In this document: piece by piece, positions 1 to 47,708 of the stretch
Layout of the letters: each line of letters starts with the position of its first letter
Position numbering within the stretch: the stretch's first letter is position 1
IMG/VR virus record: IMGVR_UViG_3300010160_000074
Span: 1 to 47,708 of that record
DNA: 47,708 bases
Source of the DNA: a virus
Direction: 5' to 3' (one strand)
Notes under the pieces: generated by a model
Seen by the model: only the letters and a program-made list of their open reading frames with translations
What the model was told of the DNA's origin: nothing
Databases searched by the model: none
Position numbers and translations under genes: made by a program

Positions 1-70
1 CACCTACCATCTTGATCCGATAGTTGTAGGTTTTTTCGCTTTCAGTTAGGTATTTTGCAAATGGTTTCAT
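1..70 (-). CDS. N-terminal fragment of a possible head-core protein
   Basis: Only the first 23 codons lie in the window; the gene continues past the left edge. The visible peptide starts MKPFAKYLTESEKTYNYRIK. The ATG at 70 is preceded by an AGGAC-like ribosome site and by a late-promoter motif at 88-95 that overlaps the gp16 stop codon. The start resembles the short capsid-targeting peptides of T4 internal head proteins (Met-Lys, aromatic, then an L-x-E site cut by the gp21 protease): LTE followed by Ser is present at residues 8-11. That role is inferred from about ten residues. It does not look like a gp17 large-terminase N-terminus, which is what follows gp16 in T4. Function otherwise unknown. 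Confidence 0.6.
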   Translation of the reverse strand, partial: MKPFAKYLTESEKTYNYRIKMVG

Positions 71-87
71 ATGAGTGTCCTATGGTA

Positions 88-95
88 TATTTATT
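88..95 (-). promoter_or_regulatory. T4-type late promoter (AATAAATA)
   Basis: On the minus strand this reads AATAAATA, 17 bases before the ATG at 70. Its TAA is the stop codon of the small terminase gene (91-93). A match to the NATAAATA pattern of T4-like late promoters, with no -35 element expected. Confidence 0.55.
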
Positions 96-588
96 CTTTT
101 TGAGTGTTTTGGTCTTTACCGCGTAGCAGTCGTTCCAATAAATCATTGCGGCTCAGCACCATGCCCTGGGCTGTTTCCATTGGACCGGCTCCTGGCTCTT
201 CTGTTTTGACATTTTGATCCAGCCGCATCTTCTTCAATTGCAGATCGATCATCTTGAGCTTTTTGTCCAGTTTGGCTGTTTTGGCTGTGATAGCATGGCC
301 CAACATGTTGCTGGCCACACCAAATATCTCACTGGCAAATCTCGAATCCACTTGCATGCCTAGATCCATGAGATCTTTGTAGCTGTCTTGTGCCAGTGTG
401 GCCAGGTCGTCCATTTCTTTGTCAGAACTTTCTAAACCACGCACAGCAGGCAATGCAGCATTGATTTTGTCTATGCTGTCGTCTAGCGCAGCAAGAGTTT
501 GACGTGTGTTTTCTGCTGGCGGCGCAGCAGGCGAATCTTCTTCAGTGGATGGAGGTAAGTCGAATAACTCTTCGAGTTTTTTGGTCAT
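91..588 (-). CDS. 16: Small terminase subunit, gp16-like
   Basis: A 165-residue protein matching the gp16 family of T4-like phages, which binds DNA ends and regulates the gp17 packaging motor. The acidic/Pro-rich N-terminus (residues 1-27) is followed by helical segments containing the family blocks GLESSDKEMDDLA (about 51-63) and LGHAITAKTAKLDKKLKMID (96-115), a Lys-rich predicted coiled coil. T4 gp16 is about the same length (164 residues). It sits downstream of gp4 on the same strand. The ACTAAATA motif lies only 4 bases before the ATG. The 17-kDa large subunit partner is not in the window. Identification rests on remembered family similarity, not a search. Confidence 0.85.
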   Translation of the reverse strand: MTKKLEELFDLPPSTEEDSPAAPPAENTRQTLAALDDSIDKINAALPAVRGLESSDKEMDDLATLAQDSYKDLMDLGMQVDSRFASEIFGVASNMLGHAITAKTAKLDKKLKMIDLQLKKMRLDQNVKTEEPGAGPMETAQGMVLSRNDLLERLLRGKDQNTQKE

Positions 589-592
589 GCCA

Positions 593-600
593 TATTTAGT
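593..600 (-). promoter_or_regulatory. Possible late promoter (ACTAAATA) close to the gp16 start
   Basis: Minus strand reads ACTAAATA, ending 4 bases before the gp16 ATG. If used at normal late-promoter spacing the transcript would start at or within the first codon, so it would be leaderless or the motif is fortuitous. No good Shine-Dalgarno sequence precedes this ATG. Confidence 0.35.
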
Positions 601-618
601 GGCAAAAAATGCCCGGTA

Positions 619-1050
619 TTAAGTTCTACCGTTATGGAACATGTCCAGTTCAGTGATCACTCTGAAGCTGAGACCATTGTGTTTGCACCATTTCATTGCT
701 TGATCCCATTTGGCATAATTCACTGCTACCACTGCACGGTCTCTTGAATTCATCTTGCTTTCGACCACGCTTTGCTTCTTGGGTTTGATTTCAATCAATT
801 CGGCACGCATGGTGTTGTCTTTGGTTCTATAGCTCACCAGGAAATCAGGAATGTATCGTGACATCTTTCCTGTGACCGGATTGCGATAAGGTATAGCAAT
901 GCTTTCACTTGCCCATTGCAGGATGTGATCATTGTTGTCGCAAAATCTCATGAAGCTGAGTTCCCATCCTGAGCGATATCTAGGGATCCCGTTGCCAACA
1001 TATTTGGCTGCGTTTTGAATTTCGTATTTTCCGTTGGCCCAGTGACTCAT
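619..1050 (-). CDS. 4: Head completion protein gp4-like (PD-(D/E)XK-type fold)
   Basis: 143 residues, close to T4 gp4 (also called gp50/65), which finishes DNA-filled heads before the neck is added. The N-terminus MSHWANGKYEIQNAAKYVG and YRSGWELSFMRF (25-36) are typical of the family. A PDF at 68-70 and EIKP at 87-90 fit the metal-binding PD...(E)xK pattern of endonuclease-fold proteins, with E30 as a possible additional ligand. The ATG overlaps the TGA of the upstream gene (ATGA), so translation is probably coupled. Nuclease activity is inferred from the motif; the structural assignment is more secure. Confidence 0.82.
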   Translation of the reverse strand: MSHWANGKYEIQNAAKYVGNGIPRYRSGWELSFMRFCDNNDHILQWASESIAIPYRNPVTGKMSRYIPDFLVSYRTKDNTMRAELIEIKPKKQSVVESKMNSRDRAVVAVNYAKWDQAMKWCKHNGLSFRVITELDMFHNGRT

Positions 1051-1409
1051 TGTAGTACTGCCTGTGCTGGATAATAATTAGGAACCACTGCTGCTCCTAC
1101 GCCCAACAGGGTTGCTCGATCACGAATAAGATTCAAATAGTATGCCAGTGACACATTGAGGTTCATGCCGTTGCCCTGACCTTCAAATCCTTGCAACAAT
1201 GTCAGCACAGGAATGTTGGTCAGTTCTGCCACGCGGAATAGACTCACGGTAAAGTTGCCTGCTGTTCGAGGCAGAGTCATTTCTTTAAGGAAGAAACTAT
1301 ACACAATATCATATTCAGCCGCAGGCACATTGGTGTCGTAGGCATAAAATCTGTCAAACACTCTCACGGTCTGATCGATGTTGTAATTTGTAGCATTAAC
1401 TGTGGTCAT
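1047..1409 (-). CDS. Conserved small phage protein, function unknown
   Basis: 120 residues starting MTTVNATNYNIDQTVRVFDR. I chose the ATG at 1409, not the in-frame ATG at 1427, because it begins one base after the upstream stop codon (TAA, then A, then ATG). The protein has no signal peptide or membrane segment and looks mostly helical, with a conserved-looking block YDIVYSFFLKEM near residues 34-45 and NLNVSLAYYLNLIRD near 83-97. Similar short proteins sit beside tail and baseplate genes in marine T4-like phages, as I remember them, without assigned function. Its position between the tube-like protein and gp4, with tight coupling on both sides, suggests a virion assembly role (inference). 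Confidence 0.7.
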   Translation of the reverse strand: MTTVNATNYNIDQTVRVFDRFYAYDTNVPAAEYDIVYSFFLKEMTLPRTAGNFTVSLFRVAELTNIPVLTLLQGFEGQGNGMNLNVSLAYYLNLIRDRATLLGVGAAVVPNYYPAQAVLQ

Positions 1410-1410
1410 T

Positions 1411-2589
1411 TTATCGTATTCCTGCACGCTGTGTCAGTGTTGGCCCAGCTGGTTGTGTGTTGTTGGTGTTGGTCTGTGCAGTCGGAAATATCCAACTATC
1501 GGCTTTGTTGGCTGCGGCACGTACCGCGCCTGGCAATGCTTGTTTGAGAGCATCTTTGCCCAAGGCAGTGGCTTCATTGACAACCAATGCCTTGAGCCCA
1601 CCGGCTTTCTTGTTGGTGTTGTAGAATGTGCCAGCCTTCTGTACAGCACCGATCATGCCCAGTACTGATCCAGAACTGAGATCGTTTGCGATTCCGTCCA
1701 CGGTATCCAACAATCCACCTTGACCAAATATGCTGTTGGTAGATCCTGGACGAGCGATTGGACTTGTGGTCTGATCGTAGTGTGTGGAATTTTTTCCAAA
1801 TCCTGGTGCTGAGCTGTTGGGCGCTTTGTCGTAGTATTTGACCGTTTCATAATCGATGGTCATTGAATTCTGCATCAGTCCATTGCCTTGTGCATAATCA
1901 TATGTGTCATGTTGCCATGCAGTGATCAACGGATTGATCAACACATATTCTGCATATTTGTGATTCTTATCAAACCCGGCTATGCGTATGTCTTTGAAGA
2001 AAGGAGGCTTTCCACTGGTTGAGGTTGACGAGTTTGTACCGTCGCCGTAGCTCTCACCAATAAATCCCCAATCAGTCACCTGACGGGTATTATAGATATC
2101 TCTTTCCCATCCACCAAAGCCGTTTTGTTTGTTGCCGCTTTTGCCTGCACTGCCATTGGTATTGGGTATGCTACCATATTTCTGGCTGGAATCTTTATAG
2201 TAGTAGAGAAAATAATTATACCACATGTTACGTACCACATCGCCACCATCATCGTGAAACGTGATATTAACAGGATTGTATTTGATTTTGGTCTGTACAA
2301 TTCTTTTACGATTGTACTGATTCAGAGTAGATGTGTCGACGGTATACGTGGGTAAGGATGCTGTCTTGACCACATAGCTCAGATTGGTTATATCGTCTGA
2401 AGCGAATATAGAATTCAATGCTGGTATCTGTTCAACATTGACTGTGAATGTAACATGGAAGAGAAACTTAAATCTTGGTTTAAGTTCATATGCATTGCTT
2501 CTGAATACCTTGCTGGCGTGGGTGTAATCACGTACACCATCCACGCCACCAAAGAATCCCTTAGCGAAATCTTGGCCGAAACTGCCCAC
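1411..2589 (-). CDS. Second tail-tube-like protein (tube cap or baseplate-tube junction)
   Basis: 392 residues just downstream of gp19 (5-base gap). The N-terminal half has tube-fold character: LKPRFKFLFHVTF (36-48), a strand-rich stretch through YVVKTASLPTYTVD (about 72-85) and TKIKYNPVNITFHDDGG (about 99-115), reminiscent of gp19 and of T4 gp54/gp48, the tube-initiator proteins. The C-terminal 120 residues are Gly/Ala/Asn-rich and probably flexible, ending in a helical segment. Marine T4-like phages carry a comparable protein next to gp19. Assigning it to gp54 or gp48 specifically would go beyond the sequence. Virion protein with good confidence; exact place uncertain. Confidence 0.6.
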   Translation of the reverse strand: MGSFGQDFAKGFFGGVDGVRDYTHASKVFRSNAYELKPRFKFLFHVTFTVNVEQIPALNSIFASDDITNLSYVVKTASLPTYTVDTSTLNQYNRKRIVQTKIKYNPVNITFHDDGGDVVRNMWYNYFLYYYKDSSQKYGSIPNTNGSAGKSGNKQNGFGGWERDIYNTRQVTDWGFIGESYGDGTNSSTSTSGKPPFFKDIRIAGFDKNHKYAEYVLINPLITAWQHDTYDYAQGNGLMQNSMTIDYETVKYYDKAPNSSAPGFGKNSTHYDQTTSPIARPGSTNSIFGQGGLLDTVDGIANDLSSGSVLGMIGAVQKAGTFYNTNKKAGGLKALVVNEATALGKDALKQALPGAVRAAANKADSWIFPTAQTNTNNTQPAGPTLTQRAGIR

Positions 2590-2594
2590 GAGTA

Positions 2595-3236
2595 TTACGC
2601 TGCGCCAGCGCCTGTTACCACGTCACCTATTGTTCTACCAATCACACCGCCAACGCCCGAGTCAGAAAGACCATTAGGTCCAAGTTGAGCAGCATTGTCA
2701 AAGGCAATGGTCATGCTCACGGTCACTGCTTCGTTGGTGCCATAATTCATAGCACCGTAGTCTGCACCTTTGAGGTAGCAGCCATACAATTCCCAAGATT
2801 CTAACACAACCGGTGTGCTGGCTCCGTTGCCGCCGTCTAAGATTTCAAATCTTGTGACAAACTTGTAATCAATACCGCTGGCAGCACTGGACATCTCCAA
2901 GAAGTCCATTTGTTTCTGTAGCTGTTCGCCTACCAACTTAGATACTGAGTTAGATGCATCATCACGTACTTCACATGTGGTATCTGCCCAGGTGTGTCGG
3001 CCTGCCAACTTCAATGTGCTGTTGTAGATTGGCACTGCGATTTCTTCAAAAGTAAGATTTGGTCGTGCAAAACTAATCACCTGCTTGGTCAATTCAGTAG
3101 TGGGTGTTGAAACACCAAAATTATCAAACATCACTCTAAAGCGATATCTAAGTTTGGGCATTAACAAACCTTGGGTTGATGAGCTTTGGTCACTCGCCAA
3201 GGGTACTGTCATGCGCTGTAATGATGAAACTGCCAT
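2595..3236 (-). CDS. 19: Tail tube monomer gp19
   Basis: 213 residues, somewhat longer than T4 gp19 (163). It forms the inner tube through which DNA leaves the head. The family pattern is visible: LRYRFRVMFDNFG (29-41), then RPNLTFEEIAVPIYNSTLKL (about 54-73), then GRHTWADTTCEVRDD (about 75-89), and LESWELYGCYLKGADYG near 150-166. The C-terminus is an added Gly-rich tail. The ATG at 3236 has a strong AGGAGA ribosome site and its own late promoter (GGTAAATA, 3258-3265), which allows high expression independent of gp18. Confidence 0.9.
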   Translation of the reverse strand: MAVSSLQRMTVPLASDQSSSTQGLLMPKLRYRFRVMFDNFGVSTPTTELTKQVISFARPNLTFEEIAVPIYNSTLKLAGRHTWADTTCEVRDDASNSVSKLVGEQLQKQMDFLEMSSAASGIDYKFVTRFEILDGGNGASTPVVLESWELYGCYLKGADYGAMNYGTNEAVTVSMTIAFDNAAQLGPNGLSDSGVGGVIGRTIGDVVTGAGAA

Positions 3237-3257
3237 TTGTTATCTCTCCTATATGTT

Positions 3258-3265
3258 TATTTACC
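3258..3265 (-). promoter_or_regulatory. Late promoter (GGTAAATA) for gp19
   Basis: Minus strand GGTAAATA, 21 bases upstream of the gp19 ATG, followed by an AGGAGA ribosome site. The identical octamer occurs before gp13 (9929-9936) and a fibre gene (35939-35946), which supports it as a phage-specific variant of the late promoter. Confidence 0.6.
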
Positions 3266-3272
3266 TTTGAGA

Positions 3273-3294
3273 AGAGGCTGATTTCTCAGCCTCT
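3273..3294 (-). terminator. Nine-bp hairpin with GAAA loop between gp18 and gp19
   Basis: Perfect inverted repeat AGAGGCTGA / TCAGCCTCT around a 4-base loop, GAAA on the transcribed strand. It lies just after the gp18 stop and before the gp19 late promoter. The following sequence has no T-tract, so it is either a weak terminator or an RNA-stabilising/processing element at the gp18 3' end. Confidence 0.6.
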
Positions 3295-3305
3295 CGTCAT
3301 GCTTA

Positions 3306-6300
3306 TTAACCGCCAGCAGCAATTGCGCCAGTGTTCTTAATACGTAGAGGAATGTAGATAAACTCCACAGCCTTCACTGGTTCGATAGCAACATCCACCC
3401 ACAATTCATTTCTGTCAATGCGCGACGGAGTGTTATTGGTCAAGTCACACACCACCAGATAGTCGTAGATAGCACGTTTGGCTACCAAGTCAATCATCAA
3501 GCTGTTGACCAAATTAGCAATCGAATTACGTGTGATCTGATCGTTTGGTTCAAACAAGAACAATTTGCCAACTTCTTCTAAGCGACCACGCAAGAAGCAC
3601 ACCAAACGTGCCACGTTGATACGATCCAAAGCAGTTGTGGTTGTTGTGGTAGTCTTGTTACCAAAGTTTGTGATACCAATTCCTGGAATAAATGTGATTG
3701 GGTTGATATTGCGTTCGTACAAGATATCTCTTACACTTTGGCTCACACCAATCTGTGTAAATTCACCTGTGGTAGCATTGATATAACCAATTGCGGTGGC
3801 ATTATCAACCACACCGCGACGTGTGCCAGCAGGTGCCAACCATGGATAACTCACTGCATCTGAACGCAGTATAGTACGTACCATCATGTGACTTGGAGGT
3901 TGCACCACAGTACCGCCGCCTAAATCTGTAGTCAAGCAACTTGGATAGAATGCACCAGCATAGTTACTGGTACTGCTGTTGCCATCTTCTGTTGGTAGAC
4001 CTAGCCCGTTGTTGTTGGTAGCCCATTCAACCAAGCTGTTGCCATCTTGCGGCAATCGCATCGGAGTGTCGGCAACCACAAACAATGTGTTGTTACGCTC
4101 ATTGCTGAGTGCAATCATGTTTGGAGTCAACTCAGGATATGCAGGAGTGGCGATGATGTTATATTGATTTTGTTCTTCTCTAGCAGCCAGGCTAGTATCG
4201 ATACCACTCTTCATCGCAGCCACAACCATCTTGCGTTGTGCCTGACGACCACCGTACATGGCACCGTTTGGACGGTTGCCTGAAGCTGTGAGCCATGTGT
4301 TAAGTACAATCTCATCCCAGTATCCTGTGTTGCTTGGGGCATTACCAGTTGTGGCAACAGTACAAACATAGATACCATTGTTATAGCTAACAAAGTCATT
4401 CACAGCATAGGTGCTGGTATTTGAATACGCATCAATTGCATAATCGGTAGCAGTTGTTGTAAAGTAATCCATCTGGAAACTCTTGACATTATAACCGCTG
4501 CGACGTGTGTTCCAAAGCAACATGCCTTGTGGATATAGTGAAGGGCTTGGCGCGTCTGGGTCCATGTAGTCACTAGTCAGCAAGCTGAGAATCGTTGGCA
4601 ATGGATCTGCCACAGGATCTGTAGTGCCGTTTGAAGCCCAACGAGCGTCTGCAAACAAGATACCATTTTGCGTGGTCTGATCTGTTGTATCAATTTCTAC
4701 CCAAAGCTCATTTCCGTTCTGAGATTCCCAACGATATAGTTTGGGATAGTTTTCTAAGTCACTGGTATCCACCCATAGATCACCGTAAACCAGTGGAGAT
4801 TCTGCTGTGTCATTTTGTGTTATCGGAGCAGTGGCCGACACAATTGGTCCCGACGCATTGGTATTTGTCAAGTCATATCCACGGACGTCATTGCTGACAT
4901 TCTGATAACCTTGCCAAGAGCCATTGTCTTGGATCAAAATATCGCAGTCATCCACTGAGCTGTAGTACCACATGCGACCGTCGGCCGGATCTTGGTACGG
5001 CGCAGTGGCGCTGGCAGCATAAGTGAACAACGGTGTTGATACAAAATTACTCAAAATCAATCTTCCAGAAGCATTGTTGGCTGGTCTGACCTTGCTGGTG
5101 CTGGTGCTGAATCCAGCAGTGGTCACAGGAGTCCCAGTCAGATTTTGAAGATAGATTGTACCACCTTGGCTGTGAGTAAACACTATGTTACCTGCAGAAT
5201 TTACGCTGGCGCTCACATATGGTATCGAAGCAGCACTAACTGCACTGATAAAATTGCCCACAGTTCCTGTTCCGCCAATGGTCACTGTTGCGCTGTTCAC
5301 TCCACTAGATCCTGCTTCGGTGCCTTGCAATTGAAAAGTATTTCCTACCACAAAAGCAGTGCCAGTAGGGGTGGTAGATCCTGTAACAATAGTGGCACCT
5401 AATGCGATTCTTTCATAAATCTCAAATGCCATAGTTGTATTCGGAGTATATGTTGTGGCCAAAGCATTGTACGCTGCGTATGTGGTGCCCACTGGGATAT
5501 TCTTTCCGCCGCCAGTTGGATCTAGCCCGTATAACGCAGTAGAATCACCAGCATAGATCGTAACAGGTTGGGAAATCCATACATCTAATGCAGTACTATA
5601 TTGTTTGAATGACAAAGATATTCCGTTATTGACTGGGCTGAGGTTGTTCCAAACAGAACCAGTTGGGCGAGGCACATCATCTGTGGTTCTCCAGCGCGGT
5701 GCTTGGTAGCTGTAACCCGGGAAATATATAGGTGTGTAATATTCACCTTCAGCAATGCCCAAAGAAGTCAGCAATGCTGTACCCGAGTTAGGACCAGGTT
5801 GTATTACCACATGTCCACCATTAGCAGTGGATCCATCGCTAGTGGCGCTGGAATTGGCATATATTTCTAATTGTCCCGAAATTGCTGCTGCTGTCACCCC
5901 AGTGATTGCTGCTGTATTGATCACTGCTGCAAATCCAGTCACAGTGTTGGTAGCACCCACAGTAACTAGATTACCATTGATGTACATGTTGTAGCCTATA
6001 GTCAAGCTGCTAGGTGCATTGGTTCCGGTGATAGTAGGAAAAGCAGTTTGCCATGCTTGTGATCCAACTGCTACCCATTGGTTGCTGTTGTTTTTGTAGT
6101 AAGTGGGTAAGTGTATATCGACCGAAACCACTGCGTAATCGCCTATGCTACCCACGGCAGTTTGTGGAGTGTAATCGCCGCCGGAGTAATTTACCACATC
6201 AGCAGTGTCGGTGATCACAATAGGAGTTATTGTTGTAAAACTAGCAGTGGATTGGTTCCATTGCTGGATACCCCAAGCCGATGCAGAAATGTCCAACCAC

Positions 6301-6704
6301 GAAGCACCATTGTTGGGATTACCGGTTGGGCGAGTCAGGCTGGCTGTGAGATCAGTAAGATTGATATTCACACGTTGGATGTACGCACGATTGGTAACTC
6401 CCAGCGCCGAGTAAGCTGCTAGCAGTCCGTATTCATTGAGTTCATATCCATTGATCGGAGTGCCAGTGGTAGTATTGTAAAAGAACGGTACACCAAATGT
6501 AGCAGTAAGATCACGTTGACTGGTAATGAGATAAGTTTTGTTAGCATTGGCTGCTAAAGTACCTGCTGCTACAGTAACGCCATCACTAGAAACTTTGTTC
6601 TGTGCTGTAGCAATTACGAAATAAGGTACGGTGTTGACCGCAGATGGGAGGTACTGACTCTCGTCAATTACAACTACTTCTACGCCGGGTGATGTTAAAG
6701 CCAT
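3306..6704 (-). CDS. 18: Tail sheath protein gp18, very long form
   Basis: The contractile sheath. The N-terminus MALTSPGVEVVVIDESQYLP and the C-terminal 200 residues (NPITFIPGIGITNFGNKT, LDRINVARLVCFLRGRLEE, and the final strand with VKAVEFIYIPLRI) are diagnostic. The C-terminal region carries the conserved core that packs on the tube. At 1132 residues it is far longer than T4 gp18 (659). The extra material, about residues 140-760, is Gly/Thr/Asn-rich beta sequence, including a short carbohydrate-binding-module-like patch near 760-790 (YAVNDFVSYNNGIYV then YWDE). A TATAAATA late promoter and an AAGGAAA ribosome site precede the ATG. The insertion probably forms protruding domains on the sheath surface (inference). 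Confidence 0.9.
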   Translation of the reverse strand: MALTSPGVEVVVIDESQYLPSAVNTVPYFVIATAQNKVSSDGVTVAAGTLAANANKTYLITSQRDLTATFGVPFFYNTTTGTPINGYELNEYGLLAAYSALGVTNRAYIQRVNINLTDLTASLTRPTGNPNNGASWLDISASAWGIQQWNQSTASFTTITPIVITDTADVVNYSGGDYTPQTAVGSIGDYAVVSVDIHLPTYYKNNSNQWVAVGSQAWQTAFPTITGTNAPSSLTIGYNMYINGNLVTVGATNTVTGFAAVINTAAITGVTAAAISGQLEIYANSSATSDGSTANGGHVVIQPGPNSGTALLTSLGIAEGEYYTPIYFPGYSYQAPRWRTTDDVPRPTGSVWNNLSPVNNGISLSFKQYSTALDVWISQPVTIYAGDSTALYGLDPTGGGKNIPVGTTYAAYNALATTYTPNTTMAFEIYERIALGATIVTGSTTPTGTAFVVGNTFQLQGTEAGSSGVNSATVTIGGTGTVGNFISAVSAASIPYVSASVNSAGNIVFTHSQGGTIYLQNLTGTPVTTAGFSTSTSKVRPANNASGRLILSNFVSTPLFTYAASATAPYQDPADGRMWYYSSVDDCDILIQDNGSWQGYQNVSNDVRGYDLTNTNASGPIVSATAPITQNDTAESPLVYGDLWVDTSDLENYPKLYRWESQNGNELWVEIDTTDQTTQNGILFADARWASNGTTDPVADPLPTILSLLTSDYMDPDAPSPSLYPQGMLLWNTRRSGYNVKSFQMDYFTTTATDYAIDAYSNTSTYAVNDFVSYNNGIYVCTVATTGNAPSNTGYWDEIVLNTWLTASGNRPNGAMYGGRQAQRKMVVAAMKSGIDTSLAAREEQNQYNIIATPAYPELTPNMIALSNERNNTLFVVADTPMRLPQDGNSLVEWATNNNGLGLPTEDGNSSTSNYAGAFYPSCLTTDLGGGTVVQPPSHMMVRTILRSDAVSYPWLAPAGTRRGVVDNATAIGYINATTGEFTQIGVSQSVRDILYERNINPITFIPGIGITNFGNKTTTTTTTALDRINVARLVCFLRGRLEEVGKLFLFEPNDQITRNSIANLVNSLMIDLVAKRAIYDYLVVCDLTNNTPSRIDRNELWVDVAIEPVKAVEFIYIPLRIKNTGAIAAGG

Positions 6705-6729
6705 GGTGGTTTCCTTTTCAAGTTATTGA

Positions 6730-6737
6730 TATTTATA
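6730..6737 (-). promoter_or_regulatory. Late promoter (TATAAATA) for gp18
   Basis: Perfect T4 late consensus on the minus strand, 25 bases upstream of the gp18 ATG, with an AAGGAAA ribosome site between. It lies in the gap between divergent gp18 and the HNH-like gene. Confidence 0.8.
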
Positions 6738-6751
6738 GGTATCACCAAAAA

Positions 6752-7144
6752 ATGCCACGATACAGCGCCCTTTGGCAAAGGTCCATAGGTAAATACCCCA
6801 TGAGACCTATCTGTCAATCCTGTGGACAACGACCTTGTGCTGTTAATTATATCCGTGAGGATATCAAGCATTATCGAAAACGCTGCGAAACTTGTGCAAG
6901 GAAGAATCGTGGAATCAAACCACGAGAGCCGCGCTGGAAATCAGCTGGCTATAAAAAGAAGATGACTTGTGATCGCTGTGGATTCCGCGCTAGATATGCC
7001 AGTCAAATCCTAGTGTATCACCAGGATGGCAATCTCAACAATGCAGCGGTGAAAAATCTCAAATCAGTGTGCAAGAATTGTGTGGAAGAGTTACTCAGGG
7101 CCGATTTGCCGTGGCGACCGGGAGATCTTGAACCGGATGTATAG
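6752..7144 (+). CDS. Zinc-ribbon HNH-like protein
   Basis: 130 residues from the ATG at 6752; an ATG at 6800 (protein beginning MRPICQSCGQ) is an equally credible start and has an AGGT-type ribosome site. Three Cys pairs, C21/C24, C45/C48 and C73/C76, are followed by YHQDGNLNN (89-97) and VCKNC (106-110). The arrangement of paired cysteines around a His-Asp-Gly-Asn-Leu-Asn-Asn stretch is that of HNH/endonuclease-VII-like zinc proteins, and I recall similar short proteins in cyanophages. Basic residues are abundant (GYKKKMTCDRCGFRARY). It is alone on the plus strand here and its end overlaps the dNMP kinase end by 50 bases. Homing, DNA-repair or packaging roles are all possible. Confidence 0.65.
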   Translation: MPRYSALWQRSIGKYPMRPICQSCGQRPCAVNYIREDIKHYRKRCETCARKNRGIKPREPRWKSAGYKKKMTCDRCGFRARYASQILVYHQDGNLNNAAVKNLKSVCKNCVEELLRADLPWRPGDLEPDV

Positions 7145-7769
7145 TCAGCTGTTGGATCTGTAGATACAGGTCATCCAGTGATCCGTTGTTGTCCAGCACA
7201 GCATCAAACTTAGTTCCGACCCAAGCAGTTTCGCTGGCATGTATCTTGAGCCGTGCCAACTGCAATTTGCCGGTGGCCCATCGCATGTTTCCGTTTTCAC
7301 CTCGGTTAAATGCTAGAGCAGCATCATACCATTCAGGTTCAGGACCACGTACCACTCGCACAACCAGTCCATTGGCTCGTTTGATAGCAGCAATTTCATT
7401 GGGGAATCTGCAATCCGAAATTACCACATCATCTTGGCTATGACGCAGTTTATTTTCCAAGCTAGCAATCCAAATGTCGTCGTGAAATCCGTGTCTGCAC
7501 ACTTCTGTTCCCCAATGCTGTAGCACCCATCTAGGAGTGAGCTCGGGCATTTTTAAACGATCTGACCACCATAAATCTAATTGTTCACGCCATTCACGAG
7601 CTTGTTTGGTACGCCCTTCCAGCATGGTTCGGTCCCAACCAAATACCTGGGCCACAGCGTCTTTGAGGCTGTTGGCAAAACTTTCTCTACGAAACTCATG
7701 GAAGTTGGTGAGATAGTCCGCCACTGTGTCTTTACCGGATCCAATGAATCCACAGATGCCAATGATCAT
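7095..7769 (-). CDS. 1: Deoxynucleoside monophosphate kinase, T4 gp1-like
   Basis: 224 residues. It phosphorylates dNMPs to dNDPs with ATP, feeding phage DNA synthesis in the cytoplasm. The P-loop GFIGSGKD is at residues 7-14. RWVLQHWGTEVCR (80-92) and VVISDCRFPNE (115-125) match the substrate-binding and lid-proximal blocks of the T4 gene 1 family. Its ATG overlaps the TGA of the upstream exonuclease gene (ATGA at 7766-7769), so the two are probably translationally coupled. A nucleotide metabolism gene embedded in a structural block is normal for T4-like phages outside T4 itself. The substrate range cannot be read from the sequence. Confidence 0.82.
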   Translation of the reverse strand: MIIGICGFIGSGKDTVADYLTNFHEFRRESFANSLKDAVAQVFGWDRTMLEGRTKQAREWREQLDLWWSDRLKMPELTPRWVLQHWGTEVCRHGFHDDIWIASLENKLRHSQDDVVISDCRFPNEIAAIKRANGLVVRVVRGPEPEWYDAALAFNRGENGNMRWATGKLQLARLKIHASETAWVGTKFDAVLDNNGSLDDLYLQIQQLTIHPVQDLPVATANRP

Positions 7770-8290
7770 TTGAGCTCTTTAATGTTTAGATGTTTCAATG
7801 TTGCCTGCAACATGTCGATCTGCCTGCGACAATCCTCTAGTGCATGATGGCTGGTAGGAGGACGAGGCAGATCGGGCCACAAACTATATATGGTACGGGC
7901 ATCACGCACCACATAAAATTGCCAGGGCAGGGGCTTGCTGTAGCTTTTGTATGCATGCTCAATGATGTTCATGTCGTAAGTAGGACCGTTGGCCCAGATC
8001 AACCGGCTTTGCCAGATAAACTTAGCCAGCTCATCTAGTGCTTGATCTAAGGGTATACGTCCTTGTTCCCCAAACGCTTCTTCCTTAGCCTGCTCGGGCT
8101 GTGTGGCCCACCAATTGATAGTGTCCTGTTGAATGCTGCGATTGTATTGACTTTCTAAATCAATCCTAGCATAGTAGAATCGTTCATGGTAGCCAGCGCC
8201 AGTAGGGTCAAAACTCTGGGCTGCGATGGTCAGGATAGTGGTGTCCGGCCCAGTACCCAATCCTTCGATGTCAATCATTAAATCTGCCAT
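7766..8290 (-). CDS. dexA: DEDDh 3'-5' exonuclease, DexA-like
   Basis: 174 residues from the ATG at 8290; an upstream in-frame ATG at 8305 would add five residues without a better context. ExoI motif DIEG (D7, E9), an ExoII region around ANGPTYDMNIIEHAY (about 99-113, Asp in the centre) and ExoIII SHHALEDCRRQ (HxxxxD) are all present, so the catalytic set looks complete. The overall form, including INWWATQPEQAKEEAF after the first motif, resembles T4 exonuclease A, which degrades DNA 3' to 5'. It may recycle host DNA into nucleotides, consistent with the coupled dNMP kinase downstream. An RNase T/oligoribonuclease activity is the main alternative. Confidence 0.75.
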   Translation of the reverse strand: MADLMIDIEGLGTGPDTTILTIAAQSFDPTGAGYHERFYYARIDLESQYNRSIQQDTINWWATQPEQAKEEAFGEQGRIPLDQALDELAKFIWQSRLIWANGPTYDMNIIEHAYKSYSKPLPWQFYVVRDARTIYSLWPDLPRPPTSHHALEDCRRQIDMLQATLKHLNIKELK

Positions 8291-8325
8291 AACAAATTGT
8301 AACACATGATGACAGCATCAACGAC

Positions 8326-9138
8326 TCAACTGGTTATGTTGAGTCCCAATTGAGTATCAAACCATTCTACCATGCCAGAACTAGTGGGATGGAATTCATC
8401 AATCTGCAACATGTTTCGTTCCAGACAATATTCATAAGGAGGAATAGGAACCGTAAATTTATTCCAATTGATCATGTTGTATAAACTAGAGGTGGTGTCT
8501 ACCTTGCCTAGGCAATGTTCCAGTGCTAGCCATTGTGGCCATCGATCAAATCCCATGTACCGTTGGCGTGTGTTGGTTACTTTATCTACCACATCATCAT
8601 AGCTCTGATGGATATCGTATATAAAGCACATGGTATAATTAATTTTTCGAAAATCAAGGAATTCTTGTGTTTCTAAAATAGCTGCCAATGCAATATCTGT
8701 GGCCGATCTAAAAGTTTGGTGCAGATACTGATCGCGGAATTGTGATTTCACTATATCTGGACAATCAGAATCATATTGCCAACTACCTCCCATCCCTCCG
8801 GAAAAATACCAGACCCAATTTTCTAATACTGATACATATCGATATTTGTTCGGCATCTTGGCATGTGCTTTTCTCTCCATTGGAACGTCTACACGGTTTA
8901 TACCAGTCCACATAACAACCACATGATCATATTTGTCCTTAGGTAGCTGATTCTTTACACGGGCAGCAATAGCTCTGTTACCGGCAGCATCATCTCCGAA
9001 AAATTGAAATCGTTCTGTATTGATATCGGGTAACAGCTCCGATTGTTGGCTTATTATGCCGGGTGTGACCCAACGTAGTTCAGCATTTCGATTAAATATT
9101 CCGGCAAAACTACAGCCGGCTATCAGTACCCGGTTCAC
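8326..9138 (-). CDS. SGNH/GDSL-type hydrolase
   Basis: 270 residues from the GTG at 9138, preceded by GGATAG at suitable distance. A TTG at 9153 would add five residues and overlap gp13 by 8 bases. Block I GCSFAG places the candidate nucleophile at Ser10; GDDAAGN ends with the block II Asn (about residue 54); WTGINR (77-82) fits block III; DEFHP near the C-terminus supplies the Asp and His (about 247 and 250). The family hydrolyses esters, commonly acetyl or acyl groups on carbohydrates. No signal peptide is visible. In this operon it could trim a host surface polysaccharide or sugar modification as a virion component (inference), or be a free cytoplasmic esterase. Confidence 0.65.
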   Translation of the reverse strand: MNRVLIAGCSFAGIFNRNAELRWVTPGIISQQSELLPDINTERFQFFGDDAAGNRAIAARVKNQLPKDKYDHVVVMWTGINRVDVPMERKAHAKMPNKYRYVSVLENWVWYFSGGMGGSWQYDSDCPDIVKSQFRDQYLHQTFRSATDIALAAILETQEFLDFRKINYTMCFIYDIHQSYDDVVDKVTNTRQRYMGFDRWPQWLALEHCLGKVDTTSSLYNMINWNKFTVPIPPYEYCLERNMLQIDEFHPTSSGMVEWFDTQLGLNITS

Positions 9139-9145
9139 ACTATTT

Positions 9146-9907
9146 CTATCCAATCACAAAGGTAATTGGTTGTGACCCATCCACGTAGTTCACCAGTTCT
9201 AGTACTTTGGCGTCCATCTGTGCCTGTGCTTCTGCTTTCATGGCAGTGCCGTTTAAGGTGCCGCCACCTTGTGGGCCGGCAATAGTGCCAAATTTCTCAC
9301 GTGCTTCGCCGATGATCATCTTGCACACAGCCACCATGTAATCACGGATCCATTGCTGTATTTGAAAATCACTCAAGAGATTGATTTCTGGCTTGAGTTG
9401 GTAACACCAGATCAACACATTTTCCCCAGTGTTCTTGGGATCGCGGATCAGCTGTAGTTTTTTGTTTACAGGATTCCATGTGTAGTTCATGAAGCCGCCA
9501 AACATCTTGGCCGCCAGTTCCACATACTGGCTGTAGAAATCATATGTGGCCAAGCCGCCTGCTACGTTGAAATTCATCAGATACACATTGAGCGATGCCT
9601 GAGCAAACGGATCAAAGTTTGATGCAAACGGTCCTGTGGCATCACCAAATGTGCGTCGGAATATCTGTCTCACACTTTGCACTTCTTGCGGCAGTGTGTA
9701 GATGTTGAGATCTCGTATCAACTCCATGAAGATGTAGGCTTCTTCATACGCGGCGTTGGCACGTTGCCTATACACACCCAAAGTTCGCTGGTATGCTGCT
9801 TCGTAGTGTTCAGGATCCAACTCAAGGTCAATGATCTGTCCGCCTAGCATGAGGCGGCAGTATTCGATTAAATCTTGTTTGAGTTGTGGTAGTGTAGTTT
9901 CGGACAT
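9146..9907 (-). CDS. 13: Neck (head-completion) protein gp13
   Basis: 253 residues, shorter than T4 gp13 (309). With gp14 it closes the portal vertex and makes the tail-docking surface. The N-terminus LKQDLIEYCRLMLGGQIIDL (9-28) and the C-terminal block IQQWIRDYMVAVCKMIIGEA with REKFGTIAGPQGGGTLNG directly after (about 180-220) are typical of the marine gp13 proteins I know. Here gp13 is on the opposite strand from gp14 and gp15, unlike T4 where the three run together. The ATG at 9907 is directly preceded by a 9-bp hairpin that carries the GGAG ribosome site, and by a late promoter. Confidence 0.82.
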   Translation of the reverse strand: MSETTLPQLKQDLIEYCRLMLGGQIIDLELDPEHYEAAYQRTLGVYRQRANAAYEEAYIFMELIRDLNIYTLPQEVQSVRQIFRRTFGDATGPFASNFDPFAQASLNVYLMNFNVAGGLATYDFYSQYVELAAKMFGGFMNYTWNPVNKKLQLIRDPKNTGENVLIWCYQLKPEINLLSDFQIQQWIRDYMVAVCKMIIGEAREKFGTIAGPQGGGTLNGTAMKAEAQAQMDAKVLELVNYVDGSQPITFVIG

Positions 9908-9928
9908 AAGGGGAACTCCGTTCCCCTT
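9908..9928 (-). promoter_or_regulatory. Hairpin occluding the gp13 ribosome-binding site
   Basis: On the transcribed strand AAGGGGAAC GGA GTTCCCCTT: a perfect 9-bp stem with a 3-base loop, ending one base before ATG. The only plausible Shine-Dalgarno (GGAG) straddles loop and 3' arm. Transcripts reading through from the upstream 382-codon gene would contain the whole hairpin. Transcripts from the adjacent GGTAAATA late promoter should begin inside the 5' arm and be unable to form it. Confidence 0.75.
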
Positions 9929-9936
9929 TATTTACC
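9929..9936 (-). promoter_or_regulatory. Late promoter (GGTAAATA) for gp13
   Basis: Minus strand GGTAAATA; its TAA is the stop codon of the upstream gene (9932-9934). At T4 late-promoter spacing, transcription would start around 9922-9924, inside the hairpin arm. Confidence 0.6.
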
Positions 9937-11080
9937 AGCTTTTGAGCACTAGCAGATTATCACCGCTGCGACCGTTAAACTGGGTCTCAGTGGTGGTCAG
10001 GTCCTTGAAAATCTTCCTAGCAGCAGGCTTACCCGCGGCTTGCATGGCTTTCAAAGTTTCTGCAGGCTTACGCAATGTTTTTTGCTGTGTCTCGCTCACA
10101 GAGAATCCAATGATCGAGCTGCCTTTGATAGTGAAACTGCCTGCGTGGCTGTCAGCAACCACATGGATCAGCTTGCGCTTCTTGGTGTCGTACAACCAAG
10201 CTTCGCTCTTGTCCACCAAGGATGCAGCAGGCAGCCCTTTGAGCTTGAGCTCAGCATGTTCCAGCTGATGCTTGAACTTGGCTGCTTTTTTCTCTGGGCT
10301 CACAGGCTTGACCTTGCGCGGCTTGCGTTCCACTTTCTTGATCTGCACGTATGCGCCGCAGTCAGAGATAACAGACTCGCAGAACTTCACAATGTTGCGC
10401 AACTGCACTTTGGACAAGTAGGAATACCCTTCGACCAATTGAGCGTCTTTGCCGGCTACCACTTTCTCAAAATGCGCTAGGCGTGTTTTCCAGATGTCAG
10501 CGATGTGATACACCATCTGAGGTGCCACATTCATGCCACGGATCTGTGCGATGGGCTTCCAGTCAGCTGACATCTTGCAGCCAGCAGCCACAAAGTCGTC
10601 AAGCATGCCTTCCAATTCGCCAGCACAATCTTTCATCTTTTCTCTTAGACGATCCTGGATGTTGGGCTTGGCCGCTGCTTCAGGCTCAGCAACTTCTGCT
10701 GCGGCTTGATCTTTGATTGCCAGCAAATCTGCGATGAGATTGTCCAGTTTGATCTGTTCTTGATCTGTAAGTTCCAGCCCCATCATGCTCATGCGGCACA
10801 GCCAGCCTGTGGTCAGGCGTACTTGGCTGTCGGGCAAGGTGCGTATTTTTTTAGCATCCTTGACTCGTTTGTGTGCGTCTAAATAAGCGACAATCATTTC
10901 CTTGGCTTCTTTCTTGCCGTAGAAATAGTTATACCAGCCAAACGCATGGCTCATGGCGCTGATGCGATTGCGATCTTGTTCAGGTTGCACACGCCACTCG
11001 GGTTCGTTGCCAACATACTTGGTATCAGGGCTGCGCGGGTTCATCGATTTCAGTGCGGCTTTGGTTGCTAGGGTTGCCAT
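9932..11080 (-). CDS. Unidentified phage protein, probably early-expressed
   Basis: 382 residues, no recognised enzyme motif. The N-terminal 100 residues contain RISAMSHAFGWYNYFYGKKE (about 39-58), a helical patch like short hypothetical proteins of other T4-like phages; the middle is Ala/Glu/Lys-rich helix (about 125-165); residues about 255-275 are very basic (KKVERKPRKVKPVSPEKKAA), which suggests nucleic-acid binding. No membrane segment. The start is firm: a sigma70-type promoter (11110-11138), a 29-base gap to the ATG and an AAAGGAA ribosome site. Its stop codon lies inside the gp13 late promoter. Early expression and the basic centre would fit a DNA- or RNA-binding takeover or regulatory protein, but that is inference only. 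Confidence 0.7.
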   Translation of the reverse strand: MATLATKAALKSMNPRSPDTKYVGNEPEWRVQPEQDRNRISAMSHAFGWYNYFYGKKEAKEMIVAYLDAHKRVKDAKKIRTLPDSQVRLTTGWLCRMSMMGLELTDQEQIKLDNLIADLLAIKDQAAAEVAEPEAAAKPNIQDRLREKMKDCAGELEGMLDDFVAAGCKMSADWKPIAQIRGMNVAPQMVYHIADIWKTRLAHFEKVVAGKDAQLVEGYSYLSKVQLRNIVKFCESVISDCGAYVQIKKVERKPRKVKPVSPEKKAAKFKHQLEHAELKLKGLPAASLVDKSEAWLYDTKKRKLIHVVADSHAGSFTIKGSSIIGFSVSETQQKTLRKPAETLKAMQAAGKPAARKIFKDLTTTETQFNGRSGDNLLVLKSW

Positions 11081-11109
11081 AGGATTCCTTTGCTAGTGTT
11101 TATGATGTA

Positions 11110-11138
11110 ATTATAGCACACTATGATTTTTTGGTCAA
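11110..11138 (-). promoter_or_regulatory. Sigma70-type early promoter for the 382-codon gene
   Basis: Minus strand TTGACC (11133-11138), 17-base spacer, TATAAT (11110-11115). It overlaps the stop codon of the 94-codon gene. Followed by a short leader with AAAGGAA before the ATG at 11080. Confidence 0.85.
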
Positions 11139-11405
11139 GTCCGCGCTGAGCAGCACAAAAGTCATGTCTGATTCCCTGCGGAACATGACGTAGTAGGGTG
11201 TGGACTCGCCTGATCTCCGTTTTCCAAAGTACGCAAGCCAATCAGAGTTCTGGGACGACCAGCCGCTGGTCAAGCGAGATTTGCAGATTGATTCAATCAG
11301 GTTGATTTTGTCTTTTTCGTTCCACCAACCGTTGAACCGCAGACCAGATTCATACCCAGCTTCTTTGTGCGGTTTGTATCGTCGATCTAACTTAATGACT
11401 TTCAT
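11121..11405 (-). CDS. Small unidentified phage protein, probably early
   Basis: 94 residues: MKVIKLDRRYKPHKEAGYES, then a Trp-rich middle (FNGWWNEKD near 24-32, SGWSSQNSDWLAYFGKRR near 47-64), then MFRRESDMTFVLLSADLTKK at the end. The mixed strand/helix look, high charge and small size fit a compact cytoplasmic protein; no family recognised. It sits divergently from gp14. A sigma70-type promoter ends only 6 bases before the ATG, so the predicted transcript starts at the A of ATG and would be leaderless; there is no ribosome site. Its 3' end contains the promoter of the next gene. Early expression is supported by the promoter; function unknown. Confidence 0.65.
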   Translation of the reverse strand: MKVIKLDRRYKPHKEAGYESGLRFNGWWNEKDKINLIESICKSRLTSGWSSQNSDWLAYFGKRRSGESTPYYVMFRRESDMTFVLLSADLTKKS

Positions 11406-11411
11406 ACAGGT

Positions 11412-11440
11412 ATTGTAGCTGAAACAGAATTTCCGGTCAA
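11412..11440 (-). promoter_or_regulatory. Sigma70-type early promoter for the 94-codon gene
   Basis: Minus strand TTGACC (11435-11440), 17-base spacer, TACAAT (11412-11417), then 6 bases and the ATG. Same -35 hexamer and spacer as the promoter at 11110-11138. Confidence 0.8.
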
Positions 11441-11446
11441 CCTGCC

Positions 11447-11454
11447 CATAAATA
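11447..11454 (+). promoter_or_regulatory. Late promoter (CATAAATA) for gp14
   Basis: Plus strand CATAAATA, one base off the T4 consensus, 7 bases before the gp14 ATG and 6 bases beyond the -35 of the opposite-strand early promoter. The predicted leader is 0-2 bases and no Shine-Dalgarno sequence is present. Confidence 0.6.
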
Positions 11455-11461
11455 ACACACT

Positions 11462-12832
11462 ATGCCTAAACTTTCCATGTTCCGCCCCAACCGAACCCGG
11501 GATTATCAATTCCTGGACCGTACAATTTCAGAAATGTACACGGTTGGCGGACTGGATTTGTACTGCCACAAATATCTAGGTCCCGAAACTGGCGGTGCTG
11601 ATTCTGCATTTTCGGGCAATGCAGATGCTACCCAACCGGTGTATGAAACACAAAGCCCACTGAATATCCAAGACTTGCTGTTGTTAGAAAACCGTGATCG
11701 AGCATACGACCCGGATGTGTACACCATGCGCGGTGTGTACAATACCCAAGACATCGACTTTGATCTTACCCAATTTGGCCTGTTCCTGAACAATGATACC
11801 TTGTTCATCACATTTCACTACAATGACATGATTGATGCGTTTGGGCGCAAACTCATGAACGGAGATGTACTAGAAATACCAAATCTCAAAGACTTCCATC
11901 CGCTGAACCCAAACTTGCCCACTGCATTTTCCAAGTATTATGTGATCCAGGATGCAGCCTATGCCAGCGAAGGATTCAGCGTGACCTGGTTACCACACTT
12001 GTGGCGTGTGAAAGCCACGCCGTTGACTGATGCACAAGAATTTGATACCATTACCAACAAGCCATTTGTGAGCCAACAGATATGGGATGATGGCAATTTC
12101 TATCCTTCGGGCAGCATAGTGAATTATGGTGATACATATTACCAAGCCAAAACAAACACACCAGCCGGAATTGATATTAACAACACAGACTATTGGCAAG
12201 AATACACACCGCCTACTATCTCTGCATCGCAAGGCACTAGAACCAGAGATAACAATATCAATGATGCTATCCTTACTCAAGCCGATGTTGAAGTTCCGCT
12301 GTCAGGATACGATATCACCAAGTTTTATGTGCTGCCCACAGAGAATCTACAACCAGCCAACCCATCCACACTCACTGCTGATGGTAGCACCACCGTTGAT
12401 GGCACACAGGGTGGCATGGATGTCACACCAAAAGGTTATGGCTACACGGTCGGATACTTGACTGGGCAAGGAGTGGCCCCAAATGGATTGCCTGTTACCC
12501 CGGGAGTGACCTTCCCACTCAATCCAGGCGCAGGAGATTACGCTTTGAGACTAGACTATCAACCCAATCGGCTGTTCCGTTATGATGGTGTTCGCTGGAT
12601 CAAGATCGAAGACAGCGTTCGCACCAATCTCAACAATGGCGTTACCAACGATACTTTACGCAGTACCTTTGTCAACAATACATACACCGTGGAGACCACA
12701 GACATGGGCAATATACCTAGTCGTCAGAGTCTTAGCGAGATACTCAAACCCAGAGCGGACAATGGTGACCAAGGCGGTAGCTTGCCACCTAATCCGTATC
12801 CAAGAACACAACCTGGACAAAAGTCCAGCTAA
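11462..12832 (+). CDS. 14: Neck protein gp14, extended
   Basis: 456 residues versus 256 in T4. gp14 binds gp13 to complete the head and receive the tail. The N-terminal part (1-180) follows the family: FLDRTISEMYTVGGLDLYCH (about 19-38), FDLTQFGLFLNNDTLFITFH, a short lipocalin-like barrel with GDVLEIPNLKDFHPLNP, and SVTWLPHLWRVKATPL. After it an inserted patch at about 205-245 (YPSGSIVNYGDTYYQAK, then DYWQEY) looks like a chitin-binding-type-3 module. The rest is a Gly/Asn-rich extension. It starts a plus-strand late unit gp14-gp15-Nudix: gp15 begins 3 bases after the stop. Confidence 0.8.
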   Translation: MPKLSMFRPNRTRDYQFLDRTISEMYTVGGLDLYCHKYLGPETGGADSAFSGNADATQPVYETQSPLNIQDLLLLENRDRAYDPDVYTMRGVYNTQDIDFDLTQFGLFLNNDTLFITFHYNDMIDAFGRKLMNGDVLEIPNLKDFHPLNPNLPTAFSKYYVIQDAAYASEGFSVTWLPHLWRVKATPLTDAQEFDTITNKPFVSQQIWDDGNFYPSGSIVNYGDTYYQAKTNTPAGIDINNTDYWQEYTPPTISASQGTRTRDNNINDAILTQADVEVPLSGYDITKFYVLPTENLQPANPSTLTADGSTTVDGTQGGMDVTPKGYGYTVGYLTGQGVAPNGLPVTPGVTFPLNPGAGDYALRLDYQPNRLFRYDGVRWIKIEDSVRTNLNNGVTNDTLRSTFVNNTYTVETTDMGNIPSRQSLSEILKPRADNGDQGGSLPPNPYPRTQPGQKSS

Positions 12833-12835
12833 CAC

Positions 12836-14224
12836 ATGCAACAATTTTTTTACGACGAACAGATACGCAGATTCTTGCTGCAATTTACTAGGATAGTGTC
12901 CAACTTCCAAGTTCAGTATGGACGTGACGGCGAACAAGCTGCGCTGCTGCGTGTGCCTGTGCGCTACGGAGATGCCACTAGAAATGCACAGACCATCCTG
13001 CAAGAAAACTCAGCGGCCAGCATGAACAGCACTCCACTGATGACATTCTACGTGTCCGCACTCACTTACGATCGCCCCAGGATGCAAGAGCCTTATCATG
13101 TAAACACGGTGTCAGTTCGTCAACGTACCTACGACACTGATACAGAAACCTACGAAACCACCCAAGGCAATGCATTTACTATCGAGCGCTTGATGCCTGT
13201 GCCGTATAGATTAGGTATCACACTGGACATTTGGACCAGCAACACCAATCAGAAATTCCAACTGCTGGAACAGATCCTGACTTTGTTCAATCCCAGCCTG
13301 GAGATACAAAGCACTGACAACTATCTCGATTGGACCAGTCTCAGTGTGGTAGAACTGGATGATTGTGTATGGACATCACGAGTTATCCCACAAGGTGCAG
13401 AAAATCCCATTGACATTGCTACACTGAAATTTGGATTGCCTATCTGGATTTCATCGCCGGCCAAGGTCAAGAAACTGGGTGTGGTCGAGCGTGTGATTGC
13501 CAGCATGTACGACGCACAAGGTGATTTGAATAATGCTCTAATCAACAACGACTTGCTGTTGGGCACTAGACAAGTGATCACTCCTTACAATTGGGCAGTG
13601 GTGTTGATCAACAACAAACTGCAATGCTTACAGCAACAAGAGCTGGCCGAAGAACCGCCTAACGATTCCATAACTCCTACTGAGATAGTGGCCGACAGCA
13701 ATCTGTTATGGCCAGCAGTGATTGGAGTATATGGTGTGCTACGTCCGGGAATCAGCCAGATAAGACTGCGCCAAGAGGACGAAAGTGAAGTGGTCGGAAC
13801 CATAGTTTTAGATCCCAATGATGATCGATTTTTGTTGTTTGACGTTGATCAAGACACTGCACCGCAAAACACCTTGGACCCTATAGATGCCATTGTGAAC
13901 CCATTGACCTATGGACCCAATCCAGCAGATTCCAATTTAGAAGGTGTGAGATATCTATTGACTGAAGCCACCGGTGCTACCGGAAATACATACCCTGCAG
14001 AAGCATGGTTGGGTGCAAACAATCGAGCTTTGATCGCCAAAGCCAATGACATCATTGAATATAGCAATAACTACTGGCATGTGGTATTCAATGCTGAAGG
14101 TGACACAGATATTCAATTTGTTACCAACATCACCACTGGCATACAATACAAATGGGACGGAACTCAATGGATCAAAAGCTATCAAGGAATTTACCCAGGC
14201 GGAAACTGGAGTCTGGTACTTTGA
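12836..14224 (+). CDS. 15: Tail completion/terminator protein gp15, extended
   Basis: 462 residues versus 272 in T4. gp15 caps the tail tube and stabilises the sheath for joining to the neck. The first 230 residues are strongly typical: FYDEQIRRFLLQFTRIVSNF (4-23), LLRVPVRYGD, QTILQENSAASMNSTPLMTF, YDRPRMQEPY, NAFTIERLMPVPYRLGITLD and IWTSNTNQKFQLLEQIL in order. The second half is an added domain with YLLTEATGATGNTYPAEAW and NDIIEYSNNYWHVVF, also seen in marine relatives as I remember them. Three bases separate it from gp14 and its stop overlaps the likely Nudix start. Confidence 0.88.
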   Translation: MQQFFYDEQIRRFLLQFTRIVSNFQVQYGRDGEQAALLRVPVRYGDATRNAQTILQENSAASMNSTPLMTFYVSALTYDRPRMQEPYHVNTVSVRQRTYDTDTETYETTQGNAFTIERLMPVPYRLGITLDIWTSNTNQKFQLLEQILTLFNPSLEIQSTDNYLDWTSLSVVELDDCVWTSRVIPQGAENPIDIATLKFGLPIWISSPAKVKKLGVVERVIASMYDAQGDLNNALINNDLLLGTRQVITPYNWAVVLINNKLQCLQQQELAEEPPNDSITPTEIVADSNLLWPAVIGVYGVLRPGISQIRLRQEDESEVVGTIVLDPNDDRFLLFDVDQDTAPQNTLDPIDAIVNPLTYGPNPADSNLEGVRYLLTEATGATGNTYPAEAWLGANNRALIAKANDIIEYSNNYWHVVFNAEGDTDIQFVTNITTGIQYKWDGTQWIKSYQGIYPGGNWSLVL

Positions 14225-14643
14225 AGGCAGTGGGAGTTTGGTTTCTCAGCCAAAGCACCGGAAGATATCTGTACCTGCTGCGCAATGATGTGAAACATCC
14301 TGGGTCCTGGGGACTGCCAGGTGGCAAGATAGAAACCGGAGAAACATTACTGGGCGGCATGGAACGCGAATGTGTGGAAGAGCTGGGCAGCTTTCCCGAT
14401 TACACACGGCTTGTTCCATTAGAGAAATTCACATCAGCAGATGGTATGTTTGAATATCACACCTGGGTGTGTGTGGTTGATGATGAATTCATTCCCATTC
14501 TCAACGACGAGCATCTGGGCTATGCTTGGATCGATCAAGGTACCTGGCCCAGACCCATGCATCCGGGATTGTGGTCTACGGTAAATCTCGAAGGCATACA
14601 GACCAAACTTGAATCAATTGAAAATGCGTTTCGCCGCAGTTGA
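14221..14643 (+). CDS. Nudix hydrolase
   Basis: 140 residues from the TTG at 14221, which overlaps the gp15 stop (TTGA) and has GGAG 9 bases upstream; the ATG at 14152 would overlap gp15 by 73 bases and prepend a non-conserved peptide. The Nudix box is complete: GGKIETGETLLGGMERECVE followed by ELG, matching GX5EX7REUXEEXG. The surrounding fold is present (VGVWFLSQSTGRYLYLLRND, SWGLPGG, EYHTWVCVV, HLGYAWID). Such enzymes cleave nucleoside diphosphates linked to another group, for example oxidised or excess nucleotides, nucleotide sugars or RNA caps. Substrate not determinable. It ends 3 bases before the convergent fibre gene. Confidence 0.85.
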   Translation: MKAVGVWFLSQSTGRYLYLLRNDVKHPGSWGLPGGKIETGETLLGGMERECVEELGSFPDYTRLVPLEKFTSADGMFEYHTWVCVVDDEFIPILNDEHLGYAWIDQGTWPRPMHPGLWSTVNLEGIQTKLESIENAFRRS

Positions 14644-14646
14644 ATC

Positions 14647-17600
14647 TTAGAAGAACGCAAAAAAGTTTCCAAGATAAACACTGCCCGGTGCAGTAAATAT
14701 CCAACCAAGATTGTTGCTGACGTTGGTTGATGTTGTGCCTGCATACCATCCTGCGCCGCCGGTGGCAATAGAATCTCGGATACTCAAATAACCAACACTT
14801 ACTGTACCCGATGCTTTGCTCAAAGTAGTTTGAGTTCCTGGGGCACTGCTGTTGATTGTTACCAAACTGCCCAGCACACCACTCAAAGTAAAATCAGCGA
14901 ATGTCTGAGTAGAACTTGCTGTGAAAGTAATCGTGCTGGGTCTTGTGGTTGCTGTTAGATCACTCAACGAATTATCGCCCGATATGGTCAACGCACCGGC
15001 ACCACCTTGATTCAGCGTTGAGTATGAGCCTCCTCCGCCAGCAAATGTTTTTGCTGTGGCCGCTGTCATACTGATAATCAATCCAACTATTGTTATACCA
15101 GTAGCAGATGCATTAGAAAATGCAGTAGCGCCTGCTCCGGTTATGGTGTATGTGCCCGATCCGGTCATGGATCTGGTCAGCGTACCGGTACTTGCAAACG
15201 TGGCACTGGATACTGCATAGGTCAAACAAGCCAGTGTTCCTTGTGTGAGTGTGAGAGCACCACTCAAAGTGAGTGCGCCAGCCAAGGTTGCGGTACCTGT
15301 GGTGTTGACGATCAGTGTGGGTAGTGTTTTGCCGTTGGTGGTAATGGTACCTGTGCCTACCATGGTCGGAGTTAAGTTGGTAAATGTACCACCGGTGGAC
15401 AATGTTAGTCCGTTCAAGTTCAATGCAGTCGCTGCGATAGTAAACGCTGTTGATCCAAAATCCAAGGTGTTGAACCAGCTGGCTGTGGTTATTGTAGCAA
15501 TGGCTGTGCCGGTACCGGTCAGTGTTAGATTGGGTGATATGGTCGCAGATCCACCTGTAGTTCCAAAAACATAGGTCCTGGTGACTGTTGCATCTGCGGC
15601 AAATCCGCCTGTTCCTGTGTAGGTGAACGCCGTGGCGATGGCCATGTTCAACACCGTGGTTGCTGCTGTGGTATGAGCCAGCACAATGTTGTTTGTGCCG
15701 AACGCAACGGATCGTGTGTTGGTGTTGTCAGAACTAAAAATACCAGTGGTCAAGTCAAACCCGCCAAGATCAAGAGTACCGGCTGTTAATGTAAACGTAC
15801 TAACGGCGGACATTGCAAATGCAGCACCCAATGTGATAGTTCCGGTGGTATTAACTGTTAATGCCGTCAGTGTGGTATTGCTATTACTGGTAAGAGTACC
15901 TGTACCCAATAGAGTTGGTGTTAGAACTGCAAAAGAACCACCACTTGATAATGTCAAACCGCCCGCTATGTTTAGTGCTGTGCTTCCTGGGTTGAATGCT
16001 GTGGTTCCAAAACTTAAATTTTTAAACCAACTGGCACTGGTGAATGTTTGTACTGCTGTGCCACTACCAGTCAATGTCAAGTTAGGTGCTGTGGTCAATG
16101 ACCCGCCGGATGCAGTGCCAACCGAATAAGTTCTAGTGACTGCCGCAGTTGCAGTGAATCCACCTGTACCTGTAAAAGTGAATCCAACGACAGTGGCCAT
16201 GCTCAATACAGTTTGTGCTGCTGTGGTATGAGCCAGCACAATGTTGTTTGTGCCAAACACAATTGACCGAGTTGTTGCACCGGAAGAACTAAAGATACCA
16301 GTGGTCAAGTCAAACCCGCCAAGATCAAGAGTACCGGCTGTTAATGTGGTTGTGCCAGTGGCAGCCAAAGCGAATGCAGCACCCAATGTGATAGTTCCTG
16401 CTGAGGCGTTGATTGTTAATGCCGCCAGTGTGGTATTGCTATTACTGGTAAGAGTACCTGTACCCAATAGAGTTGGTGTTAGGGTCGTGAATGTGCCACC
16501 ACTTGATAATGTCAAACTACCGTATATGTTTAGTGCTGTGGTTCCTGGGTTGAATGCAGTGGTACCAAAACTTAAATTTGTAAAAAAGCTGGCAGTGGTG
16601 AATGTTTGTACTGCTGTACCACTACCCGTGAGTGACAAGTTGGGGTATTGGGCACCTGTTATAGCTAATGTACCAAACGTATAAGTTCTAGTGACTGTTG
16701 CATCTGCGGCAAATCCACCTGTACCTGTATACGTAAAACTACTAGCAGTGGCCATGCTCAATACAGTTTGTGCTGCTGTGGTATGTGCAAGATTGATAAG
16801 ACCGGTAAAAGGATTTAAAGATACCCCAGTTATGCTACCGTTATTGGTAGGTGTGTAGTTGTTGGTCGAACTATCTGCCAATATATTAGCCCCGGTCACG
16901 GTATTCAACAATATGCTGGTCTGAGTACCTGTGATAGCAGATATATTGGTACCCGAACTTTGAGTCGCAGTCAATGGTGCTGTAGGAACTGCAAAGTTTC
17001 CTGTGTAAACTGCCACACCAGTTACCCAACGGAAATTAGAAATGTACCCAGTGTAGTGCGATCCAGGAAAACTATTGCCCGATGTTCCTACCCATAATGT
17101 GTTGGTAGGAAAGTTGATAGCACCGCTGTATGTGGCCGTGGCATTAAGCACCCCATTGATATACATGTACAATGCATCAGTACCCACTCTCACCAAGGCT
17201 ATGTGTGTCCAGGCATTTTTAATGTAATTACCTGTGCTGGCCAATAGGTTTGAGGTAGTTCCGGCTCCGCCCACTCCACCTGTTAACCCAGCCAAATAAA
17301 ATCCATATTGATTGGTTATACCAAGACCAGAATGCCCTACAAAAAATGCCATGTCTCCAGTCTGGCCTCCGTCGTTACTGGTGCCAAAAACAGCAGGAGC
17401 GGTCTGTACTTGAGTGGGAGTGTATAGCCAAAACTCCACTGTGAAAGGTTGATTGGCGGTCACCTGTATGTTGCTGTTTATAGCATAGCTGGCATATTGA
17501 GTGCTGCCGTTAAATGACGCAGAAGTTCCAGGAGTTGATCCACCAAACGCAATAGACCGTGTGTTGGTATTGCTAGAACTAAAAATGCCAGTGGTCAAAT

Positions 17601-20600
17601 TATAACTATTCAGAGCCAGTGTGCCACTGGTCAATGTGGTAGTACTAGTGGCAGCCAAGGACAGCGGTGCTGCTAATGTGGTGGTCCCTGAAGTGCTGTT
17701 GATTATTAATGATACTAATGTAGTATTATTATTACTAGTAATAGTACCTGTGCCCAACATGGTTGGAGTCATGGTAGTATATGTACCAGTTGCAGACAAT
17801 GTCAAGTCACCGGCAATGTTCAATGCAGTGGTTCCTGGATTGAATGCAGTGGTACCAAAATTTAGATTATCAAACCAACTGGCCGTGGTCAATGTGGCCA
17901 CGCTAGCCCCTGTGGTAAATGTCAAACTAGGTGCGTTAGTCACCGAACCGCCGGCGGTTGCACCAAAGTTGAATGTTCTTGTATTGCTCATGGCGGCAGC
18001 AATAAATCCACCTGCGCCAGTGAGAGTGAACCCAGTGGCTGTGGCCATACTCAGAACCGTGGTTGCAGCAGTGGTATGGGTGAGATTTATATTTCCTGCA
18101 GTTGTGCTACCAAATCCAATTGAGCGTACACCTGCTCCTGTTGAACTGAATATTCCAGTGGTTAACACAACACCATCGGCCAATGTCAATGTGCCGGCAG
18201 TCAACGTGTATGTTCCAGTTACTGTTAATGCATAGTTTTTGTTAAATGTTGCAGTACCTGCAGTATGAGTGAATGTAGGTACTGCACCTAGTGTGGCTGT
18301 GCCGCCATATGTGAATGATCCAGTGGTCAGCACAAAACTGGTACTAGGATTTATTGTGCCGCTTGAGAAGCTAAAACTTGGGCCATTGATTGTGAATGTG
18401 GTACAGGCCAATGTTCCAAAATTTGAAAATGTACCGCCAGTGTATGTCACAGCAGCCGAACAGGTCAGATTGTACGTCGCAAAATCCAATGTACCAGCGG
18501 TCATGGCAAATGTTGTGCAATTTGCTGCACTTCCCATGGTGACCGTAAAAGTGGTATTGATTGTTAATGGGCCAAATGACGCGCTGTTAAAAGTGTATGT
18601 AACATTGGCCTGCGGTACTAGAGTCAGTGTAAGGTAGGCCCCTGTTGCCGACAATGTCACACTATTAACTATATTTAATGAGGTCGTTCCTGGATTGAAA
18701 CTGGTTGTACCAAAAGTTAAATTTTTATACCAACCACCGGTGGTCAATGTTGCTACACTAGCACCTGTAGTAAATGTCACGTTTACAGCGTTTGCGGTCG
18801 ATCCGCCTGTGGTTCCGAATGTTAATGTTCGGGTGTTGGCCATGTCCGCAACTGTGAATCCACCCGGACCTGTGTACGAGAACCCAGTGACTGTGGTCAT
18901 GGCAAGAACCACTGTGGCTGCTGTGGTATGCGTGAGATTGATGTTTCCTGCACTTGCACTACCAAATGCAATTGAGCGAGTATTTGAATTATTAGAACTG
19001 AATATACCTGTAGTTAATGTGACCCCATCTGCTAATGTCAATACTCCGGCAGTTAATGTATAAGTGCCAGTAACTGTTAAAGAATAACTACTATTAAATG
19101 TTACCGTACCTGCTGTATGTGTAAATGTTGGAACCGGCGATAGTGTACCACCATTGAGTGTGAATGACCCTGATGTTAATACAAAACTGGTGCTGGGAGT
19201 TATTGTTCCAGTTGTGAAGTTAAATGCTGGACCATTGATCGTGAATGTTGTGCAATTGAGAACACCACTGGCAGTGAGTAAACTTCCGCCGTTGTAGGTA
19301 AATGTGCTTGAGCAAGTGAGTGTGTTGCCTGCAAGATCCAGTGTGCCCAGGGTCAATGCGGCTGTGGTACATAATGTGGTACCTGCCAAGGTGGTTGTGA
19401 TAGCAGAGGTGTTGATAACCAAGGGACCAATGGATGTGTTTGTACGGATTGATCCGGTCCCCACCATGGTGGCTGTTAAAGCTGTAAGAACACTGGTACT
19501 CAAATTAGATTTCAACGAGCTTAAATTAAGATTGGTTGCTGCGATGGTAAATGCTGTGGTTCCAAAATCTATTTCTCTAAACCAACTGCCGCTGGTTATT
19601 GTTGGGACAGAGGCACCGCTGACCAGATAAAGTATTGGAGCATTAGCTGCTGTACCTGAGGCGCTGGCTGTACCAAAAGTAAATGTTCTTGTGGTACTCA
19701 TTGTGGCCTGGAAGCAACCTGTTCCTGATCCAAATGTTCCACTGCTTGTATAAGTAAATCCAGTAGCAGTTGCCATACTTAATACAGTTTGTGCAGCGGT
19801 AGTATGTGCTAGTATAATATAGTTTGCACCAAACGCAATTGAACGAGTATTAGCATTAGTTGAACTGAATATACCAGTAGTTAAATCATATCCATTAAGA
19901 GATAATGCACCGTTAGTTAATGTAGTAGTCTGTGTTGCACCAGTTGTTAATGCGCTAGTCAAACTCCATGCACCGCCTACTCCATTGAATGTAACACTAC
20001 CATTTAATGCAGTGCCGTTTGTTGTTATCGTTTCACCGGCGGTTCTAGTAGAATTGAATGTAGTTGTGCCAGTGCTATTCCATACAGTACCTGCTATCAA
20101 TGACATAGAACCGGACACAGCAAGAGTAGGTGTAGTACCAGTTGCGAATGTAACCGTACCGGCACTTACAGTTAAATTATAACAGGTCAATGCACCTGTC
20201 ATAGTGACAGTATAAGTACCTGCTTGGTCAAAAAATACAGGGTCGTTTGCTGTTGGGACTTTTGCACCACCTACTCCACCTGAGGTTTGTGACCAATTAG
20301 TTGTAGTACCGGTATTCCATGTTCCTGTTCCACCTACCCAATAACGACCGCTTGGTATGACTGCGATAGCAAGAGCAGAAATATTATGTAAATTAGTAAT
20401 AGTTGCTGTTCTAGCAGTACTATTACCTGATGCGGCTTGTGTCTCATCAACAACAAATATACCGTTGACCGCAGTAGTGGGGTTTGAAGTGACTCTACTT
20501 GTTGTAGGCGAGGGAGCCGCGCCCCAAGTACCGGCTACATTATCAGCGACCCAAACACTAATTTCACAATCATTAGTTGAAGTATTTCCAGTCTGTCCAG

Positions 20601-20934
20601 GTGCTAAACTAGTGCCGCTTGCTGTATTAGTGATACCACTAATAGTATCAATTGCGGCCGCCCCTCGATAGGCTAGCATGACTGCACTAGTTGTGGTGCC
20701 GAGTAAAGATAATGTTACAGACGATTCTGAACTAGTAGCAAATTTAGTTAGAATAGTTAAAAATCCATTAGAACCTTGTACCGACCTTGCTGTCCAACCA
20801 GAAGGTGTTGCGGGCGTAGCCGTACCAGTAGTAACGATTATTAATAAGTCTTTTTCAGCATAACCTGCAGGAACTGCAACAGTGGGATTGTCTCCTGTAG
20901 CTACAGCACTAGAAGCGACGAATGTTACTGCCAT
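14647..20934 (-). CDS. Giant beta-repeat adhesin/fibre with LamG domain
   Basis: 2095 residues, the last of the fibre row, and different in style from the other five. The N-terminal 200 residues form a unique domain, then RYWVGGTGTWNTGTTTNWSQ starts long Thr/Ser/Gly repeats resembling filamentous beta-helix adhesins. Recurrent blocks are LTTGIFSS..TRSIAFG, HTTAAQTVLSMATATGF and SFGTTAFNPGTTALNI. In the C-terminal third the repeat is exactly 555 bases (185 residues): anchors at 15671, 16226 and 16781. A LamG/ConA-like domain occupies about 1135-1378 (FNGSTQYASY, FTVEFWLYTP, WTHIALVR). The extreme C-terminus (NNLGWIFT, YLGNFFAFF) is a tail I recall in marine phage proteins. Probably a host-binding or decoration fibre; receptor unknown. 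AAGGAT ribosome site. Confidence 0.8.
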   Translation of the reverse strand: MAVTFVASSAVATGDNPTVAVPAGYAEKDLLIIVTTGTATPATPSGWTARSVQGSNGFLTILTKFATSSESSVTLSLLGTTTSAVMLAYRGAAAIDTISGITNTASGTSLAPGQTGNTSTNDCEISVWVADNVAGTWGAAPSPTTSRVTSNPTTAVNGIFVVDETQAASGNSTARTATITNLHNISALAIAVIPSGRYWVGGTGTWNTGTTTNWSQTSGGVGGAKVPTANDPVFFDQAGTYTVTMTGALTCYNLTVSAGTVTFATGTTPTLAVSGSMSLIAGTVWNSTGTTTFNSTRTAGETITTNGTALNGSVTFNGVGGAWSLTSALTTGATQTTTLTNGALSLNGYDLTTGIFSSTNANTRSIAFGANYIILAHTTAAQTVLSMATATGFTYTSSGTFGSGTGCFQATMSTTRTFTFGTASASGTAANAPILYLVSGASVPTITSGSWFREIDFGTTAFTIAATNLNLSSLKSNLSTSVLTALTATMVGTGSIRTNTSIGPLVINTSAITTTLAGTTLCTTAALTLGTLDLAGNTLTCSSTFTYNGGSLLTASGVLNCTTFTINGPAFNFTTGTITPSTSFVLTSGSFTLNGGTLSPVPTFTHTAGTVTFNSSYSLTVTGTYTLTAGVLTLADGVTLTTGIFSSNNSNTRSIAFGSASAGNINLTHTTAATVVLAMTTVTGFSYTGPGGFTVADMANTRTLTFGTTGGSTANAVNVTFTTGASVATLTTGGWYKNLTFGTTSFNPGTTSLNIVNSVTLSATGAYLTLTLVPQANVTYTFNSASFGPLTINTTFTVTMGSAANCTTFAMTAGTLDFATYNLTCSAAVTYTGGTFSNFGTLACTTFTINGPSFSFSSGTINPSTSFVLTTGSFTYGGTATLGAVPTFTHTAGTATFNKNYALTVTGTYTLTAGTLTLADGVVLTTGIFSSTGAGVRSIGFGSTTAGNINLTHTTAATTVLSMATATGFTLTGAGGFIAAAMSNTRTFNFGATAGGSVTNAPSLTFTTGASVATLTTASWFDNLNFGTTAFNPGTTALNIAGDLTLSATGTYTTMTPTMLGTGTITSNNNTTLVSLIINSTSGTTTLAAPLSLAATSTTTLTSGTLALNSYNLTTGIFSSSNTNTRSIAFGGSTPGTSASFNGSTQYASYAINSNIQVTANQPFTVEFWLYTPTQVQTAPAVFGTSNDGGQTGDMAFFVGHSGLGITNQYGFYLAGLTGGVGGAGTTSNLLASTGNYIKNAWTHIALVRVGTDALYMYINGVLNATATYSGAINFPTNTLWVGTSGNSFPGSHYTGYISNFRWVTGVAVYTGNFAVPTAPLTATQSSGTNISAITGTQTSILLNTVTGANILADSSTNNYTPTNNGSITGVSLNPFTGLINLAHTTAAQTVLSMATASSFTYTGTGGFAADATVTRTYTFGTLAITGAQYPNLSLTGSGTAVQTFTTASFFTNLSFGTTAFNPGTTALNIYGSLTLSSGGTFTTLTPTLLGTGTLTSNSNTTLAALTINASAGTITLGAAFALAATGTTTLTAGTLDLGGFDLTTGIFSSSGATTRSIVFGTNNIVLAHTTAAQTVLSMATVVGFTFTGTGGFTATAAVTRTYSVGTASGGSLTTAPNLTLTGSGTAVQTFTSASWFKNLSFGTTAFNPGSTALNIAGGLTLSSGGSFAVLTPTLLGTGTLTSNSNTTLTALTVNTTGTITLGAAFAMSAVSTFTLTAGTLDLGGFDLTTGIFSSDNTNTRSVAFGTNNIVLAHTTAATTVLNMAIATAFTYTGTGGFAADATVTRTYVFGTTGGSATISPNLTLTGTGTAIATITTASWFNTLDFGSTAFTIAATALNLNGLTLSTGGTFTNLTPTMVGTGTITTNGKTLPTLIVNTTGTATLAGALTLSGALTLTQGTLACLTYAVSSATFASTGTLTRSMTGSGTYTITGAGATAFSNASATGITIVGLIISMTAATAKTFAGGGGSYSTLNQGGAGALTISGDNSLSDLTATTRPSTITFTASSTQTFADFTLSGVLGSLVTINSSAPGTQTTLSKASGTVSVGYLSIRDSIATGGAGWYAGTTSTNVSNNLGWIFTAPGSVYLGNFFAFF
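15671..17335 (-). repeat. Three 555-bp coding repeats
   Basis: The anchor GTATG(A/T)GC recurs at 15671, 16226 and 16781, exactly 555 bases apart, and the sequence between anchors corresponds block by block with synonymous and conservative changes. The third unit is interrupted by the LamG insertion. Boundaries are approximate. Confidence 0.7.
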
Positions 20935-20969
20935 ACTTTATCCTTGAGCTACCTATTTTATCAATGCCA

Positions 20970-23900
20970 TTAGAATCCAAAGTTCTTGGCCAATATTTGC
21001 CATTTTGTAGCAGTGGTGTTGTATATAAATCCTACATAATCATATTTACTGCTACCACTGGATGCAGTAGGCAAACTTAGATCTGTTGAACCGGCAAACA
21101 CTGCATTCCAAGAAAAAGTCTGCACATTTGATGATTGCAATCTAAACATGATTTTTTGTCCGTTTGTCAAAGTGCCGGTTGGAGCATTGATTGTCAATAT
21201 GCCTGCCACCTGAGTGTTTGTTTGTGTGGCAAGATCTGTGGTGTCAGCATTGATGGTGACTGATGTGCCATCTGCGATTGACACCGAGCGTGACACTATG
21301 CCGCCACCAGTGATAATATTACCTGTTATAGAGACCGTAGCACCGGTTAGAGTTGTGGCGTTAACATTGGCACCGCCCAAGATGTTGCCGCCTGTGATAT
21401 TACCTGTCACACTAACGGTTGTACCTGTTAGCGTTGTAGCATTCACGTTGGCACCACCTAGCACGTTGCCACCTGTGATGTTGCCGGTCACACTAAGACT
21501 TGTTCCGGTTGCAGCACCGATATTGGGTGTGGTCAGTTGTGCGCTGGCTTTGACAACAATATTGCCAGTGCCGTCAAATGCAGTACTGATGTTGTCAGTT
21601 TTTGCACTGAACACGGTTCCGTTTAGTACTAGACCGGCTGAGGTGTTGGCAGAAAATGTACCAGCGCCCGAGAACTGGGTAAACACAATTGGACTGGTGC
21701 CCAAGGTAGGGTTGTCTGTGGTTTGCACCCAACCGGTGTCTGCTAGTGTGGCACCCGAAGTCACAAACAAAAAGTCGCCACCAGCAGCTTCAGCCGAAGT
21801 ATCAAAATCCGTGCTTCTAGTCAATAAACTGCTGCTGGTATAATTATACATGCCATTTTGTACAGCATTGCCCTGATTTTTAATCAACAGCCTAGTGCTG
21901 GCAGGTGCTGGAATGGCCGTGCCGTCCAGTGTGGTCAGTGTGTTGCCCACAAGACTCAATGTGGCTCCTACCCCACTCGAACCGTTGTTGTAGGTAACGG
22001 TAGCACCGGTGTATGTGGCCAAATCTGCAGTGGATGCCAAGTTGGCCGAATCGTGTATGTGCAAACCTTGTGCCACTAAATCAACATATGCTTTGGTTGC
22101 TGCGTCTTGATCTTGAACCGGCGTTGACAATCCATTGATGTAGGTGCCAACTACAATATTACCGGTTGTGCTTAGAGTCAGGTCACCAATTGATTTTATT
22201 GTAGTAGCTGTGCCAACTACGGTGTTGGTATTGACATTACCACCTGTGACGTTGCCGCTGGCGCTGACCGAAACTGCTGATATTGCCGCAGGCGTGATTA
22301 TGTTGCCACCTGTGATGTTGCCACTGGTGGATATTGGGTTGGTACCAAACACGGCTAAATTGGCAGCAACATTAGCATTGCCATAGCTTGGAGCGATACC
22401 GGTCAGTTGTGATCCGTTACCAATGAAGTAATTGCCAGTGATGTTACCTGTAGTAGATATTGGGTTGGTTCCAAATGCTGCCAAGTTAGCCGCAACATTT
22501 GCGTTGCCGTAAGTTGCTGGAAGCCCAGTCAGCTGTGATCCATTGCCGATGAAGAAGTTGCCTGTAACATTGCCGGTTGCAGACACTATGCCACCTGTCA
22601 ATACATTTCCACCTGTGGCATTGCCAGTCACTGCCAAACTACCCAGCGTACCTACTGAGGTGATATTGGTTTGTGCTGCTGTGGTCAATGTGCCCACTAT
22701 GCTGGTACCACTTAGGTTACCACCAGTGATGTTACCGGTTGCACTTACTATTCCACCTGTCAATACATTACCACCAGTTACGTTTGCACTCACACTCACA
22801 GTGGTACCTGTATGTGTGGTAGCATTCACATTAGCACCACCCAAGATATTACCGCCGGTGATGTTACCAGTAGCCGATACAATACCACCTGTCAATACAT
22901 TACCACCTGTTATATTAGCTACTGCACTTAATCCAACATTTGACGTAAACGTATTTGCTGAACTGTTGTAAAGGAATGTGACATATGGGCTGCCTTGAGG
23001 ACCTAGCTCAATGCCACCATTGTTCACTTGAGTTATGTTGGAGGCATTGTTTCCTAAATTGATTGCCACATCGTTGATAGTGACCACGTTACTGCTAATG
23101 TAGGTTACATTACCTGCCACACTCAAATTGCCAGTGAATATTGCGTTGTTAGCAGTGATATTGCCAGTAGCACTGATCACTCCGTTGGTTAGCAAATTAC
23201 CTGCTGTGATGTTGCCACTAGTCGATATGGGATTTGTTCCAAATGCTGCCAAGTTGGCTGCCACATTGGCGTTGCCGTAAGTTGCAGCAAGTCCAGTCAG
23301 TTGCGAGCCGTTACCAATGAAGAAGTTGCCGGTTACATTACCTGTAGCTGATACAATACCACCTGTCAATATATTACCGCCGGTAACATTAGCACTTACC
23401 GAAACAGTGGTACCTGTGTGAGTGGTAGCATTTACGTTGGCTCCGCCCAGGATGTTGCCAGCAGTGATATTACCCGTGGTAGATACAGGATTGGTTCCAA
23501 ATGCCGCCAAGTTGGCTGCCACATTGGCATTGCCATAACTAGCTGCAATGCCTGTGAGTTGCGAGCCGTTACCAATAAAATAGTTGCCGGTTACATTGCC
23601 TGTGGCCGACAATGTACCAGTTACCATTATAGAAGTCGATTGCCAGGTACTACCATCATATATCAACGTTCCTTGGGCACTAGTAACAAGAACCGATGAT
23701 GTTGAAGTCACCACGGTATTGTAATTTGTGATTGTCAGTGCCTGCGACGAGTTGTCTATAATGGTACTATTTTGTAAGGTTAATAATTTTGTTTGTCCAG
23801 CAGTGAGTGCTGCGCTAGGAGAACCATTTACATTGGCCAATTGATTTGGTGTTAGCGGTGTGGTGCTGGGAGTAAATGCAGATGTGTAAACTCCTACCCC

Positions 23901-25601
23901 GTTCACAATGCGGAAATTAGACAGATAACCCTCAAATGGATTTCTTGTGCCGCCATTATCTACACTTATACCTATGCCCAGATACGACGGTGAACTCAGA
24001 GGTGATCCACCATTGCTGGCCGTGGTATACATCACACCATTTACAAATATTCTCCAATTGCCAGAAGTTCCAGATACAAACGAATCACGAGATAACACCA
24101 CATGATTCCATGTGTCCGGAGTAACATTTAATCCACTGTTAAATCCATATGAGTTTTGTTGTACAAATCGTACTTCCCAGCCACTCATGTATAATTCCCA
24201 GTCAGTGCCACCGATAAAACAGCGTCCTGAACTATTCATCGGATATGCCCAAAATTCGATTGTTAAATTACCTGCGCCGGCCAACACGGTAGCGTTTGGT
24301 ACGGTTAGGTATTGATTGGTACCATTAAAATATCCAGCATATGTTAAGCCTATGACTCCACCAATCAAGCCGGTGTTTGTTGTTGGCACATAAAAATTAC
24401 CACCAGTGATATTACCGCCGGTTGATATTGGGTTGGTTCCAAATGCTGCCAAGTTAGCCGCCACGTTGGCATTAGCATAAGTCACCGGAAGACCAGTCAG
24501 TTGGCTTCCGTTGCCTAATATGTAACTGCCGGAAATGTTGGCAGTGGTAGTGACGTTGGCGGTCAAATTCAATGCACTTACTACATTGCCACTTAAACTC
24601 AATCCTGCGGCGTTGACATTGCCACCCGTGATATTACCTGTCACTGAGACCGTGGTACCTGTGTGTGTGGTTGCATTGACGTTTGAACCGCCTAAGATGT
24701 TGCCTGCTGTGATGTTGCCACTAGTAGATATTGGGTTTGTTCCGAACACAGCCAAGTTGGCAGCAACATTGGCATTGCCATAGCTGGATACAATTCCGGT
24801 CAGCTGTGATCCATTGCCCAGTATGTAACCACCTGTGATGTTGCCTGTGGTGGATATTGGGTTTGTTCCAAATGCTGCCAAGTTGGCAGCAACATTGGCA
24901 TTGCCATAGCTGGATACAATTCCGGTCAGCTGTGATCCGTCGCCAATGAAGTAATTGCCTGTGATGTTACCACTAGTAGATATTGGGTTTGTTCCGAACA
25001 CAGCCAAGTTGGCAGCAACATTGGCATTGCCATAACTTGATGAAGAAATTCCGGTCAGTAACGAGCCATTACCGATAAAGAAGTTGCCTGTGACATTGCC
25101 CGTGGCACTGATTATACCAGTTACATATTCGCCTGTGCTAGCAAATGTGGCTATCGTGGTCCCGGACACATTGGCTGTGATATTGCTATTGGCACTTACA
25201 GTAACGTCACTTGTGCCATTTGTGATAGCAGAGCCGGCGGATGTTGTAATGCCAGTCAACTGAGATCCATTACCAATAAAATAATTGCCCGTGATGTTGC
25301 CCGCGGCACTGATCAATCCGGGAGTTTTGATATTGCCACCGGCAATATTTGAAGTTACATTAACATTGGATACAACATTACCGCTCAGGCTTAGCCCAGT
25401 GGCATTTAGGTTGGCCCCAGTGATATTGCCAGTTACACTGACAAATTTGTTGCTGGTCAGTAACTGGACGCCGTTGTTGTTGTCTTTGTAGAATAAATTG
25501 CCGTCAGTATAGTTGATGGCCAATTCGCCCGTTTGAAGATTTCCCGCAACAGGGACTGAATTTGCCGTACTTGAGCGCTTGATTAGTACTGTATTGGTCA
25601 T
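20970..25601 (-). CDS. Tail fibre protein, GN-repeat type, with LamG domain
   Basis: 1543 residues. The N-terminus VLIKRSSTANSVP...GELAINYTDGNLFYKD is the short adaptor found at the head of many phage fibres (Mtd/gp12-like attachment). The body consists of Gly/Asn repeats anchored on GNITGGN and FIGNGSQLTGI. A LamG-like domain lies at about 415-650 (YFNGTNQYLTVPN, LTIEFWAYP, WNHVVLSRD). Residues about 1157-1333 hold a module beginning PVQDQDAATKAYVDLVAQGL (probably a short trimeric coiled coil) and ending in QFSGAGTF, shared with the next fibre. The C-terminus (QTFSWNAVFAGS, WQILAKNFGF) is unique. The ribosome site is inside a hairpin spanning the previous stop, so translation is probably coupled. 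Confidence 0.82.
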   Translation of the reverse strand: MTNTVLIKRSSTANSVPVAGNLQTGELAINYTDGNLFYKDNNNGVQLLTSNKFVSVTGNITGANLNATGLSLSGNVVSNVNVTSNIAGGNIKTPGLISAAGNITGNYFIGNGSQLTGITTSAGSAITNGTSDVTVSANSNITANVSGTTIATFASTGEYVTGIISATGNVTGNFFIGNGSLLTGISSSSYGNANVAANLAVFGTNPISTSGNITGNYFIGDGSQLTGIVSSYGNANVAANLAAFGTNPISTTGNITGGYILGNGSQLTGIVSSYGNANVAANLAVFGTNPISTSGNITAGNILGGSNVNATTHTGTTVSVTGNITGGNVNAAGLSLSGNVVSALNLTANVTTTANISGSYILGNGSQLTGLPVTYANANVAANLAAFGTNPISTGGNITGGNFYVPTTNTGLIGGVIGLTYAGYFNGTNQYLTVPNATVLAGAGNLTIEFWAYPMNSSGRCFIGGTDWELYMSGWEVRFVQQNSYGFNSGLNVTPDTWNHVVLSRDSFVSGTSGNWRIFVNGVMYTTASNGGSPLSSPSYLGIGISVDNGGTRNPFEGYLSNFRIVNGVGVYTSAFTPSTTPLTPNQLANVNGSPSAALTAGQTKLLTLQNSTIIDNSSQALTITNYNTVVTSTSSVLVTSAQGTLIYDGSTWQSTSIMVTGTLSATGNVTGNYFIGNGSQLTGIAASYGNANVAANLAAFGTNPVSTTGNITAGNILGGANVNATTHTGTTVSVSANVTGGNILTGGIVSATGNVTGNFFIGNGSQLTGLAATYGNANVAANLAAFGTNPISTSGNITAGNLLTNGVISATGNITANNAIFTGNLSVAGNVTYISSNVVTINDVAINLGNNASNITQVNNGGIELGPQGSPYVTFLYNSSANTFTSNVGLSAVANITGGNVLTGGIVSATGNITGGNILGGANVNATTHTGTTVSVSANVTGGNVLTGGIVSATGNITGGNLSGTSIVGTLTTAAQTNITSVGTLGSLAVTGNATGGNVLTGGIVSATGNVTGNFFIGNGSQLTGLPATYGNANVAANLAAFGTNPISTTGNITGNYFIGNGSQLTGIAPSYGNANVAANLAVFGTNPISTSGNITGGNIITPAAISAVSVSASGNVTGGNVNTNTVVGTATTIKSIGDLTLSTTGNIVVGTYINGLSTPVQDQDAATKAYVDLVAQGLHIHDSANLASTADLATYTGATVTYNNGSSGVGATLSLVGNTLTTLDGTAIPAPASTRLLIKNQGNAVQNGMYNYTSSSLLTRSTDFDTSAEAAGGDFLFVTSGATLADTGWVQTTDNPTLGTSPIVFTQFSGAGTFSANTSAGLVLNGTVFSAKTDNISTAFDGTGNIVVKASAQLTTPNIGAATGTSLSVTGNITGGNVLGGANVNATTLTGTTVSVTGNITGGNILGGANVNATTLTGATVSITGNIITGGGIVSRSVSIADGTSVTINADTTDLATQTNTQVAGILTINAPTGTLTNGQKIMFRLQSSNVQTFSWNAVFAGSTDLSLPTASSGSSKYDYVGFIYNTTATKWQILAKNFGF

Positions 25602-25602
25602 T

Positions 25603-25626
25603 ACCTACTACTTATGATTAGTAGGT
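25603..25626 (-). promoter_or_regulatory. Hairpin coupling two fibre genes
   Basis: Transcribed strand ACCTACT and AGTAGGT pair (7 bp) around a 10-base loop. The 5' arm runs into the stop codon of the 1503-codon fibre (25618-25620) and the 3' arm is the ribosome site (AGTAGGT) of the 1543-codon fibre. A ribosome terminating upstream would open the stem. No late promoter is seen here. Confidence 0.55.
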
Positions 25627-28600
25627 ACCACCATCAATAGTTGCATTTACGGTTAAAACAGACACGCCGGCGACGTAAGATCCAGTTGTGGCGTTGATAT
25701 TTCCGCCATCGACATTGCCTGTGGCTGATATCAGGCCTGCGGTTGTGATGTTACCACCTGTGATATTACCAATGGCAGATATTGTGGTACCAGCAGTGAT
25801 GCTTGAACTGGCATTGACTGCTGATACAATATTGCCAGTTAGACTGATGTTTGTGGTATTGACATTGGCACCAGTTATGTTGCCCACAGCACTGATTGTG
25901 GTACCAGCAGTGATGCTTGAAGTCACGTTCAGTGCTGACGTAATATTACCACTCAGGCTCAGCGAAACTGCAGAAATAGCAGCAGCAGAAATTATATTAC
26001 CGCCGTTGACGTTGCCAGTTGCACTGACCACGCCGCCTGTGAATACATTAGCGCCAGTGATGTTGCCAGTGGCGCTGATCAGTCCGGGTGTGTTGACATT
26101 ACCACCAGCAATTGAGCCTGTGACATTCAACCCAGTGATAACATTACCAGTTAAACTTATTGCGCCAGTGTTGATGTTACCACTGGTAACATTGCCTGTC
26201 ACACTCAAACTGGTACCAGTTGCAGCACCAATATTTGGTGTGGTCAGTGCAGCACTGGCCTTGACAACAATATTGCCACTGACATCAAATGCAGTTGTTA
26301 TATCATCAACTTTGGCATTGAATTGTGTACCAACCAATACCAAACCAGCTGAGGTGTTGGCTGTGTATGAACCACTACCAGAGAACTGTGTGAATACAAT
26401 ATCAGTAGTACCAACCGTCACTGGAGAATTGGTAGTACATACATATCCAGAATCAGCATTGACAGAGCCGGCTTCAACAAATGTAAACGCGCCGGGTATT
26501 TCTGCAGGTTGGTTAAAATCGGTGGCACGAGTTAGCACAAACGGTGTACTGATAGTTCCCACAGCAGTTACCACATAGATACCGTTGTACGGTGCGTTGG
26601 CCCCGGCTTCATTCTTGACCAAAACACGTTCGCCATTCACCGGTGTTGATCCATCAATGCTCAATATGCCATTGCTGTTGGCAGTGATTGTGGCACCAAC
26701 TCCCGATGTGCCATTGTTGTAGGTATAGGCATTTAGTGTTGCGGCAGTGGCATACGATACTGATGCCTTGATGTCAAGACCTTGTGCTACTGAATCCACA
26801 TAAGATTTGGTAGCAGCATCCTGATCTTGTACAGGATTTGTCAATCCATTGATGTATGTGCCAACTACAATGTTGCCAGTTGCACTTAGATTCAGATCGC
26901 CTGTTGATCGGATAGTGGTTGCAGTACCAACTATGGTATTGGTATTGACATTGCCACCAGTGACATTGCCGGTTACACTGACTGTGGTACCTGACAACAA
27001 TGTGGCATTGACATTGGCGCCGCCATTGACGTTACCAGCTGTGATGTTGCCTGTGGCGCTGACAAATCCTGGAGTTGAAACATTGGCGTCTGCTATGGCA
27101 CCAGTCACATTCAATGCACTGATGACATTGCCACTTAGACTCAACCCGCTACCGTTTAGATTGGTACCGTCAATGTTGCCTGTTGATACTATGCTGGCAG
27201 TAGATATGACACCAAGTGTGGTGATGTTACCACCATTGACGTTGCCACTGGCACTGACCGATCCTGCAGATATCGCAGCGGATGTGATTAAATTGCCGCC
27301 AGTGACGTTGCCAACTGAGCTGACTGATCCTGCGCTGAGTGCAGCGCCTGTGATAATGTTACCGCCGGTGATGTTACCGGTAGCACTTATTGTGGTGCCA
27401 GCAGTGATGCTGGAAGTAGCACTGACTGCAGATACTATGTTGCCGCTTAGGCTTAATCCGGCAGCATTCAAGTTGCCACCAGTGATGTTGCCTACTGCAC
27501 TTATTGTGGTGCCTGCTTCGATTGATGCACTGGCTCTGAAATTAGATACCACATTGCCGGTCAAACTCAATCCAGCAGCATTTAAGTTGCCGCCGGTGAT
27601 GTTGCCCACTGCGCTGATTGTGGTACCGGCAGCGATACTTGATGTTGCGTTGAGTGCGGATGTGACATTGCCGCTTAGGCTCAACGAACCAGCGGATACA
27701 GCACCGGCCGTGACAACATTACCACCGGTTACATTGCCGCTGGCACTTATAGTTTTGGTGTTTAGATATCCAAACCCAGCATCGCCACCAATTTCTGTGC
27801 CACCTGCGCCAATTTTCAATACTTGATTTGGGTTGTCCCAGGTTAAATTAGTACTATCTGTCAGTTGACTTGCTGCGCCCACATACGGAACACGAGTTGA
27901 AGTCAGTGATCCAGATATCAAATTGCCACCGGTTACATTGCCACTGGCACTTACGTTACCGGTCACATACTCGCCAGTGGTAGTCCAAACAATCACATTG
28001 CTGGTGCCGGCAATGGTAACATTGGCATTGCCACTTGGTGCAGTGGTTATATTGGTAGTACCATTAACCAGTGCAGATGCCGACGTGGCTATTACACCAG
28101 TTAGCTGACTACCATTACCAATAAAGTAACCAGCAGCGATATTGCCTGTGCCCGACACATTACCTGTACCAAACAATACATTACCGCCAGTGACATTACC
28201 GGTTGTGGTTAAATTACCACCGGTGATGTTACCTGTTGCACTTACAACACCACCTGTTTGTACGTTGCCACCGGTGATGGTACCCGAAACGCTAACAACG
28301 GTACCAGTCAAGCTGGTAGCATTAATATTGGCTCCGCCTGATATATTACCACCTGTGATGTTGCCAGATACGCTTAGTGTAGTACCTGCAAAATTTGTTG
28401 CTAGTATTCTGGTACCACTTAGATTGCCAGCGTCAAGGTTGCCAGTGATATTTGCGTTGGCACCAAATACATATCCGCCGGCAGTGATGTCTCCACCAGC
28501 TGAAATCAAGCCGCCAGTTAGTAAGTTACCGCTGGTGGTATTACCCGAGACCGACAAGCTGCCTAGTGTACCAACACTGGTGATGTTTGTTTGTGATGCA

Positions 28601-30129
28601 GTTGTTAAAGTACCAACAATATTGGTACCACTTAGGTTGCCACCACTTATGTTACCTGTTACACTAACTGTTGTGCCGGTGAATGTGGTTGCATTAACAT
28701 TGGCTCCGCCTAATACATTGCCTGCAAACAGGTTACCTGTTGCACTAATGTTGCCTGATGTTGCTATGTTAGCGCCGGTGATGTTACCAGCTGCTGAAAC
28801 TTGTCCCGGAGTAGTGATGTTAGCACCGGCTAAGTTACCAGTTCCAATGTTGACCGTTGTTGCATTGGCGCTGATTGTTTGTGCGCCTAGATTTAATGAA
28901 CTGCCTGATAGATACAGGTCTCTCCATCGCTGTGTGGCGCTACCCAGGTCTTGAGTTACGTTGGCTGCTGGTACCAACGATGTAAGGACATTACCACCAA
29001 CACTTAGATCTACGGTAGATAAAGTTCCACCGCTGGTTATATTACCAGTTGCACTGACTTGTCCACCGGTTGTTAGGTTGCCACCGGCGATATTACCGGT
29101 ACCGGATACAACCCCAGCACCAAATAGAATGTTACCACCGGTCACATTACCGGAAACACTTAGTGTGGTACCCGCAAAATTTGTTGCTAGTATTCTAGTA
29201 CCGCTTACGTTGCCACCTGTGATGTTGCCAGTGGCGCTGATTAATCCTGGAGTTGTGATATTGCCACCGGCAATATTTGGAGTCACATTCAAGTCTGACG
29301 TGATATTTCCGCTTAGACTTAAACTTGTGGTGTTGATAGTTCCACCGCTGGTTATATTACCATTAGCGCTGATTGCTCCAGTAATGTTTAACCCGCCACT
29401 GTAGAACACAGCTACATTTGATGTTCCGGCTATGCCGACTGTGACGTTGCCACCTGAACTCACAACGGTTACATTACTGGTGCCGTTGTTGATATTGGCC
29501 ACACTGGTAATAACACCAGTTAGCAGAGCACCATTACCTAAGAAATAATTACTGGTAGTAATATTTCCAACTGCTGTTACCAATCCTGCTGTGGTAATGT
29601 TACCACCAATAACATTACCGGTTGCACTTACGGTCGCGGCTTTTACATATCCTACACCGGTATTTCCGCCAATTTCTGTGCCGCCTGCGCCAATCGACAT
29701 GACCTGGGTGGAATTACTCCAGGTTAAATTAGTGCTGTCTGTTAGTTGACTGCTGGTACCCACATACGGAATACGGGTAGATGTCAGCGATGATGATATT
29801 AAATTACCACCAGTGATATTGCCTGTTACTGACAACAATCCTGGGGTCAGTATGTTACCGCTTGTGAGATTGCCTGTTACATTCAGTGGCGATATCACAT
29901 TGCCACTGAGGCTTAGGCCTACTGCATTGACATTGCCGGCTGTGACATTACCGGTTACACTGACAAATTGATTGCTGGCCAAGACTCTGATAGTGCTAGT
30001 GCCGTCTTTGTAGAACAAATTACCATCAGCATAGTTGATAGCCAATTCGCCTAGCGAAAGTGCGGACGGCACCGAGTTAGCAGTCCCCGAGCGTTTGATT
30101 AAAATTGTATTTGTATTTGGTGCTGACAT
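25618..30129 (-). CDS. Tail fibre protein, GN-repeat type
   Basis: 1503 residues. It has the same adaptor as its neighbour (TILIKRSGTANSVPSALSLG, then ELAINYADGNLFYKDG), then almost continuous repeats of the SATGNITGGN / LSLSGNV / TAGTTISA type. The shared DAATK module sits at about 1093-1266 (VQDQDAATKSYVDSVAQGLD ... VLTRATDFNQPAE ... FTQFSGSGSY). The C-terminus is short (ATIDGGTY), much like the end of the 388-residue protein, so the receptor-binding part is either the repeats or a partner. No LamG insertion. An ACTAAATA late promoter and AGGAAG ribosome site precede the ATG. Likely trimeric, baseplate-attached; both are inferences from fibre families. Confidence 0.82.
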   Translation of the reverse strand: MSAPNTNTILIKRSGTANSVPSALSLGELAINYADGNLFYKDGTSTIRVLASNQFVSVTGNVTAGNVNAVGLSLSGNVISPLNVTGNLTSGNILTPGLLSVTGNITGGNLISSSLTSTRIPYVGTSSQLTDSTNLTWSNSTQVMSIGAGGTEIGGNTGVGYVKAATVSATGNVIGGNITTAGLVTAVGNITTSNYFLGNGALLTGVITSVANINNGTSNVTVVSSGGNVTVGIAGTSNVAVFYSGGLNITGAISANGNITSGGTINTTSLSLSGNITSDLNVTPNIAGGNITTPGLISATGNITGGNVSGTRILATNFAGTTLSVSGNVTGGNILFGAGVVSGTGNIAGGNLTTGGQVSATGNITSGGTLSTVDLSVGGNVLTSLVPAANVTQDLGSATQRWRDLYLSGSSLNLGAQTISANATTVNIGTGNLAGANITTPGQVSAAGNITGANIATSGNISATGNLFAGNVLGGANVNATTFTGTTVSVTGNISGGNLSGTNIVGTLTTASQTNITSVGTLGSLSVSGNTTSGNLLTGGLISAGGDITAGGYVFGANANITGNLDAGNLSGTRILATNFAGTTLSVSGNITGGNISGGANINATSLTGTVVSVSGTITGGNVQTGGVVSATGNITGGNLTTTGNVTGGNVLFGTGNVSGTGNIAAGYFIGNGSQLTGVIATSASALVNGTTNITTAPSGNANVTIAGTSNVIVWTTTGEYVTGNVSASGNVTGGNLISGSLTSTRVPYVGAASQLTDSTNLTWDNPNQVLKIGAGGTEIGGDAGFGYLNTKTISASGNVTGGNVVTAGAVSAGSLSLSGNVTSALNATSSIAAGTTISAVGNITGGNLNAAGLSLTGNVVSNFRASASIEAGTTISAVGNITGGNLNAAGLSLSGNIVSAVSATSSITAGTTISATGNITGGNIITGAALSAGSVSSVGNVTGGNLITSAAISAGSVSASGNVNGGNITTLGVISTASIVSTGNIDGTNLNGSGLSLSGNVISALNVTGAIADANVSTPGFVSATGNITAGNVNGGANVNATLLSGTTVSVTGNVTGGNVNTNTIVGTATTIRSTGDLNLSATGNIVVGTYINGLTNPVQDQDAATKSYVDSVAQGLDIKASVSYATAATLNAYTYNNGTSGVGATITANSNGILSIDGSTPVNGERVLVKNEAGANAPYNGIYVVTAVGTISTPFVLTRATDFNQPAEIPGAFTFVEAGSVNADSGYVCTTNSPVTVGTTDIVFTQFSGSGSYTANTSAGLVLVGTQFNAKVDDITTAFDVSGNIVVKASAALTTPNIGAATGTSLSVTGNVTSGNINTGAISLTGNVITGLNVTGSIAGGNVNTPGLISATGNITGANVFTGGVVSATGNVNGGNIISAAAISAVSLSLSGNITSALNVTSSITAGTTISAVGNITGANVNTTNISLTGNIVSAVNASSSITAGTTISAIGNITGGNITTAGLISATGNVDGGNINATTGSYVAGVSVLTVNATIDGGTY

Positions 30130-30152
30130 GTCAATAACTTCCTATTCAGACT

Positions 30153-30160
30153 TATTTAGT
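30153..30160 (-). promoter_or_regulatory. Late promoter (ACTAAATA) before the 1503-codon fibre
   Basis: Minus strand ACTAAATA, with its TAA being the stop codon of the 388-codon gene (30156-30158). An AGGAAG ribosome site and the ATG at 30129 follow. Confidence 0.5.
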
Positions 30161-31322
30161 ATGTTCCACCTATAACAATCTGGTCGTTATTTACGATTCT
30201 AATCCAATCAGTCCAAGTTGCATTCCAGTTTGCGCGATTCCATTGTATTTTTATATCGCCACTTTCCACAGTGCCTGGATAAAATATCTGTTCAATTGAC
30301 GTATCTGTGCTGTTTTTTACTTCGAGCAGCCCTGTAAATACCTGACTATCTAATGGTGTTCCTACCGTTCCCGACCAGCTGGTTCTGTTGACTGTGTAAA
30401 CACCCATCTGTATTAGAGTGTTCCAGTTATTCTGATCATTGCCACGATCTGTCATTGTGCTGAGCAATGCAGCACCATTGCCTACAAAGTTAGTACCACT
30501 TGTGACATTTCCTGCTACGCTAGCAGTTCCAGTCACGGTCAAGTTTCCAACAACATTGCCGCTTGCACTAGTCACAATGCCGGTCAGCGCCGCACCATTA
30601 CCTACAAAATAATTTCCTGCCACGTTGCCTGTAGCGGAGATATTTCCGGTAACTTGTGCGCCGCCAGTAGAAAATACAGCGACATTACTGGTTCCATCCA
30701 CACTTATAGTAACATTACCGTCAGTGCTTACTACCTGTACATTTGATGTACCGTCGCTGATGTATGTGGGATCTACTCCGTAGGTACCCACATATCTGTA
30801 GCCAACAATGTAGATACTTTTGCCAGTGACCCCAGTTGCAATCTGGCTTGGAATATTTGCACCATTGAAGTTCAACAAGCCTGCTTGATAGTCAAAGAAC
30901 CATGTGTCATCATTGCCCGAGCCAGCAGCAAACAATTTTGTGCCCACGGTCTGTGGATTGCTCACACCAGATGCTGCCACATACACTTGCACCAAGTAGT
31001 TGTCACCAAACTGGGTAGGAACCCAGTTGGCCAGGCCAGTTAACCAGGTTTGATTGTCTGGAGCAGTTAAATCTTCTGTACATTCCACGGTGGCACTATA
31101 TCCTGCACCTCCGCCATCTTTGTACACCTGGATCAACGCAGTGGTGTTAGCCGGAGGAGTGTTGGGAATATCTCCACTTTGGGTCCAAATCAAATCTCCA
31201 CGATAGAGTAATGGACTAGCAATGCTTTCGTTGAAAGCTTCTTTGCTGGCGGAATCAGCAGTTTTGGCTACACCATAACCTACTTTTTTCCACAGATAAT
31301 CTAATTTTTGTGCATCTGACAT
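30156..31322 (-). CDS. Short fibre/baseplate-linked protein with pyocin-knob-like end
   Basis: 388 residues, the smallest of the fibre row. The N-terminus (AQKLDYLWKKVGYGVAKTAD, then NESIASPLLYRGDLIW) is a domain I recall in cyanophage tail proteins, probably for baseplate attachment. The middle (about 60-200) is a beta domain, then a brief GN-repeat stretch (NISATGNVAGNYFVGNGAAL), then at about 290-380 a pyocin-knob-like fold (WNTLIQMGVYTV, EQIFYPG, IKIQWNR, WTDWIRI). Pyocin-knob domains bind glycans or seat other fibre parts. The ATG is one base after the upstream stop (TAATATG) with no ribosome site, so it depends on coupling. Confidence 0.75.
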   Translation of the reverse strand: MSDAQKLDYLWKKVGYGVAKTADSASKEAFNESIASPLLYRGDLIWTQSGDIPNTPPANTTALIQVYKDGGGAGYSATVECTEDLTAPDNQTWLTGLANWVPTQFGDNYLVQVYVAASGVSNPQTVGTKLFAAGSGNDDTWFFDYQAGLLNFNGANIPSQIATGVTGKSIYIVGYRYVGTYGVDPTYISDGTSNVQVVSTDGNVTISVDGTSNVAVFSTGGAQVTGNISATGNVAGNYFVGNGAALTGIVTSASGNVVGNLTVTGTASVAGNVTSGTNFVGNGAALLSTMTDRGNDQNNWNTLIQMGVYTVNRTSWSGTVGTPLDSQVFTGLLEVKNSTDTSIEQIFYPGTVESGDIKIQWNRANWNATWTDWIRIVNNDQIVIGGTY

Positions 31323-31323
31323 A

Positions 31324-34300
31324 TTAAGTCGCCGTTCCTATTGATAAAGCAGTGATAGTTTGCCCACTTGCTAAGGCAATTCTTACCAAAATGTTGTTTC
31401 CAAAACTATTGGCCGCATTTTGTGATCCCAGAGTCATTGTGTAAGACACATTGGCAATTGAGGTATTTAGTGGTATAACATCAGCCCCTGTTAAAGCACA
31501 GCCGTTGCTGCCGTTGCCTCCGGTGTTGCTGGCGCCCGGAACTCCAGAACCGCTGTACTGAACAAACCCTTCCAGCCAGCCGTTGATGGTGCTGGTTGGT
31601 CCCGGAAATCCCGGAACCGGAGATGAATACCCACTGCGGTCAATCGTAGTGTTGGGTGCTGCGATCCACAGCCCGGCAATGCCAGTGGTGGATGTTAGTC
31701 TGATGTCAAAATTAGCAAGGCTGGGTCTAGCAAACGCAAAGGTAAAATATTGAGTAGAAGTTCGATTTCCTCCCACAGCTAGATTGGGACCAACTGGCAG
31801 ATAGCCCGTTGAAAGATTTACAATGTAATTTGTAAGATTTCCGTATCGTACCACAGCCTCAGGAGTGTTAGCAATAGTTTGTGCGCCACTCCACACATTT
31901 GATGTGTAGTAATTTATGGTGTTGGCGAATACCGGAGTATTGCCAGCTGAACTCATGACCACACGCACAGCAGCTTGAGTGTTGCCAGTGGTAGATGCAG
32001 TGATTGATTGTTCGTTTACTCCGGAGTTGGCTCCAGCATACATCTGTATTTTGGTCGGCAGTTGCACCGTTGCACTGGTTCCTACCACGTTGAGTATGTT
32101 GGCCTGCAAAGTACTCACGCTGTTGTTGGTACCGCCAAGGTTGGCAGTCAAGTTGCCTAGGATATAGTTTGATCCTACGCCTATGTTGGCTTTGACATTG
32201 CTGCTGGTCAACATGCTGTTGGCTGCATTGTCAATTCCGGCCAATGACTTGGTCTGACTGGCTGCTACCACGCTGCCTGATCCTTCGGACACCGTGCCGC
32301 TGTCCAGTATGAATGGGTTTGTGCTAGTAAATGTTTGTCCAGCAAGATTTGCCACTTGCAGGTTGGCAATCGTGATGGTCGGACTGCCGGTGTTGTAGTA
32401 TGGAATTCCAGAAATGTATCTGTAAGTTCCTGCTGTGGCTTCTGCCATGACCACATTGCCGGTAGCTAGAGTAGGCACAGAATTTAGATTGTCCTTGACA
32501 AATCCCACATAATTGGTGTTGCCCGATACCGTATGTGATAGTTTGTAATTGTTGTATCCTGTGCTTAGATTACCCAATGCACAACTGATGTTGGCACTGA
32601 ACACTTTGTAGAACGAGCTAGGTACAGCGGCATTGGCCACATGCAAGTCTTGATCCGCAGCAATGACCAATGCGCTAGTGGTGCCTACCGTGTTGCCGGA
32701 TGTGGTAAATGTTACATTGCCAGCAGCAGCATTGTTCACATACGCAGTCAATGTGCCTGTGGTTGCTGTGTTGGCCAACACCACATTAGCTGATGTCATG
32801 ATCGGAGTGCTGGTCACAAAACGTGTGACAGATGTGCCATTGGCCGGAATGTTTCCGCCCGACGCATCAGTTGCTCCTGCTGCTAACAAAGGAGCATTGG
32901 TAAATTGACTTGCATTGGCGATTGTTAGATTGGCATATCCGCTGAGATTGGTAGGTGCAGCGGGATTGGCCGCGATAAAAATATAGCCCGTCACGCTGGA
33001 TGTATTGCTCTGTGCGGTGCTGGTAATGCCATTTGGTGTTCCGTTAGCAGTGAGTGATACGGTTTTTGCTCCGGTGGTAGTATAAGTGTGTACAACATTT
33101 CCCACGTTAGACACACCATTGCTGAATGTGCTATCTCCCCAGGCCCAATTGGCGATGTTGCTGTTTTCACTGGTGTTTTGGAACGTAAAGGTCGATCGGT
33201 TGGCACCATTGTAGTCCGTGTACAAGTAACCCACTCTAGCATTGCCCACGTTAGCAGTCGCATCGGTAGTGACATTGGCTGTGGCACCAACAAAATTAGC
33301 ACGAGTCTGCGGTTCAATCGTGATGGTGATGTTGCTAGATTTGAATGGGCTGGTGCTGTAACCAGTGTATAGATATAAGTTGGCTGTGTATTGTTCGTAT
33401 TTGTTTCCGGATTGATTGGCTGCACTCAGTGCAAAAGCATGTGTGACATTGGCTGCTGCTGGATTGCCGGCGATGCCTGTTGCTATGTTAACATTGCTAA
33501 CGGTTCCGTCGCCCCAATTAAAATTGTATAACTGCTGTGCTCCAAAACTTGCTGTATTACCCGGATTACCAGTGGAATCATTCCTGAAACTTATTGTTCC
33601 CACACCATTGATCACATTGGCCACATTGGCAGTGACAAACACATTGCTGGCCTGCGATGAGTATACCTTGACATTGGTGTTTGACGACGTGACGCTTACT
33701 GGGCTGGCGCCTGCATTGGCGCTGTTGCCAGTTAGGTTAACACCATACAACACATCGGTATTGGCTGTGGCATTGGTATAGACATGTGCGGCTGTGGTCC
33801 AGTTGGTGGCCGGGATCACGATAGTACCATCTCCCCAATTGATTGAGTAAGTTTCGGAGTACTGGCTGGAGTTGGTTATCTGTACACCATTAGGAGTATC
33901 CAAACTAGTCCTATTGGCAGTGAATGCTGGAATAGGAGTTGGGGTATACAATGTTATTGTGGTAGTTGCTGTGCTGGTTGATCCTTTGGCCCCAGCAGCA
34001 GCATTTCCAGCATTGGTACCGGTGGTGTTATAGGCAGTATAAGTCACCGTATAGGTTCCACCTAATGTGTTACTAAATGTGTGTGTGGCATTTGCTGTGA
34101 TTACGTTTGCAGTTCCGTCTCCAAATTGCCATAGGTAGCTGTTGGGGTTACCAATATAACGCCCAGTCAATGATACACTTAGTGGACTAGGACCAGCATA
34201 CACATTGGAGGTGATATAGGTGTTGCCCACAAATGTATTACCAGCTATGTTGAGAGCCACCTGGTTGAGATCATCTAATCCATCGGTCACATATGTATTG

Positions 34301-35916
34301 GCAGTCCATCCTTGATATGCCACTGTGTTTCCTGTTAGGCTGCTATCTGAAGGGGTGCCTAATATTGTGGTATTGCCACTACCGCCGGATGCAATAACTC
34401 CAGTAAGTTGTGATCCGTTACCAACAAAATAATTACCCGAGATGTTGCCTGTGGTAGATATCGGATTAGTACCCAGAGCTGCCAAGTTAGCAACAACATT
34501 AGCATTGCCGTAACTAGATGCGATACCGGTAAGCTGTGATCCATTGCCCAGTATGTAACCACCAGTGATGTTACCACTAGTGGATATTGGATTGGTACCA
34601 AACACAGCTAGATTAGCAGCCACATTAGCATTGCCATAAGATGCTGGCAGTCCGGTCAGCTGTGAGCCATTACCAATAAAATAATTGCCGGAGACATTAC
34701 CTGTGGCTGATACTGATCCGATTGTGCGAACATTGCCACCAGTGATATTGCCCGAGACTGATACATTGTCGCTGAGTGAAAATTTGATTTGCTGCGGAGT
34801 AGACAGCGCATTGGTGGTTATAACAATGTTGTTACCATCAACAAATTTTACGGTATCTTCACCTACTGCAACTAGACTGGTCTGGCCGGCAACTTCCCAA
34901 GTCTTGAACGAACTGCCCAGTGTGATCAGGGCATTGCCGTTGCCCATGTCAGTGACACTAAATCCAGTGGTGGTATCAAACAGCAATCCGTGTACATTAG
35001 GAACAACATTGGATATGTTACCAGTGGTATACTGGCTTACGGTCAGCACATTGGATAACTGACTACCGTTGCCCAGTAGGTAGTTGCCCTTGACATTACC
35101 TGTGGCGCTGACTAGGCCTGTTACATATTCGCCGGTACTGGCAAATGTTGCAACCGTAGAACCTGCAACACCAATAGTGATATTACTGCTGGACGCAACC
35201 GTGACATTACTTGTGCCATTGGCGATATTTGAAGTACTACCACTGGCAATACCAGTGAGCAATGCACCATTACCGATAAAATAGCTACCAGCAATGTTGC
35301 CTGTGGTGGATATGGGATTGGTACCAAATGCAGCTAGATTAGCAGCAACATTGGCGTTGCCATAACTATTGGTTGCTATAATCCCGGTCAGCTGTGAGCC
35401 ATTACCAATAAAATAGCTGCCGGTGATGTTGCCCGCTGCTGAGATGTTGGTGTTGAATGTGGTATTGGTATCACCAAACGTGACCACATTTCCGGTGCCA
35501 GCAACACCTATCGTAACTACGCTGTTGGCTGATACACTTACATTGCTGTTGCCATTAACAATAGCAGTTCCGCCACTGACCGTTATGCCTGTGAGTAAAG
35601 ACCCGTTGCCTACAAAGTATGTAGAATAAACCGTGTCAAATCGTGTAGCCGGTGCGCCAAGGTCGTAGACTGCATCTATAGAAGGAATAATCGAGCTGTT
35701 GGCTTGTACATTGCCAACCCCATTGCCCTTGAGTACTAGATTGTTGTTTCGCCCCAGGACCGTGATAACATTTCCTGCTATGGAAACATTAGTCCCTACC
35801 GGGCCGGCAGCGTATAATTCGGTAAAATTTTCATTTACTGATATAAAAGCACTGCGTAATGCCTCACCGGTACCATCATTTGATGTGTTACCGGTGTTGA
35901 TGATCTGTTGTGTCAT
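31324..35916 (-). CDS. Tail fibre protein with PKD-like domains
   Basis: 1530 residues. The N-terminus IINTGNTSNDGTGEALRSAF, then VNENFTELY, is a widespread phage fibre start. GN-repeats with FIGNGSQLTGI follow to about 560. Residues about 575-950 hold several Ig-like PKD-type domains: YLWQFGDGTANVITA, FNWGDGTVSNV, WAWGDSTFSNG, each followed by H-(T/A)-(F/Y) and a strand. The C-terminal 230 residues (FTFAFARPSLANFDIRL, GLWIAAPNTTID, GWLEGFVQYSGSG, NNILVRIALASGQTIT) form a distinct globular tip that I associate with marine phage fibres and would expect to contact the receptor. No ribosome site; the start lies after a hairpin with a late promoter in its loop. Confidence 0.82.
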   Translation of the reverse strand: MTQQIINTGNTSNDGTGEALRSAFISVNENFTELYAAGPVGTNVSIAGNVITVLGRNNNLVLKGNGVGNVQANSSIIPSIDAVYDLGAPATRFDTVYSTYFVGNGSLLTGITVSGGTAIVNGNSNVSVSANSVVTIGVAGTGNVVTFGDTNTTFNTNISAAGNITGSYFIGNGSQLTGIIATNSYGNANVAANLAAFGTNPISTTGNIAGSYFIGNGALLTGIASGSTSNIANGTSNVTVASSSNITIGVAGSTVATFASTGEYVTGLVSATGNVKGNYLLGNGSQLSNVLTVSQYTTGNISNVVPNVHGLLFDTTTGFSVTDMGNGNALITLGSSFKTWEVAGQTSLVAVGEDTVKFVDGNNIVITTNALSTPQQIKFSLSDNVSVSGNITGGNVRTIGSVSATGNVSGNYFIGNGSQLTGLPASYGNANVAANLAVFGTNPISTSGNITGGYILGNGSQLTGIASSYGNANVVANLAALGTNPISTTGNISGNYFVGNGSQLTGVIASGGSGNTTILGTPSDSSLTGNTVAYQGWTANTYVTDGLDDLNQVALNIAGNTFVGNTYITSNVYAGPSPLSVSLTGRYIGNPNSYLWQFGDGTANVITANATHTFSNTLGGTYTVTYTAYNTTGTNAGNAAAGAKGSTSTATTTITLYTPTPIPAFTANRTSLDTPNGVQITNSSQYSETYSINWGDGTIVIPATNWTTAAHVYTNATANTDVLYGVNLTGNSANAGASPVSVTSSNTNVKVYSSQASNVFVTANVANVINGVGTISFRNDSTGNPGNTASFGAQQLYNFNWGDGTVSNVNIATGIAGNPAAANVTHAFALSAANQSGNKYEQYTANLYLYTGYSTSPFKSSNITITIEPQTRANFVGATANVTTDATANVGNARVGYLYTDYNGANRSTFTFQNTSENSNIANWAWGDSTFSNGVSNVGNVVHTYTTTGAKTVSLTANGTPNGITSTAQSNTSSVTGYIFIAANPAAPTNLSGYANLTIANASQFTNAPLLAAGATDASGGNIPANGTSVTRFVTSTPIMTSANVVLANTATTGTLTAYVNNAAAGNVTFTTSGNTVGTTSALVIAADQDLHVANAAVPSSFYKVFSANISCALGNLSTGYNNYKLSHTVSGNTNYVGFVKDNLNSVPTLATGNVVMAEATAGTYRYISGIPYYNTGSPTITIANLQVANLAGQTFTSTNPFILDSGTVSEGSGSVVAASQTKSLAGIDNAANSMLTSSNVKANIGVGSNYILGNLTANLGGTNNSVSTLQANILNVVGTSATVQLPTKIQMYAGANSGVNEQSITASTTGNTQAAVRVVMSSAGNTPVFANTINYYTSNVWSGAQTIANTPEAVVRYGNLTNYIVNLSTGYLPVGPNLAVGGNRTSTQYFTFAFARPSLANFDIRLTSTTGIAGLWIAAPNTTIDRSGYSSPVPGFPGPTSTINGWLEGFVQYSGSGVPGASNTGGNGSNGCALTGADVIPLNTSIANVSYTMTLGSQNAANSFGNNILVRIALASGQTITALSIGTAT

Positions 35917-35924
35917 GAGAGTTA

Positions 35925-35957
35925 CTAGGGGTGTAGTATATTTACCAACACCCCTAG
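35925..35957 (-). promoter_or_regulatory. Ten-bp hairpin with a late promoter in its loop
   Basis: CTAGGGGTGT (35925-35934) pairs with ACACCCCTAG (35948-35957). The 13-base loop contains GGTAAATA (35939-35946, minus strand), the same octamer as before gp13 and gp19. Late transcripts would start at the 3' arm and lose the hairpin; read-through RNA from the 2137-codon gene would keep it. There is no T-tract. Confidence 0.65.
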
Positions 35958-35979
35958 AACCAAAATTACATGAATGATT

Positions 35980-38900
35980 TTATAGTCTACCCACTACCAC
36001 TTGGATCACGCCCGACTCGCCTTGGTAATCTTCCAAGGATTTGCCGATCACGGTACCAATTGTGGGTGATGCACAGGCTTGCGCATGCCCGTTTCCAGCG
36101 GAAATCATCATGGCACCTTTCCACACAGAACCAGTGACTCGGGTGGGTACTCTTCCGGTCAAGGCCACTGCTACCACATGCTCGCCCTGCTGTGACGAAT
36201 TCATTATGTGAGCTGGATTGGTACTAACCACGCCGGCTACACGGTCACTATTTTGGGTATTGCTGATGGTTATTTCATGTGCGCCGCCAAACTCCATCAC
36301 GGTGCCAGGTTCGTACTCAGCATCACTTACATACATCTCGGCCAAGTCAGCATATTGTGCCGATGTTGCTTTAGCAAACACCGTGTTAAATGCAACGGTA
36401 GACGAACCAATATTACCAGTACCAGTTGTGGCACCATTGGTGATTGCTATGGTTGCATTGTTGATTGTCAAGCCAGTTAGTGTGCCTACACTGGTAATGT
36501 TGGTCTGTGCAGCAGTGGTCAATGTGCCCACAATGCTGGTGCCAGAAAGATTGCCGCCAATGATGTTACCTGTGATACTGAGCCCACTGGAACCACCTTG
36601 ATACCCGGCAGCACTAATGTTTCCTGTTAATACTGTTCCTGCTGCACTCACGGTACCGGTTGATGATATTGACCCACCTGTCAATAAATTACCACCAGTG
36701 ATGTTGCCAGTTACATTCAAGCTGGTCAATGTGCCCACTGAGGTGATATTGCCCTGTGCTGCACCACTTACTGTGGCAGCATAACTCGAAGTAGGAATAC
36801 TCAATGTGCCTGTTACATTGGCACCTGGGATACTAGTGAGTCCAGCACCGGATCCATTGAATTGGCTTCCTGTGACTGTGCTGGTCACACTCACAGTGGT
36901 ACCTGTGTGAGTGGTAGCATTCACATTGGCACCACCTAACACATTACCACCTGAGATATTGCCGGTTACCGCTAAACTGCCCAATGTGCCCACACTGGTA
37001 ATGTTGGTCTGTGACGCAGTGGTCAGCGTACCCACGATACTAGTACCTGACAGATTGCCAGCAGTAATGTTGCCGGTCACTGCCAAACTGGTCAATGTAC
37101 CCACACTGGTAATATTGGCTTGGGCAGCACCACTTACTGTGGCAGCATAACTTGAAGTAGGAATACTTAATGTACCTGTTACATTAGCGCCAGGTATGCT
37201 GGTCAATCCAGCGCCAGATCCATTGAATTGCGATCCAGTCACAGTGCTGGTCACACTCACTGTGGTACCTGTGTGAGTGGTAGCGTTGACGTTGGCTCCA
37301 CCCAATATGTTGCCACCCGAGATATTGCCCGTGACTGTCAAGCTACCTAAAGTACCAACTGAGGTGATATTGGTCTGACTGGCAGTGGTCAATGTGCCCA
37401 CGATGCTGGTACCCGAAAGGTTGCCGCCACTAATGTTGCCAGTGACTGCTAAACTGGTTAATGTACCTACGCTTGTAATATTAGTTTGTGCAGCAGTGGT
37501 CAATGTACCCACAATGCTAGTGCCACTTAGATTGCCACTGGTGATGTTACCAGTGACTGCTAAACTAGTTAATGTACCTACCGAAGTGATACTACCTTGT
37601 GCAGCGGTAGACAAGGTACCAGCAATACCGGTCACGCTTAGGTTACCACCTGTGATGTTACCGGTAACGCTTACATTAGCGCCAGTTGTGACATTACCAA
37701 TTCCATTTGGAGTCAATACAATATTGGCATTGGCAGTAGTGGTGCTGATAGTCATTGTAGAACCAGTGACTACCGGTGTGATTACATTACCACCTGTTAC
37801 ATTACCACTAGCACTGACATATCCGTTTATGGCATAACCTGATGGATTTATGTTTCCAAGTGCTACATTTCCTACTACTACTATTATGTTAGCGCCCGAT
37901 GATTGAATAGACATCGACGTGGTACCATTGGCGATTGTGGTTACCGATACGTTAGCAGCCGCAGTCACGTTACTGAGGAATCCTCCGTCGCCCACAAAAA
38001 ACGCTCCAGCTTGAACATTGACATTACCGGTAGAACTGATCTGACCTATGGTGCGCAAATTACCACTATCGATGTTGCCAGACACGCTGATCGAAGTACC
38101 TGTGTATCTTGTGGTGCTTATATTGCCGCCAGTGATATTACCTGTTGCACTGATCAGTCCACCTGTTAATAAATTACCGGCTATGACGTTGGCAGTTGCC
38201 GAAATTAGCCCACCTGTTAGTAAATTGCCGGCAGTGACGTTACCACTGGCACTCAATGTGGTAGGAGTCAATGTACCAATTATGTTACCACCATAGATGT
38301 TACCAGTTCCACTAATAACACCAGATCCAAATAATATATTACCGCCAGTGATGTTACCGGCCACGCTGAGTGCTGTGCCAGATGTGTTGGCGATTGATAC
38401 CAAAGTATTGGCAGAGAATGTGACATTACCATTGCCGGCGGCAGTTCCAATACTGATGTTGGTGACGGAATTGGCAACTCCGTTTTCACCAATACTGATG
38501 GTTTTTGTGTTGCCAGTGGAAGTGGCACCATTGGCAAGGTACAATATTTGTGTGGCAGTAGATCTGCCCAGAGCTAGAAAACCTGTTTGTGCAGTTCCTC
38601 CAACTGTCCAAGTCCCCGTGGTCATTGAGCCATCTGTCCAGTTTTGAGTTGTGGCTGTGCGGGTGAATGCCGAACTGGTCATGCTCACGGTGCCCGACAT
38701 GGTCGTAGTACCAGTTGCAGTCAATGCAGCAGTTGATATGTTACCACCAGTGATATTACCTGTGGCTGAGATCAATCCGCCGGTTAACAAGTTTCCGCTG
38801 GTGACATTGCCGGTAACACTGACCAATCCACCTGTGTAGCTGGCAGCATTAACTATTGTAGTAGCAAGAACATTGTTGGCTGCTATATTACCAGATATGC

Positions 38901-41900
38901 TCAAGTTACCACCTGTAACATTGCCGGTCGCTGATACATTACCGGTTACGCTAAGTCCAAAAGCATGCTTGAATCTTCCAATTTCGTTGGCAGTATCACT
39001 ACCATTGGTACTAAACACAATGTCCTTGGCAGTGTAAGTGCTGAGCACTAGATTGCCGCCACCTGTTGTGACATTGCCGGTCACATACAAATACCCATCA
39101 TTGGCGGTGGTCAGTGCATAGCCTGGTTGATTGTAGGTCGAGCTATTGATACCCATACTAACAAAACCATCGGTATCATTACCATTATCTGCCACTGCTA
39201 CAATATCTGTTGTTGCGGCCAGACCACTTGATTTATTCTGTACTATTAATTGTACATAGCTATTAGCGGTAGCAGCAGCTTGAACTGGAGCAGTCAGTGG
39301 AGCAAAACTCATTGCAGCACCAGCAATCACATTTCCATCGGCAATCAAATTTCCAGCGGTTTGTAAATTGCCGCCAATGATGTTGCCGATCGCTGTGATC
39401 AATCCGCCTGTGTTGACATTACCACCTGTTACATTTCCTGATGCACTTACTGATGCAGCACTAACCGCTGCGGTAGTGATAATATTACCACCGGTTACAT
39501 TACCAGTGGCACTGATCAGGCCACCTGTCAATACATTACCACCTGTGATGGTACCGGTTACTGATACCGTGGCTCCTGTATGTGTGGTTGCGTTGACATT
39601 GGCACCACCTAGCACGTTGCCACCGGTGATGTTGCCAGTTACACTGACAGTGGTACCTGTGTGCGTGGTTGCGTTGACATTGGCACCACCTAGCACGTTG
39701 CCACCCGAGATGTTGCCTGTTACTGCCAAACTAGTTAGTGTACCAACTGAGGTAATATTGGTTTGTGCCGCAGTGGTCAGCGTACCCACAATGCTAGTAC
39801 CAGTTAGGTTACCACCGGTAATATTACCAGTAGACGAGATCAATCCACCTGTTAATAAATTACCACCTGTGACGTTGGCACTGACCGAAACTGTGGTACC
39901 TGTATGTGTGGTTGCGTTGACATTGGCACCACCTAGCACATTGGCTGCTGTGATATTACCGGTTGCTGAAATCGCACCACCGGTTAATATGTTACCACCA
40001 ATAATATTTGCACTGACCGATACTGTGGTACCGGTTAAACTGGTTGCATTCACATTGGCTCCGCCTAACACGTTGCCACCGGTGATGTTGCCAGTTGTGG
40101 TGATTGTGTTTGCGCCGGCAGCAATGGTGCCTATGACGTTACCACCAGTGATGTTGCCGCTTACACTCAGACTAGTCAGTGTACCTACTGAGGTTATATT
40201 GTTTTGTGCTGCTGTGGTTAATGTGCCTACAATGCTGGTACCAGTTAGGTTACCACCGGTGATGTTGCCAGTTGCAGATATTAATCCACCTGTTAATAAA
40301 TTACCACTTGTGGTGTTACCGGTTACTGCTAAACTGGTCAACGTGCCCACTGAAGTTATATTGGTTTGTGCTGCTGTGGTCAGTGTACCCACAATGCTGG
40401 TACCAGTTAGGTTGCCACCGGTGATGTTGCCAGTTGCGCTGATTAGGCCACCTGTTAATACATTGCCACCTGTTACGTTTGCACTTACACTAACTGTAGT
40501 ACCAGTAAACAAAGTAGAGTTAACATTAGCACCGCCTAATACATTTCCTGCAATGACATTTCCTGTGCCGGTGATATTGCCACTACCAAATATTACATTA
40601 CCACCTGTGATGTTGCCAGTTACTGAGACCGTGGTACCTGTGTGAGTTGTGGCATTCACATTAGCACCACCTAACACATTACCGCCTGTGATGTTACCTG
40701 TAGCACTTACTTGACCAGCAGTCAATATGTTTCCGCCTGTTACGTTTGCACTAACACTAACAGTGGTTCCTGTGTGTGTGGTTGCGTTGACGTTGGCACC
40801 ACCTAATACGTTACCACCTGTGATGTTGCCGGTTGCTGAAATCAAGCCTCCTGTTAATACGTTTCCGCCGGTGACATTGCCGGTTGCTGAAACCAATCCA
40901 CCGGTCAGCAAATTGCCGCCGCTGATATTACCAGTTGTGGTAATAGGATTTGCTCCGGCAATGATAGCACCAATAATGTTGGCGCCAGTGATGTTGCCCG
41001 ACACACTTATTAGTCCACCTAGTATATTACCAATGCCGCTGACATTACCTGCACCAAATAGTATATTTCCACCGGTGATGTTGCTTGACACACTGACCGT
41101 AGTACCAGTCAAAGTAGTTGCATTGACATTGGCACCACCTAGCACGTTACCTGCTGTGATGTTACCGGTTGCACTAATTGTTCCGGTTGTTCGTAAATTT
41201 CCTGCTTGTACGTCTGAGTTTGCTATTAGATAGCCGCCAGTGATATTGCCTACTGCGTTTATCAACCCAGTAGAAAGTAAATTACCACCTGCTACGTTGC
41301 CTACTACACTCAGTCCAGCTGCACTGGAAAAAACAGCAACCGATGTAGGAGTTATTGCGCCAACGGCTGTGGTGAATATCTGTACGTTGGTAGCTCTGCT
41401 GGTATCTGAGAATGCTTCGGCGGCTGTGATGTCCAATCTGCCGGTTGATACATTACCAAATTGTAATGTACCACTGCTGAATCCACGTGCTGTGAATTGG
41501 GCTAATGTGTCTCCAGGTTGTGTTCCAGTAGGAGCAGTTCCAGTTCCGCCAGCAGTTCTTCCAGTGAATGCACTATACGATCCTGATCCAAATGCATCTT
41601 GTGTTATTCTAGTATTAGCACCATCCGCGCCCGAAATATGTAAATCAGTTCCTGCTGTGGTGCTGTTGCCTGTGATTGAGTAGACCACGCTCTGAGGAGT
41701 GGCCAATATGGTCACTTCACAATCTGGAGTGGTTGTTCCGACCGCTAGATTAGCACCGGTGATGTTACCGGTTGCTGAAATTGTGCCTGCGGTACGTAGA
41801 TTACCACCTTGGATGTTGCCTGTTGCTGATATTGTGCTGCCGGCCGATATCAGTCCAGCTGTCAATATGTTTCCGCCTGTTACGTTTGCACTTACACTTA

Positions 41901-42393
41901 CAGTGGTACCTGTGTGTGTGGTTGCGTTGACATTGGCGCCGCCTAACACGTTACCGCCAGTGATATTACCTGTGGCACTTACCTGGCCGGCAGTTCGTAG
42001 ATTACCGCCCTGCACGTTACCGGTGACCGTTATTAATCCAGCAGTTGAAATATTACCGCTGGTTAGGTTGCCTGTTGCACTAATAGTACTAGCTGTGGTA
42101 ACTGCTCCACTAATATTAGCAGTACCGGTGATATTGGCACCAGTTGAAGTAAACACAGCTACATTACTGGTACCGCCCACGGTGATATTAGCGTTGCCAC
42201 TGGCTAGAGGAATCCCAAGATTTGTAGTACCGTTAGTCAGTGCTGTGGCCGAAAGATTACCAGTTATGGTAGCATTTCCAGATACCGTGAGGTTTCCACT
42301 TACAACTACTGTACCACCTTGCAAAGTGATTGCATCAGATGCTGTAACGGTTTGTATGGTAAGATTACCGAGCACACGCTTGAAAGTAGACAT
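35980..42393 (-). CDS. Largest tail fibre, GN-repeat type, DLAE/peptidase-G2-like C-terminus
   Basis: 2137 residues. The N-terminus (FKRVLGNLTIQTVTASDAIT, then VVVSGNLTVSGNATITGNL) is a common fibre start. The body is the purest run of repeats in the window: units of 17 (VLTGGLISATGNITGGN), 27 and 37 residues. Three non-repeat modules interrupt it at about 217-361 (DLHISGADGANTRITQDAFG), 1034-1144 (VADNGNDTDGFVSMGI) and 1241-1331 (TATTQNWTDGSMTTGTW). The end, about 1995-2137 (YADLAEMYVSD, EPGTVMEFGG, RVAGVVSTNPAHIMN, VALTGRVPTRV), resembles the peptidase-G2/autoproteolytic chaperone-like C-termini of phage fibres; self-cleavage is not shown. A TATAAATA promoter, AAGGAA ribosome site, and ATG directly after the previous TGA. 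Confidence 0.85.
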   Translation of the reverse strand: MSTFKRVLGNLTIQTVTASDAITLQGGTVVVSGNLTVSGNATITGNLSATALTNGTTNLGIPLASGNANITVGGTSNVAVFTSTGANITGTANISGAVTTASTISATGNLTSGNISTAGLITVTGNVQGGNLRTAGQVSATGNITGGNVLGGANVNATTHTGTTVSVSANVTGGNILTAGLISAGSTISATGNIQGGNLRTAGTISATGNITGANLAVGTTTPDCEVTILATPQSVVYSITGNSTTAGTDLHISGADGANTRITQDAFGSGSYSAFTGRTAGGTGTAPTGTQPGDTLAQFTARGFSSGTLQFGNVSTGRLDITAAEAFSDTSRATNVQIFTTAVGAITPTSVAVFSSAAGLSVVGNVAGGNLLSTGLINAVGNITGGYLIANSDVQAGNLRTTGTISATGNITAGNVLGGANVNATTLTGTTVSVSSNITGGNILFGAGNVSGIGNILGGLISVSGNITGANIIGAIIAGANPITTTGNISGGNLLTGGLVSATGNVTGGNVLTGGLISATGNITGGNVLGGANVNATTHTGTTVSVSANVTGGNILTAGQVSATGNITGGNVLGGANVNATTHTGTTVSVTGNITGGNVIFGSGNITGTGNVIAGNVLGGANVNSTLFTGTTVSVSANVTGGNVLTGGLISATGNITGGNLTGTSIVGTLTTAAQTNITSVGTLTSLAVTGNTTSGNLLTGGLISATGNITGGNLTGTSIVGTLTTAAQNNITSVGTLTSLSVSGNITGGNVIGTIAAGANTITTTGNITGGNVLGGANVNATSLTGTTVSVSANIIGGNILTGGAISATGNITAANVLGGANVNATTHTGTTVSVSANVTGGNLLTGGLISSTGNITGGNLTGTSIVGTLTTAAQTNITSVGTLTSLAVTGNISGGNVLGGANVNATTHTGTTVSVTGNITGGNVLGGANVNATTHTGATVSVTGTITGGNVLTGGLISATGNVTGGNIITTAAVSAASVSASGNVTGGNVNTGGLITAIGNIIGGNLQTAGNLIADGNVIAGAAMSFAPLTAPVQAAATANSYVQLIVQNKSSGLAATTDIVAVADNGNDTDGFVSMGINSSTYNQPGYALTTANDGYLYVTGNVTTGGGNLVLSTYTAKDIVFSTNGSDTANEIGRFKHAFGLSVTGNVSATGNVTGGNLSISGNIAANNVLATTIVNAASYTGGLVSVTGNVTSGNLLTGGLISATGNITGGNISTAALTATGTTTMSGTVSMTSSAFTRTATTQNWTDGSMTTGTWTVGGTAQTGFLALGRSTATQILYLANGATSTGNTKTISIGENGVANSVTNISIGTAAGNGNVTFSANTLVSIANTSGTALSVAGNITGGNILFGSGVISGTGNIYGGNIIGTLTPTTLSASGNVTAGNLLTGGLISATANVIAGNLLTGGLISATGNITGGNISTTRYTGTSISVSGNIDSGNLRTIGQISSTGNVNVQAGAFFVGDGGFLSNVTAAANVSVTTIANGTTSMSIQSSGANIIVVVGNVALGNINPSGYAINGYVSASGNVTGGNVITPVVTGSTMTISTTTANANIVLTPNGIGNVTTGANVSVTGNITGGNLSVTGIAGTLSTAAQGSITSVGTLTSLAVTGNITSGNLSGTSIVGTLTTAAQTNITSVGTLTSLAVTGNISGGNLSGTSIVGTLTTASQTNITSVGTLGSLTVTGNISGGNILGGANVNATTHTGTTVSVTSTVTGSQFNGSGAGLTSIPGANVTGTLSIPTSSYAATVSGAAQANITSVGTLTSLAVTGNITAGNLSGTSIVGTLTTASQTNITSVGTLGSLAVTGNISGGNVLGGANVNATTHTGTTVSVTSTVTGSQFNGSGAGLTSIPGANVTGTLSIPTSSYAATVSGAAQGNITSVGTLTSLNVTGNITGGNLLTGGSISSTGTVSAAGTVLTGNISAAGYQGGSSGLSITGNIIGGNLSGTSIVGTLTTAAQTNITSVGTLTGLTINNATIAITNGATTGTGNIGSSTVAFNTVFAKATSAQYADLAEMYVSDAEYEPGTVMEFGGAHEITISNTQNSDRVAGVVSTNPAHIMNSSQQGEHVVAVALTGRVPTRVTGSVWKGAMMISAGNGHAQACASPTIGTVIGKSLEDYQGESGVIQVVVGRL
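36719..37450 (-). repeat. 366-bp tandem duplication in the fibre gene
   Basis: The block beginning at the CACCACTTACTGTGGCAGCA element (36762) recurs at 37128, 366 bases (122 codons) later. The two copies encode nearly the same peptide (GSQFNGSGAGLTSIPGANVT and following) but differ at many third positions. Outer limits are approximate. Confidence 0.75.
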
Positions 42394-42984
42394 TCAAAGT
42401 TCCTTTGTGTTATTTATACGATTCAAAAAGTCGTCTATGGGCATGTGATGTAGATTACCTAGGCTTTTCAAGTCTGGTATGTTGGCTGTGGTGCTGGCAC
42501 CTACCACTCGATAAAAACTAGTTTTACGAAAATCTTTACAGATTTTGACCAGCTGTTTTGTCCAATTTCCTGCATAGGTAGGATTGGAAGAACTTTTTTT
42601 ATAGAACTCAGTGTCTGCATAGCAGTTGTTGAACTTGCCATGCTTGGTTGGGCCCATATCAAACCCAACCATGTAGATTGCTACATTACGATCCAGCGCC
42701 GCTAGTGCTACTGCTGCCGGGCCTGAACTGAATCCAAAGTAGTCTTGAGGTATGCGTTCTGCACCCATATCGGGCAAAGGACGACGTGTGTACATTCGAT
42801 TTCGTTGTGCGTATCCTGTTTTTTGTATGGCTTCGCTGATAGGAACATCGGTGCTGACCAAAACGTCTGGTGTGAACTCGCGATACAATGCATTGCAACC
42901 ATACACAGGGCCAAGTGATTTTAAGAGATTTAAATCAATCCCTTGACGGCTCAGCCCATTACCTAATACAAATGCTCTGCTCAT
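42394..42984 (-). CDS. Nucleotide-sugar transferase-like protein (DUF115/sialyltransferase-type fold)
   Basis: 196 residues. AFVLGNGLSR (4-13) is a Rossmann-type nucleotide-binding start; YGCNALYREFTPDVLVSTD (28-46) follows the pattern of a class of phage and bacterial proteins related to CST-type sialyltransferases and DUF115 proteins. IYMVGFDMGPTKHGKFNN (103-120) is a second conserved-looking block. It could add or carry a sugar, but the donor-binding residues cannot be judged by eye and many relatives are only 'hypothetical'. The TGA stop directly abuts the giant fibre's ATG, and the fibre's late promoter lies in its 3' end, so the two are likely co-translated. A terminator overlaps its leader, so it needs read-through or its own promoter. 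Confidence 0.5.
   Translation of the reverse strand: MSRAFVLGNGLSRQGIDLNLLKSLGPVYGCNALYREFTPDVLVSTDVPISEAIQKTGYAQRNRMYTRRPLPDMGAERIPQDYFGFSSGPAAVALAALDRNVAIYMVGFDMGPTKHGKFNNCYADTEFYKKSSSNPTYAGNWTKQLVKICKDFRKTSFYRVVGASTTANIPDLKSLGNLHHMPIDDFLNRINNTKEL
42411..42418 (-). promoter_or_regulatory. Late promoter (TATAAATA) for the 2137-codon fibre
   Basis: Perfect late consensus on the minus strand, inside the 3' end of the upstream gene, 17 bases before the ATG. The leader contains AAGGAA within a small CAAAG/CTTTG hairpin. Confidence 0.8.
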
Positions 42985-43013
42985 AAAAAATACTCCCAGT
43001 ATGTAGCTGGGAG
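42985..43013 (-). terminator. Intrinsic terminator
   Basis: Transcribed strand CTCCCAG, 7-base loop, CTGGGAG, then TATTTTTT. It follows the stop of the 272-codon structural gene by 20 bases and runs up to the ATG of the next gene. Confidence 0.85.
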
Positions 43014-43032
43014 GACTCCACTACCTAACAAA

Positions 43033-43851
43033 TTAAGATGTGACGCTGGCGATCTGAGCCAGTTGGATTGTGGCATTGTCAGTTGAAGTAGAACCAACCA
43101 TTTCGCCACCAGACACAGTCACGTTACCTTCGTCTGTGAAGAAGTTAGCAACATATTGATTTTCGCCAGATTGAATGTTAACACCAAGATTAGAATTAGC
43201 GTATGTACCATAAGTCATGCCGTTCCAATCACGCACCCACTTGTTGGTGATATAGCTAGCATAAACTGCCGAGCTGTCACCTACAGAGTAAGCAATGCTC
43301 ATGAAGCCAGCTGCCGGAGTGGCTGTGTTGGACAAAACACAAACGCCCACAGGATATGCTTCGCCTGTGCCTGCACCCACGGCTGTGGCTGTAAAGATAT
43401 CACCTGCAATTACACCAGTACCAGCGCCGACGGCTGCCCAGTCAGTGGTGCCAACTGTGGAAACTTGATAGGCTTGACCAACAATAAAACTTTCGTCTGC
43501 TGTAGCAGCGGCAGTGTAGGCCACTAAGAATTTGTGGCTTCCTTTTTGACGTATGATTCTGCCTGCGCCTGCTGTGGTGCTGGTGCTATCAGCTAAGCTG
43601 ATGTTTACAACTGCGGCAATTTCTGGAAATGTAGCACTTGCTGTACTAGTAGCAGGTGAACCACCAACCACACCCAAGAATTGTGTGGTGTCTAGTGTTT
43701 GAACTGGTGTGTTGTATGCTGGGTTAGTCAGCGATCCGAAGTTAGGAAAACCAGCGTCAGTTAGAATGTTTTGGTTGTATGCTGTGACTGTGCCAGTTAC
43801 TGTTGTACCCGAACCAACACTGTTTTTTTGAATTTTTAGAGCTCTTCCCAT
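43033..43851 (-). CDS. Virion structural protein, possibly head decoration
   Basis: 272 residues beginning MGRALKIQKNSVGSGTTVTG, all-beta in appearance, rich in Ala/Thr/Gly/Ser. Residues about 121-167 contain the widespread phage structural motif FIVGQAYQVSTVGTTDW, then GAGTGVIAGDIFTATAVGAG. WVRDWNGMTYGTY (about 202-214) and VANFFTDEGNVTVSG (about 232-246) follow. An AAGGAG ribosome site 7-8 bases from the ATG and a dedicated terminator suggest strong, independent expression, as for an abundant capsid or tail protein. It lies near gp23. I recall similar 'structural protein' annotations in cyanophages but cannot name the exact role. Confidence 0.65.
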   Translation of the reverse strand: MGRALKIQKNSVGSGTTVTGTVTAYNQNILTDAGFPNFGSLTNPAYNTPVQTLDTTQFLGVVGGSPATSTASATFPEIAAVVNISLADSTSTTAGAGRIIRQKGSHKFLVAYTAAATADESFIVGQAYQVSTVGTTDWAAVGAGTGVIAGDIFTATAVGAGTGEAYPVGVCVLSNTATPAAGFMSIAYSVGDSSAVYASYITNKWVRDWNGMTYGTYANSNLGVNIQSGENQYVANFFTDEGNVTVSGGEMVGSTSTDNATIQLAQIASVTS

Positions 43852-43928
43852 TTGATTTCTCCTTATAGAAGCCCAATGCGGGTTCTAGCCGCTACGCAGT
43901 GGTGTCCTGCATAAAACACCGTATTGTG

Positions 43929-43957
43929 TTGACAAGTATTTAGCAGCCTGTTAAAAT
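43929..43957 (+). promoter_or_regulatory. Sigma70-type promoter for the TPR-glycosyltransferase
   Basis: TTGACA (43929-43934), 17-base spacer, TAAAAT (43952-43957), giving a start near 43964 and a leader of about 28 bases. A palindrome GTTAAAATTTAAC covers the -10 (43950-43962) and could be an operator. Confidence 0.8.
43937..43944 (-). promoter_or_regulatory. Possible late promoter (GCTAAATA) for the 272-codon structural gene
   Basis: Minus strand GCTAAATA, 85 bases upstream of the ATG at 43851. It lies on the opposite strand inside the spacer of the sigma70 promoter 43929-43957. The leader contains GGTGT/ACACC and a strong AAGGAG site. Confidence 0.45.
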
Positions 43958-43991
43958 TTAACACCGCACAGCGGATTTTATTAAATATTCC

Positions 43992-45140
43992 ATGACATCA
44001 AACGACCTAATAGAAGCTGGCAATCAGCATCGTTCCACTCACGAACCGGCCAAGGCAATAGCATGCTACGCCCAGGCATTTGTACAAGATCCAGAGTCCT
44101 CGGCAGCATTCAACAATTATGGTAATGTTCTGCGCGAGATGGGATTTCCTGCTCGTGCTGTGCCATTCTTACAACATGCCATCATACTAGATCCCACCAG
44201 CATCACAGCCAAATTCAATCTGGCAGTGTGCCATCTTATCATGGGCGATTATTCGCAGGGATGGCCTGCTTATGAATCTCGGTGGCAGTACGAACATCTG
44301 GCCGGGACAGAACCCAAATATCCACAACCGCGCTGGCGTGGCGAGTCACTAGAGGGCAAAACTATCTTGGTAGTGGGAGAACAAGGGCACGGCGATTGCA
44401 TACAATTTGTGAGATTCTTGTACAATCTGCATGTGATGGGTGCCCAGATCAAACTTCAGATTACCGACGGCTTGATTCCGGTCATGCAGAACAGCAACAT
44501 CATCCAACAGGTCGGCAGCTATACCACCGACATGGGTGAATTTGATTACTGGGTGCCTATCATGAGCATTCCTGGAATCCTAGGCGTTACTATTGACAAC
44601 ATACCCAAGGTGCAGAGTTATCTCACTGCACAACCCCATGCTGTGCAAGTCTGGCAACAACGACTAGGGCCCAAGACACGTATGCGTGTGGGCATCAACT
44701 GGAGTGGTCGTAGAGATTCTTGGCTCAATCAACACAAAGGTGTTCCATTTGCTGTGATACTGGAAATGATCAAAAACAATCCCGAGTACGAGTGGATCAA
44801 CCTACAAATAGATGTCACAGCCGAAGAAGAGCAGGCATTAGCAGAAGCCGGAGTCACATGTTACCCAGGCACTATTGTTAGTTTCGTAGAAACTTCAGGA
44901 TTGATAATGAACTTAGATGTGGTGATTGGTGTAGACACTGCCATATCACACCTGGCCGGTGCGTTAGGGCGTCCAGCTTGGATCATGCTCAACGCTTATT
45001 CCACTGATTGGCGTTGGTTGTTAGACAGAGATTCCAGTCCTTGGTATTCCACTGCTAGACTATTTAGACAGCCTGTGATGGGAGATTGGACCAGCGTCAC
45101 TAAGAAAGTGGCCCAGTATCTCAAGTGGTTTAAAGTCTAG
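43992..45140 (+). CDS. TPR-glycosyltransferase (GT9/GT41-like)
   Basis: 382 residues. The N-terminal 85 residues are about two and a half tetratricopeptide repeats (AIACYAQAFVQDPESSAAFN, then NYGNVLREMGFPARAVPFLQ, HAIILDPTSITAKFNLAVCH). After the linker WPAYESRWQY come GKTILVVGEQGHGDCIQFVR (122-141), RVGINWSGRRDSW (232-244) and VIGVDTAISHLAGALGRPAW (311-330), the acceptor/donor signatures of heptosyltransferase-like GT-B enzymes fused to TPRs, ending in DWRWLLDRDSSPWY (339-352). In bacteria such fusions glycosylate proteins or polysaccharides; the TPR usually binds the acceptor. It is the only plus-strand gene in this region, with its own sigma70-type promoter, and its 3' end overlaps the convergent gene by 11 bases. 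Acceptor unknown. Confidence 0.8.
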   Translation: MTSNDLIEAGNQHRSTHEPAKAIACYAQAFVQDPESSAAFNNYGNVLREMGFPARAVPFLQHAIILDPTSITAKFNLAVCHLIMGDYSQGWPAYESRWQYEHLAGTEPKYPQPRWRGESLEGKTILVVGEQGHGDCIQFVRFLYNLHVMGAQIKLQITDGLIPVMQNSNIIQQVGSYTTDMGEFDYWVPIMSIPGILGVTIDNIPKVQSYLTAQPHAVQVWQQRLGPKTRMRVGINWSGRRDSWLNQHKGVPFAVILEMIKNNPEYEWINLQIDVTAEEEQALAEAGVTCYPGTIVSFVETSGLIMNLDVVIGVDTAISHLAGALGRPAWIMLNAYSTDWRWLLDRDSSPWYSTARLFRQPVMGDWTSVTKKVAQYLKWFKV

Positions 45141-46362
45141 ACAGATACACCATGCGGTTCAGCGCAGCGGTTGACTCATCCATCTTATCTTTTTGCCATA
45201 GTTTCCTAAGATCCTGTATCTTTGCATCATCACTGGTTGCCGAATCACTGGCAGGTGCTGCTGGAGCAGCAGGTGTTTTGTCAGCAGCCGGAGCCGGTGT
45301 CTCGGTAGAAGCAGCCGGTGAGGAAGGAGACCAGTCAGTTGGTATTTCTTTTACTGTTGGACCTGCACGGTCTGGTGGCAACGGCTTAGGAGCCAAAACT
45401 TTTTCAGGTCCTTGCGTGGCAATAGAAACTGGATTGTAATAGTCCGGAACTGTGCCGGGTCTGACTGCATTGATTACTGATGGTGCAGCAGCGCCTAATG
45501 CGGCAACCCCAGCAGCGGTTAGTCCTTTTTTACCCCACCATCCCCATTGCTTGGCTTGTTCCTGGGCTGCTGCCGGATCGCGTTCGGCCATGCTCAATAA
45601 CCGATCTGCAAAATCTCGTGGTAAAGTCACGGTATCTGCTGCAGGTGCTGGTGCTGCTGGTGCTGCTGGTGCTGCTGGTGCTGCTGGTGCTGGTGCATTG
45701 GCAGACATTGGCGGCTCAAAGTCAGCAGGTAATTCGGCTGCTCGTCTTTCAGCTGCTGCTTGTCTTTCAGCTGCTGCTAATTCTTCAGCTGCTTGTTTTT
45801 CAGCTCGTGCTGCTTTTTCGGCTGCAAATGCCTCAGCTTCAGCACTGGGTTTGCCTTTGTTAGGCATACGTGGATTCATGTCATGGGTTTTACGAACTTC
45901 TCTGTCGGCTGCAGATGTGTCTGCTTTAGGTTTTGGTTTTGGAGGCGAACCTATGCTGGCCGGTGGCATATTTTGCAAATAGTCCGGTAATGCCTGTGTC
46001 TTGTTAAGATTAGGATCAAATCCTGTATCTCCACGACGTTTAAAGAATGACGACAGACCGGATCTTTCGGGAGGAGGAAGTATTCCAAGTGCTGCTCTTT
46101 CTGCGTCCGACACCAATGGGTCTGCGGCTTTTATTCCACCCACTTCTGCACTTGCAGGCGTTGCTGCTTTTATTCTGGCTATTGCCTGATCCATTGTTTC
46201 TCCAGGTTGCATGACGATCCTGGGTTTCATTGCCGATGATGCTGCTTGCACAGCCTTGTTAAAGTATGGTTCGGCATACTTAACAACTGGTTGGATTCCT
46301 TTTGACATCCACGGTGGGAGAGCTTCGTCAAGACGTCTAGGTTCAATTTCATTTATTTTCAT
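45130..46362 (-). CDS. Ala/Pro-rich coiled-coil protein, possible internal head or structural protein
   Basis: 410 residues from the ATG at 46362, which avoids an 80-base overlap with the upstream gene and follows a late-promoter motif; the longer ORF from 46473 is less likely. The N-terminus MKINEIEPRRLDEALPPW has an L-x-E site (LDE, 11-13) as in T4 proteins processed by the prohead protease. Low-complexity regions follow: Pro/Lys-rich about 150-165, an Ala/Glu/Arg coiled coil about 177-211, (AAP)n at about 226-238 coded by a 9-base repeat, a hydrophobic Ala-rich helix about 277-297 that could cross a membrane, and a Pro/Ala-rich tail. No enzyme motif. Core/scaffold or ejected internal protein is a guess. 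Confidence 0.6.
   Translation of the reverse strand: MKINEIEPRRLDEALPPWMSKGIQPVVKYAEPYFNKAVQAASSAMKPRIVMQPGETMDQAIARIKAATPASAEVGGIKAADPLVSDAERAALGILPPPERSGLSSFFKRRGDTGFDPNLNKTQALPDYLQNMPPASIGSPPKPKPKADTSAADREVRKTHDMNPRMPNKGKPSAEAEAFAAEKAARAEKQAAEELAAAERQAAAERRAAELPADFEPPMSANAPAPAAPAAPAAPAAPAPAADTVTLPRDFADRLLSMAERDPAAAQEQAKQWGWWGKKGLTAAGVAALGAAAPSVINAVRPGTVPDYYNPVSIATQGPEKVLAPKPLPPDRAGPTVKEIPTDWSPSSPAASTETPAPAADKTPAAPAAPASDSATSDDAKIQDLRKLWQKDKMDESTAALNRMVYLSRL
45650..45685. repeat. 9-bp microsatellite (GGTGCTGCT x4)
   Basis: Four perfect in-frame 9-base units with partial units on both sides (GGTGCT before, GGTGCTGGTGC after), coding for Ala-Ala-Pro on the minus strand. Slippage would change length without frameshift. 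Confidence 0.9.
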
Positions 46363-46385
46363 GGTGGTGTCCAATTTGTATGATT

Positions 46386-46393
46386 TATTTATT
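46386..46393 (-). promoter_or_regulatory. Late promoter (AATAAATA)
   Basis: Minus strand AATAAATA directly after the stop codon of the upstream gene (46394-46396) and 23 bases before the ATG at 46362. The motif partly repeats (TAAATAAATC). Confidence 0.5.
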
Positions 46394-47284
46394 TTAAAAT
46401 GACATCTGGACCATGATAATATCTCTGAACTTTTCGCTATGAAAGTATTTTTTATTACGTTCAACTCTATCAATCACTCGATAATAATCTTCTAATACAG
46501 TGCCTGATTTAATCCATTGCTCTACAAATTCAACAATTTTGTTTATACGGATGTTTTTGTCCAATTCGCTATCCCAAGTTGGCCATGGAACAATATCTTC
46601 AAACATATCTAATCCAATATCTTTAAGGAATTGATTGACACCTACACTGGATACAATGATAGGAATTTGCCTGGCTATAAAAGGCTTGCAGGTTTTTTCA
46701 CTGAGATAAGACAAATCAATTGCAGTTTCAGTTACAATATTCACAGCATACTGATCGTAAACTTCGTGATCAACACCAGCGTCGGCTCTATTAATTTCTG
46801 GAAACTCACCGGGTAAATTACGATATTCCGGAAACGTGTACATCATACTATCTAGTAGATTCTTTTGTTTAAATTCTTCAAACAACTGAATTCGAAACGG
46901 TCTAGGTTTATGATTCAAACACATGATTTCCTGGGTCTTGCTGTTGCCTGAATCCATACTGAATCCTTGCCACCAAAGATTGGTGCGCAGACTAAACATC
47001 CATAAAAACAACGGAAAGAAGTGCATCCCAGGTTTGGGACGATACCAATAGTCAAAATTATTGGTCAGTGTTGGATCTATTGTAATTTGAATTCTGTTGT
47101 CCGGATAAGGATTGTGTGTATTATCTAACACACGATTTTGTAAAGGATGAGCTTTTAGTAACTCTTGGGTTTGATCAATATTTTCAAAATCATTATCGGT
47201 GATAACCAACGTGTCCTTATCAAACCATTGTGTTAGATACGTTCTATTTGTGTAATATTGTGCAGGATTTAAGTGATATATCAT
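46394..47284 (-). CDS. Glycosyltransferase-like protein (exostosin/GT10-type C-terminal motif)
   Basis: 296 residues. The C-terminal half has MCLNHKPRPFRIQLFEEF (121-138) and VTETAIDLSYLSEKTCKPF (184-202), then ARQIPIIVSSVG and a short IRINKIVEFVEQW helix. The (V/I)-T-E-(T/S) ... L-(S/T)-E-K-(T/I)-x-K-P-(I/F) pattern is the nucleotide-sugar site seen in exostosin and alpha-1,3-fucosyltransferase-like proteins, and is frequent in aquatic phages. The N-terminal half is divergent, without a signal peptide. It lies directly downstream of gp23 and its terminator, with a weak TATATAAA element 3 bases before the ATG. Target could be the virion, host surface sugars or phage DNA; not decidable. Confidence 0.65.
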   Translation of the reverse strand: MIYHLNPAQYYTNRTYLTQWFDKDTLVITDNDFENIDQTQELLKAHPLQNRVLDNTHNPYPDNRIQITIDPTLTNNFDYWYRPKPGMHFFPLFLWMFSLRTNLWWQGFSMDSGNSKTQEIMCLNHKPRPFRIQLFEEFKQKNLLDSMMYTFPEYRNLPGEFPEINRADAGVDHEVYDQYAVNIVTETAIDLSYLSEKTCKPFIARQIPIIVSSVGVNQFLKDIGLDMFEDIVPWPTWDSELDKNIRINKIVEFVEQWIKSGTVLEDYYRVIDRVERNKKYFHSEKFRDIIMVQMSF

Positions 47285-47301
47285 GCGTTTATATAGCCAA
47301 C

Positions 47302-47323
47302 AAAAAACCTGCCGAAGCAGGTT
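47302..47323 (-). terminator. Intrinsic terminator after gp23
   Basis: Transcribed strand AACCTGC TTCG GCAGGTT followed by a run of T: a 7-bp stem with a UUCG tetraloop and T-tract. It lies 32 bases past the gp23 stop. A second small stem (TCCCA/TGGGA) precedes it. Confidence 0.9.
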
Positions 47324-47355
47324 CTTTGCCTTCCCATCCCTGGGAGATTCTCTGA

Positions 47356-47708
47356 TTAGGAGAACGAAAGGTTCGACACAGCGATCTCACCAACATAATC
47401 GCCAGCATTGCCGAAGCTGCTTGCGGTGTTGGTCAATTCGATGTAACCATAACGTGTCATGAACGACACGACTGGTTCGAAGGTGCTTGGATCCAGAACA
47501 ACACCACTGCTCATCAACGGAATGTATGGGCAGTAGAATGCAGGAGCGTCAGCTTCCGAGCTACCTTTGTAACCAACCAGCACAGGAGTGGTATCGCTGG
47601 CATAGCTGTCAACGAACACACGCATAGCGCCGTTCAGTGTGCCAACAAACTTGGTGTTGGTAGGTGCTTCGAATGTACCTTCTGTGGTACGAGCAAATGC
47701 ACTTGTGG
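47356..47708 (-). CDS. 23: Major capsid protein gp23, C-terminal part
   Basis: The reading frame enters from the right edge; about 116 codons are visible, ending in TAA at 47356. The Met at 47625 is internal, as the frame is open up to the edge (AFARTTEGTFEAPTNTKFVG, then TLNGAMRVFVD). RVFVDSYASDTTPVLVGYKG, FYCPYIPLMSSGVV and VSFMTRYGYIEL are signature segments of the HK97-fold gp23 C-terminus of T4-like phages, forming the P-domain/A-domain strands of the capsid hexamer. It is followed by a strong terminator, as expected for the most abundant virion protein. The prohead-cleavage site at its N-terminus is outside the window. Confidence 0.92.
   Translation of the reverse strand, partial: TSAFARTTEGTFEAPTNTKFVGTLNGAMRVFVDSYASDTTPVLVGYKGSSEADAPAFYCPYIPLMSSGVVLDPSTFEPVVSFMTRYGYIELTNTASSFGNAGDYVGEIAVSNLSFS

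Follow-up and report, generated by a model that had tools for sequence, protein, structure and literature searches.

A row of six fibre-like genes in an environmental phage and a TIP-LDY gene junction shared with distant giant phages

Introduction

What does a phage build with six consecutive fibre-like genes that fill more than half of a long stretch of its genome? The locus raising this question lies in a complete IMG/VR record of 47.7 kb (IMGVR_UViG_3300010160_000074; 47,708 nt, hereafter the window), which belongs to a large bacterial virus sourced from environmental DNA only. The window is a piece of a T4-related myovirus, probably of the jumbo class. Homologues of the gp18 sheath, gp19 tube and gp23 capsid proteins are all found in it, its sheath is closest, among named phages, to those of Sinorhizobium phage Phosso (469 kb) and Agrobacterium phage Atu_ph07 (490 kb), with identities of 42-43%, and contigs of its relatives reach up to 215 kb. 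No tRNA genes were detected in the window by ARAGORN. An original prediction, made from the sequence alone, had read the row as a multi-armed or modular adhesion apparatus, with different N-termini serving as adaptors for several baseplate positions.

Results

Size and placement of the row

The six ORFs are consecutive and located on the minus strand (14647-42393; Table 1), as had been noted before. Together they encode 9,196 residues in 27,747 nt, equal to 58% of the window. The gaps between them are 63, 1, 26, 16 and 35 nt, in the order from f2137 to f2095, and therefore leave no space for an additional gene; accordingly, a gp38-like fibre assembly chaperone gene is absent from the row. The expectation that T4 has far less fibre coding was confirmed for its long tail fibre, in which gp34, gp35, gp36 and gp37 sum up to 2,908 aa. 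While striking in comparison with T4, the size of the row is ordinary within its own lineage, because the rows of relatives are sometimes longer (at least 49 kb in G008) and their single fibre proteins reach 3,563 aa.

The presence of gp23 at the window end, truncated here and complete in an overlapping contig, shows that the row adjoins the head genes, with the major capsid gene ~5 kb from the row start. A 272-aa neighbour (43033-43851) had no match among phage records. Genes for gp3-type, head-closure, tube and sheath proteins lie on the other flank. In the contigs of relatives the position of the row is unchanged, having the capsid on one side and neck/tail genes on the other.

Table 1. Positions of the fibre-like ORFs, their domains and flanking genes in the window
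Feature	Position	Strand	Description	Basis
f2137	35980..42393	-	Fibre-like, 2137 aa; N-terminus MSTFKRVLGNLTIQ; very long GN-repeat shaft, 115 GN[IVLA] motifs	ORF, repeat count
f2137 C-terminal domain	35983..36423	-	aa 1991-2137	Alignment A3, module table, phrog_22593
f1530	31324..35916	-	1530 aa; NTGNTSNDGTG N-terminal motif, GN shaft to ~aa 490-500, PKD domains, C-terminal TIP	ORF, Pfam/PHROG
TIP domain of f1530	31327..32961	-	C-terminal 545 residues, aa 986-1530	phrog_8578, E=6.3e-55
f388	30156..31322	-	388 aa; short segment 1 nt past the f1530 stop; variable C-terminal end, aa 289-388	ORF, locus comparison
LDY domain of f388	30774..31322	-	LDYLWKK; N-terminal 183 residues, aa 1-183	phrog_9417, E=4.2e-37
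f1503	25618..30129	-	1503 aa; IKRS-type N-terminus aa 1-68, GN shaft, middle domain in common with f1543	ORF, alignment
f1543	20970..25601	-	1543 aa; IKRS-type N-terminus aa 1-61, GN shaft, LamG-like region ~aa 425-619	ORF, alignment
f1543 C-terminal domain	20973..21314	-	aa 1430-1543	Immediately precedes f2095-type genes in relatives
f2095	14647..20934	-	2095 aa; Thr/Ser/Gly-rich, repeated, adhesin-like; no kinship to GN shaft; LamG lectin-like domain aa 1150-1304	ORF, Pfam
gp3-type tail sheath stabiliser-like protein	12836..14224	+	Opposite flank of row	phrog_11196, phrog_227; SCTP-2 homologue
Tail sheath	3306..6704	-	1132 aa; closest to jumbo phages Phosso and Atu_ph07	PHROG match
Major capsid protein gp23	47356..47706	-	C-terminal part, truncated at window end	Pfam Gp23, E=1.1e-29

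Protein modules

Five of the proteins had been thought to share one repeat grammar. This applies to the four large proteins f2137, f1503, f1543 and f1530, which a GN shaft dominates or begins (25-115 GN motifs), though in f1530 it covers only about the first 500 residues. The repeat spans only ~100 residues in f388, and f2095, with two motifs, does not follow the GN grammar. The repeats of f2095 could be beta-rich, and all that the protein has in common with f1543 is a lectin-like LamG region (31% over 225 aa). The N-termini differ, as predicted, yet they fall into five types instead of three: the IKRS type of f1543 and f1503, and one each for f1530, f388, f2137 and f2095.

Pfam and PHROG matched the six proteins to LamG, PKD and families of unknown function, and gave the tail fibre label to none of them. 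Homology to T4 gp34 or gp37 was not detected in either collection at E<=0.01. AlphaFold models of f388 (pLDDT 45, pTM 0.34) and TIP (pLDDT 53, pTM 0.38) were too poor for claims about folds. With these low-confidence models, Foldseek returned only chance matches to Fab and receptor chains from the PDB (TM <0.2 on the query), and its best matches among viral models were mainly sequence homologues. PDB sequence searches with f388, f1530, A1, A2 and A3 gave no usable match. A gamma-lactamase match (1hkh, E=1.5e-5) to f388 120-213 was dismissed, as it was gone with a profile. Two further ideas, a Peptidase_G2-like autocleavage domain at the f2137 C-terminus and a pyocin-knob-like tip at the f388 C-terminus, were confirmed by no tool and are not claimed.

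The predicted modular adhesion set, with shared shafts and differing ends, was recovered among the 118 non-redundant complete fibre ORFs of the window and its relatives, in which 15 N-terminal and 17 C-terminal classes form 35 combinations. The f2137-type C-terminus is the most reused and is paired with about ten N-terminal classes; matches to this domain occur in phages including PA5oct, Phosso, Atu_ph07 and Campylobacter phages. The middle domain of f1543 and f1503 is also found in cyanophage S-CAM9, pelagiphage Mosig and Limnohabitans DC31 (36-50% identity), the fibres of which have only this domain in common with the row proteins.

Block exchange among relatives

Relative G002, whose DNA is ~84% identical along the tail-side flank and 74-87% identical towards the capsid, encodes two fibre proteins of 1,322 and 2,591 aa rather than six. 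It lacks f388, f1503, f1543 and f2095, and its second fibre protein combines an f1530-type N-terminus with an f2137-type C-terminus. DNA blocks shared with six other relatives (L007, L008, L009, L010, L012 and L191) begin at f1530 aa ~486-499 and reach f388; four of them continue into f1503, to aa ~66-69. One further block runs from inside f1503 to f1543 aa 62. These limits indicate that what is exchanged frequently joins the end of a gene to the beginning of the following one, with breakpoints in the shafts or at their edges. Such a pattern would be the expected product of recombination between similar shafts.

The TIP-LDY junction

The main new point is the junction between the TIP domain of f1530 and the LDY domain of f388, which extends well past the window. 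The gene directly before LDY carries TIP in all 80 metagenomic loci fetched with f388, and in the set retrieved with TIP, LDY comes directly after it in each of the 78 loci that could be tested; the two sets share some loci. Among 50,697 phage records, tblastn found TIP in 50 and LDY in 52, with concurring organism tallies. The two LDY-only records were both Atu_ph07, where TIP was found by HMM, which brings both domains to the same 52 records. Among the carriers are the non-contractile Dolichocephalovirinae of Caulobacter and Brevundimonas, Salicola phage SCTP-2, Phosso and Atu_ph07. Whereas phiCbK, SCTP-2 and the window have a two-gene form, a three-gene order TIP / LDY+TIP / LDY was present in CcrSC, CcrColossus, Bajun, Domovoi, Kabachok, Phosso and Atu_ph07. 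This domino order had been predicted from the idea of a joint before the search, and the ten phages examined held no exception. Judging by gene trees, whose support on this point is not firm, the three-gene form may have originated repeatedly.

Conservation is unevenly distributed over the pair. Across 58 complete pairs, the median identity to the window was 70% for TIP and 76% for LDY, compared with 22% for the first 60 aa of f1530 and 11% for the last 100 aa of f388. TIP is thus the best-conserved part of f1530, and the LDY protein has the variable end of the pair at its C-terminus. Since a receptor tip should vary, the f1530 C-terminus is unlikely to be one. In some relatives, a gene of 207-234 aa follows LDY.

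Discussion

We consider it fairly probable that the row encodes receptor-binding appendages made of modular fibres, in which f1530 and f388 are joined through TIP and LDY into one composite fibre, and in which shaft recombination swaps blocks. Each large protein would be a modular fibre, presumably trimeric, with a short N-terminal attachment piece, a GN shaft that varies in length, and a further piece at the C-terminus. TIP and LDY would touch and form the joint between two segments, f388 being the putative outer segment whose variable C-terminus would meet the receptor. Recombination within similar shafts would exchange a gene's end together with the beginning of the gene that follows, so that the repertoire and the tips turn over fast and matched joints are kept together. 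Some observations count against a joint: conserved adjacency also arises by linkage, the phiCbK LDY protein has merely ~45 residues beyond the LDY domain, a tail unlike a receptor tip, and the AlphaFold models are poor.

In its mode of working, such a composite resembles known systems. In T4, the consecutive genes gp34-gp35-gp36-gp37 make one fibre, with proximal, connector and distal segments, an arrangement that the domino gene order supports for the TIP and LDY genes too, with a putative contact. The row is far larger, and has a single joint type, TIP-LDY, which is duplicated in some phages. Big arsenals in large and jumbo phages are also known from phiKp24, from the hyperbranched fibres of K64-1/RaK2 and from the tailspike branching of CBA120/G7C, in which one fibre docks onto another by its N-terminus, similar to the proposed joint. 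These branched systems rely on T4gp10-like docking domains and beta-helical depolymerases (PMC9700779), neither of which was matched in the row proteins by Pfam or PHROG. We therefore liken the row to the T4 long fibre and to phiKp24, G7C and CBA120 docking by mode of working, and claim membership in neither.

Further parallels are found in phages that carry the junction itself. The phiCbK-type structural module (Dolichocephalovirinae) has adjacent TIP and LDY genes, at about 33% identity; unlike the row, it belongs to phages with a non-contractile tail and has no GN shaft. There, LDY is followed by a ~138-aa protein and then by a protein of 2,110-3,020 aa, annotated as lectin-like in several phages. 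This giant protein (gp76 type) had no match to any window fibre, f2095 and f1543 having LamG regions only. The jumbo myovirus kin Atu_ph07 (gp326-gp325-gp324) and Phosso (gp123-124-125) have the three-gene form, in which, unlike in the window, the first two segments are short (690-717 aa) and without GN shaft.

The fibres, or at least the one with TIP and LDY, might be borne by the capsid as head fibres or filaments instead of by the tail, a possibility that we regard as unlikely. It is raised by the proximity of the row to the major capsid gene, by the phiCbK-type gene order, in which TIP-LDY is flanked by capsid genes and by the giant protein that has been put forward as the phiCbK head filament (PMC3556154), and by the whiskers of Atu_ph07, which are reported to be mostly capsid-associated (PMC6102473). 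However, gene position is weak as evidence, the opposite flank holds tail-side genes, some TIP and LDY proteins carry a tail protein annotation, and in Atu_ph07 the pair (gp324-326) is distant from the capsid gene (gp215). The phiCbK virion proteome comprised eight detected proteins, with the giant protein not among them (PMC3556154). In Atu_ph07, gp324-326 fall inside gene cluster 284-329, rich in virion proteins by mass spectrometry, and the adjoining gp327 is counted among the detected tail fibres (PMC6102473). Should the row build head appendages after all, which we doubt, the TIP-LDY joint would be a base common to adhesion filaments on the capsids of large phages, contractile and non-contractile alike, and one part shared by the phiCbK head filament and Atu_ph07-type capsid whiskers.

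Similarly doubtful is that the pairing of TIP and LDY reflects gene linkage only, with shaft recombination moving neighbouring gene ends together and the proteins having no need to touch. The blocks in near relatives have exactly this form, and other junctions in the row are kept as well: an f1543-type C-terminus stands directly before an f2095-type gene in 7/7 non-redundant junctions, and an IKRS N-terminus comes after knob-type C-termini in 6/6 cases and after f1503-type ones in 4/5. Against this, phages that lack the GN shaft (phiCbK, Atu_ph07, SCTP-2) still have the pair, at ~30% identity, and domino copies occur in the three-gene forms. Furthermore, the f2137-type C-terminus precedes many different N-termini, so the junctions are not all fixed. 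While f1543 and f2095 may form a second composite fibre, linkage explains their junction and the C-termini before IKRS equally well, because the same junction was found in no distant phage. A five-segment chain f1530-f388-f1503-f1543-f2095 was rejected because linkage accounts for it just as well and the numbers are small.

Six separate arms, each N-terminus matching its own baseplate position, as the original prediction had it, seem to us quite improbable, even though five N-terminal classes are spread over six genes and the C-termini differ. LDY was never found without a preceding TIP, which makes docking of LDY onto the fibre segment before it more likely. The domain is also present in non-contractile phages without a T4-type baseplate, and thus is not specific to one. 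Moreover, the IKRS N-terminus is common to two proteins, and the TIP genes of relatives use at least five N-terminal classes. Finally, an artefact of repeat assembly, conceivable for proteins this repetitive, is extremely improbable, because other IMG/VR contigs, likely independent of one another, agree at 99.97-100% identity over 610-16106, 8649-21417, 22123-41322 and 41106-47708, leaving local error possible only inside 21418-22122 (705 nt, supported by a single contig), and exact DNA repeats within the row do not exceed 65 nt.

To date, TIP and LDY are PHROGs of 'unknown function', and in isolates they are mostly annotated as 'hypothetical' or 'tail protein'. In distant giant phages that infect Caulobacter, Agrobacterium or other hosts, their junction recurs with the two genes always side by side, and it offers two concrete proteins to localise for the appendages of phiCbK and Atu_ph07. 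Block exchange suggests a way in which host-recognition parts can be shuffled with matched joints left intact. A joint common to phages of differing tail type would inform how large phages extend, branch and swap their adhesins.

Genes around the TIP and LDY domains

In the phiCbK-type phages examined (L275-L278, L003, L005), the gene for LDY, the N-terminal domain of row protein f388, is followed by a gene of about 138 aa and then by a very long one (about 2,110-3,020 aa), which has a lectin-like annotation in several of them. In phiCbK, this very long gene is the head-filament candidate. For one class of LDY genes, 13 of 13 junctions lead to a protein of 207-234 aa (MITLFHAIQSLVPGAEVSV... 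type); the window lacks this protein, which is perhaps a fibre chaperone. In Caulobacter phage RBC57 (L279) and in BL57 (PQ287320), several annotated ORFs cover the gene for TIP, the C-terminal domain of f1530, and the TIP match lies in two pieces, reflecting either a genuine break or sequencing frameshifts.

Fibre row and its flanks

The middle domain common to f1543 (aa ~1139-1375; gene 20970-25601) and f1503 matches proteins of two differing annotations, tail fibre (S-CAM9) and capsid decoration protein (cyanophage PSS2, Mycobacterium phage Phrappuccino). The tail-side flank of the window has two adjacent tail-tube-like genes and a NUDIX hydrolase gene; Phosso likewise has two neighbouring genes with tail tube annotation, and Salicola phage SCTP-2 also carries a NUDIX-like gene close to its gp3-type (tail sheath stabiliser-like) gene.

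The 272-aa protein, without matches in 50,697 phage records, Pfam or PHROG, is present again adjoining the row on relatives' contigs. Both the glycosyltransferase-9-like and the sialyltransferase-like genes recur beside the row in several relatives, and the Thr/Ser/Asn-rich fibres might be targets of modification by their products.

Features of the window and of related loci
Feature	Position	Strand	Remark
Tail-tube-like genes (adjacent)	1411-2589; 2595-3236	-	
NUDIX hydrolase gene	14152-14643	+	73-nt overlap with end of gp3-type gene
Sialyltransferase-like protein (weak)	42394-42984	-	CST-I E=0.026; phrog_4603 E=1.4e-4; adjoins row
272-aa protein	43033-43851	-	starts MGRALKIQK...
TPR + glycosyltransferase-9-like protein	43992-45140	+	adjoins row
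207-234-aa protein after LDY	L169 7779-8432; L171-L172 (G005 167623-168327); L179 8641-9342; L182 (G012 44889-45512)
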